A stretch of DNA of 64,000 bases from Leucosporidium creatinivorum. Its lineage: Eukaryota > Basidiomycota > Microbotryomycetes > Leucosporidiales > Leucosporidiaceae. The stretch spans positions 437,425 to 501,424 of the forward strand of contig BCKL01000002.1 in the NCBI GenBank assembly GCA_001600635.1. Reading direction: 5' to 3'. Positions 1 through 64,000 of this stretch are shown in pieces. Every line of letters starts with the position of its first letter. Positions within the stretch are counted from its first letter, which is position 1. The notes below the pieces were generated by a model. It made no database searches. It was not told where the DNA came from and was given only the letters and a program-made list of their open reading frames with translations. The position numbers and the translations under genes are program-made.

Positions 1-1445
1 ATCGACGTCCTCGGTCGCGAGCAGGCGATTGGCGAACTCGACGCCGGAATTGAGCACATCCGTCGCAGCTTCGTGTGACTTCTTGAGCGTGTACGTATAC
101 TGGTCCTTGAATGGAAGGCGTCTCCCTGAGGTTGCGCCGTGAACTTCAGCTGCGGAACCGCCTGCGAGATCTTCTTGTCCGCCTTGCGGGTTGTCGGCGC
201 CGGGAAGAACGTCCAATCACCTTTGCCAGCAGCAAGGTAGACATCAAGACGCTTGCAAGTGGCGGACCAGTACTTCAGCGCGAGGGAAGTGAGGTCGCCG
301 AGAGGTTCGGGCGTCGTTTTGCCGTTGTAGTCGAAGATGTGGAGGTCGAGAGTGACGATGGGTGAGGAGGAGAGGAGGCCGAGAACGGTGGCGATGGAGG
401 AGGCTGTCCCTTGAAGTCGGAGGTGGTGCAGAGCGGGGAACGCCGTGCTCGGGGGGTCCTCGCTGCTGTCTGTCGGCAGCGTCAGAGCGTCGTCCGCGCC
501 CATTGGCCCGAGGAGGATTACGAGGGAGGTCAAAGTGTGCGAGGAGGCCTTGACGAAGCTCCAGGTCTCCATGTACAATCGACCGCTCGGGAAGGCGAGC
601 TCCAAGCTCTCGAGTTTGAACTCGAAAGACGAGGGGTTGCAGAGGAGGCCGCCCGACTGGACATTGAGGTATTGGAGCGACAGGTGTCGGACATCCTTGA
701 GTCCTCGAAGAGCGTCTCGTGCCGATGGGAGTGAAGGATCGTCCGAGTTGAAGCGCAGGCTGAAGTCGAGGTGTTTAAGGGCGAGTTGGCGAGAGGCGCT
801 AACGCCCAGGCGAGCCGCTCCGGATTGGCTTCCACTAGCGACAGCTCTGCAACAGACCGAGTAGCTCGAACAAGTGCAGTCCTATGGAAGAGATGCTCGG
901 CGGTGGGAATCGACCCGGGGCCGAAGCCGAGGAGCGCGATGAAGGCGGAGGGCGTGAGGGTGAGACGGCGCAGATTATAGAGAAAGGGAAGGGAGCGTAG
1001 GAGCGTGACGTGATTGGTGGCTTCCAGGCTCTTGTCGTTCAGAACGACCTTGCGGACGAGCAAGGCGTAGCGAGGGAGGATGGACCACTGGAAGAGGCGG
1101 TCGCTGCAGCCTTTCGAGGAGACAGTCTATGCACGGGAGGACAGGTCAGCGTGAGAGTCAGTTATTTGGAGCGCCCAGGCTGACCTCGAAAATGTAAGCT
1201 GCTGCCACCTTGCTCCAGCTTCGGCTGACGAGGAAGAGAGCGTTCAGACTTCGGCCGTCCCAGTCTGTGGCGCCCGCCTTCGCAACTTCGAGCTGACGAG
1301 CGCGCACATTAGACGCCGTCCTATCCTTGTACCGCTTGTCCTGATCTCGACACATCCTCGCGATGACCGAGTGGAGCTCGGCGGGCAGGCTGGCGAGGGT
1401 GACCGAGCTCGAGGTGGCATCGGCGCAGGAGGTCGAGGAGGCCAT
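1..1445 (-). pseudogene. F-box-like/LRR family copy A, disrupted and cut by the window edge
   Basis: Start ATG at 1445-1443. Exon 1 codes an F-box-like N-terminus (LPAELHSVIARM, then SRSWSK...YIFE). It stops at a GT donor near 1181; the acceptor lies near 1124, the same position and phase as in the other family copies. Exon 2 carries the leucine-rich body, beginning ILPRYALLVRKVV. Two frame changes are visible, near 785 (just after LAWALA) and near 130. Beyond the second, the family C-terminal helix is still readable (ANRLLATEDVD), so only about 20 codons lie outside the window. The function is not known; the family resembles F-box adaptors of SCF ubiquitin ligases. Assembly error is an alternative to true decay. 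Confidence 0.6.
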
Positions 1446-2010
1446 TGTATGAGCGAGGTGGTCAGGGCTGGAGCGAGACGAGTGTCGAGGGAGAAGCTTC
1501 CGAGCTGGCGAGCGAGCGGTGAAGCGAGCTGACCGCGGAGGAGGGCTGTTGATGAGAGGGTCAGTAGCGCTCTCCGAGGTGGCAGGCAGGTCAGGCTCAC
1601 GGTGCTGAAGCTGAGTGAGCTCTGTGAGCAGCTGTCGAGCTATGAGGAAGGCGAGCGACGAGGAAAGAGCGACGCGACAGCAGCGAGTGGGTGAGGAGCG
1701 GGCTGTAGGGGTAGTCGAGGAGTCAGCGGTAGGCTTTGAGCAGCTCGGTACCGCTGCGTACCTGTAGCGAGCACGAGAAGCGCGAAGAGCGAGCTTCCCA
1801 GAGCGAGCGAGCGGGTTCGAGCGTCCTGGTCGAGAGCAGGAGTGATCAGCCGCGCGCTGTAGGGCGATACAGAGCAGCACAGACTCACCAGTAGCTTCTT
1901 GTTCAATCGCCTGTGCCGTCCTAGTCCAGCAGCGAAGGCGAGAGTGAGCGGGAGACGAGGTGAGCGCAGGAAAGCAAGAGGCGGGAGCGTGTCCGTCGCT
2001 GGCAAGAGGT
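1446..2010 (-). other. Spliced 5' leader of copy A (family leader repeat)
   Basis: This non-coding leader contains the family leader block: a polypyrimidine stretch with CTTGCTTTCCT, then ACTAGGACGGCACAGGCGAT, then a GTGAGTCTGTGCTGCTCTGTA donor/intron start, then GACGCTCGAACCCGCTCGCT. At least two GT-AG introns can be drawn. Equivalent blocks precede copies C, D, E and F. Reading frames are not conserved between copies, so I treat it as UTR. Confidence 0.6.
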
Positions 2011-2728
2011 GGATGCTGAGGGGTGAAAGTGGTACAGCAAAGTAATTTCAAGATAGTCGACCTTCGACTACAGAACCTGCTCAGCCATTCTCAGCCCTCC
2101 CCAAGCTGCTGCTCGGCGATCCCATCCCCCTGACCGAGCTCAGCAAGTTGCTTCCCTCCTCCTCGACTTGTCTGCGAAGAGCGTCCACGCGCGATCCATG
2201 TCCAGCAGAGCTCGCTTGACCTCGCCCTGCTTGCTGTCAAGTTCGATCAAGGAGCAGTTTGCCCCACCTCAGCTTCGCGCGTTCCAACTCGGCGCCTCTC
2301 TCCCTCCGCTCACTCGCCTGGTTCTCCCCACGTCTCGACGCCTCTCGCGTAGATCTCTCAAACTCTTCACATTTATCGCCCGAATCTCCTCCCAGGCAGC
2401 TGCTCACCCTCAGAGCCGTCCTCGAGCCTATCGACGCGTCGAGTCGGCGCCATTCCTTCATCGCCAGCCCTCAAGATAGATTGCTGAAGCTTCTGGCAGC
2501 AGCTCCGGGTGAGTTGATAGCTACTACCTCTGCTGCGATACTCTGAACTGACACGCCTGTCGTCTGTAGAGCATCGAACGACTTCCCGTCCTCGAGTGCC
2601 CCACTCTTAGCGACTTGCGAGTTACAAGGTGAGCTGTCGCCGCTTTGGCTACAGCTCAGAGTCTACGCTGACCTATACTTCACACTGCGGCTCGCTAAGA
2701 ATCGCTCCATACCCTCCTCGTCTGCAGC
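2011..2728 (+). other. Promoter and 5' leader of copy B
   Basis: This 0.7 kb stretch lies between divergent copies A and B. No protein-like ORF was recognised. Two leader introns are likely: a GTGAGT donor near 2511 with acceptor near 2570, and a GTGAGC donor near 2631 whose CTGCAG acceptor sits one base before the ATG of copy B. The shared leader block of the other copies is not evident here. Confidence 0.4.
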
Positions 2729-5328
2729 ATGTCGCCCAAGCACTCGGCCAGGCCCACCCTCTCGTCTCTCCCTCCCGAGATCAAGAGATACATCGCCGAG
2801 CAAGCCTCACTTCAAGACAAGCAGTATGCTCTTTGGAGCGAGCATACAGAATGGGACTCGGTGCAGAAGGTCGCGCCAAACTTCGGGCGAAGCCTCTCGG
2901 CGCTATCGACGGTCAGCAAGGCGTGGACGGCGGAGGCTGTGGGCGCTCAGGAGTGCTTGCGCAAACCTTTTTGGGCAGTTGGCGGGCGGCGCCGAAGCAG
3001 GTGCTCTCTCCGAGGGTCGGAGGGGGAAGAGAGCGAGGGTAGTTAAGTAGAGAAGGTGAAAGAGGTTGAGTTCCACCTAAGTACCACTACGAGTCGACGA
3101 CAACAAAGGTCGAAGATGTAGGAGAGTAGAGAAGAGGACGAGAGGTGTTCGCCGAAGCCGAGGTTCGAGAGGGACTTGTGCTCGCTGAAGGACGTCGAGG
3201 CTCGCAAGTCTTTCGCTGTAGTGCTCGAGTTGTTACTGATGAACGAGGTACTGATTGCCAAAGCTTTGAATCGAAAGAAGTATGAGAGAGTGAGGGGATG
3301 AGGAAGGTAAAGCGAAGTGCGAGTGAAGTGAGAAGTGGGGGAAGTACGGAGTGTGTTCTAAGAAAGAGAGAGAGAGCCAGCCCATTTATACTCGTCCAAA
3401 GAGACCCCTGTCCTGCTGTCCAAGCCGCTCCCACATGATCAACCGCATGCTTCACCTAAGCCGAGCCGTCCGCCGAGGCGACTCCCTTTCCGTCCCTGCG
3501 GTGCACCTTGCTCTCGCCGAAGGGGATCTGCTCCTCGTCCTTGTAGTCCTGGCCAAAGTAGTAGTCGGCGTCGAAGTTGGTGTACTCGGGGTGAACGAAA
3601 GGCGAGAGGGGAGGAGAGGACGGAGCGTAGCGAGGCTCGGTGGGCGCGAACTGAGGCGAGGCCGGGCCGTAGTGGGCGGGCGAGTAGACGGAAGTGGATC
3701 CCGACGCGTGGGGCGCAGCCGAGGGGGAAGGGAAGCCGACGGCGAGCTCGGCGGAGGAGATGGCGGCGGAGGGCTGCTCGGCGAAGGTGACGGCGGGGCG
3801 AGGGCGAGGGTCGACAGTGCTCGAGGTACTCGCGTGGTGATGAGGGTGGGTAGGGCGAGCGTCGGTGATGAAGGAGCGAGGGTCAACGGTGAGAGGAGCG
3901 CCGCGAGGGGAGAGGACGAGCGCCGAAGAGGTGGAGGAGTGGGCAAGGGGCTGCTGAGGGACTTGGTGAATAGCCGAGCTCGTCCTGACCGCCGTCAAGG
4001 CAGAACCGTTTCTCTTCAAGGTGAGCTCGACCTACTCTCTACCTCTTGCCCCGATCTGTTTGCTGACTCCTCGCACACTTCAGCTCATCGCGCCGACTCG
4101 GTCCGAGCACTTGGAGGCGCCCCTCCTTCTCGAACGCTGTGCTCGCCATGTACAAGAGGTCGACTTCCGCTGGTATGCGCAAGACGACGACGATCGGTGT
4201 AGCACCCTCTTGCCCTTCCTACCACTCTTCACCAACCTCCGCTCGCTGCTCGTCACGGGCTGGGCTCACGCGCTCATGTTCGACATGCAAGAAGAGGACG
4301 CCATGAAGGAGCTGCACCGACAGATCATCGCTACCATCGCACCGAGGATCTCTACGCTATCCTTCGTGGGAACCGGAAATGACTGGGTTGCCTCCTTCCT
4401 TCCTCAATTCGGACCAACTCTCCGCAACCTCGTCCTCCTGGGGGATCGCCACGACCTCGGGCCCGACGTTTCTCAAGCAGTCGCAGCCATGTCACAACTG
4501 GCGGCCCTCAGCATCAACTGCCCTGACAGCCCACGCATCACTTTCACCAACGAGTGGAACCGCCTCGAGTGCTCGTTCCGGCCCACCCTCGAAAGGCTTC
4601 GCCTCAACCTCAACCAACCTCATTCTGAGCTTACGTACACCAACTGGTCCTTCATCCGACATTTCTCCGAGACACTCAAGGTCCTCGACCTCACCTTCGA
4701 CGCCTTGGAGCCTTCGGACGCCCCCGCCGAACGAGCAGCCAAAGCAGTCTCCTTCCCCGCTCTGCAACATGTCATTCTGACCACACCAATCGCCGACGCT
4801 CAAGACGTTCTCTCCTTCCTCGCACAATCACCGATCCAACACCTCGAGCTCAACGTCGTCCGAGATACTCCCCTCGACTCGGCGGCCCTCGCCGAGGCGC
4901 GTCAACTACTGGAGTCGATTACCAAGGACTTCGGCACCTCGTTACATCGGCTAAGCTGGAAGTTCGTCGCTCTTCACGCACCCTACGAACGCGACCACAC
5001 CAAAACCCTTCGCCAAACTCCCTTCCCCTGCGATCCCGACTTCGCTCATCACCTCGAAGCACGCTGCACCTCTCTCGGCATCATCCTCGACCCCACCCTC
5101 CCCCTCTTCGACCCCTTCTCAGATCGCGAGATCAACGCCCAGCCGTTTGCAACCCAGGCGACGACCGAGACGGCGATGAAGGAGGATGGCGAGGCGGCGA
5201 GGAAGGTACTGAGCTTCATGGAGGGCTTGGCGGGGCGGTTGGAGAGCACTGGAGATCGGGCGGGGATGAATCAGATGATGGAGCTGCTGGGGCTTTTGCA
5301 TGCGAGGATGTTGGTGGAGCAGGATTGA
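2729..5328 (+). pseudogene. F-box-like/LRR family copy B, exon 1 interrupted by a 1.06 kb insertion
   Basis: ATG at 2729 opens an F-box-like exon (LPPEIKRYIAEQASLQDKQ, then VSKAWTAEA). At 2937 the family sequence stops. It resumes at about 4002 with the end of the same exon (EPFLFK), the normal intron (4021-4083) and a long intact exon 2 (4084-5328) ending in the family tail HARMLVEQD. The intervening 2938-4001 is foreign and carries part of another gene on the minus strand. GGC is present at both joints. A 1.06 kb GT-AG intron (donor GTGGGC, acceptor CAAG) could formally restore the frame, but it would be far longer than any other intron here, so disruption is preferred. Confidence 0.65.
2938..4001 (-). 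pseudogene. Inserted 3'-terminal fragment of an unrelated gene
   Basis: On the minus strand, 4001-3456 reads as about 180 codons without a start, ending at TAG (3458-3456). The protein is Pro/Ser-rich with a well-formed tail (DADYYFGQDYKDEEQIP, then HRRDGKG). Codon use is normal. The remaining 3455-2938 looks like its 3' flank. It begins exactly where copy B exon 1 is broken, so it is a piece of host gene moved as DNA. The parent gene is not in the window and I do not recognise the family. No transposase or long terminal repeats are visible. Confidence 0.5.
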
Positions 5329-6203
5329 GCGTGAGGTGGGCGAGGGTCGAAGGATGGACGGCAAAGTCGTTTCTTTAGTGGAGTAGGAACCTGACATCAT
5401 GTCAAGTAAAGATACATCGTCGTTTCAACACGCGATCACAAAGCGAGGGAGATATTGCTCAGCAGCATCGCGCAGGAGAGAGCTCGGCGCTAGTTCCGGC
5501 GAGTCGACAGCTCGCCCGAGCTGTGAGAGCGAGCAAATGCTTGGAGACGAGCGCACATTGCCAGCCCTCTTCCGAACACATCTTCCGCGATGGTCGAGAC
5601 AGTCTTACTGCAGGAGCCTCGCTCGCATTCAGCAGCTGGGGGAGGAGCGGCGCAAGGGGTCAGCGCCGAGCGTCCGGCTGGAGAGCTACAGGCCTCGCTA
5701 CAGAGGCTTGTGAGTCTATATTGTGATCTCACAACACCCTCTAGCCTCTTCCGACTCTTCACCAGCTGCACCCTCTTCAGCTGTCGACGCCCTCCCACCT
5801 CTTGCTTTCCTACGCTTACCTCGTTTCTCACTCGACTTCGCTGCTGAACCAGGACGACACAGGCGATTGTCGCCGAAGCTTTCGGTAAGTCTGTGCTGCT
5901 CTGTACGCTCCATAGCGCCCAGCTGATACGTCGTGCTTTCAAACAGGACGCTCGAACCCGCTCGCTCGCTCTCCGTGAAGCTCGCTCTTCGCTCGTCCCG
6001 TGCTCGCTACAGGTACGTCGGCTGTACCCCACCTTTTCGAAACTGCTGCTGACCGCCCGTCATCCCCATAGCTCCTTACTCGCCCCTCGCTGCTCCCATC
6101 TCCTTCTTCCGTCCCCTCATCCCCCAAAGCCCGCTCGCCGCTCTTCGGCTAGCGCAAGCACAGCTTCTCCTTCATCAGTCTTTTCGCCCTCTCCCTCCAC
6201 GCC
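5329..6203 (+). other. Intergenic region and spliced 5' leader of copy C
   Basis: Positions 5329-5735 hold nothing I can name. From about 5740 the family leader block appears (CACCTCTTGCTTTCCTACGC, then CAGGACGACACAGGCGATTG, then TAAGTCTGTGCTGCTCTGTA and GACGCTCGAACCCGCTCGCT). It is closely similar to the leaders of copies A and D. Introns near 5884-5946 and after 6010 can be drawn. It is non-coding, as frames differ between copies. Confidence 0.55.
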
Positions 6204-7755
6204 ATGTCTACCTCCTCCGCCGACAACGCTCCCGCTCGGCGCCCTACCTCGCTCGACGACCTGCCGAGAGAGCTGCAAGTTATCATTGCGACTTTCGTCG
6301 ACACCCAGAGCACCGACCATCTAAACCTTATCCAGGTTTATGATGACGGCGAGCACGAACTCGCGCTAGGATACAGCGGAGAGCTAGATTGGGGCGGGTG
6401 GAGCAACCTCGCTCTTCGCCTCGTGAATCGAGAGTGGACCTCGATTATGAACGGGGTCTACTTCACGGTACACTTCACATCTGCCAGACACTGCTTTACA
6501 CATACTGACATCCCCATCGACAGGTCCTCGGCACCCTACGTTGTCACCAGGAAATCTTCGCCTTCGAAGTTCGACATTGTCCGTCAATATGGTCGCTATG
6601 TCCAGCAAGTCTACTTCCAGGACGGCGACGGTGAAGAAGACGCTGTTGCCCTCCTGCTGGCCCTACACCAGTTCAGCAACCTCAAGAGCGTGAACATCGG
6701 ACAGGACACGTTCGGCTTCCTCTTCGGCGATGGCGAGGGCGACTTTCCTCTTCGGCGATGGCGAGGGCGACTTGACCGACTCGCAGATGCGCTATAGGAA
6801 CGCCATCCGTGCAGCCGCGCCCCAAGTTGAGGACCTGGCTCTTCCTTCTATCGCCTTCCAGGCGCTGTCCTGGACTTTTCCGACTTTCGCCAATCTTCGG
6901 ACCCTCTCCCTCGACCTGGGGAAAATCGTAGCCGAGCGCTCTCGCGATGCAGCGTATGCTATTGCGGATCTCACGCTCCTCCAGAGCCTGAAGCTTCGGA
7001 GCATGGACGCGGAGCACGGGAAAGCCTTCGCAGAGGTCGCCAAGGCAGGTCGGTGGCGGTCGGGCTCGTTGAAGGTCTTCGCCTTCTCGGGCTGGCGCGA
7101 GGCGTTCTCCAGCGGCATTTGGACCTTCATACAGCATTTCTCTTCCACCCTCGCTACCTTACGCATCCACATCTTCGACCTCGACATCCCGCTTCCTCCG
7201 CTCGGCGACCAGGACTCGACATCGTGCACTCGCTTCCCTCGACTTCAGGCCGTCAAGATCGTCAGCGCTCTAGTCCTAGTCCCTCCCCTACTGTCCCTCC
7301 TCAAGGATGCGCCTATCACACAGCTTCGCATCGGGCTTCTAGCCGACTCGGAGGATGCGCCGTCTCTCCTCAATCCCCCAAGTGCGGTCGAGGAGAGTAT
7401 CAAGATGCTGGTCCAGTACAAGGCGCTCCGTCTTAGCGTCATTCGCCCTCGCCATCAAGGGCTCGACTTTAATCCCGACATCATCAGCCTGCTCAGCCGT
7501 CTCACTTCTCGACACGGCATCGACCTCACCCTACTCCCTTCCTACGACGTCTTCCTCCATCGCCGGCTACGCAACGGCGACCCAGGGACTCGCCAGGAGC
7601 AGACGAACCGGCGCTGTGACGGAGTGGATGAGGTGCTGAGGCATACCCTGGCCGAGTCGGGCAGGATGCGAGCGACGGGGGATCTGGAGGGGGCCGAGTC
7701 GCTAGTGGAGGCGTTGACACCGCTGAGGGCGAGGATGCTGAGGGATAGGGATTGA
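6204..7755 (+). pseudogene. F-box-like/LRR family copy C, frame broken by a 28-bp tandem duplication
   Basis: ATG at 6204 starts an F-box-like exon (LPRELQVIIATFVD, NREWTS). The family intron follows (GTACAC donor at 6468, CTGAC branch, CGACAG at 6523), but joining these ends puts exon 2 out of frame by one base. A more distal acceptor at 6569 would keep frame. In exon 2 a 28-bp unit at 6717-6744 is repeated at 6745-6772 and shifts the frame. After it the body continues cleanly to the family tail SGRMRATGDLEGAESL and TGA at 7753-7755. With one unit removed the reading frame is continuous from 6570 to the stop. Protein role unknown. Confidence 0.6.
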
Positions 7756-8103
7756 GAGTGGTTGATGAGGAGATGAGGATGTGCACAGGGCGGGGAATGG
7801 GCGGTACCGAGCGTCGAAGAAGAGCGCCGAGGAAGCTTGAAAAAGATCGCTGTTCGCTAGTTGATTTCGCAGAGACGCGAGAGGAAAGGAAATATAAGCG
7901 AACCCGACATACTCTGCGCTAAGCGCCTCAAGCCTGCACTGGTCGACGATTGAGCTCGCTACGAGCTGCGGCGAGGTTCGGCGCACTGCCGACTCCAACT
8001 TTCGGCGGCTCGACGAATCTCCAACGCTCAGCGCTCGGCGTGACATTGTCTTGCGATGCCGGAAGGTGCGAGCGATAACAGCTTCTTCCGGCTCTCTGCA
8101 TAT
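7756..8103. other. Intergenic region between convergent 3' ends
   Basis: It separates the end of copy C (+) from the end of the dihydroorotate dehydrogenase gene (-). No coding, RNA or repeat signal was recognised. It presumably holds both 3' UTRs. Confidence 0.5.
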
Positions 8104-9420
8104 CTACAGCTTTGCCTTCAGACCGCCTGAGATCTTGGCGAAGACGTCTACGCCTTCCCTTCCCAAGGCCGATGCGCATGCCTGCATGCTCAAAACAGCT
8201 CAGCAACACTCAAGCCTAATCTCAACCGAACTCACCACTGCTGAAGCACCCGCCTGCCTGAACCTCTCGGCGCCTTTGGCATCGGCGACTCCTCCTACGC
8301 CGATGATGGAGATGGAGCGGAGTGAGGTATCCTCCGACGACTTGAGGAGATTGGAGAGACGGTAGACATTTCTGTCGAAGGGGGACGAAGAGGTTAGATC
8401 CCATCTCGCGTTCGACTGTTCAGACCTCCGAGCCTCGGCGACTCACCCCAGCGAGATCTGATGCACGGCCGCTCCCGCCAGCCCACCAAATCCACCAGGA
8501 AGAGCAAACTGCTCCTGCGGCTTCCTCTTCTGCGCCACAGCATTGCCCTCAATCTCGACAATCTGAGGCGCGAAGACGAGTCCTTGGCCGAGGGTGTTGG
8601 TCGAGCAGAGGAAGGAGATGGGGCTCTCCTTGCCGGGAGTGGAGACGGAGGAGAGCGAGGAGATGACGGAGGTGAACTGTGAATCGTAGGTGTAAGGAGG
8701 GAGCTTGATGCCGACGAGGAGGGTAGGGGAGGAGTGTGAAGCGAGCAGCTTGACGAAGGCGGTGAGCTCGCTCTCGACGTAGGCTGGTGGCGGGTGTCCG
8801 CCTGTAGGTCAAATAGTAGGCCAGCTTGAGCTTCGATCTACACTCAGCTTCAGAGAGCGTACGGAAGTTCGGGCACGAAGCGTTGAACTCGGCGCCGATG
8901 GGAGCTTCGACCTCGTCCGCAAAGGCCTGCAGAGTCGGCGAAGGAGGGTTAGCATGCTGATAGCTTACTCTGAAGAGTACCCAGCACTCACCTGCAGAAT
9001 CTTGAGCATCTGCTTCGTCTCCACGAGGGTGCCGGTGATGGAAACGACGACTTGCTTCTTCGGGGCCGTCTTGGAGAGCAGCAGTGGCCTCAACCAGTCA
9101 AGATAAACGGTTATAGCATACGGCGAGTAGCCATACGAGTTGCTAGAGGACGAGGCGTCGGGTCCAAAGAAGGCGACCTGCGTTTCGAACGTCGGGAATG
9201 AGCTGTAGGGTACTAGGGGAGCCGAAAGAGCAGCAGGACATACCTGGTGCTTGGAAGCATCATCTGCGAAACCGTTGAGCGTGCATGTGCGAGTCGTGAC
9301 AGCCGAGGTGAACGGCGAGGTGTAGAGCGATTTGAGATCCTCTGCTGAGCTAGCCCAAGGGCAAGCCGAGTTGTACACTGGGATCTCTCCCTTCTTTGGT
9401 GATGCTGGAAACAGTGGCAT
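8104..9420 (-). CDS. URA1: Class 1A-type dihydroorotate dehydrogenase (FMN)
   Basis: Exons 9420-9244, 9177-8992, 8926-8842, 8801-8447, 8371-8236, 8181-8104 give 338 aa. The enzyme oxidises dihydroorotate to orotate in pyrimidine synthesis; class 1A fungal enzymes are cytosolic and use fumarate. Visible motifs are NSACPWAS near the N-terminus, FNASCPNF, a KLPPYTYDSQF strand, GGFGGLAG, and the FMN phosphate loop IGVGGVADAKGAERF, then AFALGREGVDVF-like end ACASALGREGVDVF. An upstream in-frame ATG at 9564 would add 48 Arg-rich residues resembling a mitochondrial presequence. It lies only 44 bases after the stop of the upstream gene, so I prefer 9420. Family membership is clear; substrate is inferred from the family. 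Confidence 0.82.
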
Positions 9421-9608
9421 GCTGGCGGAAGCTGGAGAAGACGAAGAAGCGAGCGATAAGGACGAAGCCAAGACACGAAGCCTATCGCGGGCGAGCCATC
9501 CCCTTCTCGGTCGAAGCGGGTCAGGCCTTCCAGAGATGCCAATGCGGAACGAACGAAGCTGCATGAACAAGTGACAAGCTACAGAGAATAACCGAGAACC
9601 TCCTCCCA

Positions 9609-11809
9609 TCACTTCCTCCCTCGTGCCCCTCTCCTCGCCCCTCGACCTCGCCCACGACCCCATCCTCCTCGCCTCGCCTTGCCTCTGAAGCCAGCTTTCG
9701 GTGCGGCCGTCATCTTCTGAGGAGCCAGTGGGTCGTTGCGATCCGCCGCTCCCTTCTTGGGACTCCTCTCGCGGTACATTTGGGCATCTGCGATCGCCGA
9801 AAGGAAGTCAGCTCGGCTCGCAAGTCCATCGGAGTGAAGAAGAGCACTCACAGCCCAGCCGCATCGCATGAGGCATAGTCGAGATGTACAGCGAGCCCGT
9901 CGGCGGTGGCGACCCATCCTTTGGCGGTCCCTTGGCCCTGCTCGTATTGACCGCTCCCCCTCCTCCCATCCTCGCCTTGGCCGCCACCTGCACCGTCTCA
10001 TCGTCGTCGCTCCCAATCTCAATCACCTCCCTCGTCGTCCCATGCAGCTTGGCGAAATCTGCCGGATCCTCCCAGATCTCTCCTCCGTCCCCATCCTCGT
10101 CGTAGTCGAACTGATCCTCCTCTCCTGCTTCTCCTCCGTAGTCGTCCTCCCCCTCACACGGCCAATTCTCATCGCCGTCCATATCGTAGTCCTCCTCCTG
10201 CTCGGGCTCCTCCTGCACGACAGCGCGACCCTTGCCCTTGGCAGCAGCGCTGATGCGCTTCGGCGAAGGGCTGGGAGGGAAGAGCTCCTCGGCGAGGCTC
10301 TTCTCCTGCCCCTCCTCCTCCTGCTCGATGATCATCGCTTGCGAGGATTCGATGTAGCCGTCGTGGGAGGAAGCACGATTGGTGATGGGACGTTTGGCGG
10401 GAGATGGCGCGCGTGGTGGTGGTGGAGGAGGAGGAGGCTTCTTGACGGCGATGGGAGGAGCGAAGGGAGGTGGCTTGGGCTGAGGCTTGGGAGGAGGGGG
10501 AGGAGGAGCGAGGTCGCGTTGCTCTTGAGTTTGCTGCGTATCGAAGGCGGCGATGCATTGCTTGATGTGCTCCTCGAGCTCGGCGGCGAGGACCTACGAG
10601 GGGGAGGCAGGGTCAGCTTTGGCTCGACAGCAAGCACGCGAGAGACTTACAGCAGAGTTGCAAACGGGGCATGCGCGCTTCTGAAAGCTGGCGAGGATGT
10701 TGGGTTGAGCGGCGGCCGGTTTCGGCGCTGGCTTGGGAGGAGCTGTTGCTGCTTTCGCCTTGGCCTCGCGCTTCGCCTTCTGAGCGGCTGATGAAAGGTG
10801 AAGCGGGTCAGACATACGTTCTGAGCAGTAGAAGAGAGTACGACTCACCCAGCGCCTCCGCCCTCTCTCGCTTGGCCTTCGCCGCGACCGTCTCGTATTT
10901 CTTAGGCTGCGCCTCCTCCTCCTCGTCCGTCGACTCGGTGCTGGCAATGTCGTCGTCATCGTCGTCCGGCGGTCGAAGAGCCGGTAGCTTGGACATCTCC
11001 TGTAGTCGTTTGGAGGCCTCGCCGTGAACGCGCTTGGGCTTGGTCGCCGACTGGCCGGGGAGCGCCTCCTTGACGCCCCAGAACGACTCGGGTGGAGGTG
11101 GCTGCTCGTACTGCTCGGGCTCGAGCTCGATGGGAGGTGAGGAGGAGGGTGCTCGAGCCTTCTTCTTGGTTGCTGGCGCCTTCTTGGTCGTACGAGGAGA
11201 GGCCTTCGTCTTGGCCTTGACTTTGATCGCCGAGGAAGACTTGTCGGAGAGGGAGGTGGCGCCGGTGGAGGCAGAGGTTTGTCGTTTACTGGTCCTCACA
11301 GCCTCGGGTGACTCGCTCGTCGAGGGTCCTGCAGCCTTGTCGGCAGCCTTGACCCTCGGCGGTCGCGCCTCGCCCTTCCAACCGCCGAGCTGCCTCGCCA
11401 TGGCCTCGAGCGCGTCCCCTCCTGCCAGCATCTGCGTAGCGCTTCTCACTCCCCTCCTCTCCGGTGAGCTCTCGGGCGAGGACGAGTCGACGCTGAGCAG
11501 CTTGGTGGCCTTCTTGCTCGTCTCGAGAGGTCGGGGAGCTGCGAGCGGCGCCTTGCCCCTCCTACTCGTCTGCTTGGCCCTGCTCTTGCCCTTTGCTGCT
11601 GCCTTCTTCGTGCTGCTGGGTCCTCCTACAATCTCGAGCTCCGACGATGCATCCGACGCGTCCTCCTCATCATCCTCTGAGGCGTCTGAGGAGGACTGAT
11701 GCGAGCTCTTGCGGCGCTTGGAAGGGGGAGGGACCGATTCGGAGGGCAGTCGTACAGCGTCCCTGCGCCTGAAGAAGTCGTCCAGCTCGTCTTCGCTGGC
11801 AGTAGTCAT
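9609..11809 (-). CDS. Nuclear protein with a single UBZ4 (Rad18-type) zinc finger
   Basis: Exons 11809-10849, 10787-10651, 10593-9852, 9787-9609 give 672 aa. The N-terminal third is disordered with acidic and Lys-rich tracts. After that a CPVCNSA...HIKQC finger is assembled across an intron and has the exact C-x2-C-x11-H-x3-C spacing of UBZ4/Rad18 ubiquitin-binding fingers. It is followed by a poly-Pro stretch, a long acidic segment (residues about 430-560) and a Gly/Arg-rich C-terminus (GGWGRGRGRGARRGARGRK). Proteins with this finger act in DNA damage tolerance or repair; that role is inference. No RING, nuclease or ATPase domain was seen, so it is not Rad18, FAN1 or SNM1 itself. Confidence 0.7.
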
Positions 11810-11893
11810 AGCCGCCAAAGGGAGGAGGGACGCGCCCTCGACGCGTGCAGCTGAGGCCTTCGAGCGAGTTTAGCAGGATCTGTAGGGGTGTAG

Positions 11894-11898
11894 NNCNN
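11894..11898. other. Unresolved bases
   Basis: The sequence reads nncnn here, between the UBZ4 gene and TRS20. It marks low-quality or polymorphic consensus and is a reminder that single-base lesions elsewhere could be assembly errors. Confidence 0.95.
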
Positions 11899-12047
11899 GG
11901 TGGGAGCTTCTGTAGCTGAGTCGAAGCTGGCTGTAGGCGAGTCGAAGTGGAGACGAGGAAATTGGCGGGAGCAAGAGCCGGCTCGCTCGCGCTCAACAGG
12001 CTTGCCCTCCGCTCGTTAATTCAACCTCGCTCGATTGCACTACAGAG

Positions 12048-12869
12048 ATGAGCTACTATCTCGGTGAGCAGTCTCCACTGCTGCTACAAGGCTACAGCTC
12101 ACCTTCTCCTCCCTCAGTGCTCGTCGGCACCCTCGACAACCCACTCTACGAGGCGTTCCTCACTTCCACCAAATCCGCCTCCTCGACCATCATGTCTGTA
12201 CCACCGAACCTCAACTCTCCTGCTCCTTCCACCTCATTCTCCATCTTTGGCGCCCTTCCCAGCGGCGGCGGAGGGGGACCTCCCAGCGCAACGGCCCCGC
12301 CAGGGAGCAGCAACGTCGGCTATGGTCACAAGACTGGGCCAGGAGGGAGGCATGTCATGCAGCTCGTTGCGCATGCTAGTTTGGATGTTGTCGAGGATGT
12401 GCAGTGGAGTAACGGAGGCATGTGAGTTCGCGTGGCCGGCTGCTCGGCTTTTGTGGTGTGTCGAGGGCTGTTCTGACCTCTCGGATCCGCTCACAGGTAT
12501 TTGAAAAACATAGACAAGTTTCACGAGTGGATGGTGTCGGCTTGGTTGACTCCTGGAGGTGAGCTTCGGCGATCACTTCTCGTTGCTCGGCGGTTTAGCT
12601 CACGCCTCGGACAACCGCAGGCGTCAAGATCATCCTTCTGCACGAGCTCAAGAACGATGAGGGCATCCGACTCTTCTTGCAAGAAACCTGGGAGACCTAC
12701 GTGAAGGTTCGTCGTCCCTCGCCGGCTCATCTTCAATAGTCTCCGCCTCAGCTCACCTTCTGCCTCTCGCTCGCAGACCCTATTGAACCCCTTCCACGAG
12801 CTCAACTCGCCGATACGTAGTCCAACGTTCGACGCTCGCATCAAGGCTAGCGCAAAGAAGCATCTGTGA
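12048..12869 (+). CDS. TRS20: TRAPP complex subunit 2 (sedlin)
   Basis: Exons 12048-12063, 12118-12421, 12497-12558, 12621-12706, 12777-12869 give 186 aa. The protein matches the sedlin fold: MSYYLVLVGTLDNPLYE, HASLDVVEDVQW, YLKNIDKFHEWMVSAWLTPG, FLQETWETYVK and the invariant end SPTFDARIKASAKKHL. TRS20 is a core adaptor of TRAPP, the tethering complex and Rab1/Ypt1 exchange factor acting in ER-Golgi traffic. A 50-residue Ser/Pro/Gly-rich insert (residues about 30-80) sits between the first strand and the central helix and is absent from the usual 140-175 aa proteins. The first coding exon is only 16 bases. Confidence 0.93.
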
Positions 12870-13122
12870 TCTCGGCGCAGAGGAGGCGTAGGGAGTCGTG
12901 GGAGAGGTGGACGTCGAGGGCCGGTATGTGCCATGTTGTAACACTCTGAGCTCGTTTGATCGCTTCTCGTGCACCTGCGAGGCGACTCTCGAAGCTCTCT
13001 TCGCTGCTCTCAACGAAACTCGGCGAAAGGACCAGCAAAACTGTGGATCGTATTTGAGAGCGAGAAGGGGTATAGCTGTGGTGCGATAAGGGGACAGATC
13101 TAAAACTAGTGGTAACAGGTAT

Positions 13123-17687
<4,565 letters not shown>

Positions 17688-18182
17688 GGTGGTGGGCGGG
17701 AGGTGGAGTGGCGAGAGCGAGAGCGACGAGAGGTAAGAGACAGAAAGAGAGAGGACGAGTTCGGCTCAGAAATAGCGGAGGGGCAGGGCCTCAAGATGGG
17801 CCGTTTCTCCCGGCGATCTGTGCAAGATGTACCAGAGGGTTTTTGGCTCGAGCGAGTGACACTTTTCTACTTGCCTTTTCCTCTTGTAGGTGAGGGACCT
17901 TTGCTAGAGCATGTGTTCCGGCCCACCGTCTCCCACCGCCTCATCCTCAGTCTGAATCCGTCCAAAAACCCCTCGAAAGGTGTGCAATGATTGGTCGGAT
18001 ACATTCAGCTGAAAGCCAGGTCTGCTGTGCGATAATGGAGCCGAACAGAGAGAGAGCAGCGAGCAAGATGTGGTTGGAGGCCAACCCCCTGAGAGCTCGT
18101 CCCGCTCCTTTGATCTCCCCTTGAGGCTCGGCTCGCTTCCGGCTTGGCTTCGTCGTTCAACTCGAGATTCTGAGCAAGCAAC
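17688..18182. promoter_or_regulatory. Divergent promoter region ATPase / SND2
   Basis: This 495-bp spacer drives two divergent genes. No TATA-like or operator motif stands out and no ORF was recognised. Confidence 0.4.
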
Positions 18183-18949
18183 ATGGTGAGCCAGCAGCAC
18201 TTTAAAGTGATTATACAGCCCACACTCCCCCTCTACAGGCCAAGGGAAACGCCAAACGAGTGGCAGCGGCCAACGCTCAAACGATCAAGCAGCTTCGCCT
18301 CGGGTTTGCCATCTCTGGAGTGAGTGGGAGCAGAGCAGAACCTCTAAGGACCTACAACTGACCCATATCATCTCCAAAAGGCCATCTACCTCTTGCACCT
18401 CTTCCTCTTCCGCTCGGGACGGACATGGCGACGCGCTTTCCTCTTCTCCTTCACTGAGATCATCGCTGTAGTGCTATGGCAGCAGCTGGAGGGCATGGCT
18501 AAACGGACGGATGAGCTCGCTGCTCCAGGGTTGACCTCGTGAGTTCCTACGACTGAAGGACCAGGTCGCGTGAGCTGATCCCTCCTCGCCTCCCTCAGCT
18601 ACATCTTCGACGTAATCTACGTGACATGGTTCGTGCACGTTACGACTGCACTCATCAGTACCAAGTTCTGGTACATCTACCTCGTCGTGAGTCCTCTCGC
18701 TCTCTTGCTCGGCGGCCTTTCGCTGACCTCTTCCCCTCCCAGATCCCCTCCTACGCCATCTACCGCGCTGGCAAGTTCGCCCTCCCCTACGTCTGGCCCT
18801 CTTCTAGCTCTTCCTCGAGCTCAGGGGCCGTCCTGAATACCCCTCACACTGCTGGCGCCCCCGCCGCCGAGACGGAGACCCTCTCGAAGCGGCAAGCCAA
18901 GATCAAGGCTCGGGAGGAGAAAGGTGGAGTTCGCATGTCATACCGGTAG
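18183..18949 (+). CDS. SND2: SRP-independent targeting protein SND2 / TMEM208
   Basis: Exons 18183-18185, 18239-18319, 18381-18538, 18599-18686, 18743-18949 give 178 aa. The sequence has the family layout: MAKGNAKRVAAANAQTIKQL N-terminus, hydrophobic segments (AIYLLHLFLF; FLFSFTEIIAVVLW; YIFDVIYVTWFVHVTTALI; WYIYLVIPSYAIY) and a basic tail LSKRQAKIKAREEK. SND2 is an ER membrane protein that delivers tail- and centrally-anchored clients when SRP is not used. The first coding exon is just ATG, followed directly by the GTGAGC donor. It ends 49 bases from the stop of ENP2 on the other strand. Confidence 0.88.
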
Positions 18950-18998
18950 ATGTAGCAAAAGGCCGATAGAAGTGCAAAGAGACAAGCTATAGCACACC

Positions 18999-21932
18999 CT
19001 ACAACTGCCTCGTAACGTTCCTCGACGCCGAGCGCTGAGGCCTACGCATCCTCGTCCTTCCACTCTCCGCCTCACCCTCCATGACAACCTCCTCCTCATC
19101 CGGTCCATCACCCCTCTTCTCCATCCCCGCACCAAACGAGCTCTTCTCCTTCTTCTCGGCGCTCCTCTTGGCCAACTTGAGCGCCTTCTCCTCAGCCTTC
19201 TGCTCCTTGGTCTTCTCCTGCGGAATGAACGACATCTCCATCCCTCCCCCAGGCGCACCGCGCACCACATCCGTATCCTCCAGCCCCTTCCACTCCTCCT
19301 CATCCATACCCTTGCTCTTGCCGCTCGAAGCCGCTTCCCTCGCGCGTTGGCCGAAGGTCTGGTTGGCGCGCTGCTCGTAGGAAGAGAGAGCGCGTGGTGG
19401 GCGCGAGGAGGAGAGGTCGTCGTCGTCCGCGACCACGAGGGAGGGTTTTGGTCGAGGAGCGACGGGAGCGGCGACGCGAGTGGGAGCGACATCTCGTGGT
19501 CGGCGAGGGAGAGGATCGCGCTTGGCCTTGCGGTTGTCGAAGCCGAGGTCTGTGGGAGCGGGAAAGCGAAATCAGCATGGGAAGAAGCTGCGTGATATGG
19601 CGACAAGATGTCACCTCCGTCGTCGCTGGAATCGCTGTCGCTGTCGTCCTCCGAGCCCGCCGCCGAGACATCGTCGTCCTCGTCCTCGTCGTCTTCCTCC
19701 TCCTCTTGCGCACGAGAGTTCTGCAAGGGTAGAGAAGCGAGTCAGCGCCCTGCTCGAAGCCAAGCCTACGCTCAGAACTCACCGGCTTGGTCGAAGGGTT
19801 GAGCAACGCAAACTCCCTCGAATCCTCGTCGATCTGGAAGTCGGGGTTGGTGAAGAGGTCGCCAAAACGGTTGTCCTTGAGCAAAGACGGCGTCTCGACC
19901 GCATTCTTCTTCTTCTTCTTCCGTCCCTCGTCCTCGTCCTTCTCGCCACTCTCCCTCTTCTTATCCCTCTCCTCCGCCTCCCTCGCCTTCTTCGCCAAAC
20001 TCCTATTGACCTTGACCCCCTCGGGCAGCTTGGATGCTCCCGAGATGGCCTTCTTAGCGCCGCGAATACGGGATTCTTGCTCCTGCTCGAGCTTCTCGCG
20101 GATGAGACGCTCGCGGTGCTCGGCGTAGGCGAAGGGGTTGGCGATGGCCCGGGCTTTGGTGTAGAGGCGGAGGTCGAGGAAGAAGCCGTGCATGTAGGGC
20201 TTGAGTTGCGAGGAGCCGATGAGGTGGGTGAGGTTGAGGCTGTTGGGTCGACAATCACGAAGGTCAGCTCCCTGAGCAAAGCGAGTCGAGTCGAAAGACA
20301 GAGAGAAAAGGAAACGCACCTGTCGAGTTCCGTCCTGTCGACAAACTTGTAATCGTCGTACAGCAGCTCCTCCTGCCCGTCCTCCATCTCCTCGGTCATG
20401 TTGTCGAGGAAGCGAGCCCACTTGGGCGCGGGGCCGAGTTGGGGGATGTAGTAGCCCGTCATGGGGGAGGTCTCGTTGGCGAGGAAGACGAGTCCCGAAG
20501 AGGGGTACACATGCATGTCGTTGATGGGCATCGGGGGGTTGATGGAAACGAGGTTGGTGCCCTGTGAGGTGGGAGCGAGGTCAGTCGAGGTTCAGGGGTG
20601 AGAAAAGGGAGGGAGGGAGAGGGCGGTCGGGAGAGGATAGTGAGACGAGAGAGCTACTACTCACAGTCTCCTTGCCCCACACCTTGACGACCTTCTCATC
20701 GACCGTCGCGACATAGCCTCCCTCGGCCTCGGCATCACCACTCGTCGCCACACCATTCTCCACCCACTGCACCTTCTTGATCGGCAATCCATATCCCTGA
20801 TCCTTGGTCATGTACTCCCGATTGGCGCGCAGGTCGTAAAGGAGGGTATGACCCGTGCTGGTTCCCACGGCGAGATTGAGTCCATCCATCTTATTCGACA
20901 GGGCGGTGACGGCGACTCCATTCCTCGACATGGCGGTATCGACGTCGTCCACTCCGGGAAGGGCGGGTTGGAGGAGCGATGCCGAGGATCCAGAGGCGGC
21001 GAGAAGCTTGGAGTAAGGCAGTCGAAGCAACCCTGCTCGGGAGCGGGACCTCGGATCCCACATCTCGACCGTGCCCCTCCCCATCTCCGTCTCGGTACCA
21101 AAGCACAATAGCTGATGCGCCGGGTTGATATCAATGACGTTCACGCCCGTCACGACATCCTGTCCCCCACCAACTCCTACTCCTCCCTCCCCTCCATCCG
21201 CACCGCCAGTCGATCCCTCCAACTCGAAAGGCTTCATGAACCGGCCGACTTCGAGGTTCATCCGCCAGACTTCGTTGCCCTGCCCGCCGACCAAGGCGTC
21301 GCAGGTGGGGAAATGGTAGTTGACAGTTCGGCCGTGACGGGGCATGCGGACGCGGTAGTGGGAGGAGGATTGGGTGTGGAGCTCAAGGGAGCGGTCGGCT
21401 TGGAGGTGGAGGGTTTTGGTCCAGTCGGAGGAGAGGATCTAGCGAGCGAAGCGAGCGTCAGCCTTCCCCCTTCCCCCTTCCCCCTTCCTCGGCGCCGAGC
21501 AGCCAGACTCACGCAGAAATCCACGTTCTCCGAGTCGGTCACTCGCTCCGTCTTGAGCGACAGCTCCTCGAGATCAAACACCTTGAACCTAGGTTTGTAC
21601 GTCCCCGTGGCCATGACATACTGCCCATCTCTCGTCGTCTTGATCTTATTGCTCGCCTCGGGGAAGTCAAAGTCCTGCTTGTCGTGCATCTAGTCAGCTC
21701 CCTGCACCTCTCTCCTCCGCCTCCCCTTGACAGTAGCGAGCCAGGCCTCACTCACCTGAATCAACCGAATCTCTCCATCCCCACCACTGCCTCCCTGCCC
21801 TCCATTTCTTCTCTTCTTAGTCTGCCCCACTTTGGCCTCCAACCAGGCAGCAGCATTTTTATTGGATTGCCCGCCTCCGTTGACGCAGTAGATCTTGGCC
21901 GCTCCGCCTGCTGAGGCGAGGGAGACGACCAT
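18999..21932 (-). CDS. ENP2: Nucleolar protein ENP2 / NOL10, WD-repeat ribosome biogenesis factor
   Basis: Exons 21932-21756, 21689-21513, 21438-20665, 20561-20320, 20239-19783, 19720-19615, 19549-18999 give 827 aa. Strongest block is MPINDMHVYPSSGLVFLANE, then YYIPQLGPAPKW and DDYKFVDRTEL...LTHLIGSSQLKPYMHGFF, diagnostic of NOL10. The N-terminal part forms a WD40 propeller (RFKVFDLEELSLK; GTVEMWDPRSR; TLLYDLR; KVVKVWGKET). The C-terminus is Lys-rich with acidic runs and coiled-coil propensity, typical of nucleolar factors. It belongs to the small-subunit processome and is essential for 18S rRNA maturation in yeast. Confidence 0.93.
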
Positions 21933-22583
21933 CGTTCGTGAGAGAGGTTGGCGAAGGAGAAGTAATGGGGCGGAGAGGGGAGAGGGGGGCTACAAAGGGA
22001 ACAAGAGGGTTAGTCGAAGAGCTAAGTGTACGGAGGCCAGTGCACCTCACACTAGTAGCTCAAGCGCTGATCGCTAAAGAAAGGAGAAGCGAGCGAAAAC
22101 GCAAGTTTCAGAGCGAGCTTTCGCGGCTGTAGAGGTGCAGGCAGCGGATGGGAGGCTGCTGCACTGAGACGAATACTCTGCTTGTGGCCGAGCCGAAGTG
22201 CGCCTAAGATGGCCGAGTCGAGAGAAGACGAGGTTAAGGTGAAGAGGGTGAGCCACTTTGCGACTTGGGGACTTTTTGAGCCGAGCGGGAGGCGAGGATG
22301 AGAGAGGGAACTTGGGGCTCCAGCAAGCAAGCTGAATGTACAGAGCTTTCGGGAGTATGTCGAAATGCCTATGCGTGCCTTCGCTCACCCTCGACTAGAC
22401 TTACATAACCCGCTGGCGGCGCTGCTCGGCGCTCGGTCGACCCTTCTCGCTCGCTCTGAGCTCGTGGAGAAGCACGGTGTCGTCGACAGCATAACAGCAG
22501 ATATAGTACAGTACACGGTGACACACTTGGCCATCTCCATCGCCTGCGACCCTCCCTTCCCGCTCGAACACCTCGCTCGGCGA
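21933..22583. other. Intergenic region upstream of ENP2, downstream of GPN3
   Basis: Both neighbours are on the minus strand. No gene was recognised. It should hold the ENP2 promoter/5' UTR and the GPN3 3' UTR. Confidence 0.4.
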
Positions 22584-24040
22584 TCACTCTCCAACGTCAA
22601 AGTCGCCCTCGTCCATCTGTACAGCGGAAGTGGTGGGTCAGCATTGGAACGAGAAGAGAAGAGAGGAGTGGGATTGAAGCTCACGTCGTGCGGCTCCTGC
22701 GAAGGCGTAACGTAGAGAAGAGGGGAGGAGGAAGTAAGGTCAGCGCCGAGTTCCTCCTACGCTACAGCCCGAGCAAGACCTACCTTCGGCTCCTCGTGTT
22801 CACCGTACCTATGGCAATGATTAGGGAAGGTCAGCCAAAGTACCGAGGGCTCAAGGTGAGGAGCCAAGCGCGACTCACTGGATCGCATTGTCGATATGCG
22901 ACAGCACGACGCCGATGGACTCCTCGTCCGTGACATCTAGCGGTAGGAACTGGACCATGTTGAAGTCTTCAATCTGTTGAGGTCGAGCGGGTGGGTCAGC
23001 AAGAGCCGAAGTGAGGAGAGCGGAGGAGAGAGACGAACCAGCTGGACGAGCGCCGAGTTGAGGGCGTGGAATTTTGGGTTCGTGTGCTTCTTGGCTGACT
23101 CGCGGAGCAGTTCGGGGTCGGGGTCGAGGAAGCTGTGGAGCGTCACGCATGCGGGGGGTCAGCTTAGGTCTCCCTCCCTCCTCCGCGTCGAGCCTCGAAA
23201 GACTCACCGATCGACATCCTTCCTCCTCTTCTCCCCCGTCGTCCCCTTCTTCACCAAATCCATCTTACTCATCACATTCACACTCGGCACTTCAAGTCCG
23301 ACCATACAACTCATCGCTGACAGGACACCCGAGAAGTACTTAGCCGGGTCCTCCATGAATTGGGATTCGAGGAGGTAGACTGAGACGAGTTGGATGTTCA
23401 TTGTTGTGGTGAGGAGTTTTGCGAGGCGCGGGAGGACGGGGATATGCGTGTAGAGCTCGATTTGGCCGGGGCAGTCGATGATTAGCTGACGAGGGAGAGG
23501 GAGGAGGGGGGTCAGCGAGCTCCGAGAGAGGGAAGAGGCAGGAGGGAGACACACGTAGTCGTCCTCAAAGTCGCCAAGTGATTCTTGTAGCCAATCAATG
23601 TTGTTCATCAGGTATCTGTTTAGATGCAGGGTGCGTCAGCCCTCCCCTCGGCCTTCCTTCTCCTCCTCCCTCGTCACTTCTCCCTACTCACTCGAAGCAA
23701 TAAATCAAACCCCCATTCGGACCCAACTCCAAATCCTCCATGACCTCCTCCAAAGAGATCAAATCCTTGATATCAATGCTCGGCGGGTATTCGAACTTGT
23801 CGGCGGCGGGGTCGAGGTTGAACAAGTGGACGGAACGGCCGAGGGATTGGGCGTGGGTGATGAGCGAGGCGCAAAAGGTGGATTTGCCCGCGCCGGCGGG
23901 GCCGGTAACTAGGACGGCGTCTGTTGGTGTATAGGTTAGTGAGAGAGGGAGAGTGGGAGAGAGGGAGAGTGCGAACAGCGCACTGTGGGGAGCAAGACGA
24001 TTAGCAAGGGAAAGGAAAGAGGATAGGACCAGTACTTACT
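22584..24040 (-). CDS. GPN3: GPN-loop GTPase 3 with an intron-split start codon
   Basis: Ten exons (24040, 23982-23977, 23920-23692, 23615-23555, 23485-23208, 23132-23039, 22973-22879, 22808-22784, 22696-22685, 22616-22584) give 277 aa in perfect frame. The ATG is built as A (24040) joined to TG (23982-23981) across a 57-bp intron, and the next exon is only six bases. This yields [17 protein letters not shown], the expected N-terminus. Other marks are the LGPNGG GPN loop, [24 protein letters not shown] and the acidic end [12 protein letters not shown], supplied by a 12-base and a final exon. GPN3 acts with GPN1 in assembly and nuclear import of RNA polymerase II. No alternative in-frame ATG exists upstream of the P-loop. 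Confidence 0.9.
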
Positions 24041-24194
24041 GCTGAGATAGAAGCTGAAAAGCTACAGAAACCGAGACGAGAAAGAGCAAGCAGGAGCGAG
24101 ACGCGGGAGACGAAGAGACGCAATAGCTGAGATTTTGGAAGTCCAACTCAGCTTGCTCTTCCGCCACAATTTCGATCCATTAGAGCCCTACAAA
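24041..24194. promoter_or_regulatory. 154-bp bidirectional promoter GPN3 / SOF1
   Basis: GPN3 (-) and SOF1 (+) start codons are separated by 154 bases, so both 5' UTRs and core promoters must fit here. No TATA box was recognised. Confidence 0.5.
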
Positions 24195-26223
24195 ATGGTA
24201 CTTGGCTCTATTACGCTATCGTGCTACAGCTCTTGCTAACCCAGCTACTCTACCCCCCTTCATTACACCTCGCAGAAGATCAAGACGCTCCACCGTTCGC
24301 TCGAGGAGCACCTCCCAACTTCTTCCTCCTCGACCGCTCCCATCTCACGCAACCTCGACCCCGCTCTGCACCCTTTCGCCCGTCCAAGGGAGTACACCCG
24401 CGCCGTCGCCGCAGCCAAACTCGAGCGAATGTTCAGCAAACCCTTCGTCGACGCTTTAGAGGGACATGGCGATGGCTTGTACTCGATGACCAAGGATGAG
24501 AGTGGTGGGCTCAGTAGGATTGCTAGTGGTAGTGGAGATGGAGAGGTTAGGGTCTGGGATTTGGCTCAGAGGAAGAGCCTGTGGAATGTCCAGGGGGCGC
24601 ATCGGGGCATGGTCAAAGGTGTAGCCTTCTCGCATCCTGCTGCTGGCGAGGAAGGGAGGGTCGAGAAGAAGGTCGGAGCGGGGGAGAAGAGCTTGAAGAG
24701 GAAGAGGACCGCTCTCGGCGATAAGGGCAAGGGAAGGCAAGGCGAGGAGAGCGACGAGGAGGAGGACTTTGACTATGATACTACCCTCGCCACGGGGTCC
24801 TCGAGGCTCTTGACGTGTGGTGTAGACAAGACGGTCAAGCTCTGGGACGTTACTGGAGCCAAGGGAGCCAACGTCAAGGTGAGTCCCGCTCGGTTTGACC
24901 CATCGCCGAGCTCGGCGCTGACCTTGCTCCTCTTCGCCTTCAGCCTCTGCAAACCTACGCCGGAAAATCAGGCTTCAAGTTTGTTTATCTCCCTCTCTCC
25001 AACCTCTCACTCCCCGCTAACCCTTTCTCCACAGCTCCATCTCCCACCACCGCTACGACCCCATCTTCGCCACCGCCTCCACGTCCATCGAGATTTGGGA
25101 CGAGACCAAGACCTCGCCTCTCTCCACTCTTAAGTTCCACTCCACTTCCAACCTCTCCTCCGGCGAGCATATCGTCAACGTCGCGTTCAACAAGTCCGAG
25201 ACGAGCGTCCTGGCCAGCAGTGGATCGGATCGGACGGTTTGTTTGTATGATCTGAGGAGCGGGAAGGCGCTGGGGAGGGTGTCGATGAACGTACGTAGCT
25301 GTTTCGCTCCCTCTTGCGGATCGCCGAGATGCTGACCTCGCTTGAACTCCGACAGATGCGAGTCAACCAGCTCTGCTTTAACCCCCTGCAACCGCCCGTC
25401 CTCCTCTGCGCATCCGAGGACCACAACCTCTACACATTCGACATGCGCAACATGGCGACCACGACTCAAGTCTACAAGGGTCACGTCGGAGCGTGAGTTA
25501 TTTCTTCTCCTCTCTCACTGAGCTCGGCGCTGACCCCCCCCCGTTCATTCGCACAGCGTGATGTCCTGCGACTGGGCACCCACGGGCCGCGAGTTCGTCT
25601 CGGGTAGCTACGACCGGACGATCCGACTCTGGGACGCCGGCGAGGGCAAAGCACGCGACACTTACCACACGAAGCGAATGCAGCGGTGCGTCCCTTCCCT
25701 TCTGCCTTCTGCCCTTTCTCCCGCTCACTCTCCTCCATTGACCTCACCACAGCGTCTTCACCTCCCTCTACACGCTCGACTCGCGCTTCGTCCTCTCCGG
25801 CTCGGATGACTCGAACCTCCGCATCTGGAAGGCGAGGGCAGGAGACAAGCTCGGTGTGGTCGACAAGAGGGAGATGGCGAGGAAGGAGTATAGGGATGGG
25901 TTGCGCGAGAAGTGGGGCACTGTTGGAGATGTCGCCAAGCTGGAGAGGTGCGTTCTTGCTTCCCTTCCCCCTTCTCCCTTCTCCCTCTCGGTGCTCGGCG
26001 AGCGAGCGTGCGCTGACCCTCGATGCTCGTGCGGAAAACGACCAACAGGCAGCGCTTCCTCCCCAAGGACATTCACAATGCCGAATCCCTCCGTCGGACC
26101 ATGCTGGACGCTCGTTCGAAGAAGGAGGAGAACAGGAGGGCTCACGCCCCCAAGGGCATCGACCCGGCCAAGCTCAAGCCAAAGGCGGCGAAGAAGGCGC
26201 CGATCTACAGCGTCGAGTCGTAG
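24195..26223 (+). CDS. SOF1: SOF1 / DCAF13, WD40 small-subunit processome protein
   Basis: Exons 24195-24197, 24276-24878, 24944-24978, 25035-25290, 25356-25492, 25557-25685, 25753-25947, 26049-26223 give 510 aa. The N-terminal motif MKIKTLHRS...RNLDPALHPFARPREYTRA and LERMFSKPFV are signatures of the family. WD repeats follow (GSGDGEVRVWDL; CGVDKTVKLWDV; SGSDRTVCLYDLRSG; GSYDRTIRLWDA; GSDDSNLRIWKA). The Sof1 C-terminal domain ends the protein (RFLPKDIHNAE, RRTMLDARSKKEENRRAH). A Lys-rich acidic insert of about 50 residues sits between repeats 1 and 2. SOF1 binds U3 snoRNP and is needed for 18S processing. The first coding exon is ATG alone. Confidence 0.94.
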
Positions 26224-26575
26224 GGTGTATAGCTGGTGTAATATGGGGAGTAATGAGATGGGCTTCACCAGGGGATGAAGCGCAAATGCGAGCCGAGCGG
26301 CAGGCAGGGACGTCGGAGGAGGAGAGGAGGGTTCGGCGAAAGGTTGAACGCGGGTCCGCTTCCTGTCGCTCTGCTCTTTTGCCGTCCGAGATGCCGAGAC
26401 GAGCATCTGCTCAGGAAACAAACTTGCTGGCGAGATCGTTCGGAGCCAGCCAAAGCGCCCGGCCAGCACTTGCCGAGAATCGGGCGCGGTTGACCCAGCC
26501 CGTGACTTTGCCCTCTTCTTCAGCTCCTCCAGTTCCGTCTTTCTCTCTCCTCATTCTCACTCGACACATAACACC
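26224..26575. promoter_or_regulatory. Promoter region of the phenol monooxygenase gene
   Basis: This 352-bp gap between SOF1 and the next plus-strand gene contains no recognised ORF. Its role as promoter is inferred from position. Confidence 0.4.
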
Positions 26576-29629
<3,054 letters not shown>

Positions 29630-29766
29630 CTAGCATTCCGCATGTAGCATCACCTCCCTGTATTGTACTGAAATTGCTAGCTGTCCATCTCGACGTCTCG
29701 GCGGTCTCTCGGCGCGGCTCACAGCAAAAGCGAAGGGTGGAACGAAGCTTTGCAGCCTCTCTACAT

Positions 29767-30720
29767 CTAAGCAGACGACTCCTCCCCATGCGCAGCCTTT
29801 CCGTCTCCCAACGCCTGCAGCACGGGCGACTCGGAAGCCCCCGGCCTCAATCCCTCGGCGCCGCCGTGGGTCATCCCAGTCTCCGTTCGAGCCGCGTCGA
29901 AGGTGGCCTTCCATTTCCGCATGGAGGTCTCGCTGGGGACGCTGCCTTGTGCGGCGATTTCTGTAGAGAGAACGAGGGTCAGCGTACTGCTCTCCTTCCC
30001 CCTCAGCGAAACCTTCCGCGGAAGCTCACCCTTCCTCGCCAAGTTCCTCCATTCTTCCTCACTCTTTCTCTTTATTTGCTCGTGGTTTAACAAATAATGG
30101 TCCGCGTGCGTTACCATACCGAAGATGGTACCCCTGGTAGGTGTTGGAGGCTGTTAGCGTTAAGCTCGAGGGGCGAACGGCGCCGAGCAGCGGTACTGGC
30201 GACGTCTGAGGGCCCAGACGCCTCCTAGAGCAACGTGTGACAGCACTACGAATACAAAAGACTCACCACATCGTCAGGAAGGCCTTTCCAGCGAGTGTTT
30301 GCCTCCTCATGAAGGGGAACCTGCGAAGCGAGAGTCAGATCGGCGCTGGGAGTTCGGTTTGAGCGAGTTGCGCACCTCCAGTGGCATCTGCAGGCCAAGA
30401 GGATCAACAAGATTTTCTCGAGTACGTGTACTTGACTCTACTTACAGTGCAATGATAGATCCAGCGATGATCGTTCCCTGATAGTGTAAGCTCGGCGTTA
30501 GCTTTCAGCCCTCACCACAGCACGAGCGAGCAGCCACATACCTTGATAGCACCCTCACGAGCTCCAATGACCTGCAGGCGGTCTGTATGCCACAGAAGAC
30601 AGCTCATCAGCGACCCTGCGTCCGACTCCGATCTCACACGACCGCGAACGACGTACAAGCTACCGCTGCGTCCTCCTCTCCGTGACGGACTCGTCCTGAG
30701 GTGTTGGCGCTGATGGTCAT
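29767..30720 (-). CDS. Small membrane protein resembling the N-terminal part of Rcf2
   Basis: Seven exons (30720-30657, 30582-30542, 30477-30446, 30387-30376, 30320-30267, 30133-30030, 29960-29767) give 166 aa; one exon is only 12 bases. The protein has two likely membrane segments (GTIIAGSIIALCHW and KAFLTMWGTIFGMVTHADH) separated by a basic loop RFPFMRRQTL. Next comes a charged stretch NHEQIKRKSEEEWRNLARK and a soluble tail. The order EGA-hydrophobic-basic loop-KAFL-hydrophobic-acidic/Asn resembles the first half of yeast Rcf2, a respiratory supercomplex factor of the inner mitochondrial membrane. That is a remote resemblance, so function is tentative; the exon model is firm because all phases fit. 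Confidence 0.6.
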
Positions 30721-31291
30721 CGTCCTGCTCGGTACTGTGTGGTGGTGGGTGAAGAGCGAGGTGCGGAGCTGAGGACGAAGGGAGTAGAAGGGGGTTAGCT
30801 TCGATGCTGCAGATTTGGCGAACGTGTGTAGGGGAGGATTGGCAGTATGCTGAGGTCCTGCTGCTCTCCAGAGGCGTTTCCCCCGGCTGCATCTGACGAA
30901 GGACGCCCTGCTCCTCCGCCACCTCTCCTTCGACCCTCGAGAATCGCCGTACAGGCATCTATAGTCGTCCCACGATATGCACACCGAATTCAGAACGTAC
31001 AGAATGTGCTGTTGGTGCTTCGATGCGAGAGCAGCTCACGGCAGGAGGTAGAGCGACGACTTCGCAAACCGCGAAGGCGAGTTTCGGTCCTCTCGCTTCC
31101 CAGAGGCAAGTAGCGAGGACCGAAGTCGGGTCGAACCGCAGGAAGGTTTCGGCGCTCAGTTTGGCTCATTCGGATCTGTACGGAACTGGATCGCTTGCTC
31201 GGTCGGAGAATGCTGCGAAGAGGATTCGTCGTTCACAGGGAGTGGGCTACTCCTTACACAGGCTCGATGCCATGCTAATAAACAGGATGAT
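30721..31291. other. Intergenic region upstream of the Rcf2-like gene
   Basis: This 571-bp spacer lies between two minus-strand genes. No ORF with family resemblance was found. It probably contains the promoter of the Rcf2-like gene and the 3' UTR of the cap-binding gene. Confidence 0.4.
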
Positions 31292-32828
31292 CTACGAGAA
31301 GTGCTTCTTGTACTTGCCGTGACGCAGCTGTAGTTCGAAGAAGGAGGGAAGTCAGCGTCTAGCTCTGAGGCGTCGACCGAAGTCCCTCGCGAGCAGCTCA
31401 CCTCGGGCATGACCAGCTCCTCCGACAGGGACTCCTTGAGCTTGTCGATCCACTCGGCAGGCGCAGGCTGCCTTGGCTCCTTTCCTCCCAGCCACAACTC
31501 GATACGATCTCCCCTCTGCAACGAAATCAGAATCAGCTCTCGGCGCTTGCGGAGTCGAGAAAGGACAAGACGCACAGCACGACGACTAGCAACCACTCCA
31601 ATGATAAGACCCTCGTTGCCCTTCTTCTCCGAAGCGGCGAGGCGCTCGGAAGCTCCGCATTCGAGCACCGAGCCGGCGAGGAGGAGGACGAGACGCTCGA
31701 AGACGGTCTCGAAGAGGGCCGAGGGAGGAGAGATAATAAGACGTCCACCCTGTAGCATAGTAGCGAATAGTCAGCGAACGACCAACAATGAGAGCGAACG
31801 GGCGATAGGGCTCACCTTGGCGTTCCAAGCATCCTCCCAAGTCGGCGACACTCCCTCGCGGAAGAAGTGCAAGTTCTGTCCTGCACGACTGAGTCCCATC
31901 CCATCGGGCTCGTTGGCCTTGAACCGCTTGGGCCGCACCATCTTCTTGTAGGCCTTGAGTTGACCAACGAGGGTGGGGACGGTGGAAGCCGAGAAGACCT
32001 TCTTGACGCCCTCGTCGTACTGGTCCTGAGTCGTGCCGTGGGAGGATTTGTTGGCGCCGGAAGTGTCGGAGAAATGAAGGGCTGTAGTAGAGAGAAAGAG
32101 CGAGAGCAAGAGCGAGAGGGTCAGCAAGGGCTCGGAAGGCGAAGGCGCCGAGACGACGACTCACTCCATGGTGCGCTCAATGGCAGCTCCTCGGGGTAGT
32201 TCTTGATGTTCTCCAAGTTCTTGCGAACGATCTCCTGCTCCTGTTCCGGCAGCGACTCCAACAGCTCGCGTAGCTTCTCGAGGGGGTCGACCTGCTCCTC
32301 CTCGACAGCAGCGGGCTTGTCGCTCTTCTCCGCCTCGTCCTTGCCGTCTTTTGGTGCCGATGTAGTCGAACTCTCCTGCTCGCCAGCAGCCTTCTTCTCG
32401 CCATCCTTGGCTCCCTCCTCCTTGTTGTCTTTCGAGGCGGCCGGGAACAGCTGCGACTCGGTCATGGCAGCGTCGTCGACGTCCCCATCCGAATCGCTGT
32501 CGTCCTTGTTCTGCTCTGTAGTCTTCAACGGCTCTCCCTCCTTGATGTCCTCCAAGACGAGCGACCCTGATGGGCTAACGCCTTGAGAAGAATTGATATC
32601 GCTAGTCGAGTCCTTGACGTTCAAGCTATCGAGCTTGAGCGAGTCTACGGTGGGCAAAGCCTTGGGTTGAGGCGAAGGGGAGGTTGGGCCGGGCTGAGGC
32701 GAGTCGAGAGGGTTGGGAGCTGTCCGCGAGGCGGTGGGCGACGAGGAAGGTGACCGCTTGGCCGCTTCTTGCTCGTGGAATGAGACCAAGTCTGGTACGC
32801 GCAGTGGTGAAGATGGTGCTCCTGACAT
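31292..32828 (-). CDS. eIF4E-family cap-binding protein, 4EHP/class II-like, with long acidic N-terminus
   Basis: Exons 32828-32165, 32081-31816, 31749-31576, 31515-31402, 31327-31292 give 417 aa. Residues 1-about 220 are disordered and Ser/Asp/Glu-rich. The eIF4E fold follows: APWTLHFSD, YDEGVKKVFSASTVPTL, LHFFREGVSPTWEDAWNAKGG (the cap-stacking Trp and adjacent Glu are present), GLIIGVVASRRARGDRIELWLGG. The usual first cap-stacking Trp (human W56) is not Trp here; a Tyr lies nearby, and the YDEGVKKV block aligns with the equivalent of 4EHP (eIF4E2). Class II proteins bind cap weakly and often repress translation. Which role applies here is inference. It is not the canonical eIF4E by length or residues. 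Confidence 0.8.
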
Positions 32829-33549
32829 ATCTGTGTACGAGAAGCGAACTGCTGAGGTGCAGAAACGAAGCGACGCGGGAGAGATCAAGCTGGCTCTTGA
32901 ATGCGTCGTCGAGCTTCCAAAGGGGTGTCATATTTCTGAAGCTTCTGCTCAAATTTGAGATGCTGCACATTGTCCGATACTAGATCTACATTCAGCTCTG
33001 CTCGAGAAGCGTTGCCCGCAGCTTCGCTTGGACTCTCGCGCCTCTGCCAGCCCATCTCCGAAGCTTCGACTATGAGGCTGTAGCCGAGCGACGTGGACGC
33101 TGGCGAGCTGTATGAGAGCAGCCGTTAGAGCTCGGCAATGTGTCCTCTCGTTCCCGCGGAGCATGGAGAGCACTGACTCCAGGGTTAATCGGCTCGGCGC
33201 TCGGCGCAGGCAGCCCTTCCTATCGCTTCAGCCGAGATGGGAGTCGAGCAGCAGGGGGGCAGGGCGCGCATCGAGGTGTAGCGTATACACATTCTTTGTC
33301 GCGAGAAGCAGTACCGCGCCCGTCCTTGTCTTCCGTCCCATAAGCGAAGCAGTCCTCGCCATCTCCGTCTCCTCCTTCGCAAGCCAGCTCCCGCCTCTCC
33401 CGCCCCCCTCGAGGCCTGAATACGAAACCAAATCCTCTGCTCGTTACAACTAGCCCGCCTCGCGAGCTTTTGAGCGCCTCTTCTTCACCCTCGGCGGCTC
33501 CTCCCTTGCCCCTGCTCGGCCTGGTCCCAATCCTCGACGTGCAGCGCTT
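32829..33549. other. Intergenic region between cap-binding gene and NDUFB9
   Basis: This 721-bp spacer lies between two minus-strand genes. It contains a short repeated motif GGCTCGGCGCTCGGCGC near 33191. No gene was recognised. Confidence 0.4.
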
Positions 33550-34389
33550 AGTGAGCGTTGAGAGCGGCGTCCTTCTCCTCCTGAGTGAACATGCGAGGCT
33601 GTAGGTTATAAGAGCGGTCAGTCACTGTGTAGGTGAGCGCGGCTGCAAGGTCGAGAGGCCCGACAACAAAGCTGCCGTCGGGGACGGGAGACGTACAGGC
33701 AGGTTGCGCTCCCTGAGGATAGCGAGAAGAGTACGAGACAGTCAGCTACAGCGCAGAACGCTACAGATGGCGAACCAGCGGGACTCACCACTTTGTGCCG
33801 TCAGGGAAGAGTGATGCTAGGAGCGGGCAAGCGCAGAGCGAGCGTCAGTTCCTGTATCCCTACACACCTCTCACCGGCTGCTCCACCTTCAATCTGCCTC
33901 TCGGACTCTCCCCGCTCTGTCGCTCAGCCAACTCACGTCGATAAGGATCAGGATGAGCCATCCTCTGCACCTCCTTCTCCGCCTCGTTCAGCAGCGCGGC
34001 GACGGCCCTCGGGTCCTTGACATGACGGTTGCGTTCGAATTGTACGCGAATCTCGATGGCCTTGTTGCGCCACAGATCGCGGCGGACGTACCTACGAGTT
34101 GGGAGAGGTTAGCGAGCGAGCAGACTGGGCTGGCAGAGAGGGGGAAGAGCGAACCAGTCCTGTGCTCCCTTGAGAGCGCGACGGTAGAGGTGCTATATAG
34201 GTGCAGAACGGTTCAGCTGGACTGTAGCGAGACGAGAGCAGCAGCTCGGAGCCGAGCTTGGAGACGCACCTGAACGTAGCGACGGTGAGCGGTCGACTGT
34301 AGTGCAGTGGGTGGTTAGTAGAGCTGTAAGACGGTACAGCGATACTTCTGAGCACATACAAAAGGCGTGACTGCTGAAGTAGAGGACAT
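33550..34389 (-). CDS. Complex I LYR-motif subunit NDUFB9 (B22)
   Basis: Seven exons (34389-34360, 34296-34270, 34192-34155, 34091-33937, 33816-33789, 33712-33697, 33600-33550) give a 114-aa protein. It carries HRRYVQHLYRRALK (LYR motif), DWYVRRDLWRNKA, IRVQFERNRHVKDPRAV and HPDPYRPSLFPDGTKWERNLP, the conserved core and end of fungal NDUFB9. It is an accessory membrane-arm subunit of NADH:ubiquinone oxidoreductase and binds acyl carrier protein through the LYR fold. It lacks the long C-terminus of animal NDUFB9, as usual in fungi. Seven exons for 345 coding bases, including one of 16, is extreme even in this window. Confidence 0.92.
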
Positions 34390-34825
34390 GACGACGAGGT
34401 GAGGAGCCAACCTTTGAGCCAATCCTTGAGCGCGACTCTCTCCCCTCTGCGCCAGGCCAGCTCGGAGGTCGAAGAGGGCGAATCGACTCGCTCTGACCGC
34501 TCTCACGGACTCGTTATGTTTGAGACGAACATTGCACTATGAACAAGCTATCCACAAGACTAGCAGTGAGGAGGAGAGGGGGACTATATGAGTGGCAAGC
34601 TCTCTGCGAAGCGAGCGAGCACAGGATCCATCGAACGACTGACGATCCACGTACAGCCTCGAGGAGGGAGAGAGACACGAGAGTAGGTTCAAAAGGAATA
34701 AGGAGAGACAACACGAAGGGGGGTAGGGTAATAGGGGAGGGAAGAGGAGGGGATGAGAAGCGAGCCGAGCCAGCGCCGAGACTCGAGTCGCGCTCCTTTT
34801 TGAGCAAGCGAGCGAGCGAGGAAGC
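34390..34825. other. Promoter of NDUFB9 and 3' flank of bZIP gene
   Basis: This 436-bp purine-rich spacer lies between minus-strand genes. No coding signal was seen. Confidence 0.4.
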
Positions 34826-37052
34826 CTAGTAGCGAGGCTGATGACCTCCGTTAGATGGGTACGCCGGTCCTCCAGGCGCAGGTCCCCTCGGTCCAGGAGC
34901 AGTCGCTGCGACGGGGCAGTTGGCGTGGGCTTGGAGGATGGCGCGAAGGGATTGGATCTCCTCCTTGAGGTTCGTCACCGTCGATTGAAGCGTGTCGTTG
35001 TCGGTGGTGAGCATCTCAACTTTCTGCTGCAGGTTGGCGAGCCATGCCTTTTTGCGTTGACGACACTTGAGGGCGGCTGTTGCGAAGAGTGGGTAAGGTC
35101 AGCGAGCAGCTCGAGGGAAGAACAGAGCGAACCAAAGCGACCCACCTTGACGGTTCCTCTCCAAAAAGTTCTTCCTCTTCTCCTCCTCAGTCTCGTTGGG
35201 GTTACTGCTATGCGCCTGAGGGCTCATGCTCTCCTGCTTCCCTCCCTCATCAAAGTCGTCGTCCTCATCCTTCTCCACCTTGGCCGCCGCTGCAGCAGCG
35301 CCCCTCTTGCCCCTCTTAGCGGGCGGCTTTTTCTCCTCCGCCGCCGCCGAATCGGCCTTCTTCCTCTTGCCCGCCGCGCCTCGCTTCGGTTGAGCCTTGG
35401 TCGCCGAGGGAGTAGGTCCATTACTCGACGAAGCGGGCGACATGGACTTGGTGCCGCTTCCCGAGGCTGAGCCCGTCATGATGGGAACGACGCCCTGCTG
35501 TTGAGCAGCGAGCATCTGATCCATCGACGAGGGAGGACCGTACGATCCGCCGGGGGTGGCGAGTCCACTGAGCGCGGCGGCAGCGACCACGGCGTCGTCC
35601 GTGTGGCCCGAGGCTTGCGAGAGAAGGTACAAAGGGTTCTGGTTGCCGAAGGGAGGGGGTTGCGCACCGCCGGCCTGTTGCGGAGGGTAGCCGGGGTAGC
35701 CTGATGGTTGCTGTTGTTGCTGTTGCTGCTGCTGCTGCTGTTGCTGAGCGTAGATGTCTTGCGAGGCGGGTTGCGTAGGGAAGTAGCTGGTCTGAGGTTG
35801 AGGAGGAGGTTGCGAGCCGAGGCCGTGCATCCCTTGAGGCGCCATCGAGCGACTCGTTTGGCCGTTGAGCTGGTTGGCGAGTGCCGAGCGAGTCGAGCCG
35901 TTGTGGGGATCCGGTCCCGACTTTGAGGCGTCTCCCGTCCTGGCGAAGCTCGCCTCGAAGTGGTTGCTCTCGTTGGGACCCTCATGAGGACGAGGTCCAC
36001 CGCCAGCGAGCGCCGCTGCCTCGGCCGTTCCAGGGGTGTTGTTGGTCATCATGGCGAAGAGGGCCGCGGTGGCGGGAGAAGGAGGAGGGAAAGAGACGGA
36101 TCCACCAGGCTGACCCATCGGCGTGAGACCAGTGCGGCGCTGGTTCATGTCGAAGAGGCCGTGGTGTCCAGTCGGTCCGTTGAGGAGGGCGGGCGAGAGG
36201 GGACCAGTGCGAAGCGAGTCGGATCCCCATCCATAGTTTTGCAGCTCGTTGCTAGGCGTTTGCATGAAGGAGAGGGGAGGCAGCTTCTGGGTTCCACCGG
36301 GCGTCGGTCGAGGAAGGAGCGAGTTCGGCGAGATGGAGCGAGCGCGACGAGCGGGCGCAGCGGATGGGACGCCCCCGTCGGCTTGGTTTCCTGCACGAGG
36401 GTCGGGTCCGGAGAAGGAGCGCTCGAAGGGGTTGGGCTCCTGGTCGAGGAGATGAGCGCCGACCGCGCCGTCGAGCGAGAAGTTGCCTCCGCGAGAGATG
36501 GGATCCGACGACGAACGGACGTGACGACCGAAGGCTATTGAGATGTATTCGAAAGGTTAGCTTACTGTATCTCAGACTCCTCGCGAGCTGGTCAATCCCA
36601 CTGAGCACGCGAGTCGACCACTGCGCGCCACAATACTCGCAACGCGTGCCCATCTCCCGCCGAGCTGCTTCATGGGGCCCTCGAGCGCCGAGGCAAAGAC
36701 AACAGCTGTGGACGAGTACAAAGAGCTGTGTACACAACCCGACCCCTGCGCCCAAACGCCCTAACGACAGCTTAGCCTCCCTCCGACCGGCCGGCTTAGT
36801 CGTCCCTTTGAGACCATCGTCGGTGGGCGCGCTCGCCACCGCCTTGCTGTAGCAGACCATCGGACTTGGTAATGCTCCTCGGCGCAAAAGCACCTGCTAC
36901 AGAAGCTGGCAAACGGAAGGATCGGACTCACGAAGGCCGTCCTCACGCTTCAAGCCAGGCGAATCCATGGCGAAGCTGGCTGAGAAATCGGGTGCGAGCG
37001 TTTGAGCCGCTGCGGGGAGAGGGTGATGGGAGCGAGTGTGGACGCTGGTCAT
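34826..37052 (-). CDS. bZIP transcription factor of the Atf/CREB group
   Basis: Exons 37052-36932, 36534-35146, 35076-34826 give 586 aa. The C-terminal basic region and zipper read ERNRQAALKCRQRKKAWLANL then VEML...LQSTVTNLKEEI, matching the Atf1/Pcr1/CREB class. An intron interrupts the basic region between NRQ and the first Ala, a position common to this group. The 390-residue N-terminal part is low-complexity and rich in Pro, Ser and Gln, with a tract of 13 Gln (CAG/CAA mix, near 35709-35747) and Lys/Ala-rich patches close to the basic region. Atf1-type factors control osmotic, oxidative and developmental responses downstream of a MAP kinase. Start is the first in-frame ATG; a second lies 28 codons later. 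Confidence 0.88.
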
Positions 37053-38226
37053 GTAGTTTACTAGACTACTGGTGGGCTATAGGCGGTGGCAGGCGGAGCT
37101 TTCGGAGCTGTTGTTGATCGTCCGTTTGAGAAGGGTGAGCCGGTGACGCAGAGATTTGTTGGCAGGTAGCCAAGGGAGGGAGGGAGGTGCTGGTAGAGTA
37201 GGCGAGAGGTCGAGGCGAAGTGCTCCAGTCCTATAGTCCTACACGGGCTTGCTACGTGGCGCGGGAGCTCTTGCAGTCGAGTTCGGGGAAGGGCCAGGGG
37301 GAGGATGACGAAGAGACGAAGCCCAAGGGCGCCTGGACGGAAAAGGGGGCGTGGGCTTCAAGTTCACCTACAACTCGCTTCGAGGAAGAGAAGGGTCTGT
37401 GTTACTGTGCAACACAATCGACTCGCCTAGCTGTAGCTCTCTGCAAGCTGACCGAGGCTGTCTGCGCATCCGAGCTCGCCGAGCTCAGCAGCTAGCTGCC
37501 GCTGTTGTCTGGTGCATCACTGAGCTGCCCAATTACGTTCAACATTCAACATGGAACATTATCAAGATACGGAGCGACCAGAGAAGTCCCGCGTAAGCAC
37601 ACTGCAAGCCTGTCGAGCGAGTTCGGCGATGATTTCTCTCGCGGAATGGCCGCCCATGAGCGGCTGGGAGATGGCTTGAAGCTGGTAAGACATACCGCTC
37701 AACAACTCGAAAGTGTACCTGCTCTGAGAAGCGCGCAAAACGGCCTCACGCGTGTGCAAAGCGCTCGCCCGAGATGCGGCAAGAGCGCCGAGCAGCTGAA
37801 GACAGCGCTGGAAGGGTGCAGCATTTCTCGAGATGGGTCGGAGGGGAGTGCATATGAGTCGTGAGAGTCTCAGAGCTCTCATATAGCGCGCTACGAGTGA
37901 GAAGCAAGCTCGGCGGATGAGGCAGGGGTAAGGCATCGCCGAGTTCTGCTCTGACCGGCTCAGCGAAGCAGGAGTGCAAGTCTTAGAGCTACAGAATAAC
38001 TTGTGCTGGACAGGTGGGTCTGTTCGAGCTGATTATAAAGAGGCGGAGCTCTTTCGGCGCTCTCGTAACCCAGAGAGGCGAAGTTCGAACGCTCTTGTCC
38101 TTCGACAACTTTTGACTCGACTACTGCGCTGCTTGATTCCTCGATAAGTCTGCTTCGCTGCTCCTGCTGGACGCATCGCGCACTGCAGTCTCTGTGCAAG
38201 CGCCGCACTCTCCTCGACTGGAAGCG
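37053..38226. promoter_or_regulatory. 1.2-kb divergent promoter region between two transcription factor genes
   Basis: It lies between the bZIP gene (-) and the Zn2Cys6 gene (+). It is the longest spacer in the central part. Stop codons are frequent in all frames and I found no protein-like ORF. Long upstream regions are common for regulatory genes. Confidence 0.45.
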
Positions 38227-41153
38227 ATGGCTTCCGACCCAGCTTCGAACGGGATCTTGGACAAGCAGTGGAGGCTGAGTAGTCGTGCAGGACCAGCATG
38301 TGAATGTGAGTGCTCGTCTATCTCGGTAGGTCGCCGAACGCTCACAGTCTCGCCGTTTCCAAGCTTGTCGGTCCCGCAAGACTCGCTGTGCCGTCAGCAG
38401 TGAGTTTCAGAGCACGCTCGAGCTTAAAATCTCATTGACAGCCCTTTGCACGACAGCCGAGCCCGACGGAGGTCCCTGCGAGTATTGCGAGAGCGTGGGG
38501 ATCGCTTGCTCCTTCGCGCCCAAGCTGCTCGGTCCGCCCAAGACCTACGTCGAATCGTTAGAACTACGCCTACAAGCTACTCAAGACCTCCTGCGCAATC
38601 TCAGCAGCTCGGCCGGAGTTGATCTCGTCGCTCTCGCCAACCGCTCAGCCTCGACCGAGCCGAACTCTTCGCAAGAGCTGCAGCAGGCGATTCGGGCGCT
38701 GCAACGCCAGGAAGGGTCCGACATGTCCTCGCTGACGAATCGAGCTTGGCTGTCGCCGCCGCCCGCCTACCTCTACGACGATGTAAGCCGAGATCCGCCT
38801 CTCTCTTCGCCTTAGGCCGTTCGGAGCTGACTACGATCCCATACACAGCGCTTCGCCGGGAAGACCGCTCCGCAGAGCTTCGTCGACGAGCTCCTGCACG
38901 ACTACGTCAACGGCGTGCAGATCACCGCTCAAGGCCAGCAGCAATCACTGGTGGACCACCTCATCTCAGGCAGCTCCGACCGACCTACATCCTTCAACTA
39001 CCCTCTACCACCCTCTGACGTTGTCCAACAACTCGTCGACTCGTCCTTCTCCCACTTCAACGATCAGCTGCCCCTCCTTCATCGCCCGTCGTTCGACCGA
39101 GCTCGCGCTGCTGGACTGGCCGACTCAGATGTGTCTTTCAGGTCTCTTCGTGAGACCTTCGAGGCTTTCAACGCAACTGCTGACCCTTTGTTGTCATCAG
39201 TCTTCATCGTCCTCGCCATCGGCGCCCGCTGGGTCAAGAGCCCTTCCTCTCCAGGAGGAGCATGGACGTCCAAGGCGCTCTTCACTTCCTCGTGCTCCTA
39301 CTCCAACCTCGGAGTTTTTAGCTCAGAGCTCCCTACGCTGTACGACCTACAAAGGTCAGCCCTCGTGGTCATACATCTACTCGGCGCCGAGTGCTCGCCA
39401 TCCGCTTGGTCAGCGGCAGGGATCGGTCGTGAGTCTCTCTCGCTCTTGCACTAGCTGAACAGGCTCTCATCCTACTCGCTTACTCTCCCCAAACTAGTTC
39501 GGAAGCTTGTCGACGTCGGAGCGCACCTCGAGTCCTCCGAGAAATGGACTCGCTCGCCGCTCGAGCATCAGCTTCGCAAACGATCTTTCCACTGTCTCTA
39601 CTTCCTCGATCGTGAACTGAAACGTCTGTCATCGAAAGTACCGCGTTTGGCTGATGCTCCTGCTGGTCCACAGGCTTCATCTCTGCCTCGCTCGGTCGAC
39701 CGGTCGCGATTCAAGACGAGGATATCGACCTCAGCTATCCGTGCGCTCATGTTTTGGCTTGGAAGCTCGCCCTGTGTGTCCTCAGCTGACGACTGTTACT
39801 TTTGCAGTCTCACCATCGACGACGAAGCACTCGACCGATGGAACAACGCCCCCCTCGAGCGCCCTTCGCCTTCGCCGAGCCTCGTCGAGACCTTCGAGTG
39901 GCTCGCAATGCTCGCGTTAATTCAAGGCAAGGTCTTAAAGCATACCCATGCCCTCAGATCTTGCCCCACGCCTGCTCAGGAGATGTGGCCGGTTGTGCAA
40001 GGGCTCAAGGCCGAGCTCGACCAGTGTGAGTGTCTTTCTGCATGCCTTCGCTTCCTCTCCGCCTCGGCTGACCTGTCCACTCCGACATAAAGGGCTCGAG
40101 TCACTTCCTAGTCATCTGAGCTGGTGAGTAGAAATCTCTGTAGCTGCTCGTAAGGCTCTTCGCTGACCTCCGGCCCTAATGCCTCTCACAGGTCGTTCAC
40201 CGGAGCCGGCGCCGCCAACAGTCTCGCCGCACGCGCTCAGCTTCGAGGCTTATTCCACGCCGTACAACTCGCCCTTATTGGTCCCTTCATCCTCGCCATC
40301 GTCAAGGCCAGGGATTCCTCACTCTCGCATCTCTCCGAGTGCTTCCAGGTCAACATGGAGGCCGTCTGGTCGTGGTCTGAGATCATGTCGAAGCTTATGG
40401 AGGCCGATCAGGTACAGAAGTGCTTCCATTGGATCCCTATGAACGCTGGTGAGCTCCTCGCCAGCTTTCGGCGCTCTCTCGGGCACGAGCTGACCTCTTG
40501 CGTTAAGGCTTCGCCTGCATGGTCGCGTTTCATACGCTTCGAGGACAGCTTATTGGAGGCAACTATCTGTTCCGCGTGGCGCAGAGCCTCCACACCTCCA
40601 TTCGCGCTCTGCAATCGCTCAAGGCCTCGTCAGTCTCCTCTCCATACCTCGCCGCTTCGCTCGCAACTGACGCTCCTCCATCGTCACAGTACTCCGGAGG
40701 CCGACTGGGCCGTTCAAAGCTGCAAGAAGCTGTCAAGCTACGTCAACGGTTGGCGACCTGCTGACCAATTCGACTACGAAGCCTTCCTCCTTTCGCCCAA
40801 AACGGCGCCCGCGGAGCTTTACCTCTCGCTAGCTCCATTCGCCAGCGTGCAAGAGGAAAAGATGAGCACATTGTGGGCCTCCATATTCGAGTGCGTACTC
40901 GTCCTTCTCACCCTGGAAAACCGTCGCTGACGCTTGCCTTTGCAGCGCCGAGCACCTCGGCTCCGACTCCCAAGCAGCTTCATCAACCTTCCTCGACATG
41001 TCCGCCGGTCAGATCGACATCTTTGCGTCTTCTCTCGCCCAGCACAGCTCTCTCTTCGACAGTGAGCCTCGCGAGCTCGCCCCTGCGGTCGCCGAGCAGG
41101 GCCGCCCCGAGTGGCCGGAGGATTGGGCGTGGCGGGAGTGGCAGGGTCGGTAG
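38227..41153 (+). CDS. Zn2Cys6 fungal transcription factor
   Basis: Thirteen exons (38227-38305, 38364-38399, 38442-38782, 38849-39149, 39201-39428, 39498-39611, 39674-39740, 39808-40025, 40093-40123, 40192-40448, 40508-40628, 40690-40890, 40946-41153) give 733 aa. The binuclear zinc cluster is assembled from three exons: ACESCRSRKTRCAVS, then GPCEYCESVGIACSF. A short linker and coiled-coil-like segment follow, then the fungal middle homology region (LPLLHRPSFDRARAAG, LLFIVLAIGARW, YFLDRFISASLGRPVAIQDE, DIDLSYPL). This is the layout of xylanase-regulator-type activators. Targets are unknown; the promoter is long and divergent from a bZIP gene. The first splice uses a downstream AAG acceptor (38361-38363); the nearer CACAG would break the zinc cluster. 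Confidence 0.88.
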
Positions 41154-41364
41154 AGCAGAGTCGAGGTGTTATGCAGTAGAGGGTTGTTGTATACTTGCGA
41201 TGTGACTGTGACTGGGACTGGGCGAACGTCCAGCTCGAGACAGCAAGTGTTGGCTCGCTGAGGACTGAACGCCGAGCGCGGAGTCGACGACCTGCAGAGC
41301 GACGACCGAGCAAGAAGAGATCTACGGCATGGACAATGACAGCTTTGGCCTCCTTACAACCATG

Positions 41365-41800
41365 CTTCGCCTCTTGCATCTCCACCCTCTTCACTTCCCG
41401 ACGCGCTCCCACCTCTTGCTTTCCTACGCTCACCTCGTCTCTTCTCGCTTTCAACTTCGCTGCTGGACTAGGACGACACGAGCTATTGATATCGAAGCTA
41501 CTGGTGAGGCTGTACTGCTCTGTACTCCTCTATAGCCCACAGCTGACGATCCGTGACCGTTAGAAAGGACGCTCGAATCCGCTCTGCTCCTCGCTGAAAG
41601 CTCGCTGCCCGAGACTCGCGCGCTCGCTACAGGTTCGTCGACGCTCACAGTAACCTTGAACTTGTCGCTGAACTCCCGATACCGCTACAGCTTTCCCATC
41701 GCTCGCGTTCGCTGCTCTCACCTCGTCGCGTCCCTCTTCATCGCCGGCACCACATCCTCAGCTCTTTCAAACGCTCTCCCCATACGCTCTCACCGCCGCC
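41365..41800 (+). other. Spliced 5' leader of copy D (family leader repeat)
   Basis: It contains the family leader block in order: CACCTCTTGCTTTCCTACGC, ACTAGGACGACACGAGCTAT, GGTGAGGCTGTACTGCTCTG, GGACGCTCGAATCCGCTCTG. It matches the leaders of copies A and C more closely than the proteins match. Splice signals are present near 41505/41570 and 41631/41690. Non-coding. Confidence 0.6.
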
Positions 41801-43421
41801 ATGAGCTCCCCTTATACCTCCGTCTCGCCACCGTCGCTGTCAAACCTGCCACTCGAGATCAAGCGGATGATCGCTTCGCACGCTCTGCACCAGGATCAGG
41901 CGTTCAGTAAACAGAAGGAGCGCATTGGCGAGATCTAGGACGAGGACATTTATCCACCAAGGGAGGATGTCAAGGAAGGCAACAGCCTGGGCACCCTCTT
42001 TCGGCTCGACCGAGCATGGAGCGCCATCGCCGCCCCTTTCGTCTTCCGCGTGAGTCTTCTTCGAGCCTCTGACCGGATCAGCATGAGCTGACTATGCCCT
42101 GTCTACTATACAGCGCCTGGACTCACCTAACTGCACCAGCCCTCTCTTTCGGAGTGTGATCCTGCCGAAGTACGCTCAATTCGTCGAGGAGGTCGCCTTC
42201 GACATGGGAGGCGAGACGACAACAGAGGAAGAGGACGCCGCCATCGACGCCAGCGACAGGGAGCTCATGATCGCCCTGCCTTTCTTTCCCCGACTCCGCC
42301 GTCTAGAGCTCCTCGCCTATCACGTCTACACCTTCCTCTCCCTCTCCCTTTATCGTGGCGCCGACAATCGCCCTTCGCACGAGGTCCAGATTCACCGTCA
42401 AGCATTTCTCCACGTCGTTCGAAATGTCAAACAGCTCACGCTGCGTAGGTCCACCCCCGCCGTCTTCGCGTGGGTTATCGCCGCCATGCCCGCCCTCCAG
42501 CGCCTGTCCATCCGAGGTTTCCACTTTGGGGAGGGCAACGAGGACTTCAACCCGCGCACAGAGGAGGAGGACCAACGGTCATTCGAGGCTGCCGTTGCAG
42601 CTTGCGAATTCCTCGTCGAGCTGGACGTCGGCTATGAAAACTGGGGTTCCGAAGGAGCGGCATTCGGCAACAGCTGGGGGGAGCACGACTGGAAGTTCCG
42701 CTCAAGCTTGCGATCACTCAGGACCACCTTCCCTCTTGGAGAGCACCTGACGGAACCCATTTGGTCCTTCGCCGAGCACTTCGCCGACACGCTCGAGGAC
42801 CTACATCTCTCTGTGCCCTCCGACCCCGCCGAGGCGAGCGCGCTCTTCAAGCAGAAGACGCCCAAGATGGTCGACTTCTCCAAGCTCCACTCGCTCAGCT
42901 GGTCCTCTCCCTCCGCCGTCATGCTCGTCCTCCTCCAGCGCTTCGCTTCCTCCCCTCTCGTCCAGATCGACGTCGGACTCGAAAAGGACACCAAGGACAA
43001 GGAGGACGAGCTCTTCGGCGCCGCAATGACTGCCGCGCTCGACCCTCACCGGTCGACACTCAGGATAATCACCTTTTGTGGCCGTTCCGCCGAAGGGCCA
43101 GGCGCCACCCCTCGCGTCTGCACGTCCTACGAGTTCGACGATGGAACGGTTGCGACCGCAGTCATCAAAAACTCTTGGGACATCTGGACCGAACGGAGGA
43201 GGAACCGTCGGTATCTCAACCCTCAACAGGCGTGGATGACCGAGCGGCGCTGCGACGCCATCGCCGAGGTCGCCCACTCTCCTCTGAACCTGGCGGGAAG
43301 GATACGAGCGACCGGTGACGTGTATGGAGCGGAGACGCTCATGGCGGTGCGAGCCGATGAGGTCGTTGATGTTGAAGGAGCAGCTTTGAGGGACCGGCTT
43401 GGGCGAGAGCTGAGGGAGTGA
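41801..43421 (+). pseudogene. F-box-like/LRR family copy D, premature stop and frame-shifted tail
   Basis: ATG at 41801 opens LSNLPLEIKRMIASHALHQD, but codon 46 (41936-41938) is TAG inside the F-box-like exon. The sequence after it still matches the family (LFRLDRAWSAIAAPFVFR). The usual intron (42054-42113) joins exon 2 (42114-43421), which is open and leucine-rich (FFPRLRRLELL, VKQLTLRRSTPAVFAWVIAAMPALQRLSI). Near 43352, two bases present in copy F are missing, so the final 25 residues are out of the family frame. Copy D is inverted relative to copy F and shares an almost identical 3' end with it. A shorter protein from an internal Met in exon 2 cannot be excluded. Confidence 0.65.
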
Positions 43422-43795
43422 TGGTAGTTGTCTAGGCCGTCAAGTGGGAGGGGTCACGAGATGCGATGTACTTATAAGTCTCGTTCGGCTCGGTCCAATG
43501 CCCGTGAAGTCGCTCGAAAGGCTAAGCAAAGCGAGCTCGGCGTTAGCTTTCACTGAGCTGAGGCGTAGCTACCCGCAAGAGCTAGCTCCAGCTTGGTGGA
43601 TCGCGTCCGACGCTACCGTCTTGCAATCGTTGCTGCTCGCGCGACTTCGGCTCAGCTTCACTTCGGCGCTGAGGAGAGGAGCGAAAGGGGGGCAGCGCTG
43701 AGCGGGAAGGCTGGAGAGCTGCAGGGAGCGTTGCAGAGAGTCAGCGGTCTATATCGAGCTCTCACAGTACCCTACAGCCACTTCGGACCCTTCAC
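43225..43795 (+). repeat. Arm 1 of a near-identical inverted repeat (with 56285-56870)
   Basis: The last 60 codons of copy D and about 370 bp of downstream sequence are nearly identical, in reverse complement, to the end and flank of copy F. Identity is visibly much higher than in the upstream coding sequence. Copies D and F face each other about 13 kb apart. Confidence 0.7.
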
Positions 43796-43810
43796 CAGCT
43801 GCACCCCCTC

Positions 43811-44300
43811 AGCGCTCGGCGCTCCCCCGCTCCCCTCCGACCGGCCTAAGCCCTAAGCTGCTTCATCCTGCCACCTCTCAGCTCAACCGCAAGAGCGATA
43901 GCAACACGACTGAACTGCGCCATGTGCTCAAAGCTAAACCCAGGTTGACTCATCGTGTCGCTCGAGCTGTGAATCGCTTTGCTCGAGTCGGCGAAGGTGC
44001 ACTCGATGGTGAAGGCCGAGGGGGCGCCGATCTTGGTTCAAGAGGCCTGTTGGAGGGAATGAGGGTCAGTGTGGTGTAGAAGACGAGAGGTGTGTGGGAG
44101 ACGTGCGTGGTCGGAGCAGGCCTGGGTGTGAGGAAAGCCGAAGGGGGAAAGACGAGAGGAAGGAAACCGTTAGCGGCCGGCTGAGAGCTGTAGGAGGGTA
44201 GCAGAGAGCTCAGAAACTCACGTAGCCGCAGATAGTGTCTGTAAATTGAAGCTCCGAGTTTTTCGTGATGATGCGAGCGAGGTGTTCGGTGAAGTCGGGA
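43811..44300 (-). pseudogene. Duplicated 3' fragment of the adjacent M28 aminopeptidase gene
   Basis: This fragment matches 44620-45085 of the intact gene: 3' flank, last exon, the intron, the 15-base exon coding ACSDH, the next intron, and the start of the preceding exon (DFTEHLAR). Introns are retained, so it is a DNA-level duplication, in tandem and same orientation. It ends abruptly near 44300. The last exon begins AS-stop where the parent has ASW, so it is non-functional. Its other side abuts the 3' flank of F-box-like copy D. Confidence 0.8.
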
Positions 44301-44641
44301 AGGGCGAGGGCAGCAACGCCGAGCTCGGCATTGAAGAGAGGATTGCGCTGCGGGGGAGCAGCGTCGTGAGCTCGGTATGCGCACAGCTATCTCTGTCGCT
44401 AGTCTAGAGCACAAGCCCTTGCCCTCGCCAGAGCTTTCGAGTTCGCCATAATGTTCTACGAGCAGGAGAGCAGCTCGACCGAAGACGACTAAAGCTCGGA
44501 CTCTCGTCTCTCTAAACCCGCGCTTAAATGAGGAATAGTTAATGTCAATAAGAACAGAATAAGCTTAGCATCTACATCTCCACCCGATGCTCTACCCTCT
44601 TCAGCCCTCTCCAACCCCCTCGGCGCTCTCCCTCTCCCCGC
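44301..44641. other. Spacer between peptidase fragment and intact peptidase gene
   Basis: No coding signal was recognised. It contains AT-rich stretches near 44515-44570, unusual here, which probably belong to the peptidase 3' flank. Confidence 0.4.
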
Positions 44642-46372
44642 CTAAGCCCTAAGCTGCTTCAATCCCTCTCCACCTCCCAACTCGACCGCCAGAGCAATAG
44701 CAACCCTGCTGAACTGCGCCATGTGCTCAAAGCTGAAGCCAGGCTGACTGATGGTATCGCTCGAGCTGTGGATCGCCTTGCTCGAATCGGCGAAGGTGGA
44801 CTCGATGGTGAAGGCCGAGGGGGCGCCGATCTTGGTCCAAGAAGCCTGTGAGAGGGAGAGAGGGTCAGTGTGGTGTAGAAGACGAGGTGGGGTGTGGGAA
44901 GCCGTACGTGATCGGAGCAGGCCTGGGTGGTGAGCAAAACCGAAGCGGAAAAGGCGAAAGGTAGGAAAGCGTCAGTTGCCCTCTGAGATCTGTAGGGAGG
45001 CAGCAGAGATCTCAGAAACTCACGTAACCGCATTCTGTACTAGTCCAGCCGATCTCCGAGTACTCTGTAATAACGCGAGCGAGATGCTCGGTGAAGTCGG
45101 GGTCGACAAAGTCGCGAATGAGGCCGATGGTGGGCTTGGTGCCCTCCTTGACGACGGCGGTCATGTCCAGCTGGAGGTAGGCGCGGACCTTCTTGCTGGC
45201 CTTGGCGTAGGCTTGCGCGATGGCCTGGGATCCGAGAAGTCCGCCTTCCTCGGCTGAGTTCCAGTGAAGCTCAACCGGGCTGAGAGAGGGCGTGAAGGAG
45301 GCGTCGACCAGAACGCGGAAAGCCTGGAGAAGCGAGGTCGTTCCGGAGCCGTCATCGTCTGTTTTGTCGAAGGGAGGGTCAGCCGAGTGGAAGGGAGCTC
45401 GGCGCAAGCTCGAGCGAGCTGAAGCAGTCAACCTACCAGCTCCGGGAGCCGAGAGGAAGGGAAGAAGGTTGGTCGAGTCCTGGTGGGCTGTGAGGCGAGC
45501 AAAAGCATCAGCAAGTGCCGCAGAACGGCCGAGGAGACCGGCACTCACCTCCGAGGATGACAATCTCGTCCGAAGTCTTGTTGCCGCTGAAGGCAGCCTC
45601 GGGCTCGAAGCGAACGATGATGGAGTTCTGTCCCCACGAGTGAGGGAACTCGGTGATGGTGATGGGGAGCTTCGAGTTGGTTTTGGCGATCTATTCGGCG
45701 GAAGGGAGGGTCAGCTCGGCCTTGTGAGAACAGCGAAACAGCGGAACTTACGTCCTTGAGGGTCTTGAGGAGGAATTGTTGACTTTGCTGTAGGCGTGGA
45801 GAGCTGTCAGCGTGTACTATAAGGCGCAGAACACCGGCAAACAGCTCAGCTTGCCCGTCTCGGAGCGGTAGTAACGAGTGCGATGAGCTGAGAAGGCCGT
45901 CAAGAAGGTCTTCATCTCCTTGATGTCAATAGCCTTGAACAAGCTGCTGAGCTTCTTGCTCGTGTAGGTCAACTTGGAGGGGAAGGTCTCTGCACAAGAA
46001 AGACCGAGCTCGTCAGCCTGGATCGGGGTCACGCGAGTGGAGCGCAAGGCAAGGCAACGCACGCTTCTCCTGTACAAGCAACAGCTGCTCTTCGTCCGTG
46101 ACATCCATGAACCGCTTTCCTTGGAGCACGAGAAGCGCCTTCTCTCCCTCGGTGATCTCGAGCGCCTCTGCCCCGTCCTCGAGACGGACCCGCCTCGTCT
46201 CTGGGAATGAGGCGAGGTGCTTCTCCAGCTGGCGGAGGTGGCAAGGAGGGAGTTGAAGCGAGGGGAGGATCGAGGAGAGGGATGCAGGTTGAGCGAAAGT
46301 GAGCTGTTGCTGAGGGAGGGCCGAAACGAGCGAGGCGGAGAGAGCGAGGAGGGGGAGCGCCGCGATGAGCAT
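44642..46372 (-). CDS. Secreted leucine aminopeptidase, M28E family
   Basis: Eight exons (46372-46063, 45989-45835, 45787-45752, 45690-45549, 45487-45437, 45358-45024, 44922-44908, 44845-44642) give 415 aa. A signal peptide MLIAALPLLALSASLVSALP is followed by a propeptide. The dizinc site is complete: GAHQDS (His, Asp), GADDDGSGT (bridging Asp), NSAEEGGLLGS (catalytic Glu and ligand Glu), QLDM, and CSDHASW (His), the last supplied by a 15-base exon. It resembles fungal Lap1-type enzymes of 380-400 aa that trim hydrophobic N-termini extracellularly or in the vacuole. The donor of intron 2 is least certain; I used GTGTTC. Confidence 0.88.
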
Positions 46373-46593
46373 GACGGTCGAAGGGAGCGCTTATCGCTTG
46401 TGGTGGAGAGGAAGCGAGGATGTAGGGGAGCGCAGGGGCGGAGCTGCGAAATACGAGTCGACTTGAGAGTCGAGTGAACGGCGAGATAACAACCACCGAA
46501 GGCGAGGATTCGCAAGCTGGAGGCTTCGGCTTGCCCTCCCGCCTCATCGAGCTCGTTTCGGCTTTCTCAGCACACGCCCTTGATCAAGCCAGC
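46373..46593. promoter_or_regulatory. Divergent promoter aminopeptidase / DUF1748 gene
   Basis: A 221-bp spacer separates the two start codons. No motif was recognised. Confidence 0.4.
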
Positions 46594-47080
46594 ATGTTCG
46601 GCAGGGTGAGATCACATCACTGCTTTGCTACAGGCTCGCCCCAGCTGACTCCTGATCTCCCAGCTCTTTCACCTCACCTTGGACGCCCTCCTCATCTCCG
46701 CCGTCCTCGCCGGCATCAAGGTGGGCGTGGCGATGCAGAGCGTGTTCCTCGAGCTCATACTGAACGGCTCTACACTCCTGCAGCGCTCCACCGGCCTGTC
46801 ACCCGCGGTCGGCAAGCTCAAGAATAAGGACTTGAAGCAACTCGCCGTCACTTACCTCGAGCTGGGCGAGTGGGTCTGTACGTGCACTGTTGTCTGCTTT
46901 TCGAGAGCTCCCCTCGCCTGCTGCTGTAGCTGACCTCGCCATCCTCCCGATTCTCTAGGCGACTTGAGCATGTGGGTCGCTTCGCCGATCTCTCACATCA
47001 CGTCAAAGTGCTCAAGCTGACCTCTTTTCTCATGCAGCGTTGTAATGGGGCGTTCTTCAGCGTTCGAGCGCCGGCGCTGA
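46594..47080 (+). CDS. DUF1748 small mitochondrial-type protein
   Basis: Exons 46594-46605, 46664-46720, 46784-46877, 46959-46971, 47038-47080 give 72 aa. The sequence MFGRLFHLTLDALLISAVLAGIKRSTG and LGEWVCDLSIVVMG match the conserved pattern of fungal DUF1748 proteins, which are 70-85 aa. Two short hydrophobic stretches suggest membrane association. The function of the family is not established. It is too short and fragmented for simple ORF calling: the largest exon is 94 bases and two are 12-13 bases. Confidence 0.85.
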
Positions 47081-47359
47081 GGTGCGGCAGCCAGAGGAAT
47101 AGCATCGCCGAAGGGAGACGTAGGCGACGGCAGGGACGAGCGCATTGTGTTGTACGTGAGTCGGAGGATCCGCGTTTTGGAAATGCAGTTCTGTACATGT
47201 TCTGTCGTCGCCATAGCGGCACGTCTCCGGAAATCCAGCAGCGAGCTCGGCTCTGAGCTCCTCGCAGCGATCGCTCGGCGCTGCTCGCTTCCTCTCCATC
47301 AGGACTCGCCGGAGGCCCAGCGAAACGACTGCTGGTTTACAGCGCTCTTCTGGCCCGAA

Positions 47360-48093
47360 TCAACCGAGGTAATTGTACACGAAGAAATGGAGGATCAAGC
47401 TGCCGAACACGAAGTCGGCGAAGGCTCTACGACGGGCGACTGGGGGTCAGCTGAAGGCTAGGAGGGCAGCGAAAGGAAGAGTAAAAGCTCACCGTTCAGG
47501 CGAGATGGTAGGGAACACCTCCTTGTTGGCAGGGTTGACTTGAGATCGCATCGAAGCGGTGAGCACGAACTGGCCGACCGTGGCGGAGAAGCTGTGGGCG
47601 AGCAAGGGTCGGTCAGCCGTGGAAATCATAGCGCTACATTCCAGTGACAGCTCACCCGCCGAGGAAGGCGTTGAAAGGGTAGTTGGTCACGACGAGGCAG
47701 TAGACGAATTGAGCGATGCCGGTGAGCATAAGGAAGAGCTGCAGCGAGTCGAGTAGCTTGAGGTTCTTCGGTGCTATTGAGAGAGTACGCGCCGAGGTCA
47801 GCTCTGCTCTACAGTGCAGCAGCGACGCGCTCGGAGCTCGTCTCTCAGGCTCCACGCCTCGCGCAGCTGGTCGAGCCGCTTCAGGACGTACTGGTGTCGA
47901 TGTAGCTCGTCCAGAGGCCGTCTAGTGAGCTGAAGAAGCCAGCATTTGGTGTTGCTACAGGCTCTTTCCTGGCGATAGCCGCAGGAGGGATGACGGGCGC
48001 TGGCTTGGACGTGCTGGCGGAGGAGGAAGCGGCAGCAGCGGCTGCTGAGGGTGAATCTGCTGTAGAGCGGGATACGACGCGTTTGGGTGCCAT
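47360..48093 (-). CDS. OST2: Oligosaccharyltransferase subunit OST2 / DAD1
   Basis: Exons 48093-47892, 47773-47656, 47591-47493, 47426-47360 give 161 aa. The C-terminal 110 residues are DAD1: KNLKLLDSLQLFLMLTGIAQF, FPFN-type NYPFNAFLGGF, SMRSQVNPANK, FPTISPERAFADFVFGSLIL, ending VYNYLG. Three membrane segments are evident. The N-terminal 45 residues are Ala/Ser-rich and extra compared with animals. It is an essential subunit of the ER N-glycosylation complex. Divergent to RRP14 over 153 bp. Confidence 0.94.
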
Positions 48094-48246
48094 TGCTGTA
48101 GGTCGATTCGAAGTGACGAAGTGAGATGTAGCAGGTCAAGAGGGGCCGAGCCGAATCTGTCTCGAAGTGCTGAGCGCTGTGCTCGCTTCGCTGCTCTCCT
48201 CCCTTCCCGCCTCACCCTCGCTTGTTCATCTCGAGGCGACAAAACG
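48094..48246. promoter_or_regulatory. 153-bp bidirectional promoter OST2 / RRP14
   Basis: Start codons of OST2 (-) and RRP14 (+) are 153 bases apart, so both core promoters lie here. No named motif was recognised. Confidence 0.5.
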
Positions 48247-50076
48247 ATGGCAACAGCAGCTTCCACTTCAACGCAGAGGGAGGAGATCAAGGTCAGCCTA
48301 CTACAGCCTCATCTCTGTAGCTTGACAGCTCGGTCCCTAACCCAGCTTTTGCGTTCTGCTCTCGACACAGGCCAGCCTCAAGGCTCACAACGACTCGTTC
48401 GATCAACTCTTGCGCTACATCCCAGCAAAGTACTACATTCACACCGAGGAGGCTCCCAAACCCGCTGTACGTCTGCTCGCTAGTAGCTCAGCAGCAGCAA
48501 GAGCTAACGCCCTTCGCGCTTTTCGTTGCGGCCGCTCTCGTTCCTCCAGGCTCCCCTCACCAAGGCGCAAAAGAAGGCAGCCAAGAAGAAGGCCAACGAT
48601 GTCAACGTAAAGGCTGCCAAGTCCGAAGCGCTCAAGAAGGCTCGCATCGCCAGGGTTAGTCTCTCGCGCCCCAGGCCTCTTTTTTGCGTCTCCCCGCTGA
48701 CTTTCCTCGGGCTCTGAACGACTACAGTACGACCCCGACGAGCCGAGGACTATCCCTGAGATCCAGGCTGCCAAAGCCGAGGCGGACAAGAAGGGCAAGG
48801 AGCGAGCCGAGGACGATTCGGACTGGGAGGATGATTCTCAGGCCGACCAGGAGGACGACGACGAGGATGAGGAGGACGAGGACTCGGCCAATGATACCGA
48901 CTTTGCCGATTCCGACGACGAGGAGATCACCGTCCCCGTCCTGCGCAAGCATCAAGCCTCGGACGGCCCCGCGCCTACCATCACCGAGTTGCGCGAGAAG
49001 TTGCAGCAGCGGATCGCCGACATCCAAGCGCACAAGCGTGGCGCTGGAGCCGAGAGCAAGGAGGGTGAGGTCAAGAGCAAGGAGGAGCTGTTGGAGGAGA
49101 GGAGGAGGAGGGGAGTGTTGAGGGATAACAGGAGGAAGAAGAGGCGGGCCGAGAGGAGGGAGGAGAAGCCTAGGACGAGGGATAACGAGCCGAGTAATGG
49201 AAGGAAGGGTGGAGGAAAGGCTAATGCCCCGCCTAAGGAGCCGAAGGTCTGGGATGATGATCGACGAGGTGGAAGGGATGGAGGAGACGATGAGGAGGAG
49301 AGGCCGAGGAAGAAGACCAAGGTGCGTGGCTCGCGTCTCACCCTCTCTACACCACACTGAATCTATTCATACTACAGGCCGAGCCCGAGTCCGCCTTCGC
49401 CCCCGAGCCCCTCGCCGTCGTCCCTATCAAGAAGGCCGTCGCCGCTCCCAAGCCCGCCGCTCCCGACGCCTCGGCCCTCACCTTCTCCACCCTCGACTTC
49501 TCTACCTCGGCCCTCCTCTCCGCGCAAAACAACCTCGGACCCAAAGCCCTCGCCAAGCTGCAGACCAAGAAGTCCAAGCACGCCCTGCCTAAGGACCCGA
49601 ACGCCGCGTTGGAGGTGTTGGCGGCGAGGAAGGAGAGATTGGAGAAGTTGGACCCGGAGCAGAGGGAGAAGAAGGAGGAGAAGGATAGGTGGGAGAAGGT
49701 CGAGATGAAGGCGGGGGGTGAGAAGGTTAGGGATGATGAGAAGAGGTTGAAGAAGATGGCCAAGAGGCAGGAGAAGATCAAGTCGAAGAGTGCGAAGGCT
49801 TGGTACGTTCTTCATTCTCTCTCTCTCCTCTTCTCTTACCCGCACTAACCGACTACACTACGATCCAACAGGGCCGCGCGCAAGGAGACCGTCTCGTCCA
49901 ACATTTCGGCAAAGATTGAGAAGCGCAACAACAACCTCGCGGCGCGGGTCAAGCAGGCCAAGGACAAGAAGGCGGGCATCAAGGTCAAGTCGCAGAGCGT
50001 CAAAACCAAGAGCAAGTCTCATGCTGGGCGTGTCAAGACGGGCGGTGGAAGGCCTGGGTTCGAGGGAAAGAAGTAG
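48247..50076 (+). CDS. RRP14: Ribosome biogenesis protein RRP14 / SURF6
   Basis: Exons 48247-48291, 48371-48466, 48550-48654, 48728-49321, 49378-49802, 49872-50076 give 489 aa. The N-terminal RRP14 motif is present (SLKAHNDSFDQLLRYIPAKYY). An acidic domain and the basic SURF6 domain follow: LREKLQQRIADIQAHKRG, RDNRRKKRRAERREEK, KEEKDRWEKVEMKAGGEKVR, KRLKKMAKRQEKIKSKS, and the conserved end RVKTGGGRPGFEGKK. RRP14 is a nucleolar protein needed for both pre-60S and pre-40S assembly. Strong charge bias and coiled coil are as expected. Confidence 0.93.
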
Positions 50077-50624
50077 GGCGCTGTTTGGGTGGAGCAGCAG
50101 AGAGGGGAGCAGAAGGACGCTGCATTGTACTTTTTCTTTTTCACACTTTCTCATTTCTCCCCCGTCGAACTACGTTGACGAGATGCGAGAGCGGTAGAGC
50201 AGTGGTGAAAGAGATGATCGCCGAGCTCGCCCTCGCCAGGGCAGCAGCATTGAGGTTGTCGCTCGTCTTCTCCTACACCAGGAGCAGCTCGCTTCCACAT
50301 CCCTAGCGCTCACTCCCGCATCCCCCCCCCCGCGACTCTCTTCTCGCTCCCGCTCGCCCTCTCCGCTCGCTCGCCTTCTCGCCCCGAAGTGAGAAACGAA
50401 AAAAAGGCATTCGCTCGATTGTAGGTAGTTTAGTGAAGTCTCAAAAGGGCGTAAAAAAACGAAAATGTGCAAAGAAACAAAAAGGGGGATGAAATGCCCT
50501 CGCGAGCTGTGACGCTACGAGGGATTGAAAGTGAATCGCCGCCGCCGCTCTGCTCCTTCTTTTCTCGTCCACCCCACTGCTTCACCACACCACACCACAC
50601 CGCACCAAAGAGGTCGGAACCGCT
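50077..50624. other. Intergenic region between convergent RRP14 and SAR1
   Basis: This 548-bp spacer holds two 3' UTRs. A short CACAC-type run lies at about 50585-50605. No gene was recognised. Confidence 0.4.
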
Positions 50625-52052
50625 TCAGATGAAGTTGGCCAACCAGCGGAATCCTGTACACGTATCCTCGGTCAGCTCTGCTCTCTGCTCGACGGGAGGC
50701 AGAAGAAGGGAGAAGGAAGGGAGAAGGGACTGACCCTCTCCGTAGCCCTGGCGCATGACGACCGAGCACATGAAGATCTCGATGGGTCGGATGTTCTCGG
50801 TCAATGGGGTCTTGCCCTATGTGATTGTTCGGCGAGGAGGAGAGGAGCGGAGGGGGGAAGGGCGAGTAGGAAGGCGAGGGGTGTCAGCGGTCGTTCGCTC
50901 AATGAGAGGAAAGCGAGGAAAGGTTCGAGGAACGAGGGAGAAAGAGAACACCCACCTTGCCAGTGGTAGCATGCAGCCCAAGGGCATACCTCAACTCCTC
51001 CTCGCTGACCGCGCCCTGGGCATCAATCTTGTTTCCCAGCACGAGGAAGGGGACCTTGCTCAGCTCCTCGATGGAGAGAAGGGCATCGAGCTCGGCCTTG
51101 GACTCGTGGAAGCGCTCGACGTCTTGCGAGTCGACGAGGAAGACGATGCCGTCCACTTCGGGGAAGTAGTCCTTCCAGAGACGGCGGGCTGTGGGGGTGG
51201 GGGCGAGAGAGGGGGTCAGTAGGGGGGTCAGGGTGGGAGCAAGGAAGGGAGGGGAGGGGACGGAACGGACCCTGCTGGTGACCTCCGAGATCGTAGGTCG
51301 TGAACTTGACGTTGCCGATGGCGAGCTCCTCGGAGGCTGTGAGCGACGGGCGCAGAGGTGCAAGGTCAGCGTACGTTCTCGTGGTATCTGACCATTCAAG
51401 TATCCCTGGCAGCTGAATCCCGAGCCACTCCCTTAAACCACGGTTCAACAAATCCCCTGGTCTCTCATCTCGAGCTCCGAAAGGCAAAGCAAGCGAGACT
51501 CACTAGGGTGAAGAGTAGGCTGAAGGGTAGCAAGACGATCGTTCTTCAGCATGTGAAGGAGGGTCTGTTCGGGGGTTGAGATTTAACGCGGGCAGGGAGA
51601 AGCGGAGGTGAGACGCGTCAGTTGGGGTGCATCTTTCGAGACGAGCGCAAGATGCAGTAGAGTGGACAGCAAGACTGACGGTCTTTCCGGCATTGTCGAG
51701 ACCGAGGAAGAGGATCTTGGCGTTCTGTTGAGCGTGTGGAATGAGGGGCGAGAGAGGGAGAAGCGCGAGGAAGGGGGAGAACCGACGTTAGTTTCAAGTG
51801 TACTTGGAGCGGGAGCAAAGCGGGAGCAAAGCGGGAGAGGTGTAGGCGACGAAAGGGACGGAATGTAGAAGGGTACAGGATTGCTAGCTGACCTTGTTGA
51901 CGAGACCTGGGAGAGGGTGGCAAGGCAAGGCAAGGCAAGGGCGAGTATCAGCGCGTGTTCCGAGTGATGGTGATTTGTAGCTGGGTAGGCAGGAGAGGAG
52001 AGAACATACCGAAAGAAGCGAGGACGTCGAACACCCAGCGGTAGATCCACAT
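50625..52052 (-). CDS. SAR1: COPII small GTPase SAR1
   Basis: Exons 52052-52010, 51906-51893, 51724-51680, 51564-51504, 51336-51271, 51188-50956, 50816-50735, 50653-50625 give 190 aa. The amphipathic N-helix is [16 protein letters not shown]-motifs are [11 protein letters not shown], the switch I Thr in LQPTLHPTSEELA, DLGGHQQARRLW, GNKID and CSVVM. The C-terminal [13 protein letters not shown] is diagnostic for SAR1. It recruits Sec23/24 at ER exit sites. One exon is 14 bases. Confidence 0.96.
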
Positions 52053-52804
52053 GATTAGAGAAGAGAGAGAGAGAGGGAGGCTGAGAGAGCAGCGAGACGA
52101 GTCGGGACGGGAGACGAGACGAGAGAGTGGGAGAGACCACAACAGCAGCAGTGAAAGAGGTACAGAAGTCAGCGAGGGAGCCATGTACAAGGCTACAGAG
52201 CTGATCAGACTCACGAGAAGAGGGGGAAAGGGAGGTGAGGGGAAGAAAGAAGAGGAGCGCTCGAGCTGCACGGCGAGGTCGTCGAATCAATCGAATCGCT
52301 CAGACGTGGCTTGCATCCCGACTACATCTTTCGCACATCTCTTCTCGCCTTTCTGTACCCGACCAGATCAGCTACAACACCTCCCACCTGCTCAGCTACA
52401 GCCTCCAACGCTCATCGTCCGCCGTCACCACGCACCCTCGTCGCTCGTCTCTCGCTAAGCTCAGCCCTCCTCGCTCGGTGCAGCCACACTTCGCACCAAC
52501 AGTAGGTCTCTACGCTTGCTGCTCTACACCTTGGCATCACTGGGAAGCATCGTCGTCACTTGAAGGTGTAGCTCGAGCGCGACTCTCGGGTCTCAACCTC
52601 AACCTCGATTCGCTCGGGCTATAAGGGTGGGAAGTGCTGCAGGGGAATAGGTGCAAGTGGGAGGGATTCGGAGACACAGTTACGTGCTATCAGGCTAGAT
52701 TCGCTAGCCTACAAAGCCACAACCAAGGTCGACCCCACTGTCGCTCTCGACTCGGTCGACGTGCGCAGATCTGTAGCTAACCAGGCTCTCTCCGATTGCT
52801 CGCA
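52053..52804. promoter_or_regulatory. Divergent promoter region SAR1 / VMA8, with VMA8 5' UTR and first intron
   Basis: It is 752 bp long. The right part must contain the 5' UTR exon of VMA8 that ends in A, and the first intron, whose CTAAC branch (near 52775) and CGCAG acceptor (52801-52805) are visible. One possible donor is GTTACG near 52680. No other gene was recognised. Confidence 0.45.
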
Positions 52805-52805
52805 G

Positions 52806-54143
52806 TGTCTGGAGCCGGACCCAGGGAGAATGTCTGTGAGTGCTCGCCTTTCCCCCTTCGCTCGTCTCGCTGCCGACGACGAACCGCCCCACTAACGCTC
52901 CTTCGCCCGCCCTAACAGTCCCTACGCGGATGAACCTCACCGTCACCAAGACCCGTCTCAAGGTATCCTATCGCGCATCCACCAGCCTCGTTCCGCTCCC
53001 ATCTCTCCAGCCTCGCCAGCGCCGAAGCCCCCACTCACCTCTCCCTCTCCTCCTCTCCTCCCACCACAGGGCGCGCAAACCGGCCACTCCCTCCTCAAAA
53101 AGAAGTCCGACGCTCTGAACAAACGTTTCCGCACAATCCTGGGCAAGATCGACGAAGCCAAACGCAAGATGGGCCGAGTGATGCAGCTCGCGGCCTTCTC
53201 TCTCGCCGAAGTGACCTACGCTACGGGCGATATCTCGTATAGCATTCAGGAGAGTATTACCGAGGCCACTTTTAGGGTGCAGACCAAGCAGGAGAACGTT
53301 AGTGGTGTCATTTTGCCTACGTTTGAGCCGTTGATGAGTAAGGCCGAGGGGGGGAATGGAGGTGAGTTGCGGTCGGTTTCGCTTCTCCATGTACGGTGAG
53401 GTGGACCAGCAGAAGCTGATGTACTCCCTATCCGACCGACAGGCTTCGGATTGACGGGACTTGGTCGAGGAGGACAGCAGATCACCAAATGCCGAGAGAC
53501 GTTCGCCAAAGCGGTAGAGACGCTCGTCGAGCTCGCTTCACTGCAGGTGCGTTCTCCTCCCCTAGCACTTTCTTCTACCCTCGCTGACCCTCTTCCCTAC
53601 TCCTCTCCCCACTCGCGCTCGCTTCCCTCGCACTCAGACCGCCTTCGTCATCCTCGACGAGGTGATCAAGATGACCAACCGCCGTGTCAACGCCCTGGAG
53701 CACGTCGTGATCCCTCGTCTGGAGAACACGATCGGGTACATCAACTCCGAGTGCGTCTCTGTTCTGTTCCCGCTCCCCTCTCCTCGCTCCCCCTTCTCGC
53801 TCTGCTCCTTCCCTCGGTGCTGACCAGCGATTGTGATGGAACAGGCTCGACGAGATGGACCGAGAAGAATTCTTCCGTCTCAAGAAGGTGCAGAGTAAGA
53901 AGAAGAGGGACACTGCGGAGAGGGACTTGGAGGCCAAGAAGAAGAGGGAGGCGGCTGAGGCGGAGGGCTTGGCGGAGGAGGAGGATGAGGGCACGGGAGA
54001 GAATCTGTTGGCGGAGAAGGACGAGGATGGTGAGTCCGCGCCATTGATTCATCGAGAGGCTGGCGAGGAGGAGAGGGGAGGGGAGAGATGGAGGAGGGGA
54101 GCGCCGAGCTGACCTTTCTTGTCGTTTCGCAGTCATCTTCTGA
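52806..54143 (+). CDS. VMA8: V-type H+-ATPase subunit D, start codon split by an intron
   Basis: Exons 52806-52835, 52919-52962, 53070-53361, 53443-53546, 53638-53750, 53845-54029, 54133-54143 give 779 bases; with one A from an upstream UTR exon this is 780, exactly 260 codons. The product then begins MSGAGPRENVFPTRMNLTVTK and continues KGAQTGHSLLKKKSDAL, the family start. Without that A there is no in-frame ATG before the conserved ENVFPTRM. Later blocks are MQLAAFSLAEVTYA, RVNALEHVVIPRLENTI and YINSELDEMDREEFFRLKKVQ. Subunit D forms the central rotor shaft of V1. The position of the upstream exon was not fixed. Confidence 0.88.
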
Positions 54144-54332
54144 GCGACCAGACGAGCGAGGAAGTACAGTGTGTTCATGTTATGCCGTTCTCGATTACCA
54201 TACTCCCTCAGACCTCTGCGAGCCGCTCGTAATGAGCTCGTTCGGTAGCCAGCTGTCGACTCGCCCTCCTCGCCCCTCATCTCCCTGTTCCCCGCTCAAA
54301 GTCTCTCACTTGCAAACCCCTGCTCCTACGCA

Positions 54333-55830
54333 CTAGTCCCTCATCTTCATCATGCTCTCCTTGAGCGGCTTCAAAGCCTCGAGAAGCCTCTCCATGCCTA
54401 CAACGTCCTGCGTCGTCTCGAGTCCCTCCGCCTGCACCGCGCCGAACCGCAGTACCTCCTCTATATCATGTCGGCTCTTTCGAAGCTTCAGAGAGTCGTC
54501 CAGCTCAACAGCCTCGGAAAGACGGCCGTGATGAAAGACGTCGTAGGTCGGTCCGAGGGTGAGGGTAATGTTGCGCGCCGCGGCGAGGGAGATGAGTGTC
54601 GGAGAGATGGCGTGGAGAGTGCGGATGTTACGGATGGGTCGGTAATTGAGGTGTACGGTGCGCAGATGGATAGGGAACAGTTGGAGGATGGCTTCGAGAA
54701 CAGCGGGCGTAGGGGGTTCGGCGGGATAGTCGGTGATGCCGACCGCCAGCTCAATATGGCGAATGGGCGACGTCGAGAAGAGTGCGAGGAGTGGGATGAT
54801 GTCGACGGACGCGTCGCGGCTATCCACCCTAAGGCGATGAAGACGAGCGAAGGTGGGAGGTGTCGCCTCGGTCTTGGTGTCGTCGGCGAGGTCGTCCAAA
54901 AGGCCATCCCAGCCCACACGTAGCGTGAGACACTCGAGGTTGTCTTTGAAACTTTGAATAAATCGCCAAGCGTCTGTTCCGAAGCCGTCGGGGCGGAGCA
55001 CAAGACTCCGCAAGCCTTTCGGCCACGACAACGCCCCCTCAGGCTCCATCACGAACGCTTCCAACAGCGGCTCCATTTCCTCGGCCAACGACAGATGCTT
55101 CAGTTTGTTACACCTAGCCAACGCATGCAGCACTGCGCTGTCTTCGGAGGGCAGCGGGTCGCTCGGTCCCGCCAGCATCGTCAACTCGAATCGGCGTAGG
55201 TTGGTAAACATGGGGAGCATCCACGCAAGGGCGTCCGGGGAAGGCCATTCGAGACGGAGACTGGTGACCGAATGTGCTACGTCGTGCAGCGCATCTCTGT
55301 ACGTTGCCTGGGGCGCGGTAGGCTCGCCTTCGGTGTTGAAGAGGTGCAGGCCAGCGGAGTAGGCGAAGGTGACATGCTCGAGGTTGACAAAGTAGGGGAG
55401 GGCGCGGAGGAGTGATGTCCAGTCCTCGCCGATTTGCTGGCCCTGGCGGAAAATCGCCCTCTTAACGAAACGGCCGAACTTGGGGGCGATGCGAAAGGCG
55501 AAGACGTCCTTGGCGCAGCCATCGGAGGCCATGGTCTGTGGTGGAATACAGCAGTAAGTTGTCTGCTCGTCTCTGCACACGGGTAACACACACCTCAAAG
55601 ATGAAGGGCATGACAGCCGACCTCCACGCTCGGTCGACAAGCGCTAACGCTGGTGCGCTCCTGCCTTCTCCCTCAGTCTCTCCCAAAGCCGTGAGGGTTA
55701 GGCATACCCGCTGCTTGAAGGCTAGATCCTGATCCTGCGCCATACGAGCGATGATGGCTTTCAGCTCGTGAGGGAGATCGGCGAGGGTGCGCCGAGGAGG
55801 AGGGGGAGCATCTTGCTGGTCGGGAGCCAT
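54333..55830 (-). CDS. F-box-like/LRR family copy E, the only intact copy
   Basis: Exons 55830-55594 and 55535-54333 give 479 aa with no break. Exon 1 codes the F-box-like motif LADLPHELKAIIARMAQDQD and VDRAWRSAVMPFIFE. Exon 2 codes irregular leucine-rich segments (LPYFVNLEHVTFAY, LAWMLPMFTNLRRFELTML, LKHLSLAEEM, LRSLVLRPDGFG, NLECLTLRVGW). It ends in the family C-terminal helix GMERLLEALKPLKESMMKMRD. The layout suggests an SCF-type substrate adaptor, but the F-box is weak and this is inference. It is tandem to copy F, and its leader begins right after the 3' flank of F. The coding sequence is well diverged from the other copies. Confidence 0.7.
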
Positions 55831-56284
55831 CTCGCGAGGAGCCGGTAGAGCGATGGAGTGGTCAAGGGGTAGTGCAGGGTAGCGGCGAAGGAGGTAGGCG
55901 AGCCTGGAGGGAGCAAAGGGTCACGCGACGAGGTGGGCGCAGCGAGCAGGCGAGGAGGGTCCTGTAGGGACAAGGCAAGGTCAGCGTGAGTTGTAGAGCT
56001 ATAAAGAGTCTCCCACGCACCAGCAGCGAGTTAAAGAGCGCGAAGGTCGAGCTTCTGGAAGAGGAAGCGAGCAGAGTCGAGTGTCCTGCTTGGAGGTCGA
56101 GGACGCGTTAGATGGGGACTGCAGGAGGGTGCAGAGCAGCACAGACTCACCAACAGCTTTAATACCAATTGCCTGTGTTGTCCTGGTCCAGTAGCGAAGT
56201 CGAAGCGGGAAACGAGGTGAGCGCAGGAGAGCAAGAAGTGGGAGCGTATCGAGAGCTGGAGAGGGTGCAGCTCGGCGAGGGCGA
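55831..56284 (-). other. Spliced 5' leader of copy E (family leader repeat)
   Basis: The leader block is present in order on the minus strand: CACTTCTTGCTCTCCTGCGC, CCAGGACAACACAGGCAATT, GGTGAGTCTGTGCTGCTCTG, then AGCAGGACACTCGACTCTGC. Two leader introns can be drawn. Non-coding. Confidence 0.55.
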
Positions 56285-56870
56285 ACATGGCTACAGGACA
56301 TTGTGAGAGCGTAAATTGGACTTCCAGCCCTCTCCAACGCTCTCTACAGCTCTCCAGCCTTCCGCTCGGCGCTGCCCCCGTCTCGCACCTCTCCTCAGCG
56401 CCGAAGTGAAACTTAGCGCCGAGCCGAGTTCGCGAGAGCAGCAACGATTGCAAGAAGGTAGTGTCGGACGCGATCCACCAAGCTGGAGCTAGCTCTTGCG
56501 GGTAGCTACGCCTCAGCTCAGTGAAAGCTAACGCCGAGCTCGCTCTGCTTAGCCTTTTCGAGCGACTTCGCGAGCATTGGACCGAGCTGAACAAGAATCA
56601 TAAATACATCGCATCTCGTGACCCCTCCCACTTCACGGCCTAGACAACTACAATCACTCCCTCAGCTCTCGCCCGAGCCCGTCCCTCAAAGCTGCTCCTT
56701 CAACATCAACGACCTCATCGGCTCCAGCACCGCCATGAGCGTCTCCACTCCATACACGTCACCGGTCGCTCGTATCCTTCCCGCCAGGTTCAGAGCAAAG
56801 TGGGCGACCTCGGCGATGGCGTCGCAGCGCCGCTCGGTCATCCAAGCTTGTTGAGGGCTGAGACGTCGGC
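56285..56870 (-). repeat. Arm 2 of the near-identical inverted repeat (with 43225-43795)
   Basis: It holds the 3' end of copy F and its downstream flank, nearly identical to the 3' end and flank of copy D in inverted orientation. The similarity stops at the start of the copy E leader, where copy D instead runs into the peptidase fragment. Confidence 0.7.
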
Positions 56871-58283
56871 GACTTGTTCCTCGCTGAGTCCAGATGTCCC
56901 AAGCCTCGTTGATAGTGGCGATGATACATGTACCGTCGTCGAAGTTGTAGGGTTCGTGGAAGGGAAAGACGCCGGGCCTTTCGACGGTGTCGTGGGACTG
57001 CCTCCGAATGCTAATGGCGCGGAGTGTTGAGCGGTAGGGGTACAGCACAGAGCGCAATGTGTCGTAGTCCTCGACGGCGTCCGGCTTGTCCTCATCTTTG
57101 TCGACCCAGGCATCGACATCGCGGAGAGGTGAGGAGGAGAAGCGGCGAAGGTAAATGGGAATAAGGGCGAAGGTGGAGGACCAGCTGAGAGATCGAAGTA
57201 GGGGGAATCCGACCCTTCGACATGCGGGCAGCTTGCTCTGCAGCAGCACCTCGGCGTTGGCGGGCTCGGACAGCGCCGGGAGACTGATACTCTCGAGCGT
57301 GGCGGCGAAGTGTTGCGCGAAGGTCCACAGTGCCTCATCCAATCCTGACTCCCGCCCACGATCGACGCTTTACGAGCGCAGGGTCCGGCGACACAACCAG
57401 TCGTGGTCTTGCCAGCTCTTGCCGAAGCCGATGCCGTCAGGGGCCTGCCTCGAGTTGTCGACGTCGAAGATGGTGAGGGCAACGAGGTTTGGTAGTCCGG
57501 CGATAGACGACTCAATCGAGCGACGATCCTCCTCCAGGCTGCGTGGATTCCTCGGGTTGATCTGGTCTTCGTGCAGAAAGCCAGAGATGGAGAGGCGCTC
57601 CAGCGCGGGAGCGGACGCGAGAAGCCAGGCCAGTTGCGGCGCTGTGAATTCGTTCAGATGCAGCTCCTTGACATTGCGTACGGCGTAGCGAAACGCCGCG
57701 CGGCGGTTCAAGGTGTCGGCGCAGGTCGTGTCCTCGTCTCCGTCGAGAAGTGGGAGCCCGAGGAGAGGCGCCATATCAAGGCTATCCAGCTCGACAAGTC
57801 GAAGGCGAGGGAAGAGGGGCAGGGAGATCATGAGATCTTTGTTGGCGTTTGAGTCTTCCTCTTCGTCGTCACGGCCGAAATCGACTTCCTCCACACAGCC
57901 AGCGTACTTCGGCAAGATGACACCTCGAAAGAATGTGTTGCTGCACTTGTGCGAGTCGAGACGCTGTTGGACGGTCTATGTCAGCTCTCACGCCTGTTTT
58001 GAGACTCGCATAGCGCGTTCAAGCTCACACGGAAGACCAGAGGGGCGGCGATGGCGTTCCACGCTCAGTTGAGAAGGAAGAGGGCGTTCAAGCTGTGGCC
58101 TTCCCTGTGCAACCGCACCTTGCTAAAGAGGCCAGAGGCGCGAGGAGGTTCCCAGCCCGACTGCTTCCGTTGGTGTTCGATGTCCTGCTTTGCAGCATGC
58201 GAGACGATCGTCCGCTTGATCTCGGGCGGAAGCTGGGCGAGGAGCGAGGTCGGTGAGGGAGGGGGACTCTGGGTAGCGCTCAT
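56686..58283 (-). pseudogene. F-box-like/LRR family copy F, two in-frame stops
   Basis: ATG at 58283 opens LAQLPPEIKRTIVSHAAKQD. Within exon 1 the conserved Arg codon of the RAW motif (CGA in copy D) is TGA here. The intron is 58028-57964. Exon 2 (57963-56686) matches the family (VILPKYAGCVEEVDF, LAWLLASAPALERLSISGF) but has TAA at 57369-57367, in a short stretch unlike copy D. The rest is open to the family tail AGRIRATGDVYGVETL and TGA at 56688-56686. It is the closest relative of copy D. Confidence 0.7.
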
Positions 58284-58700
58284 GTTGGCGCGGGATTGAA
58301 CGGAGTGTGAAAGGACTTCGGTGGAGAGAGCAGCGCCGGCGAGAGTTCAGCGAGGAGGAAGGAGTGGAGACGCGTGCGCTGGGCGTAGGAAGCCGGCGAG
58401 GAGGGTGCTGGAGGGGTAAGGCAAAGTCAGCGCAAGATGTAACGATATCGAGAGCCTCCCACGCACCCGCAGTGAGTCGAAGAACGCGAAGGTCGAGCTA
58501 CAAGAAGGACGAGGGAGCAGAGTGAGCGTCCTGCTTCGAGGTCGACAGCGCGTTAGCTGGGCACTGCAACAAGAGGATACGTAGCAGCACAGACTCACCA
58601 GCAGCTTTGTATTCGTTCGCCCGTGTCGTCCCGGTCTAGCAGCGAAGTCGAAGCGGGAAACGAGGTGAGCGCGAGAGGGAAAGCCTTTGGCAGGCCGAGG
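58284..58700 (-). other. Spliced 5' leader of copy F (family leader repeat)
   Basis: The leader block is present on the minus strand (CGCGCTCACCTCGTTTCCCG, CCGGGACGACACGGGCGAAC, GGTGAGTCTGTGCTGCTACG, AGCAGGACGCTCACTCTGCT). It is most similar to the copy E leader. Non-coding. Confidence 0.55.
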
Positions 58701-59050
58701 CTGACGTCCTCCGCACCAGGGCAGAAACCACCGAGACTGGCGAACAGAGGTTATGTAGTAGTATGCCGCTGTTCAACCCGCGCTGAGCGCTTCTTGTACT
58801 TGCTTCTTCACTCGGACTTGCCTTCGCTGAGCGCCGAACGAGACCAGCTCACTGGATCGCAGAGCACTGACAAACTCGGATGTGAGTGCAGGTGGACAAC
58901 AAGTCGAGCCTAACAAATGTAAGAGCAAGATGGATAGGAAAGAGACGTGTATCTGAGTCCTCGCGCCGAGGCGAGGTGAGGGCGATGAAGTGGACTATCT
59001 ACAAAGTGAAAGGTCCGTGAGCGCGAAGGCTATATGTGTGATGTGGGAGA
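58701..59050. other. Intergenic region, 3' flank of the C2H2 gene
   Basis: Nothing coding was recognised. It lies between the leader of copy F and the stop codon of the C2H2 gene. Confidence 0.4.
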
Positions 59051-60922
59051 TCAGGCTGTCTTGCCCCCGCTGCCATCTCCCTCCGACTGCGAGCCGCCCG
59101 TCTCGGCCATCTCCTGGTCCTCATCCGAGGCTCCTCCCGTGGCGCCAGCGCCAGAAGCAGAGCTACTCGGTCGACCATCCTCGCCTGCTGTCGTAGGAGC
59201 GCCGGCGAGATTGCTGCCTCGATGGATCTTGAGGTGTCGCCGGAGGTTCGACTGCCGAGAAGAGGGAGGTCAGCGAATCGGCCGAGGGGGAGACCGACGA
59301 AATCCAAAGCTCACCTGTACAGAGAATCCTCGACCGCAGAGATCACAGCTGAAGGGCTTCTCTCCCGTGTGCGAGTGAATGTGGGTGCGCAGAGAGGAGG
59401 GGCGAGCGAATCGTTTGGCTGTTGAGAAGATGGTCAGCAAATCGCTCCGAGGCGCTCCAAGCCCAAAGCAATCACAACGCACGACAATGAGGGCATCCGT
59501 ATCGTCCTGCTTCTGCCTGCGAGTCTGCCGTCGCCTCCTCAGCAGCCGCTTGAGGCGCGAAAGCAGCGGCGGCGACAGCCTGCGCCGAAGCAGCAGCGGC
59601 AGCGGCAGACGGAGGAGGACCGCCTGTAGGCCATGCAGCAAAGGAAGGTGGATATACTCCAGCTGACTGAGCTGTCGGCGCTTGCGATAGCGATGTCCTA
59701 CGACCGTTGGGCAAAGGTGCGGGAGCGTTCGGTCCGCGCCAGGCTTCGGCGGCGGTGAGGCGAAGGGCGGCGAGGTCGGGAGCGAGGCTGTGGGTGGGGC
59801 GGAAGTGGTCGACGGGAGGGCGACCAGGCAGGCGAGGAGAGGTGTCGGAGCGATCTGATGGAGGCGCGACCAGCGAGCGCCCCGAATCGCCCGAGCTCCT
59901 GCGAGTGTCGGCGGTGCTGTCGACGGAGCCTCGTCTGAAGAGGTCAGGCTCGATGGGCGAAGACTGAGCCGAGCTCGGTCTTGCTGCCACTCCCGCTACT
60001 CCTAGCATATCCCTGTCCTCCCCTGCCCAGGCAGGCGAGGGTCGAGCCTCATCCGAGCTCGATAGCGACGCCGTACGAGGTCGATTATAGCGTTCGGCCG
60101 ACTCTGAAGCCTCCTGCTGACGCTTGCGAAGCCTCGTCGTGTCTTGAGGGGTCCAGCCGACACTGGTACGTCGCTCGCCGTTGATCGAGTTGCCTCGCTC
60201 TCCTCCTCGACCGGCGCCGTAGAAGGGTCCAGCGTAAGGGTGCGCCGAGGCGGAGTTGCTGCGAGGGCGGTAGCTGGATATTGTCGAGCTGATGGTGCGC
60301 TCGACTGCTGGAGGTGAGGCGAGCGGAGGGAAGCCGACAAGTCCGGAGGGCAAGGGGTGAAGGGGACCGCCGGTGAGGGAGACAAGCTGCATTGAAGGGA
60401 GGCGCCGAGGTAGCTGAGGCTGCTGCTGCTGGCCAGCTGGCGAAGGTTCGGGAGAGTGGCGAACGGAGGAGAGGCTGTACTGGTTGTGGATGCCGCCGGT
60501 GGTGATGGGCGCGAGAGCAGCGAGCCGAGACGACTTGGTCGACGGAGGGTAAGAGGGGGCAGTCGAGGAAGGGGAGGGTACATAAGCAGATGGGCGTGTG
60601 AAAGGGCTAGCGTTGTCCCAGCTGCCAAAGGTGTGAGGATTGGGCAGGGATCCGTACGTAGCGGTCGCCTTCGCTTCATCATGGCGATGATCTGCACAGG
60701 CCAGCCGGGTCAGCTTTCTATTCGACTACAGGTTCGCAAAGCAACCGTGAGGCTACAGCCAGCCCAGCGGTGCCCTGTAAGAACCATCCGGTGCACTGGA
60801 AACTCACCGATGCCGGCCAGCAAGCTCGAGATAGGCGGCAGACGCGGGAGGGGGATCGGCGAGGCTGAGGGGGGCTGCTTGCGCGCGTCTTGTGGCTTCA
60901 ATTCGAGTGTAGTGGAGAGCAT
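59051..60922 (-). CDS. C2H2 zinc-finger transcription factor
   Basis: Exons 60922-60808, 60691-59483, 59418-59315, 59251-59051 give 542 aa. The N-terminus carries LPRLPPISSLLAG followed by a HRHDEAKA stretch, a short conserved motif seen in fungal C2H2 regulators. The centre is disordered and Ser/Pro/Ala-rich. Two fingers lie near residues 440-500: YGCPHCPKRFARPSSLRTH and FSCDLCGRGFSVQSNLRRH, with linker HTGEKPF; introns split both fingers. The tail is acidic. Role: sequence-specific DNA binding; targets unknown. I used the first ATG; a TTG ten codons upstream is not a likely start. Confidence 0.85.
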
Positions 60923-62128
60923 GGTTGAGGAAGGGGGACCATCCCTGGTCAAGGTAAAGGTCGTCGTGTTGTTGGTTGCGGCGCTAAACGAGGGGGGAAG
61001 CAGCTGCCTGGGCGAGAAGCGAGAGACGGTCGACTCGAACGGGCGGTAAAGAGTGGCTCTGTAGGTTGAGCTGTAGTGCTGCTGGACGAGCTAAAGAGGT
61101 GGTAGATCGCAGAGAGAGGTGGCGAATGGGAGGAGAACAACCCCAGCTTCTAGTCGCGAGCGGGGGGAGAGCGCCCATCTTGGAGGCTCGCGCTTTCGGG
61201 CCTTGTTCTTCTGCGATCTCCTCGCTCCGCTGCGACCCAACTGACGAATGCCACGGCTATCTTGGAGTTTCAGTAATGAAGCTGTAGCGGTTCCTCTCGA
61301 CCTCGGAGCGAGTTACACCCTCTCCCATCAATTGCACGGCTCTCCTGCTGTTGTACAGCACTCGCAAGCTGCCAGCGAACGCTTATCACATCGACCGGAT
61401 CCTGCTCGCATGCAATTACCCCTACACTTTCGCCCTGTGCCGAACGGGAGCCGGCGCTTTTCTTCTCGCCGAGCATCTCGGCCTCACTCTCCCGGCCTTC
61501 CTGTGGGCGATCAGAGGGGGATGGATCGCCTCTCTCGCTGCCAGGAGATAGATGATACCCCAATGTGCCCCCACTTGGCTACAGAGCTGCATGCCGCCAG
61601 CTTGTAAGAGCTCCGAGTCGCTCGCGACAGGAGGAACGAGGGGGTCATGAAGCACAGGGAGGTGATGCTGGTGATGAGGGCTCCATGTACGGCGAGAGGC
61701 AAGATCTATGTAACGCCGTTTGCCGCACAGGCGAGGCGAGGGAGGAGCTCCTTCTTGCGAGGTTGGGCTCGACAAGCTTCGGCGATCCATCCCCGACAGC
61801 AAATTCGGGCGAGCTCTGAAGATGTGAAGACGGCTCCAGTCCGCATGCTCTTGCTTGGCTACATCCGCTGTATACGCTCTTGAACCCACACTACTGTACT
61901 CTCGCCTCTGGAGACTCCTACTTACCGGCGAAACGGCTCGACTGTGCCACTTCAACGCCGTCGGCGGGCAAGCCCTTCCGCTCTCGCCGGACTTGATCTG
62001 ATTTCAAAATCGTTGCTTTCGAGGGTTGAGAAGCCCTTTCATTTCGCGAGGGGTGATGTCTTCTTGTGTTCACTACTCGTTACTAGCACTCCCGTCTCAA
62101 ACCTTCCTTCTCCTCCTTCCCCTCGCTG
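60923..62128. other. Gene-poor region with one copy of a dispersed repeat
   Basis: No protein-like ORF was recognised on either strand. A 90-bp segment at about 61335-61425 recurs at 63462-63550. The left end should hold the promoter of the C2H2 gene. Confidence 0.4.
61335..61425 (+). repeat. Dispersed direct repeat, copy 1
   Basis: It shares TTGTACAGCACTCGCAAGCT and CTCGCATGCAAT, with similar spacing, with copy 2 at 63462-63550. No inverted ends or ORF were seen. Confidence 0.55.
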
Positions 62129-62341
62129 ATGGAGCGAGCTCGACTCGAAGCAAGCTTCCAGCAGCTCATCACCACCCTTCCGTGAAACGAGCGGTGTTCT
62201 TTTCCCCTCCCACCGGCGCTGCACCGGCGACGTTCCTACAGAGCACGCCGGTATCGTGCTGAGACCTCTCGAGCCTCGCCTGCGCCGAACCTACTTCCTC
62301 GAGTTCGCCGACCAAAGCGAGCAGAAAAGAAGGCGCAATAA
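62129..62341 (+). CDS. Possible tiny two-exon gene, unrecognised
   Basis: An ATG at 62129 opens MERARLEASFQQLITTLP. A GTGAAA donor (62182) and CTACAG acceptor (62241) would join it in frame to a basic C-terminus ending RRPKRAEKKAQ (stop 62339-62341), 50 aa in all. The intron lacks a clear CTNAC branch point, and the surrounding region looks degenerate. It may equally be a gene remnant or chance. Confidence 0.2.
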
Positions 62342-63055
62342 TGCTCTGTAGTACTGCAGACGACTTCAGAAGATGTCTGCAGCCCAACGAGCCCAACAGA
62401 CGAGCTCAAGCGTCATCACCTCCAGCTCGGCGAAAGTCAAACTCTCTCCCCTTGAGTTCGGCGCTCCTTTGCAACCGCTCGACTTGGTGCGCTACGGCGA
62501 CCTATTCACGTGTTCAACTCGGAGCTCCCTCCTCAATTCACACCAGAGCCTCTGTACATCGCTAGAGTTCTCTCTCCGAGCTCCCTGCTCCTCTTGTGCT
62601 CCGAGATCCTCTCGAGCAAAGCCCGAGAGGGGTCAGCTGCTCCTCTGCCACGCGGCGAGTAAAGGTGATGAAGTTCGGAGACGCGTTGGGCGAACTTCTG
62701 TAGATCGCTAGGTTCTGATCTGCGCGGGAAGACCAGCGTGCTGTTCTGTGCCATCTTAAGACCGACGTCTCAGTTGTTCGAGGTGACGACGAGCACGAGG
62801 GAGGAGGAGGAGGGCAAGTCGCCGAGGCAAGTCAAGGGAGGAAGAGGAAAGTCTCCGTCAAAGCGTACGTAGCCAGCTGCGAGCTGGAGTCAAGATCGCG
62901 GGTTCTGTAGCCGTTGCGTCGTAGTTAAGCCAACAAGCGAGGGTAGGAGTTGAGACAGCCAGCCTTCGCCGAGCATTCGCATTCGCTCGCTCTCCCACTC
63001 AGGAAAGAGAGTGGCGAGAGCTCTGGAATAGCATTGTAATCGATCAGGGATACTG

Positions 63056-63400
63056 TTAGGCCTTCACTAGAGCAGAAGCAGGGGTCAGTAAAGCCTCCCA
63101 GAGCTGGGGAAGAGTGCTCGGCGAGGACGACTCACTGTAGGTAGCCGAATCGATCGTCTCGGGCAGCTCAGTGATAGCGACCTCAAACCTGCTTTGGATA
63201 AGCTTGAGGACTTCCTCGTTCTCGTCCAAGGAGACGAAGGTGATGGCAAGTCCCTTGGTTCCAAAGCGGCCAGCCCGTCTGCGAGTTGAAGTAGGAGGGT
63301 CAGCTGCGTGAGAGCTGGAGGAAAAAAGAACTGAAGACGTGCCCGACTCGGTGGAGGTAGGAGTCGGCATCTCCGGGGGGGGTATCGTGGTTGATGATGA
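63056..63400 (-). pseudogene. Orphan 3' end of a SUB2/UAP56-type DEAD-box RNA helicase
   Basis: Three exons (63400-63343, 63278-63136, 63066-63056) code the last 70 residues of a SUB2 protein: [20 protein letters not shown], then [16 protein letters not shown] (helicase motif VI), [12 protein letters not shown] and the correct end TYMKA. The first intron has a GC donor (GCACGT). To the right of 63400 there is a normal branch point and acceptor but no further helicase exon. About 360 residues, including the DEAD core, are missing. It is therefore a segmental fragment, not a processed copy. The parent gene is not in the window. Confidence 0.75.
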
Positions 63401-63461
63401 CTGTGCAACACGAGACGAGATGTCACTGTCAGCTCGGCGCTGGCTCGGCGCTGTTCGGCTC

Positions 63462-63550
63462 TCCTCTTGTTGTACAGCACTCGCAAGCTGCCTCACAGCG
63501 CGGCACACGCCGATCGGGTCCTACTCGCATGCAATCATCCCTAAACTCCT
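63462..63550 (+). repeat. Dispersed direct repeat, copy 2
   Basis: It matches copy 1 at 61335-61425. It begins about 20-60 bp beyond the point where the SUB2 fragment loses homology, so it may mark that breakpoint. Confidence 0.55.
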
Positions 63551-64000
63551 CCTCCCCCTTAGGCTGAGGCTGCTCAGCGCTCGGCGCTCCTTCGTCCTAG
63601 CGCATGCAGCAACGAGGCCTCACAACTCCAATAATGCTCTCCGCTGATGCTATACAAGACAAGCTGTTCGCTCTACGCTCACAGCTGCACGCCTCGGCGG
63701 GAGCCCCGAGAGAGACGAGCTTGAGCTGAAAGCGTTCGCCGAGCCGAGAAAGCCCACCAAGCTCAGCGCGGGCGGCGATGAGCGGGGCTACCCTGCTCTC
63801 ACAGCAGCACCGGAGCGCTCTTTGATACCTTCCTGTCCGCCGAAAGCCGATTCGATGCTCCAGGAGCAGAAGCAGAAGCTCGAGCCCCGTCGCCGAGCTC
63901 ACTCTGCTTCCTCTCCGCTGCAGTTGTGTTGGTACAATCGCCTCCCACTCGCGTGAGGAGACATTTTCATTCATTTTGTAAGAGACCAATCAATCGGAGA
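63551..64000. other. Right edge, no recognised gene
   Basis: Only short frames without family resemblance are present. The motif GCTCAGCGCTCGGCGCTCC lies near 63572. Confidence 0.35.

Follow-up and report, generated by a model that had tools for sequence, protein, structure and literature searches.

The window analysed here, a stretch of 64,000 nucleotides from the 27.7-Mb, 63-contig genome assembly of Leucosporidium creatinivorum, has a G+C content of 0.58-0.61 (in 4-kb steps) and carries six copies, A to F, of a two-exon F-box-like/leucine-rich repeat (LRR) gene (Table 1). All six copies that an earlier note had described in this DNA are present, yet the family is not limited to them: at least 22 copies lie across ~262 kb of the same contig (C2:319-581 kb), of which the window covers only a part. 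All copy counts are lower bounds, and copies are named by K followed by their kilobase on C2. With exon 2 of copy E as query, 24 of the 31 genome matches fell within C2 318-581 kb, as did 19 of the 23 obtained with exon 2 of copy D, while the remaining matches, on contigs C17, C10, C27, C1, and C16, were weaker. The best E-values against other copies (1e-75 for exon 2 of E and 2.5e-99 for exon 2 of D) are beyond chance.

Table 1. Gene copies, lesions, and leaders in the window (positions are those of the window unless preceded by C2)
Feature	Position	Strand	Remarks
Window	C2:437425-501424		27.7-Mb genome, 63 contigs
Copy A	exon 1 1445-1185; intron 1184-1127; exon 2 from 1126	-	exon 2 runs past window start to C2:437362; profile alignment
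Copy A, lesions	near 775 and 101	-	frame changes
Leader of A	1761..1990	-
Copy B, first part of F-box-like exon 1	2729..2938	+	exon-1 profile; ATG 2729 by eye
Insert splitting exon 1 of B	~2938-3995		~1.06 kb; ends approximate
Copy B, rest	exon 1 last codons to 4020; intron 4021-4083; exon 2 4084-5328	+	exon 2 open in one frame; no leader found
Leader of C	5789..6013	+
Copy C	6204..7755; exon 1 6204-6467; intron 6468-6523; exon 2 from 6524	+
Copy C, lesions	6720-6775; near 6566	+	28-bp tandem duplication; frame change
Leader of D	41403..41633	+
Copy D	exon 1 41801-42049; intron 42050-42113; exon 2 42114-43421	+
Copy D, lesions	41936-41938; near 43350	+	TAG (exon 1); frame change (exon 2)
Copy E	54333..55830; exon 1 55830-55594; intron 55593-55536; exon 2 55535-54333	-	open
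Leader of E	56020..56247	-
Copy F	56686..58283; exon 1 58283-58029; intron 58028-57964; exon 2 57963-56686	-
Copy F, lesions	58067-58065; 57372-57370	-	TGA (exon 1); TAA (exon 2)
Leader of F	58466..58694	-

Gene structure was read from open frames and splice signals: copies were translated in three frames and then subjected to a splice-aware alignment, in which introns, frame changes, and stops were allowed, against a profile of the 13 copies (out of 22) that have a complete two-exon open frame. These 13 comprise an exon 1 of 79-93 codons, a phase-0 intron of 54-64 nt, and an exon 2 of 394-425 codons. As the earlier note had proposed, the intron is common in place and phase, with one phase-0 site shared by A, C, D, E, and F (56-65 nt long in A, C, D, and F) and with B retaining the last codons of exon 1, a 63-nt intron, and exon 2. 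Copy E is intact and the sole open copy in the window, and the lesions reported for the others were all recovered, namely two frame changes in A, an insertion in B, the duplication in C, a stop and a frame change in D, and two stops in F; the frame change in C comes in addition to the lesions listed in that note. Introns as the source of the lesions in A, C, D, and F were considered and rejected: an intron cost less than a frame change in the alignment, which nevertheless required the lesions, and the letters were also checked by eye. Several calls were taken as alignment artefacts and left uncounted, i.e. additional introns and a frame change in B (exon 2 of B reads through in a single frame), an additional intron in K335, a pair of minor frame changes in F that offset each other, and frame changes around the TAG of D, where exon 1 is in one frame throughout except for this stop.

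In copy B, the first part of exon 1 scored 113 against the exon-1 profile, compared to 33-47 for 12 control pieces. The insert behind it is a dispersed repeat, matching three other places in the genome (on C44, C58, and C24) at 92-98% identity, and it is probably a recent arrival; one of these matches, located where a contig begins, covers 920 of the 1041 bases.

Besides the five disrupted window copies, K335, K348, K365, and K577 are disrupted, although the call depends on one frame change each in K335 and K577. Open frames are thus carried by one of six copies inside the window and by 12 of the 16 beyond it (Fisher p 0.023, for a window boundary that was preset rather than picked by the analyst), so that the 'mass decay' perceived earlier is a local impression. 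Could most of the lesions stem from faulty reads or faulty assembly of a repeated region, with most copies being open in life? We regard this as unlikely. N runs and single Ns do occur in and near several copies, and the disruption depends on a single frame change in K335 and in K577 and on two in A. However, the window copies contain no Ns (the four Ns of the window are at C2:449318-449322), and the duplication in C, the repeat insert in B, and the stop codons in D and F do not resemble typical single-base indels. Moreover, 13 copies, amounting to ~19 kb of coding sequence, are free of lesions, though it was exactly the presence of lesions by which copies had been sorted. In the one piece covered by a control of sequence quality on single-copy genes, that of a P-type ATPase, alignment to PDB chains was unbroken over 163 residues.

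With 13 open and 9 disrupted paralogs in one local cluster, the family has the composition of a birth-and-death process, which the earlier note had named together with diversifying selection. The former is supported by at least 22 copies, nine of them disrupted and one of these by a repeat that is 92-98% identical to its other copies. The latter is not shown: the dN/dS of exon 2 (NG86, six pairs) ranged from 0.33 to 0.48 in the five older pairs, whose dS is 1.0-1.4, and was 0.66 in K376/K428. For exon 1, the same ratio was 0.14-0.51 in five pairs and 1.43 in K376/K428, the latter value resting on about 8 changes. The open copies look constrained; site tests for selection would be unsafe because there are signs of exchange between copies.

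As to the identity of the proteins, no F-box or LRR match over the Pfam cut-off was found in the 9 and 7 pieces scanned, and the scores of exon 1 all stayed under it (F-box-like_2, E 0.021-0.062; F-box, E 0.24). The structure model of exon 1 was poor (pLDDT 62, pTM 0.32). In the model of exon 2 of copy E, on the other hand, strands and helices alternate as in an LRR arc, and a C-terminal helical hairpin is predicted, in part at low confidence. The best solved fold matches of exon 2 include FBXL2, FBXL17, D3, and Skp2, mixed with other LRR proteins, and in this respect the F-box-like/LRR identity proposed in the earlier note is supported. Yet, the query TM-scores of Foldseek ranks 1-6 were low (0.20-0.38, rmsd 8.6-12) with NLRP proteins intermixed; in the VIA fold comparison, which covers the families in the VIA list only, RanGAP (16.2) and NLRP3 (15.8) tied with the FBXL rows; and a profile search against the PDB returned no significant match (TIR1, E 0.045). 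SKP1 was found at one place in the genome and cullins at three main ones, and of 150 F-box-like matches scored, 137 exceeded the Pfam cut-off. That these are LRR proteins of another kind, with an exon 1 that is not a working F-box, would agree with the lack of Pfam matches over the cut-off and with the about equal fold scores of non-F-box LRR proteins, but we deem it rather improbable, considering that the F-box-like matches of exon 1 are weak yet recurrent, that F-box/LRR rows head both fold lists, and that the genome is rich in F-box-like matches.

The unusual part of the locus lies upstream of the coding sequence. Self-comparison revealed a likeness between copies in the non-protein-coding stretch before the ATG, here referred to as the leader, which is ~230 bp long and present in sense direction in 20 of the 22 copies (all but B and K557), starting 396-576 bp before the ATG (taken from the second Met in K342). 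Its mean identity is 75%, compared to 29% for the exon 2 proteins, and in 30-column windows across the 13 open copies it reaches a mean pair identity of 0.73-0.77, with maxima of 0.66 in exon 1 and 0.71 in exon 2. Donor-, branch-point-, and acceptor-like signals in the leader suggest a 5' UTR with two introns. In line with this, ATG is scarce in the leader, with 5 occurrences in 4600 nt as opposed to 16 of CAT and 42 expected by composition; the respective figures are 18, 49, and 32 for the interval from leader to start codon and 34, 36, and 56 for the 230 bp upstream of the leader. This scarcity fits a transcribed 5' UTR, with the counts being non-independent among related copies. A coding leader was dismissed, as gaps between copies are not multiples of three. 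A folded leader RNA was not supported (consensus -15.2 kcal/mol, covariation term -0.44, both-sided changes in 5 of 32 pairs). Rfam gave no match within the window.

Leader distances between copies do not correlate with those of exon 2 (rho 0.118, p 0.17), whereas those of exon 1 do (rho 0.589, p 0.001; 20 copies each). The two coefficients were 0.122 and 0.559 after removal of K376, K428, and K318, and 0.094 and 0.602 in the 12 open leader-bearing copies alone. Judged from these comparisons, the history of the leader is different from that of the gene bodies. Individual copies illustrate the mismatch: the leader of F is closest to those of K577 (86%) and E (79%), while its exons are closest to D and K365, and K318 and K376 belong to different protein clades, yet are 87% identical over a 360-bp leader region, with K376 and K399 being 87% identical over 364 bp. 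Compared in 60-bp steps, K376 and K428 are 93-100% (mostly 98-100%) identical over a stretch that starts inside exon 1 and ends ~90 bp after the stop codon, as against 71% in the leader. This looks like a conversion tract, although an assembly fault is possible because K376 has an N run upstream and seven single Ns inside. Homogenisation of the coding part at its 5' end as a general process was not supported, with a synonymous identity of 0.384 in exon 1 and 0.385 in exon 2 (p 0.98, 63 of 66 pairs); among within-clade pairs, exon 1 had the higher synonymous identity in 13 of 14, with few sites in each pair and the pairs being non-independent.

The leader core also occurs elsewhere. A 27-letter pattern with up to 3 mismatches had 31 genome matches, 19 in the cluster and 12 outside, and a second version of the core had 39, bringing the outside matches to 23, while the controls (the reversed pattern in the case of the first) gave 0 in both cases. 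Seven of these 23 are situated 132-686 bp before a same-strand F-box match, with ~0.07 expected (P 4e-13; the F-box set held 160 matches, some of them under the cut-off). Four of the seven are on C22 and non-independent, and the signal is spread over four contigs. At C22:38019, the gene behind the core is F-box/LRR-like by eye, with a leader that shares only about the first 40-80 bp, and at C22:129695 the core alone is clearly shared. With the leader of D as query, 17 of 18 genome matches lie within the cluster and the remaining one is partial.

Two further accounts of the leader have to be weighed. It might be kept by selection alone and inherited with the genes, the weak correlation being the noise of a short constrained sequence. 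This is quite conceivable, if short of probable, since the core precedes other F-box genes, as expected of a needed element, ATG is rare in the leader, and the synonymous identities of the two exons are alike over 63 pairs. However, exon 1 is similar in length and nevertheless tracks exon 2, as does the start of exon 2 (its first 88 columns) the remainder (rho 0.60), and the leaders of F and of K318, K376, and K399 cross protein clades. Alternatively, the leader could be part of a mobile element landing before these genes, for which one might cite a lone leader at C2:372359, behind which the copy profile detected no gene, and the 16 of 23 outside core matches that lack a listed F-box in the 1 kb downstream. 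Its sense orientation and its position 396-576 bp before the ATG in 20 of 22 copies, together with its near confinement to the cluster, make this a very remote prospect.

Taken together, the finding is real and largely ordinary, that is, a probable F-box/LRR cluster that is larger and healthier than the window implies. We consider it fairly probable that the cluster consists of at least 22 paralogous F-box-like/LRR genes, most likely encoding substrate adaptors of SCF ubiquitin ligases, which undergo birth-and-death and exchange pieces, above all at the leader; our confidence goes no higher because F-box proteins and LRR proteins of other kinds appear side by side in the fold lists. In this reading, the F-box-like segment at the N terminus would bind SKP1, and a substrate would be captured by the LRR arc that exon 2 encodes. 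The cluster would have grown by local duplication and lost copies via frame changes, stops, and an insertion, while pieces would have passed between copies, chiefly at the common 5' leader and putatively by ectopic gene conversion, and the leader itself would be transcribed and spliced as a 5' UTR. Going further, and only as a tentative and rather doubtful extension, the leader might represent an exchangeable regulatory cassette, i.e. a spliced module of the 5' UTR, its core common to F-box genes of other clusters, which would move among copies by ectopic conversion, uncoupled from the coding part, and so keep a fast-changing adaptor repertoire under one control. A leader of this kind, more conserved than the proteins and with a history of its own, would offer a handle on the regulation of the repertoire and on sequence exchange among its members. 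That the genome has at least 137 Pfam-visible F-box-like matches, to which the 22 or more copies of the cluster add none, further suggests that profile-based F-box counts may run low.

Among the literature matches listed (titles and abstract openings), there was no account of this cluster family or of a common leader of F-box genes. Big F-box sets are known from mushroom-forming fungi such as Flammulina, with 210 F-box genes, and are alike in this regard, with clusters, lesions, and leaders not being described in the available part of that source (PMC7567395), whereas F-box domains are depleted in Microbotryum lychnidis-dioicae (PMC4469406). Caenorhabditis has large lineage-specific F-box families in local clusters, with many pseudogenes in C. 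elegans, and resembles the present cluster in its many locally clustered copies, while a common leader is not mentioned in the accessible sections of the respective study (PMC5041008). Like FBXL adaptors (FBXL2, FBXL17, Skp2, D3, COI1, TIR1), which are among the best fold matches, the cluster proteins would combine a putative F-box-like segment at the N terminus with a predicted LRR arc behind it. They differ in that identity in the fold alignments is ~10-16%, that Pfam matches above cut-off are lacking, that an intron separates the two segments in the cluster genes, and that the model adds a helical hairpin at the C terminus, parts of which have low confidence.

The core of the leader, a 27-letter pattern within the ~230-bp stretch that precedes the start codon of most copies in the cluster, also lies 132-686 bp upstream of F-box matches in other clusters, at seven sites and on the strand of the match. 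Across the whole genome, F-box-like matches are themselves clustered: of 132 matches compared by position, 56 have a neighbouring match within 20 kb, and nine groups hold at least three. Besides, there is a solitary leader on C2 (L069 470-651), for which a profile search found no downstream gene.

Within the cluster, the order D-type then E-type occurs twice in tandem, as copies F and E and as K557 and K559 outside the window, with K557 assigned to the D group by search scores. This identical order suggests that the two pairs are products of a block duplication. A fragment of a gene for a P-type ATPase, Na,K/H,K-type, lies amid the copies, so other genes are scattered through the cluster. Exon 1 of copy B harbours a ~1.06-kb repeat (92-98% identity between its places). 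Copy K376 contains isolated Ns, and N runs lie upstream of it and of K318.

Coordinates of the features (C, contig of the assembly)
Feature	Position	Remark
Leader core	C22:38019, 121857, 123811, 129695	same strand as match
Leader core	C5:28762	same strand as match
Leader core	C9:728203	same strand as match
Leader core	C12:701834	same strand as match
Solitary leader	C2:372369-372550	
Pair F, E	window 54333-58283	
Pair K557, K559	C2:556776-560733	
Ns in/near K376 and K318	C2:376939-377029, 374998-375424, 321007-321560	
ATPase piece	window 15958-16557	(-)
Repeat	window 2938-3995	in copy B
Repeat	C44:64653-65684	
Repeat	C58:1-919	
Repeat	C24:93867-94846
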